Source of the DNA: Athripsodes cinereus
Taxonomy: Eukaryota > Arthropoda > Insecta > Trichoptera > Leptoceridae
DNA length: 64,000 nucleotides
Direction of reading: 5' to 3'
NCBI GenBank assembly: GCA_947579605.1
Contig: OX388305.1
Span: 37,027,542 to 37,091,541, forward strand
Shown here: piece after piece, positions 1 through 64,000 of the stretch
Layout: each line of letters starts with the position of its first letter
Position numbering within the stretch: position 1 is the first letter of the stretch
Made by a program: the position numbers and the translations under genes
The notes under the pieces: generated by a model
Told to the model about the DNA's origin: nothing
The model's database searches: none
The model's input: the letters and a program-made list of their open reading frames with translations, nothing else

Positions 1-113
1 ATCTTTTCGAATGCAGTTTTAGTATAGAAATCATTTCCATAAAGTTTTCTAAAATATAATTTAAAATTTGATAATGTCAATTTTTATGCAGTGAATTTTT
101 TTTTTTATCGTAT

Positions 114-266
114 TCATAGATTTATCCACCAGCGAGAGTCTTGGACATCTGAATTAAATTTTTTTCATAGATTTATCCACCAGCGAGAGTCTTGGACATC
201 TGAATTAAATTTTTTTCATAGATTTATCCACCAGCGAGAGTCTTGGACATCTGAATTAAATTTTTT
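114..266. repeat. 51-bp minisatellite, three copies
   Basis: Three nearly identical 51-bp units follow one another, recognisable by TTTATCCACCAGCGAGAGTC at 121, 172 and 223. Because 51 is a multiple of three, the array stays open in one frame and gives a repeated 17-residue peptide. Composition and the lack of flanking coding sequence argue against a gene. Confidence 0.9.
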
Positions 267-300
267 AGCTTTATTATTAATTTATACTACATAGATAAAT

Positions 301-960
301 CTTATACTTGTTTGTATTCCTATAATTTCTTCATAACATGTATGATGGATTTTCTAACATGTTGTTTTTAATTTTTTGTATATAATATTTACATTGACAA
401 TATGACTTTTTGATTACATTTTTATATGAAATTTCTTTTCATTAGGATCATTAATAATATTGTAATGTTTTAAATAAAATTGAAACAACAGATTTCAATA
501 AAAAAAAATTTATTTATTTACCAAATCTTTTATTATTATTATTATTATCAAACAACATGAAAATTAAGCAAAACTACACTGCTGACAAGAATTTTGATCG
601 TCGCAATTTGGTAAGTCAACATCCTGAAATACAGTGCGACAAGAGTTTTGAGGTGTTATTCTAGTTAACCAAAATCACACAAGCATCTGGTATAAAAAAT
701 ATTTGATTACTAGCTTTTGTAACCCGGCGTCACTCAGGGCAAAAATAATTAAGCACTTATGGGAAGTACCTAGGCACCTACCCCCTTACAAAATTCATTA
801 TAATATCCTTTAAGGATTTAAAACATACTGATTTCTGTGGTCATGTTCTCCATTATGAAAATAAACCAAAATGTTAGAAAACATGCAATTTTAATTGACA
901 TAAGCATGATATTTTATTACCGAAATTCAGTATTGTTATTTCATCCATTTTGAAATTAAT
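301..960. other. AT-rich gene-free stretch
   Basis: Low-complexity AT-rich DNA with a short TAT trinucleotide run near 531-550. I see no coding region, RNA gene or bounded repeat. Confidence 0.5.
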
Positions 961-965
961 ACTAT

Positions 966-1105
966 ACCCTCACGCCGTATCCCAAGTGGGGGTAGGCAGA
1001 GAGAATGGAACGCCAAACAGATCTATCTTTACACACTTCCTTCGCTTCCTCCACATTCATACAGTTTCTCATACACGCACGTCGATTCCTCTTACTCAAG
1101 CATTG
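966..1105 (-). mobile_element. RTE-like LINE 3' end fragment
   Basis: Read on the minus strand, this matches the tail of the retrotransposon copy at 51594-52400: a run of codons for a cysteine-methionine-rich helix, then 'ggcgttccattctctctgcc' and 'taccccca...' ahead of a 'ggcgtgaggg' terminus. It is a short 5'-truncated copy without an open frame. Confidence 0.6.
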
Positions 1106-1767
1106 AAAATGTTTTAACTAGGAATCCTGCAATTTAAAGTAAACTTTTAACACATTTTCTTAGTAATATGAAAAAAAAATTGAGATCTTTTAAAAGTTTC
1201 TAGCCTAAAACCTGCCCAGTGGATGACTTATAGTATAGAGTGTATTATTCTACTTCTACCTTTCCTACTTACTAAGTCTATTGAGGACATAAGTATGTAA
1301 GGACTAAAATATATATTTGTAGATTACAATTTTTTATTTATGGAATCAAGGAATTTACAAGTTGTCAGAGCTGGAGAAGCAATAAAATAAGAAAGACATG
1401 AATAATTTAATCTTAACTCACTTTGTAATAATGAAAATTTATTATAAGGTGTGTCTTCCTGTTTGTGATAGTTGTACTCGATCTGCAACTCCGAAATGTT
1501 TGTCAAAACAATACATCAAATTTTTATCCCCACTGTCACAAATTTTACTGGATCATCAATGACTAATATTCATTACTAAGTCGAAACAAATATTATTAAA
1601 CTATAGGAATATACTCAACAGAGACAACTAAAACGTGTGGAGACAGTTTGTAGATGACATTTAGGCGTGTACTGGTAGCGACCCTTAAGAGTTGAGGGAC
1701 AGACTATGACTTCAGTAGATTTACTGTTTAACGTGGCTAAAACTGTTAGGTAGCTGTCTTTTTGAAT

Positions 1768-1969
1768 TTACTGCGAAGACATGACTTTATTAAAATTATC
1801 TTTCATATCTTCCATTTCTTCTCTTATTCTCCTTAGTTGATCTTCATGTTCTTTTTCCATTTTAGCAAGTTTCATGTTGATTCTGTGTATTTTGTTTTCC
1901 AAATCAGCCACCTTTATTCTCTCCTCTTCTATTTCTTCCATTTGTCTAAGAGAGAAAGAAAATTCAACC
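1768..1969 (-). CDS. Possible terminal exon, coiled-coil protein
   Basis: On the minus strand a plausible acceptor (TTATTTTCGCAG) is followed by about 66 codons ending in TAA just after FNKVMSSQ. The peptide is a strong heptad-type coiled coil rich in Glu, Lys and Met (for example ADLENKIHRINMKLAKMEKE). It would be the C terminus of a gene whose other exons lie to the right on the minus strand, but I could not find them. Known families with such tails include myosin-like, structural and transposon-derived Myb/SANT proteins, and none can be chosen. An isolated processed fragment is an alternative. Confidence 0.35.
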
Positions 1970-2639
1970 TGCGAAAATAATTGTAAGCATTTGACTTCAT
2001 TGGAAATAGTATTATTATTAACTGAGTGCATATTGGGGAAAGTACATAATCGGCTAGTCCATAAAAATGGAAAAGTCCCTGGAAATTTTTTAGTAGTAAC
2101 CATAATAGGGCCAATTCTGAATCTTAATGAACTAACTAATATTAGTTATTATAGTAGGTACTTAATAGAATTTTGACATTTCGGACCAGAAACAAAAGGA
2201 ACGAAATAAGCTGGATGAGAACAGAAGTACAACTTGGATAAATTGGAGAAGATCGCGTCTTTGAAATAAACTCGACCTCAGTATATTGATTGTATTAAAA
2301 GTGGTTGAACTTCTTTATGAATTTAAATACTTCTAAAATTTCTCTCACCGAATTTTTCACAATCTCTTTCTGTTCTGGTGCACGCATTATATCAGCCAAG
2401 TCTGTAAATGCAATAGTGAATATATAAAACCCTTGTGTACTTTAGTTTTCAATATTGGGTTGGGAAAATTCAGCCACCTCTGTTTACAAGTTTTGACACC
2501 GAAAATTTCATATGAATTTCATAGAAAGCATAGACCATAGATATGTCTCGAACGTCATTGTGCAAAATCGGTAGAGCTACCCACAAAAATCGGTATATTA
2601 GTATCCAAATTCGGTATACTTCATTATGTTATTTTAGGA

Positions 2640-3720
2640 TACTGTATTATGCGTTTGTGAGAAGCCAGTTGGAGTTTTGTTCAGTCACGTAGTATTATAT
2701 TCTCTTTGGTTCAGTCGTCTGGAGCCCCCAGTATGTTACACACATTGAACGTATTGAGAAATTGCAGGGAAAATTCATAAAGCATCTAGGTTTTCTGACT
2801 CAGAATCACTTCGATGATTATAAAACTGCTACACGTTTTTATCATATTTCGACCCTTGAAAATCGTAGAACTGTAGGTGATATGATGTATCTGTATAAGT
2901 TGCTGAATAACGAGGTCGATTCGATTGGTCTAGTACAGAGTATACCATTTAATTGTCCGACGCGAAGCACGCGGTTCCATCATTTGTTCAGATTTCCACT
3001 GTGTACCACCAACTATGTGCAGAATTCTTTTTTGAGACGCTCTTGTTCTGTTTATGATTCATTCTTTCAGAGCCTTGACATACTCGTCATGAATAAGCAA
3101 GACTTTAGAGCGGGAGTGTCCGGGGCCTTGTTGTCATCAGCGGTCCCCGTGGATTGATCTCGGTCTCTCACTCTTTGGCAGCATTGGATCACTTACATTT
3201 GGGCGGGGGGTGGATGGATGAGCTTGCTTGAATGCATGGCTCTCTCAATCATAGCATCCTTGGGACATTGGATATTGGCTGTGTATTTGATTGGGCTTTG
3301 TAGCTCATACTGGATGGGTGATTTTGTTTATTTGTTTTGTTTTGATTTCTGGTATTTTGGGATTTTGGATTTTGTATTTTTGGATTTACTTTGACTTTTT
3401 CAGAAAATTTTAACTTTACTTTCTATCTAAGGACTAATGTGACTGAAGGACTGATTTCTAGTATTTTAGGATTTTTTGCTTTTATATTTATGTTTTTGTA
3501 TTGTTTTAAGTATTGTATTATCGTTGTTTTAAAATTTAAATTTACTTTGACTTTTTTAGAGAATTTTAAACTTTTACTTTTTTTTCCTCAAGACATACAT
3601 TTCTGGTAAGAGTGGAATCTTCGCTGGTCTACATGTTAAATGTATTAATTGTCAACATATTTTGTAACGACTGTTTGATTCTAAATATTGTGAAAATAAA
3701 TAAAATAAAAATGTAAATTA
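2640..3720 (+). mobile_element. Non-LTR retrotransposon RT C-terminal fragment and 3' UTR
   Basis: The plus strand encodes the C-terminal end of a jockey/CR1-type reverse transcriptase. FVRSQLEFCSV is followed, after an inserted stretch of about 30 bp that repeats TTCAGTC, by VVWSPQYVTHIERIEKLQ, then an RRTVGDMMYLYKLLN block, ending at a stop at 3155-3157. A GT-rich 3' UTR runs to an AATAAATAAAATAAAA tail near 3700. The copy is 5'-truncated and carries the small insertion near 2688-2717, so it is dead. VWSPQY...ERIE is a standard landmark of this region in insect LINEs. Confidence 0.8.
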
Positions 3721-4093
3721 CTTTGTTGATTTTGCTATGTAAATGATGGTGTGCAAGAAGAATAAAATAAATAAATGATCATTATTTATGAAATTTTATG
3801 TTATCGCATAATTTAAGTATCATTATGTTGTATTGTTGCCCGAGGAAGACCACCAAAAAGATGAAAAGATAGCTGTTTTTCAACATCATAATTATTATGA
3901 GGCATCAACTTCCGAACTAACATCGATGATCTGAAATAATTTCGGATTATTTTTCACCTAAGAATAAGAATCCATTTATAAGCTTATAATTAAAGTTTAT
4001 TTTATCGACCGACGGTTCTTGGTGGAAGTCCATATTAATAATTTTTTAAAATGAAACGCAATATATAATTATTCCACAATTGACTTTATTTAT

Positions 4094-4141
4094 TTTTGCG
4101 AGCCGGCTTTCAAGAGCTTCCACTCTCATCGTCAGGCAAAA
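4094..4141 (-). ncRNA. Hammerhead ribozyme, family 1, left arm
   Basis: Minus strand: TTTTGC, CTGACGA, an extra T, stem II GAGAGT/GCTCTT around loop GGAA, GAA, stem III palindrome AGCCGGCT, C17, then GCAAAA closing stem I. Relative to the right arm the only change is C to T at the loop-closing pair of stem II, which costs one base pair. All core nucleotides are intact. Predicted cleavage is 3' of C17, between plus-strand positions 4100 and 4099. Confidence 0.8.
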
Positions 4142-4167
4142 GTAAAAATGTTAAACTTAAACTTTAC

Positions 4168-4215
4168 TTTTGCCTGACGATGAGAGCGGAAGCTCTTGAA
4201 AGCCGGCTCGCAAAA
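4168..4215 (+). ncRNA. Hammerhead ribozyme, family 1, right arm
   Basis: Stem I is TTTTGC (4168-4173) with GCAAAA (4210-4215). The core is CTGACGA (4074+100 to 4180), followed by one unpaired T (4181). Stem II is GAGAGC (4182-4187) with GCTCTT (4192-4197) around loop GGAA. GAA is at 4198-4200, a 3-bp stem III AGC/GCT is at 4201-4208, and C17 is at 4209 with predicted cleavage after it. Conserved CUGANGA, GAA and the A15.1-U16.1 pair are all present. Stem III is far too short for an efficient monomer, as in the dimer-forming hammerheads linked to Penelope-like elements. Confidence 0.88.
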
Positions 4216-4269
4216 ATAAAGTCAATAGTGGAATAATTATATATTGTGTTTCATTTTAAAATTTTTAGC

Positions 4270-5170
4270 TTATAGCATAAATATCGCTCGACGTCGAGTG
4301 ACCTGAGCGACCATGAAGTTGCAGTGAGTGGCGAATGTCACCTCGGATATCGTGAACAACTTTGAGCGTTTTATGACCCAAATGTCATCATAATGGCGCC
4401 ATTTTCGTAAGATTCATTCGCGATCTGAAAAATCTGCACTAACTATTTTAATTTCTCTTCCATTTCACTTCTTGAACTAAAAAAATATGATTTTCTATTT
4501 TGGAAAATTGTATACGACAAGAATACACCATAATTACGATTAACTTCGCAATTGTTTTGACAACTTCCATCACTCAAACGTCAAAGTAACTGTCAGAGCG
4601 ATAATCACCCTGCTATGATTTCGGTTGTTCGGTTGGGGAGCCGGATAATTTACCGACAACAATTCACCGAGAGGACAAATTACCGAGAGGATAATTCACC
4701 GACAGGATAATTCATCGACGTACATTTCACCGACAGACAATTTGCCGACAAATACTAAACAATATAATCACGTTTTGTAATGTTGTATTTTATTGTTTAT
4801 GTATTTGTGTAACAACATATTTAAACACCCACTACAAGAAACAATCTGTCTTTTTTAAAAAAAGAACTTCCGACCACGCCAGAATTATATTATTCGTATT
4901 TATCGGCAAATTGTCTGTCGGTGAAATGTACGTCGATGAATTATCCTGTCGGTGAATTATCTTCTCGGTAATTTGTCCTCTCGGTGAATTGTTGTCGGTA
5001 AATTGTCCGTCGGCAAATTGTTGTCGGTGAATTTTCCTAGACCCGTTCGGTTGTCACTCGACGACATGCCTGAACGCGACAGTGCGAATCGTCGGGTGAC
5101 TCGCTCCGGCTTCGTGAACGATCGGAGCGTCGTCGAGTGATCACTCGGCGACTGTATGAACGCTGCCCTG
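4270..5170. mobile_element. Degenerate hAT-like element with CGTCGAGTGA words
   Basis: Both ends contain inverted or repeated copies of CTCGACG and GAGTGATCACTCG (4288-4330 and 5050-5155). The right end, read on the minus strand, begins CAGGGCAGCGTTCATACAG (5170 leftwards), a typical hAT-type CAGGG terminus. The left end is unclear. The Foldback-like element 4636-5044 sits inside it. Classification is an inference from the terminus only. Confidence 0.45.
4636..5044. mobile_element. Foldback/MULE-like element, 409 bp
   Basis: The element begins GGGAGCCGG and ends with the inverse CCTAGACCC. A perfect 9-bp target duplication GTTCGGTTG flanks it (4627-4635 and 5045-5053). Each arm of roughly 120-130 bp is a chain of 16-18-bp variants of GGATAATTCACCGACA, inverted between arms, around an AT-rich centre. 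Terminal inverted repeats made of short tandem repeats plus a 9-bp duplication are the description of Drosophila Foldback (MULE-related) elements. No coding capacity. Confidence 0.8.
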
Positions 5171-5480
5171 CGAATGTATTCGTGTCTATGATCATAAATC
5201 TTTTACTATGGTTTTGAATGTCATTTCATCTGTCAGTGTGAATTTGTGGGGACGCGATTTTATACATTGTGTATTATTTTGTGTGAATGTTTATTGCATT
5301 ATTACGGAAGCAAGAAAAATAAAATATTTGTGCGGTGTATCTTAAATTACATCTAATAATCATGTCTAAAAGGGTCCCGAGATCTCAGTATGTTAAAGTA
5401 GCTCGGCTGTCATCACAATACCACTGCCTTTAGTAAATATTTTATATCGTGTTGATTGGTAAGGAACAATACTCTCCGCC
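5171..5480 (+). other. 5' flank of zinc-finger gene 1
   Basis: AT-rich DNA between the hAT-like terminus and the first ATG of the zinc-finger gene. It must hold the promoter and 5' UTR. I do not see a convincing TATA box or initiator, and no upstream intron is required. Confidence 0.4.
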
Positions 5481-6968
5481 ATGGAGGGACAGAGTGTGGT
5501 ATCTAGTCATCAGAGAGAAATTGTTATCGACATTGAACCGCTGACGGAACACATTAAACCAGAACCTTTGGAGGAAGACTATGAAGCAGAATATGATGAG
5601 TACAATGAAGAATATGAGGAGGATGCTACATATAGATCAGGAGACGATGGAGAAAGGGATGACTCCTTTGCAATTGAACAAGATGATAATGACTTTTCTT
5701 CACATTGTGTAAAGGAGGAACCTCACTATCCTGAGGATATGTGTGACACTACGTTGGATGAAGAAACTTCCGACAATTCAAAGCCAGAGATAAATGTTTC
5801 CAAATCAGAACTTACGGTGCACGCTCTTCCTGGTACATCTACTGAATGTGACAACATGATATATTTTGAAATTCCAGCCATGAACAATTCTTGTAAATGT
5901 GTTGTGTGTGGAAGTTTGTTTGTTGGCAGTAAAAAAGGGAGTGAGTATATCTGCAATAGTTGTCTCAAAAAGGAGGATTTCACCAAAGATATGCGTACCC
6001 AGAAAATTAGTAAACCAATTACATCTAGTGACCATGCTTCAGAGTCGTCTGAATCAGATAATTTGTTGATGAAAGGAGAGCTGGATGGGCAGTATGAATG
6101 TGATATTTGCTTGAAGAAATGTATCAGCACTTCTGATCTCAATAAACATAGGCTCGTACATAGCGGGGAGAGACCGTTTGGATGTCAAGTCTGTCGTAAA
6201 AGATTCAATCAACTGTCTAATCTCATACGACACAAGTTAACTCACAGTCAAGAGAGACCATTTCAATGTGAAGTATGTTCCAAAACTTTCACTCAGTCTT
6301 CTTATTTAAAAAAACACAACTTAATTCACAGCGGAGAAAAACCTTATGGCTGTGTTGTCTGTTTGAAGAGATTCAGCGATTACTCAACACTCTCCAAACA
6401 TAAGTTGATACACAGTGGAGAGAAACCTTATTGTTGCGGTATTTGTTCAAAAACATTTAACCAAGTGGCGAGCTTACGCAGACACGAGATCATCCATCGT
6501 GACCAGAAACCTTTCCAATGTACCGTTTGCTTGAAAAGATTTGCACAAACACATCATCTGAAAAGACACTTAAACGTTCATCGAGTTAAATTTGTAAATA
6601 TGACACGAATGAAATACAGGAAACCAAAACCAAATCAGAAACAAGTACAAATCACTCGAGGAGTGGGACATCAAATGACTGAGGATGCAGAAGTACATCA
6701 TGGAGAAGAAACATTTAGAATAGAAGACAGTATTATAGGTGGAATAGTAGATGAAATTAATTGCGTTGCAAGTAATGAAGTAAAATCTATTGTAGATGAA
6801 ACAAATAATTGTGTTAAACCTAAAGAAAACACTCTTCCCGCAAAGGGTTTTGAAATAAATCATGGTGTGAGTCCTGGAAAATACAGTAAGAGTGATTGTA
6901 GAGTAAATCGTAAAATAAGTCACAAAGAAAGTCATACAAGTGTCGAAATGATCTTTAAAACTAGTTAA
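5481..6968 (+). CDS. C2H2 zinc-finger protein, six fingers
   Basis: A single-exon gene of 495 residues, probably a nuclear DNA-binding transcription regulator. The start is the first ATG in frame and has a strong Kozak context (CCGCCATGG). Residues 1-130 are acidic and carry REIVIDIEPL and sumoylation-like IKPEP and VKEEP sites. Residues about 137-163 hold a separate cysteine cluster (CKCVVC...YICNSC) that could bind zinc. Six canonical C2H2 fingers occupy about 205-367, joined by SGERPF/SGEKPY-type linkers (the last is degenerate, RDQKPF). The tail 368-495 is Lys/Asn-rich without a domain. The N-terminal motif recurs in the gene at 11598-12875. There is no ZAD, BTB or KRAB domain. Target genes are unknown. 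Confidence 0.9.
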   Translation: MEGQSVVSSHQREIVIDIEPLTEHIKPEPLEEDYEAEYDEYNEEYEEDATYRSGDDGERDDSFAIEQDDNDFSSHCVKEEPHYPEDMCDTTLDEETSDNSKPEINVSKSELTVHALPGTSTECDNMIYFEIPAMNNSCKCVVCGSLFVGSKKGSEYICNSCLKKEDFTKDMRTQKISKPITSSDHASESSESDNLLMKGELDGQYECDICLKKCISTSDLNKHRLVHSGERPFGCQVCRKRFNQLSNLIRHKLTHSQERPFQCEVCSKTFTQSSYLKKHNLIHSGEKPYGCVVCLKRFSDYSTLSKHKLIHSGEKPYCCGICSKTFNQVASLRRHEIIHRDQKPFQCTVCLKRFAQTHHLKRHLNVHRVKFVNMTRMKYRKPKPNQKQVQITRGVGHQMTEDAEVHHGEETFRIEDSIIGGIVDEINCVASNEVKSIVDETNNCVKPKENTLPAKGFEINHGVSPGKYSKSDCRVNRKISHKESHTSVEMIFKTS

Positions 6969-7322
6969 ACCATTTTGTGTTTAATTTGATGTACAGTATT
7001 TTCTTTTTATTTTATCTGCCATTTAATATACTAAGTAGTGAAAAAATAGGGTTAAAGTATATTATATGAAATACCTTTAATACTCATAAGGTTTATAAAA
7101 TGATTTTTTGTATTTTTCAAATTATATTTGATTTGTGTCCCTCTTATACTATATACTCTATATAAATTTATTCGGGCAATGTACTGTTTAAATTCCAACT
7201 TAAATATTTGAGTGATAAAAGTTACACTTTGTCACAATATATAATTTTTTTTTTTTTTTTTTGATAATAAACAATATAAATATAATTAAAAAACACTATT
7301 ACTTTCACAAATTATATAAAGA

Positions 7323-7362
7323 GTTATAAGTACTTTTCGGACATCCGTCCATCATCAGTAAC
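7323..7362 (-). ncRNA. Hammerhead ribozyme, family 2, left arm
   Basis: Minus strand: GTTA, CTGATGA, extra T, GGAC-GGAT-GTCC stem-loop II, GAA, stem III palindrome AAGTACTT, A17, TAAC. It is identical in every position to the right-arm copy. Cleavage is predicted 3' of A17 (plus-strand position 7327). Confidence 0.85.
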
Positions 7363-7393
7363 AACTTAGAACTTCTAAGTTGTGTTCTAAGTT

Positions 7394-7433
7394 GTTACTG
7401 ATGATGGACGGATGTCCGAAAAGTACTTATAAC
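7394..7433 (+). ncRNA. Hammerhead ribozyme, family 2, right arm
   Basis: Stem I GTTA (7394-7397) pairs with TAAC (7430-7433). The core CTGATGA is at 7398-7404 and the extra T at 7405. Stem II GGAC/GTCC with loop GGAT is at 7406-7417, GAA at 7418-7420, stem III AAG/CTT with a two-base loop at 7421-7428, and A17 at 7429. All conserved positions are present. Stems I, II and III differ in sequence from the other two families but keep pairing. Confidence 0.87.
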
Positions 7434-7507
7434 TCTTTATATAATTTGTGAAAGTAATAGTGTTTTTTTTTTTTTTAATTATATTTATATTGTTTATTAT
7501 CAAAAAA

Positions 7508-7967
7508 TCAATATGAACTTCCACAGTGTTTGCTCTTCAAAAGTAGAAAAGTTATAATTTTTTAGTGGTGATTGCCCAAGTTTTGACAACTTGTTGTTGA
7601 CTCTAAATTACAGTCAAAATAAATTGTTGATTATTGTTAATAAACAATTGCTGTCACTGTTTTTTTTAAATTATATCAAGTTAAAATGGCGTTGTTTTGC
7701 CTTAACAACAATTTTGCATAAATTTTATCTATAGATATGACAAAATATAACACTTTTGCAACATAGATAAATATGCCATTAAAAAGTGCACAAAGAGAAG
7801 TACAATACTATGTTCCTAAATCTCATTGGCCAGAATTCCGCACAGTATAGTTTCCTTCCAACACACAGATATATCCTCAATGGATATCTTAACCAGACAA
7901 GTATCAAGGAAACAATTATTAATTTCACTTATTTTAGAGGCATTTACTATGTAACAATTTCTAGACA
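7508..7967. other. Gene-free AT-rich interval
   Basis: Low-complexity sequence between two inverted repeats. A 62-codon open stretch (7786-7974) has no recognisable motif and runs into the next hairpin, so I do not call it a gene. Confidence 0.45.
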
Positions 7968-8157
7968 TTTTTAAATAAAATGTTTAAACTTGAATCACTA
8001 TGTTTATTTGTTACATTAATTTAAATTACGCTATCGCGATTTCAGTGCACTTGCACCATTGACGAGCTTTTCAAGACTAATGAAAATTACTTAAATAGAC
8101 TTAAATTAATGTAACAAATAAACATAGTGATTCAAGTTTAAACATTTTATTTAAAAA
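7968..8157. mobile_element. Hairpin MITE, 57-bp perfect arms
   Basis: The arm TTTAAATAAAATGTTTAAAC...ATTAATTTAA (7968-8024) is repeated inverted at 8101-8157 without mismatch. The unique centre (8025-8100) contains TATCGCGA and a hammerhead-like but defective string (TTGACGA). No clear target duplication. The superfamily is undetermined. Confidence 0.8.
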
Positions 8158-8221
8158 AACAATTATTATTCTATGCAAGATTAGTATCTTTGCACAGTAT
8201 CTTTATTTGTATCACATTGTT

Positions 8222-8395
8222 TTCTTCTTCTTCGATGGCCCTACAGCTCATATCGAGTTTTGGCCTCCATCAGCCCTCGCCTCCAACTCCTCCTGTCTGC
8301 CGCTGCGGTTTTCCAATTTATGACTTGTAGAAGTTGGTTTGCGTCTTTTCTCACCTCATCCCCCCATCTCAGCCTAGGTCTGCCAACTCTATCAC
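8222..8395 (-). mobile_element. RTE-like LINE C-terminal fragment
   Basis: The minus strand encodes GRPRLRWGDEVRKDANQLL followed by NWKTAAADRRSWRR. This is the hallmark end of RTE-type non-LTR retrotransposon proteins (GRPR.RW.D then a DR..WR block), ending in a short CTT-type microsatellite (TCTTCTTCTTCG on the plus strand). 5'-truncated, non-functional. Confidence 0.75.
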
Positions 8396-8823
8396 ATTGT
8401 TTTATAACTTGGTAATTATGTATGCTCCTTATTGTGCAATAAAGTTTATTATTATTGTCTTTGAGTGCATTTTACAAATTCTTTAAAAAAATTAAAATGT
8501 ATCACCCTCTTTTGTGAACACAATGTATAAATGCAGACACCGTTACAGCAGATAACATATTCCTATCTTTGTATTAACTTAAATGTTACATGTATTTATA
8601 TGATTGAATATTTTATTTTCAAATGCAATTGAGCAATTGACCTATATACACTCTTTTGCGGAGAACGCAGAAGCGAATTCTCCTTAGTCTTGCGTATGCC
8701 CATGCAAATTTACATAAACTAACTGTTAATTTACATAAATGTTCACATAATTTAAATAATGTCAAAGGAGACTCAGTAATATAAAAAAAAATATTAACAT
8801 CAATATAGTATTTACATATTAGT

Positions 8824-9090
8824 GATTTATTTATTTATTTAATACAATATACGGCAATTGCCTTTACAAGTATACAGATAAACTTTCCAATCTATAAAAA
8901 TATAAAACAATATAAAAAAAACAGACAAAACATTCTCCAGTTAAAGTCAAAAATTAAAATTTAAATACAAAACACAATAAATTCATTAAAAGACAAATTC
9001 CAGTCACTAGTCATGATAAAAACAAAAAATAATGATAATAATTTTAAAATAATTCTAAAACTGCACAAAAATACATGGGAAAATCTACTA
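8824..9090 (-). mobile_element. Probable LINE 3' UTR fragment
   Basis: It starts with a TTTATTTATTTATTTAATAC block (the A-rich tail read on the minus strand) followed by 'ggcaattgcctttacaag', the same layout as other LINE tails in the window (32050, 51138, 60330). No reading frame survives. Confidence 0.4.
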
Positions 9091-9096
9091 GGTCTG

Positions 9097-9307
9097 CAGG
9101 GCTACTCTTGACAAAACTAAACACGATCTTAATCTAGTCTTGATCTTGATCATACGACGCACGAAGTAACTATTGGCCAAAAATACACACAAACCGATCG
9201 CGCGTTAGTGGTAGCGCGGTGTTTTTGACCATAGTCCCTTTGTGCGTCGTATGATCAAGATCAAGACTAGATTAAGATCGCGTTTAGTTTTGTCAAGAGT
9301 AACCCTG
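9097..9307. mobile_element. CAGGG-ended MITE, 211 bp
   Basis: Inverted arms of about 80 bp begin CAGGGCTACTCTTGACAAAA on the left and CAGGGTTACTCTTGACAAAA on the right (inverse). Subterminal copies of GATCTTGATC and AATCTAGTCTTG are present. Flanks TAGGTCTG and CTGGTCTG share 6 of 8 bases, compatible with an aged 8-bp hAT-type duplication. Relatives occur at 44929-46231, 50430 and 56020-56275. Confidence 0.75.
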
Positions 9308-9459
9308 CTGGTCTGAAAGAAGCGATTCGATTAATTTAAACTTATATACTAACAGAGATGTGCCAAATACGTCTACAACATCCGCATTTTTGTTTCCAAG
9401 ACGCTGCAATCTGTTGACAGACGAGTTATAATCATAAGAAGTGTTGGAACTATTACATA

Positions 9460-9880
9460 ATTGATGTAATGAATGTGCGATTTTGGATATTCGCGAATGT
9501 GAATATTTGTTGCCGACATTCACAGATGTGAATATTGACTTGCACGAGCCTGTCGGTGCTGGCTTTACTACAAGTTTAAATTTCTATAATTGCTCAGACA
9601 ATAAAAATTTCTAACCCGCCCCCCCCCCCCCCCATCGCCGATATTTCAAAATGGTATAGGAATTTAAAATATTTCAAAAACTTCTCGGTTTTCTTAAAGA
9701 CTGACGATAGGAGCGGAAGATCTTGAAAGCCGGCTCGCAAAAATAAATAAAGTCAATAGTGAAATAACTATGTATCATGCTTCATTTTAAAAATTATTTT
9801 TTATAGAATATTTTCATGCAGCACCTTTTTCTACAATGTACTGGGTAAGTATCCGGTACTTTTACCGAATGTCCGATACA
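9460..9880. mobile_element. Third copy of the GCGAATATTCGC MITE, interrupted
   Basis: From TTGATGTAATGAATGTGCGA it follows the element at 29031-29425, including the poly-C tract (about 9618-9633) and the TCTACAATGTACTGGGTAAG block. It lacks the right terminus. A 98-bp truncated hammerhead-bearing insert (9700-9797) interrupts it. Confidence 0.75.
9700..9797 (+). mobile_element. Truncated copy of hammerhead family 1
   Basis: It matches 4174-4262: CTGACGA, GCGGAAG, CTTGAAAGCCGGCTCGCAAA, AAGTCAATAGTG and the TTCATTTTAAAA end. It starts exactly at the ribozyme core, so the 5' strand of stem I is missing, and stem II is mutated (AGGAGC/GATCTT). The ribozyme cannot fold canonically. The junctions are fixed by comparison with the uninterrupted sequence at 29235-29250. 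Confidence 0.8.
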
Positions 9881-11102
9881 AATACGATCTGTTCATACTT
9901 TTCATCCTGTGCTTTCTCTGCCATGTTGTATGTGGTCAGATGTATTAAAGAAAAAAATAGTTAAATGTAAATTAATAGTTATTAAAAATAAATGAACAAA
10001 ATCTTCATAGGCACACCAAAGTGCGTCTGTTTTTTTATGGTTCTGACATTTGATACCATTTTTTAGAGTTTACACAAATAATTCATAAAAATTATGTTTA
10101 ATGATAATATTTTTTTCCATCATCCCGAGTGATCATTCATGATGAAATGTCCATTCATACTTTTTACTCTGGATGATTCATCCTTAGTGATCACTCCGAG
10201 TGACACGTTTGAGTGCCCCTCAATGTTGAAAATCTAAATCTCTTAACAGTATGTATTTTTTTTTCTTTCATTTATGGCATAGCATCCTACAAGGATGATT
10301 TGTGCCAAAAACAGTCTCTAAGTATAATTAAATCGTCAAGAAGATAGTCATCACAGAATAATAAAATTGGCCTTCATCGATTTGAGAAGGGACAAATGGG
10401 TTGATTCCGATGTCATACTAAGTAATGATTCAATATTCAAACAGTATGTATTGTGTACTATTAAATTTTATCTATTTCAGATTACTTTTATTGTATTGTG
10501 GTGTTAAAATATTCAACTTGTAATGGAGGTATAAGTAATACTAAATATATTATATTTGTAGTTTTTTGTATTTGTAAGGATAAATGTTTCTTAATACTGT
10601 TATGTATAGGTTCCTATGTGAAATAATCTCAAAATATTGAAATAAATTATTAAGAATAAGCTTTAGTGTTGTTTTATTTTTGTGTTGATTTTCCTCAGAT
10701 TTAAATAGGTCTCCCATCTGTGTCTGTGAAAGGAAAGTTTTCATAAAAACCATGTAAAAGACTCTGGATCCAAAGTGAAGCAATGTGAATGCTACTTTAC
10801 CTATATATTTATTGCATGCAGTTAGTCAGCTAGATGCCCAATTAATTATTGGAAATGACAGGATTAAGTTATTTATGTAGTCAAGAATACAATTGATGTT
10901 AACAAATATATTTCGTTAAAATAACAGTTGTAATTCTATAAATAACTTTCTAAAAAATATTTTGGAATAAATTCATCAGGAATATTGAATAAAACTCATT
11001 GTCTTTTCTTGCAAAATTTATTAACTTCCTAAATTAGAATGACATGGCCATAGGTGGCAGTGCTTATGGCACATTCCTCGTACACCTTTGAAAACTATAT
11101 AT
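9881..11102. other. Gene-free interval with hAT-like remnant
   Basis: Mostly AT-rich sequence. Positions about 10118-10220 contain repeated GATGATTCATCC / GAGTGATCACTC words ending in AGTGCCCCT. They resemble the termini of the element around 49126-49991 and are probably a hAT-like remnant. No gene seen. Confidence 0.4.
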
Positions 11103-11288
11103 CTATGATTTTTTCTTAAAACTCTGTATGTTGCCTGAAGACTGGTCCATCAAATGTTTCAAGAGATGGTTAGCCAGGTCACCTCTGTGATGAAAGAAAA
11201 TTGAGCACTTCTCGCAAACCATGCGCTCAGATACATACAGAGCATTTCTTTTAAAATGGTCAGTTATTTTGCTTTCCTTTTTATTCAT
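11103..11288 (-). CDS. Small one-finger C2H2 ORF
   Basis: A 61-residue ORF on the minus strand with one well-formed C2H2 finger at about residues 24-44 (CEKCSIFFHHRGDLANHLLKH). It is preceded by KITDHFKRN and followed by a Ser/Lys-rich tail. It is divergent from the nine-finger gene, with about 310 bp between start codons, so a bidirectional promoter is possible. It may be a genuine microprotein gene, a terminal exon, or a relic of a larger zinc-finger paralogue. Confidence 0.45.
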   Translation of the reverse strand: MNKKESKITDHFKRNALYVSERMVCEKCSIFFHHRGDLANHLLKHLMDQSSGNIQSFKKKS

Positions 11289-11597
11289 TTTGATAAAAAA
11301 AAAAAAACAAAACGATTAACACGGTACACAACTTACTAAAGACGTCCTGACGAATCACACATAAATTATAAATATGGTCCTTCCTATAATACTAATTATT
11401 TGGTACAATTAAAACCATAGATTACACAGTTGACAGAACAACTGTCACGAACTGTCATTGTTGTAGTGGAATCGCTGTGTAGTGCCTGTGTTTATTTTAT
11501 TTTTTTGAAAATATGTATATCTGATAATTTATTTATAATTTGTAAATATTTTAACATGAACTGTACAAATTTTGTTCAATCGCGATACTGAAAAAAC

Positions 11598-12875
11598 ATG
11601 GAGGACAAAGGCAATGTTTTGAATTACCAAAAAGAGATTGTAATAGAAGTAGAACCACTTGTGAAAAATATCAAATCAGAACCTGAAGATGAAGTTTACA
11701 ACAATCCCAAGTACATGCCATATAATGATGATGAAACTGGAGTACATAAGTCATTTGTGGAGACTCATTCAGTCCAAGTTAAACATGAACTCTTGAAGGA
11801 AGAATGTGGAGATAGTGGTCTTAGGACAACTTCTTTCAATGGTGAACTAGAGGAATCAGATACAAATATACAATATGAGAGGGTCAATGATGCTGGTACA
11901 AGTGCCCAGATAAAAAACATATGTGATATGAGTACTTCATTTGTGGATAAGGAAAGTGGTTACACAGATCAAATAAATCCCTTTGGTGAAGTTGATAGTT
12001 ATGAGCACGATGCAGAAAGTGAGTGTGAAGAAATCGGCGCTGTTGATGGTGAAGGTAATATAAATCCTTTAGCTAGTTCATCTTCTGTACGTAGAAGAAG
12101 AGCACGCGGTGATAAGACTCCACTAGAGTGCGAAGTCTGTCATAGAATGTTCAGTAGGAGCTCACGCTTAATGGATCATAAGCGTATTCACAGTGGTGAA
12201 AAACCTTATTTGTGCAATATATGTATGAAGAGATTCACAAGCTCTTCTAGATTAAGGGAACATAAATTTGTTCACAGTGATGTAAAACGTTTTGAGTGTG
12301 ATATTTGCAATAAAAAATTTAATCTCTCGTACGAACTGAAAAAACATAAAGTGATACATAGTGGAGAAAAACCTTTTGAATGTGATGTTTGTTTGAAAAG
12401 ATTTGTCAAATCCTCAACATTAATTGAACATAAACGAATTCACAGTGGTGAAAAGCGTCACGAGTGTGACATTTGTTTGATGAAATTTACTCAGGTATCT
12501 ACTATGAAAGCTCATAAGCGACTGCACACGGGTGAGAGGCCTTTTGAGTGTGACATTTGCACTAAAAGATTCAATCTCTCGCATGACTTAAAAGTTCATA
12601 AAATGAGTCACAGTGGAGAAAAACCTTACGAATGTGATATTTGTTTGAAGAAATTTATTAAAACCTCTTCTTTAGTCGAGCATAAGAGAATTCACAGTGG
12701 AGAAAAACCACACGAGTGCGATGTTTGTATGAGAAAATTCACTCAGTTATCTACACTGAAAGCGCATAGACTTGTTCATACAGGTGAGAAAGCGTACCAG
12801 TGTGATATTTGCTATAAAAGATTTACACTTTCTCACAATTTAAAGAAACACAGAACACTCCACACTGGATATTAA
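11598..12875 (+). CDS. C2H2 zinc-finger protein, nine fingers
   Basis: A single-exon gene of 425 residues, likely a nuclear sequence-specific DNA-binding protein. The N-terminal ~170 residues are acidic and begin with KEIVIEVEPL and IKSEP, matching the start of the six-finger gene 4.6 kb upstream, so the two are tandem paralogues. Residues about 161-172 are basic (RRRRARGDK), a likely nuclear localisation signal. Nine canonical fingers fill residues about 176-423 with SGEKPY/TGERPF linkers. Fingers 3-4-5 and 6-7-8 are successive copies of a three-finger unit, and finger 9 restarts it. The protein ends two residues after the last zinc ligand region. An AATAAA-type signal lies near 13630. Confidence 0.92.
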   Translation: MEDKGNVLNYQKEIVIEVEPLVKNIKSEPEDEVYNNPKYMPYNDDETGVHKSFVETHSVQVKHELLKEECGDSGLRTTSFNGELEESDTNIQYERVNDAGTSAQIKNICDMSTSFVDKESGYTDQINPFGEVDSYEHDAESECEEIGAVDGEGNINPLASSSSVRRRRARGDKTPLECEVCHRMFSRSSRLMDHKRIHSGEKPYLCNICMKRFTSSSRLREHKFVHSDVKRFECDICNKKFNLSYELKKHKVIHSGEKPFECDVCLKRFVKSSTLIEHKRIHSGEKRHECDICLMKFTQVSTMKAHKRLHTGERPFECDICTKRFNLSHDLKVHKMSHSGEKPYECDICLKKFIKTSSLVEHKRIHSGEKPHECDVCMRKFTQLSTLKAHRLVHTGEKAYQCDICYKRFTLSHNLKKHRTLHTGY

Positions 12876-13184
12876 TACTCCACCTTGTGCAGTAAACACA
12901 ATAATTATAGAGAACACAGATATGTAGAGAGTTTATTCATCTAAAAAAAATCAAGATGTCAAGAAAATCAAGTACCACTACCTACCCTATAAGAAATGCT
13001 GAGTAAGGGAATAGAGAGAAAAATAGATTTGGCTACTAACAGTTTTGACCAACTTGGTATAAATGAGGATTTGCCAAATTGCATAATGTAGCGTTCCTTT
13101 TATTAGATTTAGTTTCTACTGCTACTGAAATATCCGAGAAACGAGGTTATTTCTACATCATAGTATATCATCATGACATATCTC

Positions 13185-13265
13185 ACAAGCGGGGTAGCCA
13201 GCAGATCAGCAGCATATAATAAACATTCCAACTCAACATGCAAGATTTAGTTTCCTGTGCAAATG
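13185..13265 (+). repeat. Dispersed repeat C, fragment
   Basis: It contains the landmark words of the window's commonest repeat: ACAAGCGGGGTAGCCAGCAG then a GCA-TATAATAAACAT segment. Truncated copy. Confidence 0.6.
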
Positions 13266-13773
13266 GTATTTAAATGTCTTTTTTTTTTGTATCTTACATT
13301 TTTAATGTTATCAAGTATCTATATGTAAATATGTACATCAATGAAAAGTAGTTTTAAATTATTGATTTTTATCATCCAACGATGCAGTCTGTATGATTAT
13401 TGATTAATTCTTTCAGGTGCTTTATGAGTGAAATCGTATCATTTTGTGTAATATAAATGAAAGAGATTGTTTATGGGGTGTGAGATTACCATTATGCAAC
13501 CTAAATGTTTTAAATCGTAACATTGAAGTTTGTTGTTGGATGACAACTGATTTCTGAAAGAACTTAAATTTAACCATAATTGTAATTTTTGTAAGGATAA
13601 CTGTTGTTTGTTATTGTGCTCCGAAATTGAAAAAATAAAATAAACTTATAATCAGTGGCATGCTTTTCATGTATGCCAATATGCAACATGTTCCCTAAAA
13701 TATGTAAAGAATCTCAAATATGATATACTATGGTAGTAAAGATTCTAATAAAAATTCTTCAAAATTATAAATA

Positions 13774-14187
13774 CAGTGGCATCTTGACATATGAGTGCCC
13801 CAACATACGAGTTTTTTGAGATACGAGCCGTCGAGCTAGCAATTTTTTGCTTTGAAATAGGAGCAATCGGCTAAGCGGGTCAGCCACGATCACACACAAA
13901 CTGAGATCTTGTGAATGCGGGAGAGTTTCACAGTTCGTGGAAAAGAAACACCCAGAAAATGTTGCTACTCGTCGTGCATCGGAGGTATTTAATGACACTC
14001 GCCTAACTCATTTCCGGAACATTCTGAAAGGGAGGAAGAAACAAACATCCTTGGACATGATATTTTTAAAGAACGGATTAATGGCAGTTCAATTAATTTC
14101 AATGGGGAAATTTGCTTTGAGATATGAGTAATTGGAAATAAAGCAAGGTTGCGGAATAAATTAAACTCTTATGTCGAGGTACCATTG
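13774..14187. mobile_element. pogo/Tigger-like element, internally deleted
   Basis: The left end CAGTGGCATCTTGACATA and the inverted right end CAATGGTACCTCGACATA match Tigger-type termini, with TA duplicated on both sides (13772-13773, 14188-14189). Plus-strand codons from 13937 to about 14050 read HFRNILKGRKKQTSLDMIF, the usual C-terminal end of Tigger DDE transposases. The catalytic domain is gone, so this is a deletion derivative of an autonomous Tigger-like transposon. Confidence 0.85.
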
Positions 14188-14514
14188 TATACTATACTAG
14201 TATATCATATAATTTTAAGATATTTATTTATTTTAGGGCATTCTATTCATATTTGCATTTATGGAAGGCATACCACTGCATATTTACCACTCCATTTTAA
14301 ATATGCAAATATAGTATATAGCAATAATAAAATGTTGGTTATGCTATTTCTGAAAATATGTAGAGTCTACATTGTAGACATTGTGTATCATTGAATAAAA
14401 TATGTTAATTGAGTAGTTTACATGCCCTAGTTAGTATTACTGATGTTTAGAGAAAAATAAATGTAACCTATCTTATATGTATATTCTATCACCTGCTTTA
14501 AATGTGTATATAAG

Positions 14515-14665
14515 AGATCCATCCATTCCATCACAATACCTCCCATAAATGGGATAGCTAGCAGACCAACTGCTTTAAATAAACATTTATGTAGTCCTCA
14601 CCAAGCCAATCAAAGTTAAGACATTAAGGATGGGTAACAACATACCTCATCCTTGGCCTGAAGAT
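14515..14665 (+). repeat. Dispersed repeat C
   Basis: CCATCACAATACCTCCCATA, GGGATAGCTAGCAGACCAAC, AATAAACAT and GGATGGGTAACAACATACCT follow the order of the family consensus. Confidence 0.65.
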
Positions 14666-14913
14666 TTTAAATGTCTCAAAATGAAATATTTACAAATTCC
14701 CGTCTTTTTTGAATGTTCTCTAGGACCATCTAAAAAACTAGAGGTACCTACACACTGCGTAAAATTAATGTAATATATCTCTATGACATATAGATATAGG
14801 TAGGTACCACTATTGAATTTAACTACGAAAAAAGAAAATTTTATAAGAAGACCTGAAATTCACTCCAAACCTTTATAAATACATATGGTCTAAAATGTAA
14901 TGAATTGTAAGTA

Positions 14914-15417
14914 CAGTCGATTCCACTTAATTGGGACATATCGGGACTTGGGCATTTTGTCCCAATTAAGCGAATTTCACATTTTTTTTAAATTCAATTA
15001 TTTGGTTTTGGCATCTAAGGCCACTAACCAGTATTACGCACATAAAATTAAACAATGCATATTTTTTCAATGATTTTATTTTATAAACTCTTGGAATCTT
15101 TAAATTACATATAGGTAATATAAATTATCACATAAATTACAAATATGTAATATAAACCTTTAAGAAAGACAAATTCCTAATTAAAATAATAAATGGGTTG
15201 GTACATACAATTTATTTCAATGCAAAAATAAGTCTGTCTTTTGCTTTTGTAAAATTTCACTTCTACGAAATCAGCACAAAGTTAAATTTATTGTCCCAAA
15301 TAAGCGGAATGTTGTCCCAATTAAACATATAAATTTACTATTGGTTTCTTGATTTGGTTTCTGTTCTTTGAGATTTGTCCCAAATAAACGGCTGTCCCAA
15401 TTAAGCGGAATCGACTG
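14914..15417. mobile_element. pogo-like MITE with subterminal repeats
   Basis: Termini CAGTCGATTCC(A/G)CTTAAT and inverse are flanked by TA on both sides (14912-14913, 15418-15419). Inside both ends the word TTGTCCCAATTAAGCG (and CCCAAATAAGCGG) is repeated at least six times. There is no coding sequence. Tc1/mariner-pogo assignment rests on the TA target and the CAGT terminus. Confidence 0.82.
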
Positions 15418-16094
15418 TATTAACTTGTTCCCTGTTGGGAGAATATCTGCCCACCAGACCCGCCCTCATAGCACAGAACAAGTTAATACTTATGACACCG
15501 GCTGTGAAAGCTTAACCTGTCCGTGAGTGAATAAAGAAAAAATAAAAGTGTATGGCAGAGTGAATTAATTCAACTTTCACTTTTTGAATATTTTTTTATT
15601 GCATGTTATAGAAAATGATCCCTAGAATAAATGTTTATAACGAACCAACTCTCAAATATTAATAATAACGAAGTTATATAACAAAAACAATTTTGATACG
15701 TCATGTCTGCTCCGGTATTGTCAACAATGGGTTCAACATAGGAATATTTATTATTATTAAAAATATTTATTTTTATTTGTTTTTAACAAAAACTTATGTA
15801 GGTACTAAAAACTAATTAAATTGTCCAGAATTAGCACAAAAAGTAAAAAAAAAACCTAAAACACTCCATAAAATAACACCCATAGCGCACGAACGCACGC
15901 AGCAAAATGGTTTGCAACCGCGAGTGACGGCTAGGTATTTCAAGCAGCGGTCACGTGACATTTTGTATAGGTGATAAATAAGGTCTAAACACGCCTATTT
16001 TTGATTTTTTCCCTTGTGATTGGTAAAGTACATCTGACAGATTGGACCAATGATGAAATTGACGAATTTGGCGGGAATACCAAAATATTACTGG

Positions 16095-16160
16095 ATCAAA
16101 CGCACCGGTGCGTGCGTACTCCAGATCCCATAATATTTCTTGCACGCACCGGTGCGTTGG
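16095..16160. repeat. Pair of ACGCACCGGTGCGT palindromes
   Basis: The 14-bp perfect palindrome ACGCACCGGTGCGT occurs twice 44 bp apart (16099-16112 and 16143-16156), each near GGTACTCC/CGTACTCC. It could be an element terminus or a protein-binding site. No flanking gene. Confidence 0.6.
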
Positions 16161-16239
16161 TACTCCTTTACAGGTTAAGATCTTACTTAATTGAATTTAA
16201 ATAATGTATATTCTTATTCGGATAATAAAACTGACAGAG

Positions 16240-16415
16240 AAAGAGCAGATGTTTGGGAATATAAAGGCATGGTTACGCTGATTAATTCTAAACGATGGGG
16301 TTAGTTGAGTTAAAGAAAAATCAGTATGCATGTATCAGAAGTTGTATGAATGCGGAGGAATGAAATAAGTATGTAAAGTTTTCTCTGTCTACCTCACTTG
16401 AGATACGACACATGA
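16240..16415 (+). mobile_element. RTE-like LINE 3' end fragment
   Basis: Codons read LKKNQYACMRSCMNAEE and then the 'ttctctgtctacctcac' tail, homologous to the end of the copy at 51594-52400. Short, 5'-truncated. Confidence 0.55.
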
Positions 16416-16973
16416 GATTATAGATAGGTAATAAAATACTCTTTTTTTTTTAAATATAATACATTTATTTTAATAAAGTTTGATTTAAATAATAATACAA
16501 TATTCAATAATAATGTTGATACAATAATACATTGAATATGAATTTTTATACAAGATTTGTAGTCTCCATACAAAAATACAATTAGATATAGAATGGTATA
16601 AATATTACATGCTAGAACATACATAGCTATATTTTAGATGAAGTAAAGATACATCAGTTTAGCAATACTGGCAACACTATCTGCTAAAGTATAGAACATA
16701 GGATAATACGCTTGGTTTTGGTTGTCTAAACTGTATTATTTAATGAAAATAAAGCTTAGAAATGTATTTTTTACATAATTGTCACCATCATAGTAGTAAG
16801 CATAACTGTTTATCTATGTAAATCATAACGGCGCCGTCCTCGAATAACGTAACCAATGATTTGACTGCGTGTAATGTACATAAAGGTCATCATAAAAAAG
16901 TAATGTTTCACGTAACCGCTATTAAAGATTAGCATTTTCAACTATATTTTGTCCTCCTTCAATGGCTGCATCC

Positions 16974-17157
16974 AGATAGTAGGATGTGAACGTCAATCAA
17001 TCTTCAATCATTCGGAGCATTCTCCGAAGAAATATTTCAATGAATGCCTTCGTAACCCGTATAAGGACGGGAAACGAAGGCATTCATTTGAATATTTCTT
17101 CGGAGAATGCTCCGAATTGTCACCGAATGATTGATTGACGTTCGCATCCTACTATCT
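16974..17157. mobile_element. Hairpin MITE, ~85-bp arms
   Basis: AGATAGTAGGATG(T/C)GAACGT begins each inverted arm. The arms also share CGGAGCATTCTCCGAAGAAA and GAATGCCTTCGT around a 15-bp centre. The arms differ by a few small indels. No target duplication could be fixed and no coding. Confidence 0.8.
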
Positions 17158-17159
17158 GA

Positions 17160-20100
17160 CGCAACCAATACGACAAGATGATGTATGAAATTTCAAAAAC
17201 ATTTCTATGAGCCGTATTGATCTAATACTTAATAAAATTTTGCTATTTAACACTGCCTTTTGTATGCAAAAACGACAAAAAACTCGACAATTGAAGTGCA
17301 AATGATGAATTACGTCATATTTTACAAGTGTATTCAAAGGAATTACAGATGGGTAGGTACTTAGGCCTTATAACCACACAACAAATCCTTATTCAAAGGC
17401 AAAAGTCACAATAAAGAACATTTTGGTGTCAATACTATAATAAATGTAAATCAAAACAGGTGACCAATAGTTCATTATGTTACTTTTGGATATTCAATCA
17501 AAAGTCGGATCATGCACAAGACTAACTTTTACTTTTATTTGATGAATAATTTAATTACTAAAAAAATTGTAAACACACTGATAATTTGCAATGTCTTCAG
17601 ACTTTATTGGTTTAATATTTGTATTATGTGTTTTATTCGTAAAATGTGCTATTCGTCCGCTTGGTAATAAGTAAATAAAATAATTTTGTAATACCATCCA
17701 CGTTACCAAAATTTTTGAAATTGCTCTCATTTTTTGATAGATTCCATACATCTTTTGAACCAGCTTATTTGATATCTAATATTTAAGGATTAGGACACCA
17801 ATTCGACTTCCTCCAGATAATAGTCTCACATTGTGTGAATGATTTTCTTACTCTTATAGTTTTTAGACTTTTGTCTTTTTTCATTATTAGTATTTATTTT
17901 TGGAACTACAGAGCAAGATAACCATACCTATCTGACATTATTAATTTTTCAAAAAAGATATTTTACGGTGAAACGTTGAATAAAATCAAAGAGTCTCGCA
18001 TCTGCCTGTATATTGCAATGACTTTCTGAGTATATGCCACATTAATTTATTTGATATGATAATATTGATTCTAAACAACACCGTCTCCATTATAAATGGG
18101 TTTACAATTACGAAACCATTTTGTTGCTTGTTGCTTGCATCAAAATTTTTCAAAATTAAATACTATTAAAAGTTATATTTACTGTACACATTGAAATGTT
18201 TCACACTTCCCTTAGAGTGTTTACAATATAAAAGTTATTGATAAATTTCAATTTCTTTACATGATCCTAATTTAATAATAAAAACTAACATTAAAACATT
18301 ACATAATTAGAACTAATATTACAATATTTGATATGGACGAATTATAAGACTTAATACTCTATTTATCCAAAGAACAAATAAGATGGTAGAGATGCAGTGT
18401 GCTGAGGCTGAGGAGAAAGTTATAATTCTGTTATGAAGTTTACCAGAGTCTGTCAATCACGTATGTCAATATGGCCGAATGTTAATATACCTAGTTTCAT
18501 ATAAGAACTATAAGTCAAAATCTTGAAGTACTTAGCCCTCGTTATCTCTTCATTATTATTTGCTCTTTGGCTTGGCTCTGAGGCTTGTGAATATTTTGTG
18601 ATTTATCCAACAGCAAACTGTAAATGATACAATTATTGATATTTGTATTAAGTCAATACCAACAGGTATACGGCCTTATGAATTAATAACAACTATAAAT
18701 ATGACAAATCAATTTTTGCTGTTCAAAAAATTAATTTAGAACAACATTTTTTTTTATAATGTCACTTGAAATTGCACAATGCCATCCATTAGTAAAATTA
18801 AATACAATATTTTATCCAAAGACATAAATACTCATCGACTTTATTTTAATTATGATCTGCCTTGATAAATATGCAAATAAAGATCTGTCCTGAAATGTTA
18901 CTTCTTTTTATGACACGATGATCATAGATAAACATGACATCCATAGATGTTTTTATGTTTACAGAATATAATGTAACTATCTCATCCAAGACTGAGATTT
19001 ACAAATATATTAAGTTTTTATAATATTTAAACCTCAACACAACATATGATAGTTCATTAATTTATTTATCTACGATGATAAAAGCTTTTATTGCAATTTA
19101 TTAAAATAAATTACGTAGCGCTATTTTGTGACACAGCTAGAAAAACAATTTAAGTGAACATTTGAATTAATGAGACAGCTGACTCATTGAAGTTTCATAC
19201 ATCTTTTATTGTACTGATATGTCGGTAAAGTAATTTCTCAAACTCAATTTCGTTAGTTACTTAAAATGGAGTTGTTACTGTATCACAAAATGGCGTTATG
19301 TACAAAGACATTTAGTAAATAATGGAAATATTATTAATAATATATTATGAATAAATGATAAATTTACAGTAATAATAATATTATGTTGTATACTAATAAT
19401 GTATAGTTATATGATATTTACATTAGGTGTGAATGCTTTTAACTAGTGCATGAATCAGAAAAATACAAATATATGTCTACGGAACAAAATATACCTACTA
19501 ATAAAATAAATCACAAGAATATAATATGAGTGATGATATAATATTTTGCGGTTGATCACTGTTTATAAGAGGGTATAAGTATTGTAAAATATTTCAAAAA
19601 TAAATTACAAATATTTATTACCTCCACAAGATTATTGATTGCGAATCAGCTTTTATGAGGTACCCTTTAGAAACTTCTATGGTAGATGATGGATGTTTGT
19701 CTATGGTGGTCAGACATTTTACTTTTACAACACTTTTTGACCAAAATCAAGAAAGAAATACTATCTCAGATAGCACATTTTTCAAGGGCACAGGCTTGTG
19801 ATAGTAAATATAATGCCTTTGGTGGTGACAGATAACATCTTAGGTGAGAGAAAGAGATAGAAAGATGATTTTAATAGTAGTGAGAAAGAGATGGAGAAAA
19901 GTACCTTGAAGATATGTAACAGGATAGAGGAATACTTGAGAATTTGCATTTGTGAAAGATTGCCATGTGTGTGAAGTTTCATAAATAATCAGTTGAATTG
20001 GTTGATTTATATGGTCATTTTAATTTCTACTACTTTCACCAAACTCATTGTTTCAAGTACCTTTCAAATAATATTTCACTCTCAACATCATACTAATGTA

Positions 20101-20705
20101 AAATTATGTGGAAGTAATAAACATCTATGTCTTATTTCCAAAATAAACTTACAAACACAACATTATATAAGTAACACATCTCAACATTTAAATAACATTA
20201 GAAATGATTTAAATTGAAGTTGTTATCAATAAAGATGTTGTCCACACTTTAAAATTATATGTGGTTACTTCTATCCCTGTAAGAGGCAGGAGAACACATT
20301 AATATTTAATTTTAGATTTTTTTTTCTGCTCTGAAACTAGATGAAGTTTTATAATTTAATATTTTAGAAATTTTTGGTCCGAAATATTTTTCATTTAGAA
20401 CACACTTGTTTGTGTTATTAAGTTACAATCGGGAATCACAATTTAAATACATACATAGCTATTACAACAAACATATAGTTTTTGGTTATTTTGGTAATTA
20501 CTAAATGTTTTAGCATATTCTGACAATGCATATTTCCACTGCCTGTAAAAAATATTAAGACCCAATTTACAATGGATAAAACAGGATCTTGAAATTCTAT
20601 CTTCCAATGCAGTAATTTGTCAGCCGCTGATTGAATTGAATAAATACATCTCATTATAAAAAGGCCTGTGGGCCATTGATGTATCAATAAATAAATAAAT
20701 TATAA
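17160..20705. other. Gene-free interval
   Basis: Long AT-rich intergenic DNA. All open frames are short and lack motifs or codon bias. I see no RNA gene or bounded mobile element. Confidence 0.5.
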
Positions 20706-20708
20706 TTC

Positions 20709-20900
20709 GAGTTCGTCGGTAGCCTGGAGGTAGAGTCTCAGCCTCGTGAACATGGGGTTCGTGGTTCGATACCAGGTGCCGGCAAACTCCCCTTTCACGC
20801 CACAAGCTTTTAGTACTGTGAAAGGTGTATAAGGTTGTATTTATAACAAAAGGTTGGGTTTATAACAAAAACCCAGATATATCTTTTTAAAAAAAATATA
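20709..20900 (+). mobile_element. tRNA-derived SINE, family A
   Basis: An A-box-like TAGCCTGGAGGTAGAG and a near-perfect B box GTGGTTCGATACC (20761-20773) form a pol III promoter. They are followed by a tRNA-unrelated body (CCGGCAAACTCCCC, AAGCTTTTAGTA) and an A-rich tail after AACCCAGATATATC. Other copies lie at 26752-26882 (-), 34684-34868 (-) and 52719-52905 (+). Confidence 0.85.
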
Positions 20901-21034
20901 TAAATGCCAATTGTTTAATCAAAATATTTCAAAATTAAAAAAAATAAATTCAGAAAAGCCTGGTCTTAACGATTAGTTTGTTTGTATTAAATAAATATCT
21001 ACACTGTATTATAAAAATGGTGATTTATCTCTTA

Positions 21035-21110
21035 AAGTAGGGTAGCTGGTAGACTAATAGCATGTAATAAACATGATGGTCTTCCTTTCCACGCTAAAAA
21101 ATATTTAAAA
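21035..21110 (+). repeat. Dispersed repeat C, fragment
   Basis: GGGTAGCTGGTAGACTAA, TGTAATAAACATG and GTCTTCC follow the family order with many substitutions. Confidence 0.5.
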
Positions 21111-21954
21111 AAACCCCGATTGTAACTTAAGTTTTATAGATAATATAGGTACATATTAATTACTAGTTGTAATATACCTACTGATCTATGATATACACAA
21201 TACATAATATACATACAGCAATATAGTATATAAATAGTTTGTTGTGTAAAATATACAGGGTACTTTTTTTAAAAACTAGACTTGTATAAAACACCCTCTA
21301 TAATAGTAACAATCTGCAATAGATAACATTAACAATATGGTACACAAATACAATATTTCAGTTTTGAACTACTCTCTTTTCATAAGCATATTGCTGACTG
21401 TAAGAGTCAATTTTGGATTATGTTTTTTTTTTTTATTAAAAGTTAAACAATATTGATTCACATAAAAACTTGCGATCCCTATTCTGCTTATTGAATTCTG
21501 ATTTCAAACTCGCATTCACATGTAATCGGGCTAGTTGAAACATACAGCAAAGACAAATTTCAAACATGTGTTTCAAAAGACATGGTGTCAATAACGTTAC
21601 ACATAGCAAAACTATGCACTTTTTGACCAGTGTCTGTGAGGTGTAAGGTCCATATTCCTATAAAAATCAAAGCTGTTAAACTAACATGTTGCCAGTACGT
21701 AATAACATTGTATAATCACAGTAGGTATATCCAGTACAACCATTGTTAGAGAGGGACAGCTCTCTAATAATATTAGTATCTCAGGTGGCATGTTTATCAA
21801 GGAAGTGCACAGTTTTGTTATTTATAATGTCATTGCTTGGATTAGAATAGGCAGAAAGTACCTAGACTCAATGGCCCTCTCACCCAACTAGAACAGGGGG
21901 AAGAAAATGCATGTATTCTTTTCTCTCTATAGTTACTACTACTACTATACAGTC

Positions 21955-22150
21955 ACAGTATAGCCAGCAGACCAGCTGCATGTAAAAAACATGCAAGCTG
22001 TCTTCTCCTTTAGAATGGTTGGGAAATCTCATCGCTTAATTTAAGATGTAAAATGTCTTTATTTTTTCAAACACCTGCCTTTTACAGAGCACATAAAACT
22101 TATAGCAAAAAGTGGTAGACCAATTCTTGCTAAGTGCTCCATGGAAATAC
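21955..22150 (+). repeat. Dispersed repeat C, longer copy
   Basis: TATAGCCAGCAGACCAGCTG and GTAAAAAACATGCA are followed by AAATCTCATCGCTTAATTTA and the 3' part GTAGACCAATTCTTGCTAAG, shared with 61060-61260. Confidence 0.65.
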
Positions 22151-22389
22151 GGCTATGTGTAGTTGTGTACTCATAGTTGATCAATGTTATAATAATCTTC
22201 CATTTATTGTCACTATTCTTACAAAAGGAAACTAGATTTTATGACTAGAGATCAAACGATAAATAATAATAAAAAGGTAAATCTGTTATCTATTATTCTA
22301 TAATGCTTTTCCTGCCATCTTATCACATTGAAAAATAAATATTTGAAAACATTTTCACTAAATAACCAATAGGGCAATTGCATTAAATA

Positions 22390-22570
22390 AAAAAAAACGC
22401 TGCTTTATTCCACTATGAGAATTGTTTTAATTGTTAAAACATTTTCAACTACAATATAGTCATCGTACTGTATCAGTATTGTATTGTTACTGATGATGAC
22501 TACAGTGTAGTTGAAAACGTTTTAACAATTAAAACAACATAGTGGAATGAAACAGTGTTTTTTTTTTAAA
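22390..22570. repeat. Long inverted repeat with hammerhead ribozyme (family 3)
   Basis: Arms of about 75 bp are inverted copies: AAAAACGCTGCTTTATTCCA... on the left, with its complement ending ...GGAATGAAACAGTGTTTTTT on the right. The right arm has an intact ribozyme, while the left-arm copy has a broken core. Same layout as families 1 and 2, different sequence. Confidence 0.82.
22484..22528 (+). ncRNA. Hammerhead ribozyme, family 3
   Basis: Stem I TTGTTA (22484-22489) pairs perfectly with TAACAA (22523-22528). CTGATGA is at 22490-22496 with an extra T at 22497. Stem II GACTAC/GTAGTT with loop AGT is at 22498-22512, GAA at 22513-22515, a minimal stem III AACGTT at 22516-22521, and T17 at 22522. 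All conserved core bases are present. On the left arm the core is interrupted (TCGTACTGTATCAG in place of TCATCAG). Confidence 0.85.
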
Positions 22571-23685
22571 TTTAATTTTAAATATTATCTTTTATATTTT
22601 TGATGTAAACACTATACCAACATACAATCTATTAGTGTAACGGATATAATCTGTGAACTTCTGTTCATTATAATACAATACATGTCATCTTCTGTATGTC
22701 ACTGTGTGATTTAATATATTTTAAATTCATATTAGTCTTTTTTTACATTATAATGTTATGTTACAGAAGAAAGCAAGAAAAACATTGATAGAATAATAGC
22801 CACATTACACGTAGTCGAGTTAATACTTATTCAGTTTAAATGTCATAATATTATCAACAATTTGTTTTATTTATTAATATAATTTGTATGGTAACAGTTT
22901 AGATATTTGCGCTTTATCATTCTGTGCCTCAATATTAAAATAGATAAATACCAACATTAAATTAAACTAACCTTATTGCCAAATGGTGGGGGTATGTTAT
23001 AATATTTATGTCACTGCCTGATAGTTTAGTCAGTTAACTTAACAGCTTACGAGTTTAACTAAATGGCTGCAAGTGCATCAGTCATTTTGTTTAACGTGTA
23101 TGCTTCTTGAGAAGTCTTGACAGTATCAATTTATTCACATTTATTTTGTTATATTTTACTTTATAATTATGTCAGTTTCATATGTCATTTTTTAAAACAA
23201 CTGTTAGCAACACAGTGCTAGAAAAATTAACTAAATCAAAGTGATTTGGTAGCTTTCTATTTGGATGTTACAAATGGGCTGATTGACGCGTCATTGTGAT
23301 TTAACCAAATTGTTAGACATTGAGTTTTGGCATTTAATAACCACCCAGCCATTTAGCTAACAGGCTAATTTAAAACCCACCACCATATTTTAAAATAATG
23401 GAAAACATAGAAGCTGCTGGCTAACAACAAAAACATTTAATAGGAACAAATTGTAAAATAATACAACTTTAAACATTATTAACTTAAACAATAAAAAACA
23501 ACAATATTATAAAGTTAAAAATGTTTAAAATAAATGGTAGACACTTTATTGTAAAATAAATTGTATAAACTTAGTAAAACGGAAATATTACATCTATGAA
23601 TTTCAAGTTGACAAAATTTATTGTAGAGTCAACAAGTCACTTCATAGTGCCTTTGTACTTTGACATGTAATATAACATAATATAA
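22571..23685. other. Gene-free interval
   Basis: AT-rich DNA. I found no gene, RNA gene or bounded repeat here. Confidence 0.45.
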
Positions 23686-23689
23686 CATG

Positions 23690-23896
23690 CATAGAAATTT
23701 CACACAAACCGAGCTAGTCCCAAATTAAGATATGAATCTTGTATCATGGGTACTAACACATATACCTACATGTAACACCCAGACCCAGGACAATTTGAAA
23801 AAGGTCATTCTTCGTTTTGCCCTGGCCGGGAATCGAACCCGGAACCTCGTGACTCAACGGTAAGTGTGTTAGCCTCCGCGCCACACCGTTCGTCTA
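23690..23896 (-). mobile_element. tRNA-derived SINE, family B
   Basis: Read on the minus strand, GTGGCGCGGAGGCTAACAC gives the A-box side and GGGTTCGATTCCC (23828-23840) is a full B box. A body with CCTGGGTCTGGGTGTTACA and GGTACCCATG-like words follows. A second copy lies at 54685-54922. Confidence 0.82.
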
Positions 23897-24240
23897 TATA
23901 TTTTGGAAAATGACAAATTTAAGTTTTTGGCTTTTGGAACTTGGAGATTGATGTAAATATTCAATCCTCAACCATAATGTTTGAATAATATCTAATATTA
24001 TAGACTAATGTATTTATCAATTCTCTTTAAGATTGGGCACTTCGACAATCTTTATAATCTGTATTAGGTACCTTTGATTGAAATTCATAGACGTAAAAAT
24101 AATGATTGCTGCTGCATACTGTCATGTATGGTCAGGTGCTTTGCTCTTTATACTTGGCACATGTTGAGGTTGGGTCAGTGTTGTGTGTAAGGTTAGTACA
24201 TGTACAGTAGTAGTTAGCACAAGTACATGTAATTTTAACA

Positions 24241-24387
24241 TTACAATGAATTCTCTTCTTTTAATCTTGTCAGATATTTGAGGATGTCACCTTCACTCTT
24301 GCTGACCCATGCGACATTCAAAGCGATGGATTCTAGAGACCTATTTAATGCCGGCCCTATATCTATGTCCGCATAGAACTCAGAGAC
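24241..24387 (-). CDS. M1-like gene, exon 22 (last)
   Basis: It encodes [20 protein letters not shown] to the stop after RLKEENSL. This is the end of the helical C-terminal domain. No GPI-anchor-type hydrophobic tail is present, which fits an N-terminal membrane anchor. Confidence 0.85.
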   Translation of the reverse strand, partial: VSEFYADIDIGPALNRSLESIALNVAWVSKSEGDILKYLTRLKEENSL

Positions 24388-25265
24388 CTAAAAATATATG
24401 GGAGTATTAATTGTATTCTTCCTATTTTAAAAGTATTTAGAAAAAAATATATCGCCATCAATATCAACGTCAAGTGCATAGTTTCATATTTCCTCACATT
24501 TTGGCAAATTTAATATAAACTTGAGATAGCGCATCAAATCATTTCTCAAATATTTAAAGATTAAATGATATTGAGGAAACGGAATGGAAGCTATTTTATA
24601 GTTTGTGAGTATGGGTGTAAAATTTTAATAAGCCCACTGCTCAAAGAACTCTACTTACCTCCTTATAATCATCAGGTGTTGCCATATGTTCTGTGACAGC
24701 CTTGAGCAGTTCAGGATCTGGTGTCCTCGCCCTGAGATGTCTCCAAGCTAGCAGACGTCCTGGCTGTCTCAGGGAGGCTGCAGAAAGAACTATACGGGCA
24801 TCATTTGGTGATATAAGACGTGGATCTAGAGTGGCCTGGAGATATCTGTAAATAATACACACACAATTTAACTTTGTTAATTAATTTCCCATTACATATT
24901 CTGTATTTCCATTTGTTGTATGCAGCTGGTCCACTTGCACAGGTGTTGTGTTAATAAAAAATGTATATAATAATAATAATAACTAGACAACTTATTTATG
25001 ATGCGCCGTTTTGTGGAAAAACCACCCAAGGGCCCATTTAAGAATCATAACACCTCCCGAACAATAGGGTTTTTAACCTCGTCTTCAGTTTTATTTTGAT
25101 TTACTAAAATTTTGAATTGATATAACATAATTGTGTTTGTGGTGAATGGAGAGAGTTTTAAAAGAGGGCTGAAGACACACCTTTTTGCTGGGAGTTTCGG
25201 GTGATAGATACGATATACAGCGCCCTTGAGGTCATGTTATGAGTAAACGGCGCTTTACAAATTGT

Positions 25266-25307
<42 letters not shown>

Positions 25308-28300
25308 GTGTGTGACATCAGAGCATTAGAAATGTCAAGAAAAGAGGTGAGTTAATTGCCACAGAAACATTCTAAATCAAGGGTGGCCAACCCGCAGCTC
25401 TCGGCCCACATGCGGTTCGTTGGGTCTGGGTGTCTACTGTGGCCCGTGAAACATATGCACATTTTTTTTAATACTGGTCGGTACAAGTACCCGTTACTTT
25501 TTTGAAAGAGGTAGTTTTGAGAAAATAATGTTAAAGAAAGCCAAAGAGTTTTGAAACATTTCAAATTCCTATAAAATTTTCAAAATTTGGCGACAGGGGG
25601 TGTAGAAATTTTAAGGTGAAGTAAAGTTATTAAATGTTCCATCTATGGAGTTGTTGTTGTATGGCCTGGTAGGAAATCTCATTTCTAAAATTTGGTCTGG
25701 CTGCTGAAAAGGTGAAAAAAACCCATGCTCTAAATGAAGGTGGTTGATTTTTTTGGGAAATTTTATTGAATTAGAATTGTATAATGGAGTCAATTGTACG
25801 GAGCCTTGGTACGGGCTCATGCCCAGTTAGGTAGACATTAGTGACTTATCTTTTAAAAACTGTTTTGTAAATAAAATAAATAAATTATTAGAACTGAGAT
25901 TGAAATTTCATGCACCTGTTGAGTAGCCAATGATCAGGTGTTGTGGCCAATGCCTTGAGTAACTCTATTCTCTCCACAGGGTCCGTACATCTTCTGTAAG
26001 CCTTCCAGCATTTCATCCAATCATCTTCATCTCCGTGTCTCACTGCTGAACTGTATACAGCCTAGTGAAGAAAAATTCAATATAATGTTTCATATATTGA
26101 TGGTGTTAAGCAACAATGATATTCTTACCTTACTAAAATAACTGAAAGTTTAAAACTAACCAATCCTAATACCAACATGTATGAATTCACAGCCGACATT
26201 AACTGTAGTAGTGTACAGCACAGCAAAACAACTTTTGACTTTGCCATGATGTCTTTTCGCTGTGCTGCTTGACATTATACAAGCCACAGATACACACTAT
26301 TAGTGTTAGCTTGGTAATTGAGGCTGAAGAAGACAATCTACGTAATCATTAGATAAGGTAGTGAGCCACTGGCTACCCCACTTTGAGAGATGAAGTAGTG
26401 ATGGTGTAGATAAATGTATGGTTTTATTATTTGTACCTGTCTAAATTCTATAGGTATGGATATGTTCTTGTAAGCCCAGTCTTCATACATTCTCCTGGTT
26501 ACTTCAATGGCGTCAGGCAACTCAAAATCCACAGCTGCTTCCACTAATTCCTTATCTGCAGCACTGCAAAAATAATAATACCAATCACAATTAGTCATAA
26601 TCATGAACAAAATGTCTGAAGTTAACCCTGATTGAATGAATTAACCTTACTTAGATTTATTAATTGTGTCGGCACACACTTAGTAGCATTCCATAATTAG
26701 TTAATTTGAAACAAGTGGTTCTTTATACTATAAGTTATTGATCATGAGAGACATTTTTTTTTTAAAAAGAGTTATATCTGGGTTTTGTTATAAACCCAAA
26801 TACAACCTTATACATATTTCACACTAGCTAAAAGCTTGTGTCGTGAAAAGGGAGTTTGCCGGCACCTGGGAATGAACCATTTCTACTATAAGTTAATGAT
26901 AAGTAGAAAGACGTCTCTCTCGTGATTAATAACTTATACTAGAAAGAAACACTTGTTTCAAATTACCAACTACTTAGATTTCATTATACAGAAAATTCTA
27001 ATTTTCGTCAATGTAAATTTTTTTATGTGCAATTTTTGAATTTTTAAAATGGCAGCTGTTAGAATCAGAATATGTCAAAAAAAATTGACATTTGTAGGGA
27101 ATAACTTTAGTAACGGATAAAGTTGAAACAGAAAGCTAATCTCTGTTAGTGAATATAATTTTATTAACACTAGAGCACACGCGCTCCAAATAGAACTTAA
27201 GCACACGCACCGCGAGGGAAACCTTCGCTTGCAATTAAATGCTTATAACTCTGTTATTATATAAGATAAAACTATCAATTCTTCATCATTATGTACCTTG
27301 GAATATAAACAACAAAATTTGTATTATTTATTTTTTTGGAAATTTATTTATTTAATACGGAAATAGAAAAATATAACATCACCTATATTTTCGAATAAAC
27401 AGTACACCATGGTAACACGCGTCGTGAGGCAATCCCCACTTTTATTGCCATGTACGTAAGGATCGCATTCAGGTAAAAAGATGCATTGTGTAGTTTAGGG
27501 TTCCTATTGAATTTCGGCGCCATTCAAACACAATTGTTTTTTTTTTGTCATCTCGTTTCGGATTAACTTATGCAATATAAATATTTATTATTATTATAGT
27601 TTTATTTTAATGTTTGTACCCAACAGAGAATTATATTTCACTACTTATTCACTTATTGATAATAGCTGTTATTACCAATACTACTACTACACCATCACGG
27701 CACATCCCACAAGTGGAGTAGCCAGCAGAACAGCTGCATGTGATAAACATGCAGGCCGTCTTCTCTGTGCCAATAAAATTTAAGACATTCAAGATGGGTG
27801 GCAAACCTCATCGCTATATTATTCTATACTATATAAAGTATATTGATATATTATGTTATTCCGAAAAAAAATGATAATCAAAGAATTGTCGAAAAAATAA
27901 TTTTTGTATCACTTGTGAAAAAAAATTGTACCAGTTCTTAATTCAAATCAAAATACAATATCTGAAGTACACAAAAAACATCACTTTTTTAAAAAGCGAT
28001 GTTTTAAACAAGTTTTTAACCATTACATTTTAATTGTATATTAAATTGATGTATTGAATGTGTGTAGGTACCTACGTTAAAAAAATAATAAAAAATATTG
28101 TTCGAACAATTATAATGTACCTACATAATTATAATATTTACCTATTTGTTTCAAGGAAAGAAAAAAGCAAAACGAAACCTAGAACCGTACACCGTCAGAT
28201 ATTTTTTTATGAATGAGTACTTGCATAGTGACGCCGTGACACGCGTAGTGGGAGAATCCCCGCGGAACAGCTATAAACTGGCAAAAAGTATACTTATGAA

Positions 28301-31300
28301 GATTTTAATGAGCTGATTTCACTGAAAATAAATGTTGCTTATTGATGGGTAGGATATCATAGAAGGAAAAACTCAACAATCTCGTTGATTTTATTTTATA
28401 ACGAAAAAACTGTCGATGTGAAGGTTTGCCCGCGCACGCGTGTGCTCTCGTGTTAATGCCATAAAGAGGGCTAACTGTATGTTCATTTATTACATGCAAG
28501 TAGTCCACTAGCTAACCCACTTGCGAAAGATACTGCAATGGTAAAGATAGATAATTTTGATTAAATAAAATTATTTTGAATCAGGAATGGAAAATATTGT
28601 TTACCTGTGTCCACCTTTTAGCGCCAATTTAGCCGCTGGAGCTAAAATATTATGTGCCACATGTCTTCTCAATGGGGCCCCTGCAGCTGCCCCAGCCAAC
28701 AGGGCAGACCACTTACTGAGGTGTCCCAGAGCTGCTTTCCACGGAGCCACTGCATTCTCTGCGAATAGCTTTGTATTTGTGTGAGTAGAACTACCACTCG
28801 TTGACGTCTTTGCAGTGCTTGCTGGATTAGAAGTTTGATTACCAATATTTCCAAGATATTCACATAGTCTGAGTGCCACTGATGCGTTCAAAAATCCAGC
28901 TCTGAAATCAAATATTTGGAATAAGACAAAAATATGTGAAGTTTCTGATAAAGAATAGATCTCCCGCTATTCTCTGTAAGTAAGTTTAAGAGGGCAATTT
29001 GCATGTTTATTACACATAGTTAGTATCTACTAGTGATGTAACGAATGTGTGATTTTGGATATTCGCGAATGCGAATGCGAATATTTGTTGCCCACATTCG
29101 CAAATGCGAATAGCGAATATTGACTTGCTTAGATTTCTACAATATTGCTCAATCATTAAAATTTCTACCCCCCCCATCGCCGAATTTTCAAAAAGGTATA
29201 GGAATTTAAAATATTTCAAAACTCCCTGGTTTTCTTAAAGAATATTTTCTTGCAATACCTTTTTCTACAATGTACCGGGTATGTATCCGGTACTTTTACC
29301 AAATATCCGACACTTCATTACCGAAATAATATTCGCAAAACATTCGCATATTTTTTTGCGAATACGAATGCGAATACTTTGAAATATGCGAATATTTGCG
29401 AATACGAATATTTGTTACATCACTAGTATCTACACTGACTATCCTTCTTGTGGGATATGCCATGATGGTATGGAAGAATGTCTTAGGACAGCAGGTTTAA
29501 AAAATATTTATATTTCCAGTAATTCTAAGTCACCCAAAGCTTTGCAATATTTTTATACAAATATTTAGCCTAACTAAATTTTGTAACATATTTTTTTAAC
29601 TGTAATATGAACTCATGTAACTCTTAAATTCAGCGATGAGGTTTGCCACCCATCCTGAATGTCTTGATTTTATATTGGCACGAAGAGGACAGTTTGTATG
29701 TTTCTTATATGCAGCTGATCTACTGGCTACCCTACTTGTGGGATATGCCGTGATGGTATAGTATGAACTCATGTTAAATCAAGTTGTCTTCTTGGAGAAA
29801 GAGAGAAGGCGTCACACAATGATTTTTCAAAGAATATTTTCAAAAAGTGCCAGAAAACAATTTTTTTAGTTCCTGGCATTTTTTATCACATAATTTTATA
29901 CCTGTTTAATGTAAAAGCATCATCCAGTAGGGATGCCCTATCTCCTGCAGAAGATAAACTTCCATTGCTGAGAGCCTTCCCAAGAGCCTCCCACATTACT
30001 GCCGGGTAGTTGGCTCGGTATAATCCTCTACCTCCAGCATTTAGCTTGATCCATGATACTCCAGATGGAATGCGGAATTTGACTGTCAATAAGAGAAAAT
30101 GTTTGAGAGATATGAAAATGCATTTTTTTATTAATTTATTTTATTCTCTTCTGTAAATTTACTATAGCATATTTTTTATGTTTACATTGCAACATGAATA
30201 CAAATTTACAATTAAATGTTAAGAGTATTATTGTATTGCATCACCGTTCAATAAAACATTTTTTAAACAAAGAAGTAATTTTTCATGAACACTTCTCATC
30301 GTTAACAGGGTCAACCTATAATGGTATGACAATTTACAGATAAAGTATGGTCCATTTATTTCTTTCATTTTCTATTGAAATGATGATTCAAATTCTGCTA
30401 CTGATGTACACCATCTTCACAATCTAAGTATTTTGGTTATTTTAAAAATGGGTAGAGGTTTATGATAAGCATGGAATTGTTTTTAAAAAGATTATAAAGG
30501 ACTATTTTCATTCTGTGAATCAAATTTGAAAGATTGTGAAAACAAAACCAGCCTTAATTAAGATTACTGAAAATTTTACCTTCCGTCATATTCATCCATA
30601 TCAACTGTGTCCCATTTCCACTAAAACCTCTGCCGCCTCTACGCTCTTTCTTGCCATCTGTGGAGTTTATCTGTCCTTTGGGAGTCGTAGTGTCAGAAAT
30701 GGCCACTGTTGTTGAAACATAATTGACACTTGTTTTATTACTGTCAGTTCCGTTGATATTTGTCCCATTAGCAGTCACATTCTGTGTTCCATTACTGGGC
30801 CCTATGATGTATGTGAGAGGCACATACCATCTATATCTATATTTGTCTTTACTCTTCTCTTTTTTCGTTGGAGGTGGATGAGTTTCTTTTGGAGTTGGAA
30901 CAGTAGTTAATGCCATGTCTGGTTTATCTGATGCTGAAAAGGATACAATCTTTTATGAATTTAAATTCATAAATTTATACTATATCCACTACTTTAACAA
31001 TAATATAAAACAATGCTATTGTTTGAAATCTATATCTTTTTGATTATGTTACCTGTAGGAGTTGTCATGTTATCATCTTCCAAAGTCAAAAAATCTTGCG
31101 GCTCTCCGAGTCCTCCCAATGATACTTCAATGTCCAAGAGAGATGGTAAAAGACTGGCATTCATCTGGGGTAATTCTGCTACAAGCATAAACCTGAAAAG
31201 CAAAGTGTACACTTCAAATATGAAATATAATTACATTACTTGCAGCCTCTACAATGTAGTTATTGGAAAATTTTTAAGATTCGTTATTTATTTTAGGGCA

Positions 31301-34300
31301 TCCATTGAATATTTGCATGTATGAGAGGCACGCCACTTCTTACCTTTCTTGTTTGACAGTAATTAGATCACCATCTCTGTATAAAGTTAAGAGAGGGTAT
31401 CCCGCTTGCTCCGTCCAGCTTTCCATTACAACCTGGAAATTATAGAAGCATATTAATATAGTTCTATCTATATGTTCCCATCCACCCTTAATGTCACTCC
31501 CCACAAGTGGAGTGGAAACCTTTAAAAATATGATAACAAATGTTTGGTATGTATATATAATGCACTAGTTTTTTTTTATTTTGCTGTGGTACCTGCAAAT
31601 CTGCCCTAGCCCTCCTCCCCAACAGCCTCCAGAGATCTCTGGGATCTGCAGCACTGCGAGCATGTACAGACAAGAAATCCCTCAAAGCAGCCCTGGCTCC
31701 TGAGCCTGCTGCAGACCAAGCCATTCCTACTAGAGCAGCTCCCTGGAAATATATGAGCATATAATTATTATTATTGAAACAACATATATCTAGCAATACA
31801 GCTTTTCTTCCAATTTACAATAACAATAGATGAACTAATCAAGACTTTATCATTAAAGGGAACCTGCTATTGATGTGCTGAATGCCTTATTCTGGAAAAT
31901 ATAAGCACGTAATTTAAACTTTTATTATTTTTGAAATTTGTGTGTACTCACTTTGTGATAGGACAGTTCATCTTGTACAGCTTCCAAATCCTCAGGGTCT
32001 GTGACACTCATGGAAACTGGATGGGCAGTGGGTAGAGCATCCAAACTATAACCAAATATATATTTATTTATTTTATTTATTCATTCTTTACTGTACATTG
32101 ATAAAAAACAATTACATAAAAGGTATACATTCAAATTAAATACAATCAATATACAGAGGGCAAGTTTATCGCAAAGGCGCGATCTCTTCCAACTAACCCA
32201 AAAGTATTAACTTAAAAAAAAAACATATGACAAAAATAAAATCAATAATCTAAAGAATTTTGGAAAAAAAAGAGAAAAAAAATACATTCACAAAGTGAAC
32301 ATATATACAAAACATACATACATACACACATATATATAAAAAGGGTGAGACTGCAAAAAAAAAGATACAAACATACATGCATAAATGGAAAGGAAAAGGG
32401 GGGGGGTTAGGAGTGATGGGTTTCAGGTTTCAGAGGCTGTATTTGTGTTTGTGGAAATCATTTTCTCCTTAACGGCTCGCTTGAAAGACGTCAGACTTTG
32501 AGTCAGCCTAAATTTTGAAGAGAGATTATTCCAGCAACGAGCACCCTGAACTGCAAAAGATTTTGAGATGAAAGTTGTACCATGAGCCGGGATTGACAGG
32601 ATGCGCTGGTTATTCGACCTCAGAGGTAAACCGTGACTCGCCAAGTATTCAAAAGCCTCCTTAATATAGTACGGGGTTGATCCTGCGTACAGAGCATTGT
32701 GGACAAATGTGAGTAGATGGAGCTCACGTCTTTGTCGTACAGTAAGCCATTTCAGGGTATTACGATATTCAGAAATGTGGTCAGTTTTTTTTAAAATTAA
32801 AAATAAACTTTATGCCAACATTCTGAAGTCGATCAAGTTTGTCAATTAGATCCTGATTCATGTCCACATACACAATATCAGCATAGTCGATAATGGGCAA
32901 CAGCAAGGATTGGACCAATAAAATTTTTACTTTAGTGGGCAAGAATTTTTGCAGCATCTTAAGAGTGTGGAACTTGTAAAAAAACTTTTTCTTTAGAGTG
33001 TTAAATTGATGCTGCCAAGAATATACATATAGCTAGAACTATATTTGAACGTAGTTATGCAGAAAGCAGACAGCCCACAAAAAGTATAATTTAAATATGG
33101 CCGTCTTTGCATATGGACACTATATTATATTGAATGAACTGATTTTTTTTTCAACGTATTTTTTATGAAATGTTTATATGAAAGGCCCCTGGCTGGTTTT
33201 TGTAGACTGTAGTATTAGACATTTTAAATCTCGTAAGATAAAAAACTCAATATACGTAATTGTGGACTGTCTGCTTTCTGCATAACTACGTTCATTTATC
33301 ATCACAGTGGGGTAGCCAACAAATACTTGTACGAATATTTACAAGAGATCTTTTAAAAATTATATATGCATAAAATATTATTTAGTTTACTTACGCTAAA
33401 GCCGGTACAGTGTGTTCTAGTAGAAGTGAGTCATCTCCTGGTGCTGATGGGGCATGCTGGAGTAGAGCAACAAGACCTTCTGTCAGCCACCTGGACCCCC
33501 ACCACTTAGGAGTCACTAAACCTCCCAGCCACTGCAATAAAAACAGTAATTAAGTGTTTCGTAAAAATATTGCTTTCTCAAATTTGATAATCTGCTAAAT
33601 AAATACTTGAGCCTATTTGTTCATATATGTATTTTCATATATATCCCCGATAATTTTCTTTGACAAGTAACGGAAACTAATATGTCCCCTTAACTCACTA
33701 TAGACCATTAAAGGTCACGTGGTCTTGTCTATGGATTTGCTTTTGCTTGGGGGGCAAACAGTCAGATTGCGCAAATCATCCTTGTAGGATGTTATGCCAT
33801 AAGAGAAAAAAAAGAAAGTCAGACGGCAAAATAATAACAAAATCGACATTGAAATTTTTTTTGATTATTAGGTATTCTTTAGTCGTTCCACCTAATATTA
33901 CACCGTAATCGTGTGTTGTGTTGGGATGCCTGATGCCCCTCAATGATTTTTCTGTGAAGTCATCCTTTAATGGTCTATTTTCTATTGGGTACATTGCTGG
34001 ATAAAAAATTATTGATATTTTATTTACAAATCAAGATAATAAACTTTCTATATTTCTAAACACCACTGAACCGCCAAATTTATATAAAAAGTAAATTATA
34101 TTTCATTCTCCACGTTTCAACAAAATTTGAAGTTGTAATTTTATTGTTTAATTTTTTGTGTATGAACCGCTTAAGTGATTATAAATTTAATTGTTTTGAA
34201 AAACAATTAATTTACTGAGCAAAGTCAGGAATAAGGGTAGTGATAAATAATATATTTGAGTCTTATCTATGCAAAAACATGAGAAACCATTCATAGAAAT

Positions 34301-37300
34301 GAATAAATAATAGTTTTACCTGATGAGCCAGTAGTCTCTCCAGATGTTCCCTATCAGGAATGAGCGCTGTCCCGATGCCCAGCAATCCCCAACCTTCTGC
34401 TGTGTCTTCCAGTCCGTCCATGATGACCATGTCTAACTTAGGTAGTGGGAAGGATACATTCAAGAAAGTCTCATACTTGTCTATGATGCTTACAGCTGTG
34501 TCCAAAATGGTTCTGGAATAAAAAAACATAGACAATGCCCACTTTTTAAATGAATTAAGGAAGGTTGGTAACTTGTGGCATTTGCACTAGGTACCTTTTT
34601 CTAATTTGACATCTTCTAATGTAGAATAAAAAATTGCTTGACTTGTTTGAAATAATAAATCAACATACTTGTCAAGCTTTCTTTTTTTTTTTTTTTTAAA
34701 AAGATATATCTGGGTTTTGTTATAAACCCAAATACAACCTTATACACCTTTCACAGTAAGCTACTAAAAGCTTGTGTCGTGAAAGGGGAGTTTGCCGGCA
34801 CCTGGTATCGAACCATGGACCCCTTGTTCACGAGGCCGAGACTCTACCTCCAGGCTACCGACGAACTCTATCGCTACCGAATGAAAGCGTTTGAGTTTTT
34901 ATTTATTTATTAATATCATATACAGCACGTGGCAAATAAATATAAGATATTAAAATTTGTTTCAAACAAGACAATAATATTTTTTATCAAAAAAATCACA
35001 CATACCCACAACACTGTTATGTAATGATGATGTGCAAGAAGAATAAATAAATAAATAAATACAATGCAAACTAAAGGCACTACCAATAAGACGGACTTAT
35101 TTTTAATTATAACTCAGAAAGAATGTATTAAAGAAGTACTACTTATGTACGATAGTGCCTGAATTAACAGTCAGCATCACATGCTAAAATGTCTGCAAAG
35201 TAAGCAAATGCTCTGAGTCATCACAAAAATAAAGTTGCCAGGCTCGATAGCGATACGGGATATTTATTATTTTATTTGTTATGGGATATTTTTATATATC
35301 AGTAAAAAAAGCAGTGCTGTTTTCACATATAAAATATCCCAATATACATAATATATTAAGTGAATATGCAAATTTTAAACAAGGAAATAAAAAATATTCA
35401 ACATCTTATCATTATTGGTTTCATTTTTATTTTTAATATTTTTTAAATGTATGTTTTTTGTGCAATAAACAAAAAAATATTTATTCTATTTTATTTTTTC
35501 TTAATATTTACTCACTGTGCCTTATCCAAGTTGTTCTTATCAGCGTAGACACTTATGGTGGCACCGCGTGGTGCATGCGCCGCAGCCCGACTGAATTCAC
35601 AGATGACAATCCCAACCAAATATGTGCTCATCTCGGGAGATTCCTGAAAATCATCTTGTAACTGGAAATAAAATAAATATATATTTTTTAAAATCAACAA
35701 TAAGCATGTATGTAATGTGTAAACTAAATACTATATGTTAAACGATCAACTTTTTAAGTTTGGGTGAGGGAGGGAATAATAAGAACACGACTAGAGGGTT
35801 ACTCCCGGGAATTCCCGCCCGGGAATTCCCGGGAAAACCCTCTAATTTTTATTTCCCGTTTCCCGGGAAAAAAACGAATCCTTTCCCGGGAAAAAATACA
35901 AATTATTAGTCATGCAGATTGCCATACCGATACCGAAATCTTTGTTTAGTTAACTGTAATAGTCGTGATAAACTTGTAGAAGCTGACGAATATTTTGATA
36001 TGAAAATATGAAAAATAATATTAATTACCAATATAAATGTTATACTTTAAAAAAAAAACTTAATTATAGCTTCAATGTATTCGTTTGAAAGAAGCATAAT
36101 TATTCTAAATATAATTCGAAATCGGAGGTGTGTTTGGCCGACAATGTATAAGAATCCTACAATATTTCATGTTTTTTTTTACATATTTCGAAAAGTTAGA
36201 TAGTTCTTAAAAATATTAGTGCAGCCAACTGTTATTTTTTTTGTTTTATTCATGGATATTAACCAATATAAAAAATCTTTTTTTGTCGAAATTTCTCATT
36301 TTTTAAAGTCAAAAATCTTTAAAAAGCTTTGCCAAAATCCATAACATTTTTTTGCTTGATAGGATGATCAAAAATTAAAAGTTTATATATTTTGTAAACA
36401 ATTTTTATTTTGATATAACATAGAGTAGATACCTAAATAAATCTCGTCAGTCAGCTATTTAGTATTTTTAAGCAAATTACTTATACTGGTAACAAAAATT
36501 TGATTTTTTTTATCAAATCAAAATGTTTGCAAGGGTCAACAAGTTATGAGAGTTTTTATACCAAATTTGTTGAAAATTGAATATTTATAAATATAATAAT
36601 GAATTTCCCGGGATTCCCGGGAATCCCGGGAAATTCATTTTAAAATTTCCCGTTTCCCGGGAACAAAAATAATCCGGGAAAAGATACCCTCTAAACACGA
36701 CTGTTACTTATTATCATTTATTTTAAACACAATATACCGACGACTCGACTATACTGCGTTCAAAACCTTACACCCACCTCACGCGACCGACCACATCCAC
36801 GCCTGGATAACGAGTACCTTTCGCTCGGCCATTCTTACACAATCAAAGCATTCTCTCTCTCACACACCACTATCATCGCATCTTTCATTCTCTTTCATAC
36901 CCAAACTGTCACCTTTCATATAAATTTCTAACATATAGCATTAAATACTGGACCTGGCTAGTTAGCCATATCTGATATGAGAATGAAGTTATTCCTAATT
37001 AAACTAAAACCTTACAAATAATTTATTTGATGCACCTACTCAATATACATACAAAAAACTCAATTCGTCCTTAATCAATATTTTTTCCTAATCTCACTTT
37101 AGAATTTTATTAAATGTTAGCTTATTTTTTTGGTTGAAACCTAAAATAATTTAAATCCGGAATAATTTTACCCAGGCATAAAGTTGGAACAATGTTTATT
37201 TGTATTTTTGAGTGATGTGTCGTTTAGCCAGATGTGACAGTTGCATTAACAGCTATTTTATGATTGTTAATGCATTCATTTACTATACATATAATTAACA

Positions 37301-40300
37301 CGGAATGACATGGCAATGTGATCTTTAGGTTTGTGTTTTGTGTATAAATGTAATACTCACCAATCTGTGCCCCAAATAGAAACCAGCTTCTTCAGTCGCA
37401 GCTATAGGCATGTTTGTTAAAGACACGTGGAACCTAAAATAAACATTTATTTAATAATTATAGACTTATATAATATGAAGTTTACTGTATTTATAAGAAA
37501 AATCAAATTCATCATTCTCACCTGTCCCTCACTATAGTTATTTTGAACTTGGCCTTTAGCTGCGGTTCATCAAAACAAGGGAATGCCGATCTCGCATGTG
37601 TTAAACCAAAGTTTGTGGCGGCTAATTGTCTGCAAATAAACAAAATATACAATTTCAAAAACAGAATGAGTTTATTGCTGTACTGTCATATCTTACAACT
37701 AAATGGAGTCGTAGTTTTTTTTTATAATATACATTTGTTACACTTATCACTAAAATATTCGTAGATTTAAAATTTGTTTTCTTCAATAGTGTTTTAAAAA
37801 TCAGCAACAAAGAGGTGCTGGGTAGCAGATGGAAGAGTTATGGAATTTGAGGATCCCGAGTTCGATCCCACCCACTAGTGACCTACTCAACCTTCACAGT
37901 ACAAATATATTGCTTATTGCGAGGGTGTCCAGAGCGTACTCGGATCTATTTCAAATCCAAATTTATCTTATTTTTTAGATAGTAATGATAAAAACAAATC
38001 ACAACATCAAATAAATATCTTACTTTTTGTCACCGTCTATGTTGAGATAATCCGATATGAAGAACCCTCTAGATTTATGTATTAGTTTGGCATTGTATCT
38101 CAAACTTATAGTGTAGTTGGAGCGCTTCTTAAACTTTTCCTGTAAAAAATAAAACAAACCATTGAATTATTACATTGTCATCATCATCATCAGGCTCTAT
38201 CTATTTATTGTGTAGTTAAAAAAATTATAAATAAACCATCACCAATATTATACTAGTAGGCAGAATAGATCAAGCACCGTTTTTTACAAACTTTACATAT
38301 ACTTTTCTCTTCTGTCACTGTCATACAATTCTTTATACTCTCATAGTCAATACACTCAATATGTATGTGTCTGTCTTATAGGATCTAGTTTTTTTATGAT
38401 CTTGCCATTTAATCCCTGTGTATTATTTATTCTAAGCTTTTATCAAAAATATCTAAAATTCATTGACACACCGTTTCTCGGAATGTTGTAATTTATGAGT
38501 TGGTGATTTATGAAACTGGGTGATTGTTTTTTATCTTATGATGTTTGTTACCTTAATTTCCACATAAATTTGATCAGCAGGCTTGTATTCCAGGAACTTG
38601 TTAATCTTTAGAGTGTTCCCCTTGGCTCCCATTACCATCTTGTCCGTTATGTTGAGGTCCTTGGCATTCAGTACAACGAAATTAGTTTCCTTTTCCATGT
38701 AAAAGTCTATACTAACCTCGCCTGAAATAAATAATAAAACATATTTATATGTCAAACAACATTGAATAACTTGTAATTTGTTATTCAATGGAATCCTTGA
38801 TAACAAAATATATCTTATCTATTTAGTCTCTTAAATAATAATTTTAAATTCAATTTATTTATAATATTATAGTATCTTTTATAAGTGCAAGAGGCAATGT
38901 ACTACATAGCTACATGGAGGTGGTCCTCCCCACGTCAAAAAAAGTAATAAGATAAAGTTATAGTAAGACCCACCTTTTATATCTTTAGTTGTAAGGTTGG
39001 GATGCAGCCACAGTGTATATCTGAAGGGTTCTGCTGAAGAGGGCAGTCTGGGGGACGGCCAGGGGAAAGACTGGCCTGATGTGGAGAGACGGGGGGTCGG
39101 GGGAGATGTGGGACCCCGAGCAGAAGGTCTTCTTGTACCAGGTGGAGGAGTTAAACATCCACATTCTGGAAATAATGGATTTGTATTTAAATCAATTCAG
39201 TGAGTATCATAAATATTGGATATAAAAAAGTCACTCATCATTTTTTTTAATGAAGAATTTGTGTTGCAGTAACACTCAAAAACATCTTTATTCTTTCTTA
39301 TCATCCGTAGGCCATTGGTTTGGCACTTGAAATCGTCAGACAATTATAAAAAATTTGAAAACATGGTAAAAACATGACTCTCATGTTGTTACCATAGCAA
39401 TGGTGTCTTGTAAAAGAAGGCCAATCAGCAGTCTCAAAAGTGTAATATCAACACAGTCTAGCAAGTATCATCATTTCTTAAATAAATAGTAGATGTTTAT
39501 TTACATAACAATAACACTTTATTGTAAAAGAATATTTGTACAAAAAAGGCACATATGGCATTGAGGATATGTCATTCAGTAAACTTAAACATAGCACAAT
39601 AATGTAGATATTTAATTTTTCATCTTACCAGCTTGTGGTCCTGCATATGCCAATACCAGAGCTGCAGCAAGTAACGCTGCTAACACAGCACAGGCCAACA
39701 TAAGAGCCCTACGCTGTGAACACACTGCCACAGCTCTACCTCCGCTAGTGCCCCCTCCACCAGATGAGCCCCCATATCCAGCCCTGTCTCGTGCTAAGCG
39801 AGAAGACTGAGAATCTGGTCCTGAAATTTAAATTTTAATCACATAAATTGTTTGTCTAATGTGGATATCTATGATGAATATTTTACAGTGTATATTTTTA
39901 TTTGTTTGTAGACTTATAGATGTTTTTATATGGCAATAATTTTAGCTAGATATGAAGTCTGTTTCTGAGTAAATAATTGTAACATAGGATTAGCAACTCA
40001 GTCGAAACCAAGTCACTTAATATTAAGAAAATAGTAAAACTAAAGCTGTTTGTTTTTTTCCATAAATTGTTACGTTTATATTATTTTTGACTAACCTGTT
40101 AGGAAGGCCACATCATCCACATCCTGTTCCGACATATTTCCAGGATGAGATCTCCTCCACGACGTCTCTCTGACTACACCTCCTGCAATTGATATTAAGC
40201 ATATATTTGTACGTGGAAAGTAATACTGGAAAGAGGGTAAAATTCTAATATTTAAAAAAATTGAAAGATAAGTTCCTTGGTGACACTTTTACTTCTGCTT

Positions 40301-43300
40301 TCAGCATTTATATTTTCTGCCAGCTGCCCCAATATTTTTACAACTATTCTCAACTACTCTTATTACATATCTCTTGATGGTAATAGCAATATAGCAATCG
40401 ATCAGCATCATATTTATCAAAATGTATACTACAACGGCCGACCAAAAGGACAAACACATGTGTGCTTGTAATAAAAAGAAAAAGTTTTTTTGAGTTTTGT
40501 CATTAAACTGTACCTATATCATTTTCTAAATACTTAATGGTAAGCCAAAAAATTCTTACGTAGTTGGCTTCTGAATCTGGACAATAATTGACAAGTTTTA
40601 TTAATGCAGTTAACTACGAGGATTTTTAAGGTAAATATGGGTTATTTTCAAACTCAGATAAAAACATTTACGATGCATCAAGAAAACGTATGTGCGAGTA
40701 TGTAAAGCAAGTTAGAATATAAATAAAATATACTTATTTAAATTACCTCTTGACATTGTTTCAAACTTTGAATATCACTCATACTTCAACACAAAACTAT
40801 ATTTAAATTGTTGGCTCGGCAACTGTTTTTAACAAGCGTTTCATTATCACACACAAAGATATTATTTTTTTAAATAAAATAACTTTCAACACACGTATTA
40901 AATAAATATTTAATGCATACAGTTTTCAACACAACCAATTTTTTTATAAGGACAGAATATTATTTAGTGATTTATTTCTTTTTAGAAGATTTTTTATAAA
41001 ATGGACAAAACTGTAAAAGGATGGAAAAAATGGTTTGTTAATTTTAAATTTGGAAAATATAGCACAGTGTGAAGCAATCAACAGAATAACCATAGATCAT
41101 TTGAAGCTTTTTAGTGTTTGTAGTGACTTTCTATTGGTGATAAAATAAACATTTCAAGCTGTACTTATTATAAAGTAAATGCAAATTTTAACAGACATGA
41201 GTGGGTACCCATCTTTCACAATACACTGTTTCTATGATAACAATACCAGAGTGCTAGGAATGTAAATTGTAGATAGGTGACTCAATTGGCTCAAACATGC
41301 TCTGAATAGAAGAGGTTTTTTTCCCTGTGCTCCCCCCAGAAGTGATTTAGGGAGAGACAACAATTAGAATCATTTTAGCCAGGCATAAAGTTGTAATTGG
41401 CACGAAGAGGACAGTTTGCATGTTTCTTACATGCAGCTGATCTGCTGGCAACCCCACTTGTGGGGTATGCCGTGATGGTATAGTAGTAGTAGTATAAAGT
41501 TGTAATAACATTAATTTTTTTGGTGTCATTTAGTCTGTTAGTATGATGTTAAAAATTACGAAATTTACAGTTTAAAAATTTCATTAACAATAATTAAACA
41601 TTTGACGTTTAATTAATTGATGGAGTAGATCACCCATCCTATGTGCCTATTTATTTATGACATGGAGATGACAATTAGTACCATCATTCTATCTGGCGAA
41701 TCCATTGACAACACCATTTCTCATGGAAAATAATAGAAAATTTTATGATTTAGGCCGAAATGAAAATGGGCTACAGTGATTGCATAGCATTCAGGAGTAC
41801 CTTGTTAACACTTTTTCGCTAAGTATATAAGTGAAAATTTACTGCTAAATTAATATTGTATTCTCAAAATCTTAATTCATAAAAAATATTGTAAAAAAAT
41901 TCCACAAATATAAGAAATTTGGTAGATATTTTTTTTATTTAAATGTGTACACATAAACTAATTATCTATACAGATTTGTTTCATTTATGGGAGCCCAGAA
42001 GGAACATTGTAATTATTATTATGCCTCAATTTTCGGAAGATTGCGTGATAGCAAAACATGAAAGCAGAGAGAAAGAATTTAAAAAATCTTTCCTTTTAAT
42101 TTTGACTACTGTTAAAAGCGAAAATAAACATTTATAATTTGATAAAAAGTAATCACTGGTTACCCAATATATTGCAGCTTAAGATAAAAATGAGATGTTT
42201 CTTAAATTTACGAAATATTTTTGTGATATTTAATACTTCTTTCATTTATATCACTCAATATGGTGAATCGCGAACTACCACGATTACGAAAAATGTATGT
42301 TTTTGTTTTTATGGATGGATGAATGGATGGATTTACAAAATATACACATTCAATTAATAAAAATGCGTAATATTATATTCACAGCTCTTTTGGACACGAT
42401 ACACAGAAAGTATTATTTTAGCACACTGGGAGATGTTAATATTTCACGGGACGGTAAACAATGCGATGTATTTTTTTTTGTATTTTGGTGTCACGGATGT
42501 TTTGTAACACTTGTTTTTGCAATTATTTTAATATAAAATACGAAATTGGTTCAGTCCGGCGACCATGTTTGTATACTTTTTAGGAACGGCGCGCGCAGAT
42601 CTCACCCAGAAAAACGTTTTACACACAAATCCAAGACAACCGTCGACTCTGTCAGTGGAAATTCATTTTACTGTAAATGATAACAATATTCTCAACAAAC
42701 GAATTACTTTCTAACTCCGCATTTCATGATTTTACACTCTTAACAACCAAGTTTTGACACTTTGTGACATCGTTGTGTCCTTGTATCAAATTTCGTCGAG
42801 TAATTAAATCTGTGACCGACTATTATGGATGCATTTTCTTTGAATAGAGTATTTTTTAAAATAGGTAATATATTTTTTTTATTTTCTAGATATGACTAAT
42901 TTTATAAAACTCATCACGTGTCCTTTAATAAACGTTGACCATGGACACCAAAGTTATCACTTAAGACATCCTAGAACCAATTCGTAAACGTTGGGACGCT
43001 TTTCTCACTTCTTCCGATTAGATTTTGCATAATAGAACATGTAATAATACGTAAGGGACGTAAGGGGGCAAACACAAAGAAAGCAGGTAACCTTCTTTCC
43101 GATGCCTGCGTCTACTGGCGCCGAGAATGGTTACCTACATGCATTTCAATGAACACACACATAGTAAAAGCAGGAACGCCGATTGCGATTTACTTTACCG
43201 GCACTGATCGGCGCTGGCAACCTGGTTTCTTTGTGTTTGCACCCTAAAACAAGGTCGAAATCAGTCGAGATGTCTGCTTGATTTTGTCGTTTGCGCGTTG

Positions 43301-44513
43301 TGTCCAAATCCAGTTAACCATAAAAAAATTAGTAAATGCTCCAAACATTTTAAAAAACAACATTATACTTATAAGAAATTCAAACTATTTATTAATATTT
43401 GTTTAAACTATTTATAGCTGTGGGCCTAGTCAAAACACATTTTAGCGTTACGTTTTCGTTCAAACGTTGACGACGTTGCGGGGACGCGTCAATTTTCGTA
43501 GCTAAAATACACAAGTATGACATCTTCCTAAAATATTGTACTTGGCACAAATCGTCCCACAAGGGACGGGTTGCCGTAATCTTATAAATAATAATAAAAA
43601 TACACAAGTAGCTACGTACACGTTTTCGCAACGTCGTCAACGTTTGAACACTTAAAATATTCATTTGAATACTAAACACAAATTCTAATGATAGTTTTAA
43701 TATCGCAATAAACTGTTTACTAGGTATATAATATTAAAAAAAAATCGACTATGTAAGAACGCAAATAAATTAAATAAAATAAGATTATTATGAAGGTTTG
43801 CCTGTAAATTGGGTTAATAAATGAGGGGTTGTTATATGGACATACTTCTCTCTGTAAGAGGCCCACGCGCCCATTGGGTGGTAGGACACCCCCAGGAAGT
43901 GGAGGGAAAATATTCCAGCGTATTCTCCTCCCCTAACAAGATCACTGATCGCCAGGGAGGCAAAATAATATACAAACTCAACCTATCATCAATGTTTCGA
44001 TGAACCATGTTGTTCAAATGGAACTCGGTTATGTTTGATTAGTATTTTGTTTCCCCGCGGAGTCCTAACTCCTTAGTGATGGAATAGGATTACTGATAAT
44101 CCTTTTTACAAATCCTTTTCGCACTCATTCCAATTTTTTGAACTTCTTCTTTCCAGGGAAATATTTTTTATCAGCTCTGGGACATTAAATATTTCAAAAT
44201 AAGTATACAATAAATGAGACATGCCACGTACATATTATTTTAAATGTTTTCTTGGGTTACTACGTGCTTTTCGTGCAAAATCACTCAGAATTGGGTGGAA
44301 TGCCTAAATAATAATAAAAAAAACGTGCTTTTCGTTGGTCAAAAATTTAATACATGCCGGGCAAACACATTTCGGCTAAAGATAAAAATTAATTACTCGC
44401 TGGTAGTACTTACCTTTTGCATTTCCATTATGACTTGATTTATATTTCCCAATGGGCTCCATCTGTATGATCTCCAGCAACTCAATTGAGTTTTTGGCGC
44501 TGATTTGAGGCAT
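24241..44513 (-). CDS. Inactive M1-family (aminopeptidase N-like) type II membrane protein, 22 exons
   Basis: CDS exons 5' to 3': 44414-44513, 40096-40182, 39629-39820, 38974-39165, 38552-38721, 38024-38139, 37522-37629, 37361-37433, 35516-35661, 34320-34512, 33395-33531, 31952-32045, 31593-31742, 31344-31432, 31053-31192, 30580-30933, 29902-30082, 28605-28901, 26437-26563, 25916-26061, 24659-24845, 24241-24387. All junctions are GT-AG and keep one frame: 3426 nt, 1141 residues. Domains: cytoplasmic tail 1-99, membrane helix about 100-122, Pro/Ser-rich stalk, M1 N-terminal domain ([11 protein letters not shown]), degenerate catalytic domain, then the ERAP1-C-like helical domain (SWIKLN...GLYRANY). 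GAMEN reads DTAEG and HExxH reads RLLAH, so no peptidase activity is expected. The second His, the Glu 18 residues later and the SYHKGA tyrosine remain. Likely a cell-surface binding protein; ligand unknown. Confidence 0.9.
24659..24845 (-). CDS. M1-like gene, exon 21
   Basis: It encodes [20 protein letters not shown] and a segment ending TPDDYKE. M1 C-terminal helical repeats. Acceptor ATTTACAG, donor GTAAGT. Confidence 0.85.
25140..25306 (+). mobile_element. CR1-like LINE 3' tip with (TA)n
   Basis: Plus-strand codons read [16 protein letters not shown] then stop, the typical last residues of CR1/Rex-type reverse transcriptases. A short 3' UTR follows (GGCGCTTTACAAATTG). It ends in a TA dinucleotide run (about 25267-25304). 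Intronic, 5'-truncated. Confidence 0.7.
25916..26061 (-). CDS. M1-like gene, exon 20
   Basis: It encodes [15 protein letters not shown]...[20 protein letters not shown], a typical M1 C-terminal segment (G...DW.......ER..LL.AL). Confidence 0.88.
26355..26415 (-). repeat. Dispersed repeat C, fragment
   Basis: GAGCCACTGGCTACCCCACT followed by GATGGTGTAG is the 5' landmark of the family, read on the minus strand. Confidence 0.5.
26437..26563 (-). CDS. M1-like gene, exon 19
   Basis: It encodes [20 protein letters not shown] through IPIEFRQ. Helical domain, with the phase matching both neighbours. Confidence 0.86.
26752..26882 (-). mobile_element. SINE family A, 5'-truncated copy
   Basis: It matches the body and tail of the SINE (GTGTCGTGAAAAGGGAGTTT, TTGCCGGCACCTGG), but stops inside the B box at about 26880. 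Intronic. Confidence 0.75.
27168..28452. mobile_element. piggyBac-like non-autonomous element, 1285 bp
   Basis: Termini CACTAGAGCACACGCG and inverse CACGAGAGCACACGCG are flanked by TTAA on both sides (27164-27167, 28453-28456), the piggyBac target. Subterminal direct copies of ACACGCGT(C/A)GTG and AATCCCC lie inside each end. There is no transposase frame. A copy of dispersed repeat C (27690-27820) is nested within. It lies in the intron between exons 18 and 19. Confidence 0.82.
27690..27820 (+). repeat. Dispersed repeat C, good copy
   Basis: CCATCACGGCACATCCCACA, AGTGGAGTAGCCAGCAGAAC, TGATAAACATGCAGGCCGTC, CTCTGTGCCAATAAAATTTA and GGGTGGCAAACCTCATCGCT occur in order. It is nested in the piggyBac-like element. 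Confidence 0.75.
28605..28901 (-). CDS. M1-like gene, exon 18
   Basis: It encodes [20 protein letters not shown], a Ser/Thr/Asn-rich insertion ([16 protein letters not shown]), then a helical block with [20 protein letters not shown]. The insertion replaces the usual W...L.L..YL loop. Confidence 0.86.
29031..29425. mobile_element. hAT-like MITE, GCGAATATTCGC family
   Basis: 395 bp with termini TAGTGATGTAACGAA and inverse, and a perfect 8-bp duplication GTATCTAC (29023-29030, 29426-29433). Both ends are packed with ATTCGCGAAT/GCGAATATT words. The centre has a poly-C tract and TACAATGTACCGGGTATG. Intronic, between exons 17 and 18. No coding. Confidence 0.9.
29630..29765 (-). repeat. Dispersed repeat C, minus-strand copy
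   Basis: CAGCGATGAGGTTTGCCACC, TTGGCACGAAGAGGACAGTT, ATGCAGCTGATCTACTGGCT and GGGATATGCCGTGATGGTAT are the reverse complement of the family. A partial second piece (ATGCCATGATGGTATGG) sits at 29455-29475. Confidence 0.75.
29902..30082 (-). CDS. M1-like gene, exon 17
   Basis: It encodes [20 protein letters not shown] and [14 protein letters not shown]. These are two family landmarks (WIKLN...G.YR.NY and DR..L.DDAF.L.R). Confidence 0.92.
30580..30933 (-). CDS. M1-like gene, exon 16, glycan-rich insert
   Basis: A 354-nt exon. After a Lys/Pro-rich lead-in comes [12 protein letters not shown], then an insert with many N-glycosylation sequons (NGT, NVT, NGT, NGT, NKT), a basic stretch [10 protein letters not shown], and LIWMNMTE. 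In active M1 enzymes the W.VPL.Y and W segments are only a few residues apart, so about 75 residues are added in this protein. Confidence 0.88.
31053..31192 (-). CDS. M1-like gene, exon 15
   Basis: It encodes [20 protein letters not shown] and an acidic end [12 protein letters not shown]. In active enzymes this region continues the beta-sandwich after Q.RF. Confidence 0.85.
31344..31432 (-). CDS. M1-like gene, exon 14
   Basis: It encodes [20 protein letters not shown] and ends ITVKQER. It matches the M1 block W..Q.GYP....R......QERF. Confidence 0.9.
31593..31742 (-). CDS. M1-like gene, exon 13
   Basis: It encodes [20 protein letters not shown] and [15 protein letters not shown]. It aligns with GASV.RML...G.......YL....Y....DLW of the family. 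Confidence 0.9.
31952..32045 (-). CDS. M1-like gene, exon 12, conserved Tyr
   Basis: It encodes [20 protein letters not shown] and DELSYHK. The tyrosine of SYHKGA (completed by exon 13) is at the position of the transition-state tyrosine in active M1 peptidases and is retained here. Confidence 0.9.
32050..33025 (-). mobile_element. Non-LTR retrotransposon fragment in intron
   Basis: The minus strand reads, in order, [69 protein letters not shown] and a stop after NTASET. A 3' UTR ends in a TAAATAAATATA-type tail. This is the C-terminal part of a reverse transcriptase, 5'-truncated, with one frame shift near 32790. It lies in the intron between exons 11 and 12. Confidence 0.85.
33395..33531 (-). 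CDS. M1-like gene, exon 11, third zinc ligand
   Basis: It encodes [20 protein letters not shown]. The glutamate of LTEG is exactly 18 residues after the His of LLAH (exon 10), as in HExxH-x18-E, so this ligand is conserved. Confidence 0.93.
34320..34512 (-). CDS. M1-like gene, exon 10, broken active site
   Basis: It encodes [20 protein letters not shown] and ends [11 protein letters not shown]. In active M1 enzymes these positions read GAMENWG and VAHELAHQ. Here the exopeptidase motif is DTAEG and the first zinc His and catalytic Glu are Arg and Leu. Approximate residues 431-435 and 454-458. Confidence 0.93.
34684..34868 (-). mobile_element. SINE family A, full copy
   Basis: Reverse complement of the SINE at 20709, with an intact B box (GGTATCGAACCA region about 34806-34818) and a poly-T head (the A tail). 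Intronic, between exons 9 and 10. Confidence 0.85.
35516..35661 (-). CDS. M1-like gene, exon 9
   Basis: It encodes [20 protein letters not shown] and [17 protein letters not shown]. It corresponds to F..TP.MSTYL.AF.V.....V the family uses before the catalytic domain. Confidence 0.9.
35792..36693. mobile_element. hAT-like element, CCCGGGAATTCCCGGG family
   Basis: 902 bp, ends TAGAGGGTTACTCCCGGG and inverse TAGAGGGTATCTTTTCCCGG, with a perfect 8-bp duplication AACACGAC (35784-35791, 36694-36701). TTCCCGGGAA and GGGAATTCCC words are crowded in the first 110 and last 85 bp. The AT-rich centre has no frame. It lies in the intron between exons 8 and 9. Confidence 0.9.
37361..37433 (-). CDS. M1-like gene, exon 8
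   Basis: It encodes [20 protein letters not shown] and GHRL. The usual A.SNMP block is recognisable (SLTNMP). Confidence 0.9.
37522..37629 (-). CDS. M1-like gene, exon 7
   Basis: It encodes [20 protein letters not shown] and [33 protein letters not shown] is the best-conserved non-catalytic M1 motif and identifies the family. Confidence 0.95.
37805..37960 (+). mobile_element. Possible tRNA-like SINE fragment
   Basis: GGGTAGCAGATGGAAGAG followed by GAGTTCGATCCCACC resembles pol III A and B boxes at normal spacing. No second copy was noticed, so the call is weak. Confidence 0.35.
38024..38139 (-). CDS. M1-like gene, exon 6
   Basis: It encodes [20 protein letters not shown] and [16 protein letters not shown]. 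It aligns with G.Y.L...Y.G.L......GFY.S.Y. Confidence 0.92.
38552..38721 (-). CDS. M1-like gene, exon 5
   Basis: It encodes [20 protein letters not shown] and KDLNI plus a strand-rich stretch. It matches G.V.I........I.LHA..L.I. Confidence 0.92.
38974..39165 (-). CDS. M1-like gene, exon 4, stalk and domain start
   Basis: It encodes [20 protein letters not shown], a Pro/Ser stalk with [14 protein letters not shown], then [18 protein letters not shown]. The first M1 beta-strand (Y.L.L.P.L) begins here. Confidence 0.9.
39629..39820 (-). CDS. M1-like gene, exon 3, membrane anchor
   Basis: It encodes a Gly/Ser-rich cytoplasmic segment, SQRR as a positive stop, and the hydrophobic helix [20 protein letters not shown] followed by YAGPQA. 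Basic residues precede the helix, predicting N-in/C-out topology. Confidence 0.9.
40096..40182 (-). CDS. M1-like gene, exon 2
   Basis: It encodes [20 protein letters not shown] and VDDVAFLTG. It is shared by both first exons. The internal Met of NMSEQD could be a third start. Confidence 0.85.
40747..40756 (-). CDS. M1-like gene, alternative first exon (MSR)
   Basis: ATGTCAAGAG followed by a GTAATT donor. It ends in phase 1, so joining to exon 2 gives MSRGGVVRE in frame. It would yield a shorter tail (1111 residues in all) from a downstream promoter in intron 1. Confidence 0.6.
41000..42900. other. Intron 1 / gene-free interval
   Basis: Lies between the two alternative first exons. Apart from repeat C at 41395-41490 I see no element or coding exon. 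Short frames such as 41943-42137 lack motifs. Confidence 0.45.
41395..41490 (-). repeat. Dispersed repeat C, minus-strand copy
   Basis: TTGGCACGAAGAGGACAGTT, TGCAGCTGATCTGCTGGCAA and GGGGTATGCCGTGATGGTAT, nearly identical to 29660-29760. Confidence 0.7.
43063..43245. mobile_element. Short TIR element (AGGGGGCAAACACAAAGAAA)
   Basis: Inverted ends AGGGGGCAAACACAAAGAAA and AGGGTGCAAACACAAAGAAA continue as GCAGGTAACC / CCAGGTTGCC. The centre is GC-richer than its surroundings. No clear target duplication. Lies in intron 1, between the two first exons. Confidence 0.65.
43431..43655. mobile_element. Truncated copy of the TGGGCCTAGTCAAAACAC MITE
   Basis: The left end TGGGCCTAGTCAAAACACAT and ACGTTTTCGTTCAAACGTTG match the complete element at 56935-57075. 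The right part has only CGCAACGTCGTCAACGTTTG and no terminus. Confidence 0.65.
44414..44513 (-). CDS. M1-like gene, exon 1 (long isoform)
   Basis: It encodes [20 protein letters not shown] and [13 protein letters not shown], followed by a consensus GTAAGTA donor. Ends in phase 1, as does the alternative exon at 40747. In this frame no upstream Met is needed. Confidence 0.75.
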
Positions 44514-44694
44514 GTTGACCTGCTGCAACTGTCGTGAGAATGAAGCTTCATGCAATCCGATCCTCGTTGTTAACCCCGTTGCAGGATTAATGGACTCATT
44601 CCGTTACCTGCCAAAAAATAAGAAAAATATTAGAATTTTTCTCAACAGACAAACTCATTTATACAACAATTTGAATTTTTTTATACTATACTAT

Positions 44695-44805
44695 TTTCAC
44701 AAGTGGGGCAACCATAAGACCAACTGCATGCATAATAAATATACAAGGCTATGTGCCAACAAAAAAATAAGATATTTAGGATGGTTTGCAAATCTCATCA
44801 TTGAA
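44695..44805 (+). repeat. Dispersed repeat C
   Basis: ACAAGTGGGGCAACCATAAG, ACCAACTGCATGCATAATAA, TGTGCCAACAAAAAAATAAG and GGATGGTTTGCAAATCTCAT in family order. Confidence 0.65.
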
Positions 44806-44928
44806 CTTTTAAAATGTAAAATATTACCTACTATTTTTTCGGAACTCTGTATAACATTATGTCCTCATATTGATACCATATTATTATACGTACCTACATT
44901 TTCCTGGTAGGTTTATTTTACCTTACCC

Positions 44929-45175
44929 ATTTCAGTTTATTTTAACTAGACCTGCTTGACATAATCTAAATACGATTTTAATCGTGTCTTCATCTTTATC
45001 ATAATAATATGACGGTCAAGGGACTAAGGTAAAAAATAATGCGCTAACGCTATCGCGAGATTGGTACGCACGTATTTTTTACTAATAATAACTTTGCGCG
45101 TCGTATGGATTGAATAATATCGTATTTAGATTTTGTCAAGAGTCACCCTACTGGAATCTTTACTATTTTTGACTC
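44929..45175. mobile_element. CAGGG-family relative, tandem unit 1
   Basis: Inverted arms around GACCTGCTTGAC and TTTGTCAAGAGTCACCCTAC resemble the 9097-9307 element. It is followed directly by a second copy (45176-46231), so the whole 247-bp unit is duplicated head to tail, including flanking CATTTCA(G/A)TTTATTTTAAC. Confidence 0.7.
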
Positions 45176-46231
45176 ATTTCAATTTATTTTAACTAGACCT
45201 GCTTGAAACAATCTAAATACGATTTTAATCTTGTCTTGATCTTATAATCATAATAATATGACGGTCAAGGGACTATGGTAAAAAATATTGCGCTACCGCT
45301 ACCGCGAGATTGGTATGCACGTATTTTTGGGAACTAATTATTTGATCGGCTATTAATCCATTCGTTCGGCAAGAAAAAATCAGCATTTAAGTCATTTGCG
45401 CAGCAAACAATGTTTTCATCGGCAATAAATAAAAAATAATCGCAAACACTTGTTTTACAAACAAACTTGGTTATATCAGCAAATTAACAAATTTTAACAG
45501 CTTAATAAATAATCGCACAACAAAATAATTAATTGACCAGCAGAATTGTTATTTGAGCAGCAGAATTATTATTTGAGCAGCAGAATTATTATTTGAGCGG
45601 CAGAATTATTATTTGACCGGCAGAAAATATTAGATAAACAATATTTTTCACACACCGATTTACCTTCGGATCCACATGAAGTTTTTGTGGTTTCTTACCA
45701 AATTAATGATGACTACGAAAATAATGCCAGTTTCCGCTTTGCTATATTAACGAAATATCTAACTGAAATGTCGAAAAACGCTAGAATCGTTGCTAGATGC
45801 TACATATAAAATCACACAAAAAGATGCTACATACAAAGATTTATTATTTGAACAAGATTAAAAATTTAGCTTTCACATGTTTAATTAAAATTAGCTCACA
45901 GTTTGCTGCTCATTTATTTATTTTGCTGCACAAATAATCATTATGCTGGTCAAATAATAATTTTGCTGGTCGATTAAATTTAGAGTTTTACAATATCATA
46001 TTATTTGCTATACAAATATAATTTTCTCGCTGGGCATAAGTAGCATATCAATGATATATTTGTCGACAGAATACATTTTTCTGCTGAACAAATCTTCAAT
46101 ATTATGCTGATCGTTTAAATGATAGCCCGTATTTTTTATTGATAATAACTTCGCGCGTCGTACGATTAAGATTAAATATCGTATTTAGATTTTGTCAAGA
46201 GTAAGCATACTGGAATCTTTACTATTTTTGA
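45176..46231. mobile_element. Tandem unit 2, split by a Foldback-like insertion
   Basis: Same sequence as 44929-45175 but carrying 808 extra bases (an 800-bp element plus 8-bp duplication). Removing these restores a 248-bp unit. Confidence 0.8.
45329..46128. mobile_element. Foldback/MULE-like element, 800 bp
   Basis: Begins GGGAACTAATTATTTGATCG, ends (inverse) GGGCTATCATTTAAACGATC, flanked by GTATTTTT on both sides (45321-45328, 46129-46136). The left half contains five ~20-bp tandem units of GAGCAGCAGAATTATTATTT (45535-45625). The right half contains the inverted words GCTGGTCAAATAAT and TTTGCTGC. No coding. Same design as 4636-5044, unrelated sequence. Confidence 0.8.
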
Positions 46232-46705
46232 AAGTGTATGTTACAAAATATTACGAATGTTTTATGTAGTATCGAAATCTGAATACTTAATCCAAAAAAA
46301 ATATACACCTATATATATTTACCTAAGTTGCTATACATGAATTTTATACTCTGCGTTTTCTAAACAGTCAAATTCTATGAAATTTGTTTAATAAATAACG
46401 GAGAATACATAAATATGAATATCAGTCCTAATATAATACATTTTTGGACTCTACAACTCTACATGTAAGATTCCATAAAAGTAATAAATACTACTAATAC
46501 ATCATCGAGAACTTACTGTGTTCAAAATTGAGTTGTTTTTGAGGTTTATAATGATAATCCTATCATATAAATAATAAATAAAGCGGAACATGGAATTTCT
46601 CCGATCAGCTACGTACATAATATTCGTAATAAATACTATGAAAAGAAATTTCTTCCATCGGCTAAGATATTATGTGAAGGTACATAAATAATTCAGGGCC
46701 TGTAT

Positions 46706-47032
46706 TAGTGATGTAAGGAATGCGAATATTTGTTGCCGACATTTGCGAATGCGAATAGCGAATATTGACTTGCTTAAATTTTTACAATTGCTCAAACATT
46801 AAAATTCCAAACACCCCCCCCCCCGTCACTAAATTTTCACAATGGTATAGGAATTTAAAATATTTTCTTGCAGTACCTTTTTCTACAATGTACCGGGTAA
46901 GTATCCGGTACTTTAACCGAACATCCGATACTTTATTACCAAAGTAATATTCGCAAAACATTCACATATTTTTGGCGAATACGAATGCGAATACTTTAAA
47001 ATCTGCGAATACGAATATTCGTTACGTCACTA
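46706..47032. mobile_element. hAT-like MITE, GCGAATATTCGC family, copy 2
   Basis: 327 bp, TAGTGATGTAAGGAA and inverse TAGTGACGTAACGAA, perfect 8-bp duplication GCCTGTAT (46698-46705, 47033-47040). Internal poly-C tract and ACCGGGTAAGTATCCGGTAC shared with 29031-29425. Confidence 0.9.
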
Positions 47033-47171
47033 GCCTGTATAATATACTTAGATATCTAAAATAAAATAAAGTGACACCGCCACTGGCATTTCATAATATT
47101 GTGCGGGGGGAGGGGGGGGGGGTGACATTTACAGCTTTACATGTAATATTATATTACTCTATGTTTACAAC

Positions 47172-49012
47172 TAGGGAATCCAATCCCGCAAAAGCGGGAT
47201 CCCGTAAATGCGGGATCCCGCACCTTTTTTGCGGGATCAGAAATGCGGGATTACTGATGCGGGATCCCGCACGCTTGCGGGACTGAAAAAAAATATTTAA
47301 GAATGGGCTCAGACAACGTTCTGATTATTTATTAAACCCAGCACAGCCTCAATGATAAGTAAATTAACTACTTTGCCTTGGATCTCGTGACTTTTCTATA
47401 GAATTTGTATTGAAAATAATTAGAGTTTCCTAAATCTAGATGTGATCACAGCAACAACTGATAGTGCAGCAGTCATGAAGAAAGTTGGGAGATTATTATA
47501 AGCGCACCACCAGTTATGCTTTGCACATGGGTTGCAACTCGCTGTTCTTGAAGTTCTATGCAATCAGAGACAAGAAGAAGAAATGAAGTCAAGTTGAAGT
47601 ATTCGAAAATAGACCGGATGGTGGGAGTGATAATGAAAATGATGACGAGCAAGGTCACTTTTCGGTAGAGGAAGACATTCAAGAAGGAGATTTGCTACCA
47701 CAATGCAGGTAGATAAGTATTGTCAGACCAATAGATTTTTCAATGAAAATCATTATAACTTATTCCATGTTTTGTTTTTACTGATTCAAAAAGTCAGGAA
47801 AATTGTCAAGCTTTTTAGTTCGAAATTTCCAGTAACAATTAATGATCTTCTGCAAATATATATTAAAGCAGAATTCTGCAAAGAATTACAGCTGATCCTA
47901 GATTGCTGAACGCGCTGGAACAATCTCGCAACAATGTTATCGAGGTTCAACCAAGCACTTATTGATCTTAAACTGACATCATCTTCATTTTCATTTACTG
48001 ATGAAGAATTTATAACATCGAGTAATATTGAACGAGCTTTAAAGCCAGTGAAGCTTGCTGTAAATGTCTTATGCCGCGAGGATGCAAAATTAGTTTCTGC
48101 AGAAACCACATTGCGTTTCATGATAAGCAAACTGGATCGACAAAATACCAGGTTAAGCCAGGAATTTGAAGTGTCGCTATCTCGCCGCATAAAATAACGC
48201 CACACATCAATGACTCGTGTTGCTGTGCTTAGAAAATCCTAACAAATATCTATAAAAAGATTCAAGATCTACAAATGTGGTGGACGTTCCATTCTTTCAT
48301 CCAAGCAAAGTTACACTTCGAACTAAAATGAAGTGTTTAATTGAGAGACTGTTGTCAGACACGCAGGTACAACCTGAAACTCAAAAACAACAAGTTGATG
48401 ACAATGGCAATGAAGAAGTCACGCCTTTATCGAATCTATTAAATGATGAGCCTTCGCCTATACTAGAAGATGAATTAGAGCACAGTCTCCGTACAGAATG
48501 GATAGCCAAGTAACATGAAGTCAACTACACCTAATTGCATGGAAGCTGAACATGCTTTTTCCGCCGCTGGCTATTTATGCAACAAGATTAGATCAAATCT
48601 AAAAGATGAAACGTTAGATACTTATCATTTCTTCGATAGTATTATCAGAAAAAAAGCTATTTTTTATGCCTCTAAAAGTCGAAACTAATAAATATGTTAA
48701 ATTGTCAATACAAATATATTAGGTGAAAAGTTGTATTATATTGTTCCTTACAAGAAGCTGATTATTTATACCTCAAAAACATCATTATTTCCACTTGTTA
48801 ATTATGTAATATGAGTAAAAAAACTGCATAATAATAAAAAAAAATCAAATTTACTCGTCTTTATTTGATATATTTTTTTAAATAACAGTTAAAAAACAGT
48901 TTTTTTTATTAAAAAATCTCAATCCCGCAAATCCCGCGGGATCCGCGGGACTGACGACCTCAATCCCGCAGTCTTGCGGGATCGCGATTTTGATGCGGGA
49001 TTGGATTCCCTA
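47172..49012 (+). mobile_element. hAT transposon with decayed transposase, 1841 bp
   Basis: A perfect 19-bp inverted terminus TAGGGAATCCAATCCCGCA and a perfect 8-bp duplication TTTACAAC (47164-47171, 49013-49020). The first 115 and last 90 bp carry many copies of GCGGGATCCCGC and halves of it, probable transposase-binding repeats. The interior encodes a broken hAT transposase on the plus strand. Confidence 0.93.
47430..48688 (+). pseudogene. hAT transposase pseudogene
   Basis: Fragments in three frames: LDVITATTDSAAVMKKVGRL and AHHQLCFAHGLQLAVLEVL (the C..H.L.L catalytic-domain insertion side), then LFSSKFPVTINDLLQIYIKA and RWNNLATMLSRFNQALIDLK (the RW.S....R conserved in hAT RNase-H domains), then STTPNCMEAEHAFSAAGYLC and NLKDETLD (C-terminal dimerisation block). 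Several stops and frame shifts, and the N-terminal BED finger is not found. It is most like ZBED-type (hAT-Ac) transposases. Not functional. Confidence 0.88.
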
Positions 49013-49125
49013 TTTACAACCTTCTACGAAAATGTCAAAGAGAAAGGTATAGCCGTGGGTAGAAGAAATCATATTCCAACTTATTCTACGTATGCATACT
49101 TACATATATTACCTAAAGTAGCATT

Positions 49126-49991
49126 CACATTGCTTCACTTTGGATGATCATCCAGAGTGTCAAGAGTCAAACCTGTTCATCGAAAGTAAACACGTCTGTA
49201 CACACTGTCTTGTTCATCGTATGTTTTCACTGCCATGTTAATACTCACGGTCATGTCGTAAGTTGTTTGTCGTATTTTCGTAAAAAAAATAATTAAATAA
49301 ATGAAAAATAACACCTAATTAAAAATTAAAACAAATTAATATGATTCTCGACAGCATTATAATTTATTTCGTACATGATTCTGACTTTCAATACTATAGA
49401 TCAGGGATGTCGCGAATATTCGCATCCGCATCCGTAAATCCGGAGCTTCCGCATGTATTTAGACATCTGCATCCGCATCCGCAATAATCAATGCGGATGA
49501 TCATGCGGATGCGGATGTAAGAAAAGTTGCGGCAATATTACTTTTTATTACGTATAATGCTCCTATTTTAAATTTCATTTACTAATTGTAATTAGTTAAA
49601 ATGTAAATCATTATTTTAATTCTTAATTCACATACTTTTTTTCTTTAATATCTTAAACATCCGCATCCGCATTCGCATCCACATCCGCTGATGTGAGCTT
49701 ACAAAAATCCGCATCCGCATTCACATCCGCGGATGTGTAAAATTCGACATCCGCAATATCCCTACTATAGATCTACGTTTAAAACTTATTCATAGAGAAT
49801 GCAGTAAGTAATAGGATAAAACTTGCTTATGGTCGTTTCAGTGAAAAGACCTTTCATCAAAATTATGTCGGGTGGTAATCGCTTTCATCCATCATCGCTA
49901 GTAATCACTATTGATGAAACGCTTCACACCTTTTCATTTCGGATGATCATCCAGAGTGATTACTGAAAGTGAACAATGTGAACGCCCCTTA
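49126..49991. mobile_element. Older hAT-like element with GGATGATCATCC word
   Basis: Outer inverted sequences GCATTCACATTG...GGATGATCATCCAGAGTG (left) and the inverse ending GAACGCCCCTTA (right). The younger MITE 49402-49764 is nested in it. No target duplication could be fixed. Confidence 0.55.
49402..49764. mobile_element. hAT-like MITE, CATCCGC family
   Basis: 363 bp, ends CAGGGATGTCGCGAA and inverse TAGGGATATTGCGGATGTCG, perfect 8-bp duplication CTATAGAT (49394-49401, 49765-49772). GCATCCGCATCCGC / GCGGATGCGGATG words crowd both ends, and the centre is AT-rich. Confidence 0.9.
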
Positions 49992-50429
49992 ACATTCGCT
50001 AGGTCGCAATAACCTACATACATAGATGATTGCACAGCGAATTCTCATTAATCATGCCTATGTCTAATTCGGATATAAATCTACTTTCTAATGCCAGAAA
50101 AGTGATGCATGATACAGTTCTGGTTAATAATAAATATGCTATAACACTGATAAGCTTTTAGGGAGGAAATGAACATAGTAAGTAGCATGTAATTAATAAG
50201 TTAGATTCCATAAGTATTGAGAGAAGTTAATTTCAAAGATTAGTTTAAAGGAAGAATGTGTAACAAAATAACATTTTAACCATCTCAATGTTATAATTAA
50301 CCAACTTCGTTAATTTGTGAATGTGGAAAGATTGAATGACTCTTGAAATATAACATGGTCGTTTAGAATATTTTTTTTTATTGAATTACTGGATTTGGGC
50401 ACAATATGCAGATGAAAAAAATCAATCAG

Positions 50430-50555
50430 CAGGGCTACTCTTGAATTCAATCAAGATTAGATTCGATCTTAAGATCAAGATTAGATTAAGACTTGTAGAT
50501 GGTACCCCCGACGCAATCTAGTCTTGATCTTGATCTAATCTTAACTTTAAGATGT
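50430..50555. mobile_element. CAGGG-family MITE remnant
   Basis: CAGGGCTACTCTTGAATTCA and multiple GATCTTGATC / AGATTAGATT words as in 9097-9307, but the right terminus is missing. Confidence 0.5.
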
Positions 50556-50916
50556 CTTAATATAGAGATGTTTTTCCTAACGCCGTTATCTATGGGTACC
50601 AACATGACAACCACGACAACTGAATTATTAAAACTAATATATCACGTGATTTCACCGTATTTCCACATTTTTTATAAATCTAATATCAATTTCTGATTAA
50701 ATGAAATGAAAATGATATTATATAATGATCTATAACAGTGCAATTAATTTATAAAAAATATTTTTTAAAACCTATGCATTGACACTATTTTTGTCTATGA
50801 CATATTTTGCTATTGTCTATTATTATCTCACTGACACTGACAGTTATCAATGTTTGTTATGCGATGTTTTAGTTTGTTGTTTTTGCAGAAGTATACGCGA
50901 ATTTATTATATTAAAA

Positions 50917-51130
50917 TGATCAGAAAGTCACAAATTAAGGTAAGTATGAAATAAGAATTGTGGAAACAATCATTAATGTACTTTGTTACAAATATAATGC
51001 ATTAAATAACATGTTTTGTTTATAGGTTTATTTGGACATTAACTAAAATATTTTTCTACACAAGGATTAATGAATAATGTCTGCATATGATCGTCTACGA
51101 ACTTTAAAGAGAAGCTCTTTTTTGTGTGAT
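50917..51130 (+). other. Candidate 5' exons of an unidentified gene
   Basis: ATGATCAGAAAGTCACAAATTAAG is followed by a consensus GTAAGTATG donor (50940), and TTTATAG gives an acceptor at 51025. Joining them yields a 14-codon frame ending in TAA. A second ATG (51077) opens MSAYDRLRTLKRSSFLCDE before a GTAAAA donor-like site, and then a LINE tail (51138) follows. No downstream exon was recognised. This may be a gene disrupted by, or continuing past, the insertion. Confidence 0.25.
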
Positions 51131-51133
51131 GAA

Positions 51134-51260
51134 GTAAAACAATTTATTTATTTGTTAACAAAGTATATGGCTAAATAGCCTTATTACACTACAATTACTT
51201 TAAAAAAACAACAAACTTGGAACAAACACAATCAACATATAAGAGACAATGAATACAACA
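51134..51260 (-). mobile_element. LINE 3' tail fragment
   Basis: TTTATTTATTTGTTAACAAA then GGCTAAATAGCCTTATTACA is the reverse complement of a LINE tail with a TAAA-type repeat. Confidence 0.4.
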
Positions 51261-51593
51261 TGACAATAGAAACTACTGGATATTCTCAACAGAAAGCATG
51301 AACCTTTGAATAAACCCGCTCACAGCACATTTGCTCATGGTGTACTCTGAATAGTTGAAATCAACTTCACAGTGATAATTCCCTATTACATGGAGTCAAT
51401 TCATTGATGAATAATAGCTATAATTGGACGATGATCCTGTAGCATAGAACAATGCCTGACTTTTGGTGCTACAACTAGGGAAAATACAGTTGAGTAGGAA
51501 TAAGTTGAATAAATTTTGATTTATAAAGTCTTGAACCATTCTCAAATAAATGTTGTATACTTATATGTTTTTAATTATTACCTTTATCATGAA

Positions 51594-52400
51594 TCAATGA
51601 AAGAAACAAATATAAGGAACGGATGAAAGAAACTTACAGAGCATGCAAGAAAGAAGTGCGAGAGTGTCAGTTGTACATGAAAGTTGCAGAATGAATGGGA
51701 TGAAAATGAATGTGACTAAGACGAAAGTGCTGGTGTTTGAAAGAGAGATTGATAGAACAATGTGTGAAATAAAGGTTGGAAATGAATGTTTGGAGCAAGT
51801 GGACGAATATGTATGTTTGCGATGGATGGTAGATACGAAAGAGATATTGAAAAAAGAAAAGTGAACGGTGCACTTCGATCTAATAGCAATGTCTCGAACA
51901 TGGCTAAAATGCTGGTGCACAACGCCATCCTCGCACCGATACTTATGTATGCAAGCGAAACTTGGATATGGCTGAAGAAGGACGAAAGTGGAATAAATGC
52001 AGTGGAGATGCGAACACTGAGAAGAACGGTAGGTAAAACATTGCAATATAGAGTAAGAAATGAGGATATATGAAGAATGAGTGGATGCAAGAAGAGTGTT
52101 GTTGATAGAATGCGTGTAAATAAATTGAGATGGTTTGGTCATGTAGAGCAAATGGATGGTGTAAGATTGACGAAGAAGGTATATTTATCTGAAAGAGAGG
52201 GTGTGAGAAAGCACGGACGTCCAAGAACCTTGTGGATCAAATACTCAAGGGCGGTCGCATGTTAAGTAAGGAATCGGCGTGCATGTATGAGAAACTGGAT
52301 GAATGTAGAGGAAGCGAAAGAAGTATGTAAGGAAAGATCAATATGGCGTTCCGTTCTCTCTGCCTACCCCACCCAGGACACGGCGTGAAGGTAAAGGACA
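51594..52400 (+). mobile_element. RTE-like LINE, RT C-terminal region
   Basis: Codons read GMKMNVTKTKVLVFERE, EQVDEYVCLRWMVDTK, NMAKMLVHNAILAPILMYAS and ETWIWLKK, then RVNKLRWFGHVEQMDG and GRPRTLW. They change frame twice and contain stops. The tail GCGTTCCGTTCTCTCTGCCT, CCCACCCAGGACACGGCGTG is shared with 966-1105. Dead copy. Confidence 0.88.
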
Positions 52401-52718
52401 GGATATATCATGAATTTATATATTATAGGCAGAATGAATGGAGCCCCACGGAATATCTGGTTTATATGGTGAGGCAATTAAATTCTATTATGTGTGTTAA
52501 TGAATGTGTATTACAGAGATAGAAGAAGTATTTTAAAGGTTTATTTGAATGAGAATATAAGGAAATTGGATGAATTATTGTGATACATGTCTGACTTGTG
52601 AATGCAACCTTTAGAAAGATGGATGTTGAATTGAATTAAACTCGGGTCAATGCATTGATGTATGCAGATGATGTGTACATTCTAGGCTACAATAATAATA
52701 ATAACGTTCTTCGTCGTT

Positions 52719-52905
52719 CGAGTTCGTCGGTAGCCTGGAGGTAGAGTCTCGGCCTCGTGAACATGGGGTCCGTGGTTCGATACCAGGTGCCGGCAAACTC
52801 CCCTTTCACGACACAAGCTTTTAGTAGCTTACTGTGAAAGGTGTATAAGGTTGTATTTAGGTTTATTACAAAAACCCAGATATAGCTTTTTTAAAAAAAA
52901 AAAAA
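52719..52905 (+). mobile_element. SINE family A, full copy
   Basis: TAGCCTGGAGGTAGAGTCTC, B box GTGGTTCGATACC (52772-52784), CCGGCAAACTCCCCTTTCAC and an A-rich tail. The closest copy to the one at 34684. Confidence 0.88.
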
Positions 52906-53040
52906 AATAACAACAAACTTTATTGTGCAGAATATGATAACAGGAATTATATACAACATGCATGAAAAAATCTGTACAATGGGCGAGTTTATCGCAGAGT
53001 TGCGATATCTTCCAACTAACCCAAATAAAATAAAATATAT
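52905..53040 (-). mobile_element. LINE 3' UTR, same family as 32050-33025
   Basis: GCGAGTTTATCGCAGAGTTG and ATATCTTCCAACTAACCCAA match the 3' UTR at about 32158-32202 read on the minus strand. No coding. Confidence 0.65.
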
Positions 53041-53099
53041 AAAAATGAAATAAAATAAAATACATACCTACATGAAATGAAATAAAATAAAATAGATAG

Positions 53100-53415
53100 A
53101 TATATGCACTTGGACTCTGCGCTTCGTCACACCCCCTCTTTCAGATACACACATCATCTACTTCATCCTTTCATCGTGCATTCGCTCATCGTATCTTTGT
53201 TAACACACATTCCTCTCACATCCGCTCATTCTCCTGATATGCTCATTCTTCACTCTATCTCGCAACGTTTTACCAACCATTCTTCTCAGTGAACGCATCT
53301 CCACAGCATTTATTCCACTCTCGTCCTTTTTCAACCACGTCCAAGTTTCGCTTATAAACATAAGTGTCGGTAACAGAATGGTATTGTGCACCAGCATTTT
53401 TGCCATGTTTGACAC
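53100..53415 (-). mobile_element. RTE-like LINE fragment, second copy
   Basis: Minus strand: SNMAKMLVHNTILLPTLMFI, SETWTWLKKDESGINAVEMR and SLRRMVGKTLRDRVKNEHIR, about 85% alike to 51890-52080. Truncated at both ends. Confidence 0.85.
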
Positions 53416-53559
53416 GATGAATCAAAAATATTCCAGTTTTATAAGAATTTAATTGACAACAATGATAAAGGCAAAAAAAAACATAAATTTCAAAATATAA
53501 TGTTTATTTATCTCAAATAATTAAATAATAAACAGTTAACATATATATAAGGAATGTAG

Positions 53560-54425
53560 TGTTCATCACCTAGAGACTAATTTATTTTTAAAAGACATAA
53601 ACGATGAGCTGGTGCGGATTGTAGAGGGAAGCTGGTTCCAAAGTCTAGCGGTGTGAATGCTAAAAGATGAAAAGTAGAAATCAGAGTGATGTGAGGGAAT
53701 CAAGAGCAATCTATTGTTCTCCGACCTAAGTGAAAGGCCACGCACCGCTCCAAATTGGAATCTTTATTTATGAATTCTTGAAATATTCGTATAATTTTTG
53801 CTTTGTTGTTGTTTTTTGTGTTTTGTTTTTGTGACATTTGGCATTTTATTTTCTCCGTCTCAAACTTTTTATGTGACAGATGTGTAGTTTCAATTGTTTA
53901 TTGATTGAACTTTGATTGATACCATGAATTTTGACTGTTTTATCTGAGAATTCTTCATTATTAATTTTAACGTTTGACTAATATTGTGTATTTCTTCTTT
54001 TATTAATTGCTCAATGCAATTATTTTTATGGTATTTTGATATTTATTTTTTTAAAAGTGTAATGATACTATCTTACATTTTATACATTTTTAATTGCTTT
54101 TTATTTTTATATAGTATTAATTGTTGTTTGAATTTTTAATACCATTTTATAAAAGCTTTAAGCTGTATATATGTGTAGTAAATAAATATGTATAATAATA
54201 AATAAATAGAGTTTTGTCGATGGGACAGAGCTCAGCGAGGCATAGATGTGCTGCACCGCTCAAGGCTTTATGAACCGTGAGGTACAGTTTGAAGTCTACT
54301 CTCTTTGGGACTCTCATCCAATGTAGCTCCTTAAACAGTGGTGTGATGTGTCAGTGCTTATTGTCTCTGTAAATGGTCCCATCAGCACCATTAAAGGTTA
54401 TCTGGAGACGGTTGAGAATGATTCC
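53560..54425 (-). mobile_element. CR1/Rex-like LINE fragment, split
   Basis: Minus strand: ELHWMRVPKRVDFKLYLTVH and KALSGAAHLCLAELCPIDKT (54215-54420), then after an interruption (about 53758-54210) SLRSENNRLLLIPSHHSDFY and ARLWNQLPSTIR to a stop near 53575. LHW.......FK...L..KAL.G.A..YL is the family signature. The interrupting segment ends in AATAAATAAATAG on the plus strand, so it is probably a younger retroposed piece. Confidence 0.75.
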
Positions 54426-54684
54426 AAGAATATTTTAACTAAATAATATCCGAATATAACCTGTAAACGAAACATATTATTTAATAAGGGGAAATAATGT
54501 ATTATTGTGTAACACACGCAAAAAGTATTTAGAATTTATTCTCCATTCATCTCTATTTTATGCTAGTCAACATTTAAGAAAGGGACTCCCACCATTTACC
54601 CCTGGATGTTTCAAGAACATCAGTTTTCATATCATCCAATTTCTGCTAGCCTCTTTACTACTACCATTACTATAGACATAACAT

Positions 54685-54922
54685 AACATACATAGATATT
54701 TCACAGAGATCGAGCTAGTCCCAAACTTAGATGAATCTTGTGTTATGGGTACTAACGCGACGATACACACATTTACAATGCACTAAACACATATACTTGT
54801 AACACCCAGACCCAGGACAATTTGAAAAAGGTCATTCCTCAATCTGCCCTGGCCGGAATCGAACCCGGGACCTCGTGACTCAAAGGCAAGAGCGTTACCT
54901 CCGCGCCACACCGGCCAACTAC
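54685..54922 (-). mobile_element. SINE family B, second copy
   Basis: ACACCCAGACCCAGGACAAT, TGGCCGGAATCGAACCCGGG (B box, one base deleted) and CCTCCGCGCCACACCGGCCA. Reads on the minus strand. Confidence 0.82.
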
Positions 54923-54924
54923 AC

Positions 54925-55045
54925 CGTTATAGCATATCTCACAACTGGGGTGGCAAGCAGAGCAGCTGCATGTAATAAACTTCCAAGGTGTCCTCTTTGT
55001 TCCAACAAAAAATTAAAACATTCAGGATGGATGGGACATTAGTCT
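54925..55045 (+). repeat. Dispersed repeat C
   Basis: CATATCTCACAACTGGGGTG, AGCAGAGCAGCTGCATGTAA, TTTGTTCCAACAAAAAATTA and CAGGATGGATGGGACATTAG. Confidence 0.65.
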
Positions 55046-56019
55046 CTTCAATTCGGTGAATTTCTGCTATAGGTTATCCAATAGCATCCAGTTAGAGAAT
55101 ATACCTATATTGATGATCCATAGTCCATACCGTTGATATATACCCATCGTTGTATTTATTTTTATTATCTTTCACTGTACACTGTTACAAGATATCGTGG
55201 GGCATTCGGATATGAACTAGGGGAGGGGTACAGATTAAACTTAATTATGATTTATTTTCTGCATAGTTGAATTTCACGGGCGAGATTCATTCCCTTGTCC
55301 CAATATTGCCATCTGAGCACTTCTATAATATCTTGTAACGGTATACAGTGAACGATAATAATAATAAAAAATACAACTATGATCATCAATTTATATCTTC
55401 TCTTAATGGGTACCTACTACTGGATAACTTATTATAGAAATTAACCTTTAATTCTATGTACGTACCACAATTCATGTCCTTATTTGATCCATATAGGTGT
55501 TTCTTGGTCCGCATTTACATTTGTGCCTATTGTCTTGCCCTTCTCCATGGTGATGAGCACACCTGGGTGCCTGTTGTTATGGCCAATCCAGTTGAGTCGT
55601 TGTTGAACAATAATGTAGTTTTGAAATAATATTTTTCACTCATCTTCTTATAGCCCGCTAGACTTGATTCAGAGGGGGTGCGAATCCATGTTTTTGCGTC
55701 GTCTGTTACAGGATGGAGGCCTTGTATATCTCCAATGAATGAGAATATAGGACAGTAGTCAGATAAACAACACATACACTGTTCACGACATAATTCCACA
55801 ATGCATTATTCGTTTTAAAACTAGTCTCACAGTAAAACTTCAAAACAAGCGACTCAGAAAAAACTAACAATCAACACCAAATTTTATTTGCGTAAAAAAC
55901 ACAGCAAGATAGAAAAATAGTATTAGAAATATACTAAAATAAATATTATTCTAAAAAATAAACAAACTTGCGTTGTAAAAAGATGGAAAAACTATGGAAA
56001 AAGACTTTTAGATTGCTAA
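55046..56019. other. Gene-free interval with one unassigned ORF
   Basis: A 90-codon minus-strand ORF (55527-55799, MELCREQCMCCLSDYC...) is cysteine-rich at its start but shows no family motif. It is probably chance or transposon-derived. Nothing else seen. Confidence 0.35.
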
Positions 56020-56275
56020 AATGCACCTCCACAGCAATCTTAAGTTTTGACAGTTGTTAGATTGTGTTTTAAGACGTCTATTAAGATTTGACCTTGGCAA
56101 TGTTGTGTCAAGAGTACCGATTTCATACAAATGTTAAGATCGTAACGAATTTTTAAGACATCAAACTAGATCTGTCTAAAAGTTAAGATTTAGACCGTGT
56201 TCAAAAGTACCAATTCGCCATTTTAAGATGCAAACAAGATTAGATCGCATTTAGATTGTGTCGGGAGTAGGGCTG
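56020..56275. mobile_element. Diverged relative of the CAGGG/TCTTGAC MITE
   Basis: The right end (inverse) CTACTCCCGACACAATCTAA and repeated TTAAGAT / AATCTAAAT words resemble 9097-9307. The left end is indistinct. Confidence 0.45.
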
Positions 56276-56424
56276 CAGATATACCTATCGATTGGAGAAC
56301 CATGTTTACACAATATAACATTATGTAAAATCTAATCGGAAGAAGTGAGAAAGGTGTCCCAACGCTTACGAATTATAATAGCTATAGGCTGGCTTAAGTC
56401 ATCGCTTTCGATGTCCATGGACAA

Positions 56425-56839
56425 TAGGGATGCCTTTATTATAAAGTATTGTACGTTATTTCAGGTAATCGTACTTTATACTTTATGAGAAAAATAAAGT
56501 ACCTACGCGAAAATACTTTATTTCGCATGATTTGATTTCTTTGGGATTTTGAAAAGTTAAGTATTTTTTTCGCTAAACGAAATTTATCAAATGGTGCTGA
56601 ATCGATGTCACCACTCGCCAGCGCCACTTAAGCACTTTATTGACTGAAAAGATGCTGTGCAATTGTTTAGTAGTGATACTCATTTGATACAAACTGCAAA
56701 AAGTAATAAAAGATAATTATGTTTTTAAACATTATAATAAAGAAAAAAAATTGTACTTTATTTTGATACTACGTACTTTTTTCTTACCATGACCATGACC
56801 AATGTACTTTATCTTCCAAAAAAAAAGGTGGCAACCCTA
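56425..56839. mobile_element. hAT-like MITE, GTACTTTAT family
   Basis: 415 bp, ends TAGGGATGCCTTTATT and inverse TAGGGTTGCCACCTTT, 8-bp duplication ATGGACAA / ATGAACAA with one mismatch (56417-56424, 56840-56847). TACTTTAT/ATAAAGTA words occur about ten times near both ends. Confidence 0.85.
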
Positions 56840-56934
56840 ATGAACAACGCTCACCCTCACTGTCACCTTATGGTTCGTCAATCAATGTGAATACCACTTA
56901 AGAAAACGTTACTACCATAATAGTGTGAGGTCAG

Positions 56935-57075
56935 TGGGCCTAGTCAAAACACATTTTAGCGTTATGTTTTTTAATTGTTAATTGTGTATTTTAGCTACGA
57001 AAATTGACGCGTTCTCGCAACGTCGTCCACGTTTGAACGAAAACGTAACGCTAAAATGTGTTTTGACTAGGCCCA
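56935..57075. mobile_element. TGGGCCTAGTCAAAACAC MITE, complete
   Basis: 141 bp, inverted ends TGGGCCTAGTCAAAACACAT, possibly with a 3-bp CAG duplication (56932-56934, 57076-57078). ACGTTTGAACGAAAACG lies in the right arm. A second, broken copy is at 43431. Confidence 0.75.
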
Positions 57076-57639
57076 CAGTAGTAGGTATCATTTGGAATCG
57101 ATAACTTCCCGATTATCAGCTGTATACTGTAATTTCAATTTTCATCAAAAAAGTATCAACCACAGAGGAAAGTAAAATTTAATATGATTTTGATATCACA
57201 CGTCATTTATTTGTGTTATCAGCGAATAACAACAAAAATCACATCACATCGTTGTATCAAAGTTAATGATTATTTCATATTTGAAGCATATTTGATCCGT
57301 GGAGTTCTGACAAAAAAATGTCTTGCACTCTTTTCATGCGTCCTGAAGCAGGGCAGAATAGGGCAGGTATTCATAAAACATCATGAACAACACAATTTAA
57401 ACATCTTCAATTCAGAAATTAAGCATGCTTCCCATGCTGAATATCTAAATGTTCATTGGTACGGAGAGATCAACTTGTATGTTTATTAGTGCAGTTGGTG
57501 CTGGATTCCTAACTGGCGGGACATGCTTGCTGTTGCTGTGATGCTTTGTATAAATCAGATTAATTTTCTACTATGATAGAAAGGTTAAAACTATTTTTAT
57601 GCCAATGTGCTTTTTTATGTACGTACATAGGATATTAAG

Positions 57640-58030
57640 AGTGTTGTAAAAGTCAACGAGATCATGTGCGTAACAGTGCTATACGAGAGGAATGTGGAAT
57701 GGAAGTTGATGTAATAACCAAGATGAATATAAATAAGTTACGATAGTTCGGGCATTTGGAAAGAATGAATGAGGACAGAATGATCAAGAAAATATATTTG
57801 GCCGAGAAGGAGACGGTGCTCGGAGACGTGGCCGTCCGAAAATCAAATGGCAAGATCATATTATTATAAACCAGATCCTACAGGACGATCACGTATTAAG
57901 CACATTGAACAGGAGAGCATAGTAAGAAATTGTATGACAGTGACGGAAGCGAAAGGTGTATGCAAGGATAGAAGGAAGTGGCGCTCGATCCTTTCTGCCT
58001 ACCCCACGAGAGAAGCGATGTGATGGTATG
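57640..58030 (+). mobile_element. RTE-like LINE C-terminal fragment
   Basis: MNINKLR and FGHLERMNEDRMIKKIYLAE are followed by a frame shift, RRRGRPKIKWQDH, and RRKWRSILSAYPTRE. Ends in a short TATG microsatellite (58028-58041). Related to, but distinct from, the 51594 family. Confidence 0.75.
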
Positions 58031-58044
58031 TATGTATGTATGCA

Positions 58045-60080
58045 CTCTACTACCTCAATAAGAGGGTAGCCAGAGGATGCATGTATTGAACTTACCATAC
58101 TATCAAAATTAAAGTATCGAGAGCACTTAAGTACTTCTTTTCGTTTTCACAAATAAAAAATACACAAATAACGACGAATTGAACATATTAAAAAATTGCA
58201 ATGTGTGTATTACTTGTTAATACCTATTTGTATTCAATTATTATTATTCAAGAACGCTGTTTACATCAATTAATAAAATTATTTTTATTTTATTTTCGGC
58301 TATCCACCCGTTGTCGAGTGATTTTGTTAAAGGGCAGAGGCCTTTCGGAACTAATATTCAATAATTTTATTAGTGTATTTATATGTCATAAACGAGGGAG
58401 AATGCACGACGCCATCCATGTAAATATGCACAATTTAATGAATGAAAAAGATTGATCATTGAACTATTGTCACCAATTCAAATCGAGAGTTATAAAAGTT
58501 TGTAATTATAATATTTAGATGCAGTTTTGTGATGGAAACATCGTTTATTTTAGAACTAACCTAAAAAAATTTAAGTTTTATCACAAAACACAATACTTTG
58601 TATATATTATTTACATTAACTTAAAATTTTATTACAATTTAAACAGGTATACAGGTTATATACTTATTATTTTAGTTTTCACATAAAAATAAAAAAATAG
58701 CGGCTTACCCGACGTTTTTGATTCCAATGTATACAATAATGTGGACTGATGATATTTTTATAACATTTTATGAAAGTTTTACCATTAAACTACACAATTT
58801 TTCAACATTTTGTCACACATGTCTCTATTATTCAATAGAACATTATTTTATCAAAGTATTTATCTAATTAATATAATGCTTTCTTGTATATTTACAAATA
58901 TAAAGCCGGCAGCACACTCGCTGTATTTTTTCACTTTCCTTATGTTGTGTCTGGGACTTGGTTAAGCTTGTTGCTCTTGTAGTTTCTCTGCCTTCCACCC
59001 TCAATACATACACTGAGGGGTGGATTCGCAGGGGGAATCGTCCAATCAAAAACTAACCCTCTTTTTTATTGTTGTAAACAAAATTAGATACATCTTATTA
59101 ATCATTCATGGTGCAGGTGGTAATATAGATTTATTTTAATTAAGTAAGAAAGTAAGTTACACAATCATGATTTCTAATGATTGTGTAACTTATACGTTGC
59201 AAGTATAAACATTTTAAAATACCTAAGTAAGACTAAGTCTTTAGTTACATACTCATCTTGGATTTAACAGTAGAAAATATAACACTGACTTTTTACTTAA
59301 ATTGTACGTACTCACTTGAAATAAATCGATTTATGGTCAAATAGCAACGCGGTTTGAAATAATCTACATTCCAGGCACGAAATGTTTTTACAACTATCCA
59401 TTGTATGAGGTTATATGTGTAAATTTAACAACAGAAACTATCACATAAGGCTTAGAAAAGACAACAACAAATTTACACGGAAAATTATTAATTAATTATT
59501 GTAAACCCTCATTTGAGACTACTGTACACTGTAGTAAAGGTATTAAAACGAAATGAAAGTGATTAGTTCATTTTCATCTGTTTATTGAACATTTTGAATA
59601 GAATAGGTAGTAGTTCCACGAAAGGGTCAACATCACAACAATTTACCCTTTTTCTATATCGATCAGTTTTCAGAGGGATGAAAGTATGAGTGAAAGGGGA
59701 GAGGAGTGACGATGCGGGATATATTATGCTCTAGAGAGAGACGAGTGTATAATTAAATATACAGCATGAAGAACATGGTAATAGTTGACCGTTTTCGAAT
59801 AGAGGGAGACAGACATGCGGAAAAAACTTACGTTAGAAAAAGAAATGAAATTTTTGGTAATATGAAATTTGTTGGTATACAAGTAGGTATAATATTTATA
59901 TATTGATGTCTGCGGTGAGAGAATTCCATTTCATTCATGCATAAAAGAGAGAAAAACAAAAAAAAATAAGTATAGAAAACAATGTTATATAGAGCACCCG
60001 ACAACAAATTGGTCTCCCACTCTTTTCCGTAAGTTTTCGAGAGTATAAAAGGCGGGAGTTCGAAAAAATAAAGAATTTAT
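58045..60080. other. Gene-free interval
   Basis: AT-rich intergenic DNA without coding or RNA signals. A small inverted repeat (AAGTTACACAATCA/TGATTGTGTAACTT) lies at 59153-59191. Confidence 0.45.
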
Positions 60081-60089
60081 GTCCTGGAT

Positions 60090-60180
60090 TCAGCGATGAG
60101 ATTTGCCACCCATTCTGAATGTCATTTTTTTGTTACGTCACTTGTGGGATATGCTGTAATGGTATAGGTAGTAGAAATAG
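60090..60180 (-). repeat. Dispersed repeat C, truncated
   Basis: TTCAGCGATGAGATTTGCCA, CCCATTCTGAATGTC and CACTTGTGGGATATGCTGTA, with the middle deleted. Confidence 0.6.
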
Positions 60181-60329
60181 TAGTATATAATAGTAGTATA
60201 AAGTTTAATATTTTTTTATGAAATTACAGACAAATATTCCGGCTCTTCTTAATACTCACCAGGAGTACCACTTGGTGAGTACCCAGCATTTCTTTTAGGA
60301 GCAGGCAAACTGGTACCTACCTATATTTA

Positions 60330-60690
60330 TTTTTTTATTTTTTCATTTATTTATTCATAGCCAGTTACACATTTCAGACAACTCATACAAATAAATACAA
60401 AAAAATAACAACAATATCAGAAAACAATGCATTGCCCAATTTAAAAGTGTATAAAAATTCATTAATTGATATTATTCAATTCATTAATTGAGCCCATAAG
60501 GTTGTCATACATTATATAAAAAAATAAGAGACAAAAGTAAATTGCGAAAATAAAAACAATGGCCGCTAATAAACCAGTTAAAGATTGGAATAACACACAA
60601 AGTCAGTGAGAAAACAAAACCATTGAAAGTTAAACAAATCAATATTACATTATAATAATATAACACAATAAAATACAAAAATCATAACAA
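60330..60690 (-). mobile_element. Probable LINE 3' UTR
   Basis: TTTATTTATTCATAGCCAGT then an A-rich, CA-containing stretch. It resembles the 3' tails at 8824 and 32050 read on the minus strand. No reading frame. Confidence 0.4.
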
Positions 60691-61059
60691 TTGCATTATC
60701 GACTAAGCACAGCAAGTGAGCGAATGGAAAGGGAGAAAATTCGTCGAAATAATTATGTGAATTTGAAATGTATATTTTCATTCCATTTACCATTCATGTT
60801 TTTCACGTTCAACAATTTTAGAGCCAAATTTAGTCGCCTAACTTCTAGAGAGAATAGCTCGCCAATTCGATGCCAATTTTTCAAACTTCTCTCATACTCG
60901 AGCACAAATTTTGCTTACTCTCTTACTATTTTAGAGATTCGTAAGGGAGCTGCTATCCCAATCCCCCCCTTGATTCATTAATGAAGATTAATGTTTTTTA
61001 TGACTTTAAATTTGAAAAAACTTAATTCAATAAATCTGATCAATATTGTATTATTCAAT

Positions 61060-61262
61060 AAGTACTACTACTACACCATCACTCTTCTCTGCGCCAATAA
61101 ATAATTAAGACATTCTGGATGAGTGACAAACCTCATTGTTGAATTTGAGATGTAAAATGTTTTTATTCTTTCGAACATCTGTGTTTTACAGGACACTCGA
61201 AAACTTACGAACAAGAGTGAGAGACCAATATTCCTTGTTGGGTGCTCCACGGCTTGTGTATA
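61060..61262 (+). repeat. Dispersed repeat C, with 3' extension
   Basis: ACACCATCACTCTTCTCTGC, AAGACATTCTGGATGAGTGA, CATCTGTGTTTTACAGGACA and GACCAATATTCCTTGTTGGG. It shows the family is at least ~200 bp long. Confidence 0.7.
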
Positions 61263-61279
61263 TTTGTACATTATGTGTA

Positions 61280-63386
61280 GGTATATTATTCAAATCACAG
61301 TAAAACCTTATATTGGTGTTTAAAGTAATTTAACTCAGGTGTTTGTAGTTATCACAACTTCCTATCGGAAGTGGTCAGTGTGTATTTGAATTTATTTCAA
61401 ATTCAGAATTAAGTTTTAAAAAAATATTTTCCCGAATCATTTGCTATGATGACGCGTTGAGTCATCGGAATGCACGCTGAGTGGTGAATGATGTCGTTGC
61501 CATGGCGACTATAGAGATACAGCTAGGGGATGCGGGTGGAAATAATACAAATCGAACTAAAATTATCTTAAGGGTGAATGTTTTGCCTTGCACTGTGTGC
61601 AGTACTAGTACTTACCGATAATATTGTTATCTAGGGGTTAGGAGTTATAGAAGGGTGGATTCTTTTTACATCTTGTTATGAAACGGAACTACTCGCGTGA
61701 TGTTGGACAAATATTCATTCCGTATTTACAATTTTATTACAATATCGTGTAAATAACGACGCCTACCTAAGTACGTAAATTTGAAATACGTGCTCGTAAT
61801 GTAAGGTTATGTTTATTGAACATGCTGGGAATCCCGGGCATAGTGACGTACGGAGCCCCAGATGGCGCAGTTAATTAATTTTCAGCCTATATGTAATGAT
61901 TTAATAATTTGGTTACGCTCAAACGAATAGACATAGGAATTTAAAATGTTTGACGATTTCTTCGGTTTTGTTGGCTACTCAGAATATTTGAGACTGCCCG
62001 CAAATTGAAAAAAAATAGGCTCCATATTTTTAAAGAAATATTTCGGCTTTTCAAGGTCCCGTCCCTTACGTTAAAGAAGAAACTGGTTATGTATCGTTCT
62101 AGATTACCTTCAAGAATATATTTTATTAATTTTCAATACTCGAAGGGGGAAACTTCAAATGCAAAAGAAGATTTATATTGATTGTTTAAACTATGAACAT
62201 TTGTAATATATTTAATAACAATTATCCATAATAGTTTGTATTTATAGCCAACGGAATCTCCATCCCATAAAAAATAAGACATTCAAGATGGGTGGCATGC
62301 CTCATTGCCTCATCGCATGTTATTTTTTTATACGTGAAGTTTTACGAACACCTGTATTTTACAGGACACTCGAAAACTTACTGAAATGATGTATTTTAAA
62401 TAACTGAATGATTAAATAATTATTTTTGAACCACTTATACTACAAACGCTTGTTTATTGCAATTTATAAAATAAATGAGAAAGTTAAAAATAAATCATTT
62501 TAAAAGATATTGGCTGCAACATTCTGAAATGTCGGAAAAGCCATATTAATTTCAAATGCATAAGAAAAATAAGAATAATTGACATTGACAGTTTACTTCA
62601 AAATGTTTCAGATTGGTTTGTTGTATATTTATAAATTAGTTACGTAATATTGTACCTTATAAACTTTTGCAGAGCGCATATAATCCTCTACGAATTCTTA
62701 TTACATCTTATAAACCAAATTTGCCACAATTTGACATTTCGAGTATTTCGATGCGTGTGATACATATTCGTGCTTCTAGTCCGTGTTATTATATAAACAA
62801 AATTATTACAGCAGTGTATTATTATGTATGAAATGTTGCATTCGATGAAAATGTGATATATTATACGACATATACAGAAATATAAAATTACTTAAACATC
62901 AAAACATTGCGCAGTGATTAAATTATGTCTGACGTAACTTAACCTATAAATATTTTTGAATGCATATGGATTATCTTTTTTGCGATTGAAATTAAATTAC
63001 TCGGGGAAAAAATCTAAAAATATCTTAATAATTTGTAGTAACAATAAGTATTGTTGATTTAATGCGTTTCAACTGCAGTGTACTTCCTCCCATAGTCGAT
63101 TGTGCATAATTTTTGTGGACAATTTTTCAAGGTTTTCTTAGTAAAATTGAGTGGAATATTTTCTTACAGTGACATTGAAAATTGTGATTACTTATAAGAA
63201 AATTACAATATCGATTTGATTATGTCTTGATAACATTAAGTGCAGTAGTTACAAACAATTAAAATCAAAATAAATTAATTTTCTACTTCACATTTAAATT
63301 ATCTTAGACATACCAATATTTAAAACATTCTTGTACATTTTTATTTATCATTTTGGTTAAGTGCTGTGTCTAAAATATTTCACAAA
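61280..63386. other. Gene-free interval, 5' flank of the last gene
   Basis: AT-rich DNA containing one repeat C fragment (62265-62380). The last few hundred bases should hold the promoter and 5' UTR of the gene starting at 63387. No convincing TATA box. Confidence 0.4.
62255..62385 (+). repeat. Dispersed repeat C, fragment
   Basis: AAGACATTCAAGATGGGTGG, CATGCCTCATTGC and TTTTACAGGACACTCGAAAA in family order. Confidence 0.65.
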
Positions 63387-64000
63387 ATGTCCGATTTGTC
63401 AGCTATGTTCAAAGGCATACAAATGGTGTTGGAGTCAGCTTGTAAATTACAAGTGAACCAAGCAAGAATATTCTGTAATAATTCTTCAATTGCAAATATA
63501 CCTTCCAGTCTGAAGACTGCAGGTGAAAAGGTAGTGTTGGGAAAAGATGGAAAAGTGACTTTTCCCGTATCAGAAATCATGCAAAGGTTCTCTGTGGTTT
63601 TAACTGGAGTCAAGCAGTATGTGTCACCCGATATCAAAGAACAAATAAACAAATTACCCAAAGCTGAAGCGGATGAGTTGAACAAAAAGTTTGATAGCAT
63701 CTTCGACATTGCAAACTTTGAAAAATATATGGACAACAATATAAAACGAGAGAAGGAACGAAAAAATAGTTTCTATTATTCTAAATACAAAACAAAATCT
63801 ATAGAAGATAACAACAATTTAAATGAGTCTATTTCAACAAATGAATATAGAAGAGTATTGAATAATAATAATAATGAAGCACACAAATCTTCACAGTCAT
63901 CTACTTCTCAGGCACCTTATTTGAAACCTGATGAGGTGATACATCGTGATATAGAATCTTACAATAAATTTGAAGGAAAATCAATGTTAAATGATTCAGG
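63387..64000 (+). CDS. 5' part of a COQ8/ADCK-like gene (tentative)
   Basis: An open frame starts at ATG 63387 and runs uninterrupted for 204 codons to the window edge. The first residues (MSDLSAMFKGIQMVLESACK, then LQVNQARIFCNNSSI) form an amphipathic helix that resembles the N terminus of metazoan COQ8/ADCK3 proteins, the atypical kinase-like ATPases needed for coenzyme Q synthesis in mitochondria. Residues about 55-110 are mixed, and about 115-204 are Asn/Ser/Lys-rich and disordered, as in the pre-kinase part of that family. The KxGQ motif and kinase domain would lie beyond the window, so identity is unproven. There is no intron up to the edge. Confidence 0.5.
   Translation, partial: MSDLSAMFKGIQMVLESACKLQVNQARIFCNNSSIANIPSSLKTAGEKVVLGKDGKVTFPVSEIMQRFSVVLTGVKQYVSPDIKEQINKLPKAEADELNKKFDSIFDIANFEKYMDNNIKREKERKNSFYYSKYKTKSIEDNNNLNESISTNEYRRVLNNNNNEAHKSSQSSTSQAPYLKPDEVIHRDIESYNKFEGKSMLNDS

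Follow-up and report, generated by a model that had tools for sequence, protein, structure and literature searches.

In LINE-1 twin priming, two primers act on one RNA and give rise to inverted segments, the second primer landing upstream. Both-strand priming has also been observed for a Penelope-like element (PLE): in vitro, the protein of an Anolis PLE cuts and extends both strands of its target and starts internally, near the start of the ORF, and hammerhead cleavage is not needed for this reaction (PMC11167929). The later steps of Penelope integration were left by that 2024 in vitro study as still to be validated (PMC11167929). The three palindromes described here appear to be scars that record integration by this poorly understood class of elements. 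By its sequence, each looks like the 5' end of a PLE mRNA copied twice, with the two copies placed head to head.

Minimal hammerheads in three palindromes

The 64-kb stretch of DNA that was analysed (the window) was scanned with a hammerhead pattern consisting of a stem I of at least 4 bp, CUGANGA, zero or one extra base, a stem II of at least 3 bp and GAA, followed by an A..U stem III of at least 2 bp, H17 and the closing strand of stem I. Exactly five sites were found, spread over three palindromes designated E1, E2 and E3 (Table 1): 4174-4209(+) and 4100-4135(-) in E1, 7398-7429(+) and 7327-7358(-) in E2, and 22490-22522(+) in E3. All five carry an additional U, their stem III is self-complementary, and they have the CUGANGA and GAA core, the three stems and the H17 of a type I hammerhead. 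In 100 first-order Markov simulations about 0.03 sites per window were expected by chance (maximum 2), and when one core mismatch was allowed the real sites scored 13-17 against a best score of 12 in 20 simulations. The architecture given in the preliminary description was thus recovered, with stems as read there; its claim that the opposite arms also carry hammerheads holds for E1 and E2 and fails for E3, where the one on the opposite arm is broken. Judged by their letters, the five sites are confirmed as well-formed minimal hammerheads, and we treat them as candidate ribozymes.

Table 1. Positions of the palindromic insertions and their parts in the window.
Feature	Position	Strand	Remarks
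E1 palindromic PLE 5'-end insertion	3989..4266	-	left arm tailed (sense on - strand)
E1 target-site duplication AGCTTATA, left	3981..3988	.	
E1 target-site duplication AGCTTATA, right	4267..4274	.	
E1 tail, PLE ORF start (ATGGACTTCCACCAAG...)	3992..4037	-	on left arm only
E1 hammerhead, left arm	4094..4141	-	scan
E1 hammerhead, right arm	4168..4215	+	scan; predicted cleavage after C4209
E1 centre filler between arms	4147..4162	.	other copies differ
E2 palindromic PLE 5'-end insertion	7245..7552	+	right arm tailed
E2 target-site duplication TATAATTTTTT, left	7240..7250	.	by eye; enters T tract; script: TTTTTT only
E2 target-site duplication, right	7553..7563	.	by eye
E2 expanded A tract at untailed start site	7245..7262	-	T18 on +; first T's may be target
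E2 hammerhead, left arm	7323..7362	-	scan
E2 hammerhead, right arm	7394..7433	+	scan; predicted cleavage after A7429
E2 centre filler	7373..7383	.	
E2 tail ATGAACTTCCACAGTGTTTGCTCTTCAAAAGTAGAAAAG = MNFHSVCSSKVEK	7508..7552	+	N-terminus of L076 PLE ORF
E3 older palindromic PLE 5'-end insertion	22389..22595	+	ends approximate
E3 hammerhead, right arm	22484..22528	+	scan; left-arm counterpart broken

In predicted folds, isolated E1 and E3 monomers form stems I and II with extra pairs inside the core, and the E2 monomer forms stem II only; monomer folding energies were not clearly better than those of shuffled sequences (z -0.4 to -1.3). Whole-palindrome transcripts fold as long hairpins.

A covariance-model search and a comparison of genomic copies had been named in the preliminary description as its checks, and taken literally both went against it. 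Rfam returned no match for the whole window at the gathering threshold, no hammerhead among the 14 matches at E<=10, and none among the 6, 2 and 2 matches to three short stretches; run without a known PLE hammerhead as positive control, this search says only that Rfam misses this type here. Core and stems are intact in 63 of 78 E1 arms and 55 of 58 E2 arms, and old copies within a family carry uncompensated changes. Between families the claim that pairing is kept stands in 87 of 88 cells across eight families, with the qualification that these families were picked by scans demanding pairing, that stems were placed by hand from those scans and that L138 (core TTGAAAA) and L139 (truncated) are left out. 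A cross-family MAFFT alignment misplaced the stems and was not used. The exact family patterns gave no match each in IMG/VR; a looser pattern matched 4 IMG/VR and 23 GTDB stretches, and in none of these do both stems reach the minimum lengths set for the scanner.

An autonomous source in the genome

None of the 14 ORFs of 120 aa or more in the window is PLE-like, and the 9 ORFs scanned gave no reverse transcriptase (RT) match. The earlier statement that no Penelope protein is left is therefore consistent with the window and wrong for the genome, where 55 matches to an 816-aa PLE ORF were scored out of 3361 candidates and at least 14 of the 55 span residue 1 to 806 or beyond, stop-free. The locus L076 holds an uninterrupted 816-aa ORF with an RT domain (RVT_1, 5.8e-14) and a GIY-YIG motif that lies below the Pfam cut-off (E=0.02); the core of this motif is kept in the 16 relatives aligned from 120 listed, several of which have a precomputed PF01541 assignment. 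The N-terminus of the L076 ORF is the E2 tail. Its two arms are direct, one at the ORF start and one past the ORF end, and both are 100% identical to the E2 arm as typed (160 letters), while inverted arms were found at L079-L083 and L135. RT, GIY-YIG endonuclease, pLTR repeats with partial tandems or an inverted pLTR, and an optional tail at one end, all features of PLEs, were thus found.

This autonomous source was traced for E2; autonomous copies of E1 and E3 were not identified directly. Five further PLE 5' ends comprised three with a canonical hammerhead, one with a variant core and one truncated copy, and in the three families measured 62-79 nt separate the predicted cleavage site from the ORF AUG downstream of it. 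E1, E2 and E3 share common post-cleavage motifs and the ORF-start tail (MNFH / MHFH), which suggests related lineages within a single PLE group and not the unrelated families first described. The part of that account in which the hammerheads are of the minimal, Penelope-associated type and sit in retro-inserted, non-autonomous copies was borne out.

Centres, tails and target duplications of the palindromes

First-look candidates in the genome numbered 1558 for E1, 170 for E2 and 978 for E3. For E1, 40 of the 1558 were scored and 40 rows were parsed; L088 and L091 are one insertion and were counted once in the later tests (39 loci). For E2, 39 loci were fetched and 29 full palindromes parsed, and the other ten were examined apart: five inverted pairs in which the centre is longer and one arm is tailed (L079-L083), two truncated pairs (L084, L085) and three loci without an inverted partner (L076-L078). 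For E3, 18 were parsed of 40 scored (20 loci were asked for, and repeated places were counted once). The total was 87 parsed rows, with L140 outside them. Since every query was a palindrome, these rows give no unbiased estimate of how common palindromes are among insertions as a whole.

The centres vary. Distinct centre combinations were seen 39 times in 40 E1 rows, in 24 of 29 E2 rows and in 17 of 18 E3 rows. The tail is an arm that runs about 40 nt into the PLE ORF, and the outer ends lie at two start sites. Exactly one arm is tailed in 85 of 87 rows, namely 40/40 for E1 and 16/18 for E3, whose queries had no tail, and 29/29 for E2, a share that is not unbiased because the E2 query included the tail and so favoured tailed copies. 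No row has tails on both arms (0/87). L117 resembles the E3 copy of the window in having no full tail; in the latter neither arm has one, and no target duplication was found.

Target duplications of at least 8 bp were detected in 26 of 39 E1 loci (control mean 0.13, maximum 1), 18 of 29 E2 loci (0.84, maximum 4) and 7 of 18 E3 loci (0.24, maximum 3), and were not detected in the remaining 13, 11 and 11, respectively. In E2 an A run of 9 or more was present at 8 of 24 scorable untailed ends, versus none of 27 scorable copies of the same tract inside tailed arms. E1 showed no such growth (0 of 31 scorable above 6). Of 58 E2 arms, 47 have their 5' end within -3 to +3 of one particular A, and TATTTT is at -34.

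For E2, the family examined in this way, a query joined at the cleavage site gave 121 candidates, and none of the 40 scored was a palindrome whose two arms both begin at that site; the two best places were centred elsewhere. In L140 the break in one E2 arm coincides with the predicted cleavage site. The parsed copies were derived from RNA uncut by its own ribozyme.

Two-sided priming as the probable origin of the palindromes

We propose, with a probability of about 0.8, that PLEs produced each palindrome in a separate insertion event, by two-sided target-primed reverse transcription with internal initiation. Transcription of the PLE would begin a short way upstream of its own hammerhead, a position suggested by sequence; the predicted 5' end of the E2 RNA is at the palindrome centre, at the A of AGTTCTAAG. 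The PLE protein would make staggered cuts, about 8-13 bp apart, in the two strands of an AT-rich target, as we infer from the target duplications. Each target 3' end would then prime reverse transcription within one region of the RNA near the ORF start, one strand about 40 nt inside the ORF, which would leave the tail, and the other near the AUG; the observed end positions point to these two sites, and in E2 slippage on an A tract supports the priming step. Both cDNAs would extend to the RNA 5' end, usually through the uncut hammerhead, and the joining of their ends by short filler or microhomology would leave two arms head to head around a centre that is new. The ribozyme would be a passenger in the palindromic copies, with a selected role in full elements. 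Several observations sit poorly with this proposal: start sites in vitro are alike on the two strands (PMC11167929) while here the arms nearly always differ, and duplications undetected at some loci, E1 ends without A-tract growth, E1 variants confined to one arm, E2 loci that are truncated pairs or have no inverted partner, and the lack of a full tail in L117 and in the E3 copy of the window also count against it.

A single target-primed cDNA might instead fold back at the RNA 5' end and copy itself, the hairpin then being opened. We consider this unlikely. Arm starts are mostly similar, as it would predict (a difference of 4 nt or more was found in 1 of 39 E1 loci, where the reference stops at the usual centre, and 20 of 29 E2 loci differ by less), and element-derived filler of at least 9 nt at the centres of 8 E1 and 5 E2 loci is also in its favour. 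However, the arm 5' ends of the other 9 of 29 E2 loci differ by 4 nt or more, and the second outer end has its own start site and, in E2, A-tract growth.

Self-priming, as proposed for Adineta vaga, would have the 3' end of an antisense PLE transcript fold back and be copied into head-to-head arms. It accounts for the head-to-head polarity and the junction palindromes set out in the available part of that report (PMC3846280), yet one fold-back predicts common outer ends, which the one-tailed rows do not have. Unequal E2 arm starts, and an untailed arm that reaches -44 in L108, argue against it as well. Furthermore, the A-tract growth of E2 is at the outer, target-side end, and target duplications require two ends joined to the target. 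Two-sided priming fits better than this published idea, which we regard as distinctly improbable here.

The number of first-look candidates and their fairly constant length suggested a palindromic family that propagates itself, retrozyme-like or MITE-like, and a constant one-sided tail would also be inherited by such a unit; this candidate was dropped because the centres vary, and it is now very improbable. The preliminary description had suggested that these may be ribozyme-only retroelements, but the palindromes do not seem to copy themselves: copies share their arms and differ in their centres, so that nearly each insertion has a centre made anew between inverted arms, and the direct tandem units, copied as units, of a retrozyme were not found. 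The arms match the 5' ends of autonomous PLEs, and in some loci they extend upstream of the usual centre. E1 subfamily markers were mostly in both arms of a locus (8, 7 and 6 loci, against 1, 1 and 2 with one arm), a concordance reached in 0 of 2000 partner shufflings; for E2 the corresponding figure, 499 of 2000, is uninformative. A variant at E1 column 119, near the AT-rich 3' end, was in both arms of 5 loci and one arm of 9, and many rarer shared E1 variants were in one arm only; we attribute these to recurrent mutation or to noise in the alignment.

That the sites are chance look-alikes in hairpins such as microRNA precursors is hardly credible: Rfam miRNA models do score the hairpins, below cut-off (MIR6136, 69 bits against 99), but the Markov simulations of the window, the canonical hammerheads present in three of the five 350-nt stretches scanned ahead of PLE ORFs (relaxed-scan expectation 0.06 per simulated 64 kb; the upstream scan also permitted two extra bases) and the failure of all 27 chance core matches elsewhere to form both stems at the minimum lengths of the scan speak against it.

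Stem III and wider meaning

Stem III is self-complementary in all eight families, which would be compatible with dimer action. One could go further, in a reading we hold to be doubtful, and see in stem III a dimer linkage that pairs two PLE mRNAs per particle; each target end would then have its own template, the two subunits would start at different sites, and the conserved job of the hammerhead would be RNA pairing in the service of two-sided integration, with cleavage secondary. This would explain why the ribozyme is retained even though the palindromes parsed here derive from RNA that it had not cut.

Candidate short insertions number in the hundreds to thousands in this genome, and their ends are legible to the single base. 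The evidence from them favours priming on two sides from two start sites, which may explain both the tail and the inverted pLTRs of PLEs, and the two arms of each insertion could serve as a built-in clock. Annotation may mistake such hairpins for microRNA precursors or MITEs.

Comparison with known systems

The proposed mechanism resembles that of LINE-1 in using two primers on one RNA; here no more than about 45 nt would separate the two start sites, and both cDNAs would reach the RNA 5' end. Metazoan type I retrozymes, in the available part of their description (PMC7229834), likewise consist of short non-autonomous repeats with a type I hammerhead. Their repeats form direct tandems and are expressed as circles, whereas the present ones are inverted, belong to the start of a PLE ORF and are read from DNA. 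The Penelope elements of Adineta vaga, as far as the accessible portion of the report goes (PMC3846280), share with our palindromes the head-to-head inverted pLTRs with an optional tail on one, the junction palindromes and duplications of 8-10 bp. Few copies are described there and antisense self-priming is invoked, while here minimal palindromes are numerous and their variable centres favour two-sided priming. There is also a likeness to Poseidon PAc of Anolis carolinensis (PMC11167929), which has an RT and GIY-YIG protein and a hammerhead in the pLTR at the ORF start, initiates internally at AT-rich targets and has a tail that lies between its two start sites. Its main ORF starts at stem II, whereas here, in the three families measured, the AUG lies 62-79 nt downstream of the cleavage site, and its start sites are the same on both strands, whereas here the strands take different sites. 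Cutting and extension of both strands would be common to the two systems, and are proposed here from the ends of the insertions.

Hammerheads in palindromic insertions

The proposal of the preliminary description that three inverted-repeat families in the window carry small hammerheads was borne out by five minimal type I matches that fit all required positions, against 0.03 expected per simulated window. In all five, CUGANGA is followed by a single extra U, and stem III is self-complementary. The pattern CTGATGAT-N8-24-GAAAACGTTTTA also turned up by chance 27 times in contigs of viruses and prokaryotes, and in no case do both stems reach the scanner's minimum lengths. The suggested covariance-model check did not add support, as an Rfam search of the window reports none of the five. 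Transcribed in full, each palindrome of the window is predicted to form a long hairpin (-89 to -169 kcal/mol), which makes ribozyme activity from these copies doubtful.

Features of the window (positions within the window)
Feature	Position	Strand	Remarks
E1 palindrome	~3989-4266		two hammerheads
E2 palindrome	7245-7552		two hammerheads; ~280 bp downstream of the first zinc-finger ORF
E3 palindrome	~22389-22595		one hammerhead
Inverted repeat	7968-8157		57-nt arms (100%), 76-nt centre; no hammerhead; contains AACATAGTGATTCAAG
Strong inverted repeat	4642-5009		117-nt arms (97%), rich in ACCGACA repeats; no hammerhead
Strong inverted repeat	9096-9308		no hammerhead
Strong inverted repeat	16993-17134		no hammerhead
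C2H2 zinc-finger ORF, first	5463-6968		the two ORFs share an N-terminal motif, QREIVIDIEPL / QKEIVIEVEPL
C2H2 zinc-finger ORF, second	11592-12875
Hairpins	35785-35898, 36574-36716		composed of CCCGGGAA units, which form a family of short palindromic repeats
Open stretches	24641-26640	-	presumably M1-type aminopeptidase exons, by resemblance
Fragments	2693-3157, 32423-32809	+, -	presumably LINE reverse-transcriptase C-termini, by resemblance; no Pfam match

In the repeat at 7968-8157, AACATAGTGATTCAAG resembles the post-cleavage motif of E3, and the repeat is possibly a truncated insertion of a Penelope-like element. The two zinc-finger ORFs probably arose by local duplication.

The source is a Penelope-like element

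The source of the insertions is a Penelope-like element (PLE). Beyond one arm of E2 lies a tail, ATGAACTTCCACAGTGTTTGCTCTTCAAAAGTAGAAAAG, with which an uninterrupted 816-aa ORF at another locus (L076) begins; this ORF carries an RT domain and a GIY-YIG motif. At L076 two direct arms, each a 100% match to the typed E2 arm, stand at the ORF start and after the ORF end. Relatives of this ORF, among 120 listed of 329, are mostly unnamed; those with a name are chiefly from insects, and one is from a sea star. When the genome (716 Mb, 160 contigs) was searched with the protein, 55 of 3361 candidate places were scored; their identities range from 42 to 100 per cent, and 14 of the 55 run without stops from residue 1 to at least 806. 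Immediately in front of L135, an element of full length, stands an inverted arm.

Read by eye, the tails translate as MNFHQEPS... in E1, MHFHKVTLENIE in E3, and MNFHKVT and MKCYKVNA in two further families (F4 and F5); the five PLE ORFs whose upstream region was inspected start with MSFH or MNFH. On these grounds E1, E2 and E3 appear to be lineages within a single PLE group; an autonomous copy was pinpointed for E2 (L076) and not for E1 or E3.

Hammerheads in other families and upstream of PLE ORFs

A scan of 215,477 bases of loci fetched for other purposes yielded the hammerhead families F4 (L029) and F5 (L078). Hammerheads of three more families lie upstream of PLE ORFs, in three (L135, L136 and L137) of the five 350-base regions inspected. 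Over the eight families, pairing is canonical in 87 of 88 cells (counting four core-adjacent pairs for stems I and II and three for stem III; when the 3' letters are redealt, the count averages 53 and never exceeds 67), which shows that many different stem sequences meet the fold but is not an independent test, since the scan that found the families itself demands paired stems. The hammerheads upstream of PLE ORFs are the better test. In all eight families stem III is self-complementary and the extra U forms an AUG with A9 and G10.1. In the families inspected by eye this AUG is followed by short upstream ORFs, whereas in the Anolis PLE this position opens the main ORF.

Within roughly the last 150 bases before the PLE ORF of L138 (G000:C13:23483528-23483877), TTGAAAA, seen by eye, replaces CTGANGA beside an intact stem II (GTCAAG/CTTGAC) and a palindromic stem III (AGCGCT). 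If this is a ribozyme, C3-G8 would have become U3-A8, a possible natural hammerhead variant.

Anatomy of the insertions

We parsed 87 rows: 40 of E1 (every one of the 40 scored from 1558 candidates, one insertion being present twice), 29 of E2 (those of 40 scored, from 170 candidates, that are full palindromes) and 18 of E3 (40 were scored from 978 candidates). Across the loci of each family the arms agree but the centres vary, with distinct combinations of arm ends and filler in 39/40, 24/29 and 17/18 rows, respectively; several of the repeated E2 combinations are plain microhomology joins. Fillers at four loci (L046, L072, L092 and L113) include at least 9 nt of element sequence, some of it ribozyme-derived, which points to template jumps or to synthesis during end joining where the arms meet.

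The tail is present on exactly one arm in 40/40 E1, 29/29 E2 and 16/18 E3 rows, and on both arms in none; the E1 and E3 counts, obtained with tail-free queries, are the fair ones. Flanking duplications of at least 8 bp occur in 26/39 E1 (control mean 0.13), 18/29 E2 (0.84) and 7/18 E3 insertions (0.24). Measured lengths span 7 to 16, with most at 8-13, and a few letters of the element may be included in them.

The 5' ends of 47 of 58 E2 arms fall within 3 nt of one A, and in the autonomous sequence TATTTT lies 34 nt upstream of this usual end, the position of a TATA-like box. At some loci (L079-L083, L108) arms reach further upstream, as would follow from an RNA that began earlier or in a tandem copy. 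The untailed E2 arm often ends in an A tract, grown to at least 9 in 8 of 24 scorable loci; inside tailed arms the same tract has 5 or 6 in 27/27 scorable. A-tract growth was absent in E1 (31 scorable, at most 6).

Three E1 subfamily markers are found in both arms at 8, 7 and 6 loci and in one arm at 1, 1 and 2, and on shuffling of partners the observed closeness of arms was matched in 0 of 2000 trials. A fourth variant, which lies close to the AT-rich end, is shared by the two arms at 5 loci and confined to one at 9, and rarer variants are mostly in one arm only. The same shuffling had no power in E2 (499/2000).

Fate of the ribozyme in the copies

Core and stems are retained in 63 of 78 E1 arms; the ribozyme decays in old copies, as dead copies would. 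Every arm of the 87 rows includes the cleavage site (the latest begins 17 nt into the E2 reference), although the queries included the ribozyme and so favour such copies. With a cleavage-site-joined E2 query, 40 of 121 candidates were scored, and in none of them do both arms of a palindrome start at that site. At one E2-family locus (L140, G000:C11:29181400-29181860), with a likely duplication CATTATTATC, the tailed arm is normal and the untailed arm lacks the ribozyme. In the untailed arm AGTTCTAA runs into CTCTTTATATAATTTG, so that a TAA common to both links the RNA 5' end to the bases that directly follow the predicted cleavage site. This single case may reflect either template jumping from the end of a cleaved RNA or a microhomology deletion that arose by chance. 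Conservation of the hammerhead resides in full elements.

A model for two-sided insertion

The anatomy fits insertion from both ends of one target cut, a reading to which we assign a probability of about 0.8. Two cDNAs would begin within the first RNA region of the ORF, at the two ends of the cut, extend through the uncut ribozyme to the RNA 5' end, and there be joined to each other. An earlier reading, that inverted Penelope repeats arise by self-priming on an antisense template (PMC3846280), is very unlikely here: it predicts no single tail, no A-tract growth at the outer end and no unequal arm 5' ends, yet the last are seen in 9 of 29 E2 loci.

Hammerheads in PLEs, inverted pLTRs and tails were already known. 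In a literature of which our coverage was partial, so that absence is not proven, we recognised no paper describing mass palindromic insertions of PLE 5' ends or assigning such palindromes to two-sided priming. Insertion from both ends of one cut has a counterpart in the Anolis Poseidon protein, which in vitro cuts and extends both strands, starts internally and produces a tail, ribozyme cleavage being dispensable (PMC11167929). In that system the start site was not seen to differ between strands, whereas here a difference is nearly the rule. Strand-dependent start sites of this kind need explaining, whether by two subunits or by a second start that would be pushed upstream because the first site had already been copied.
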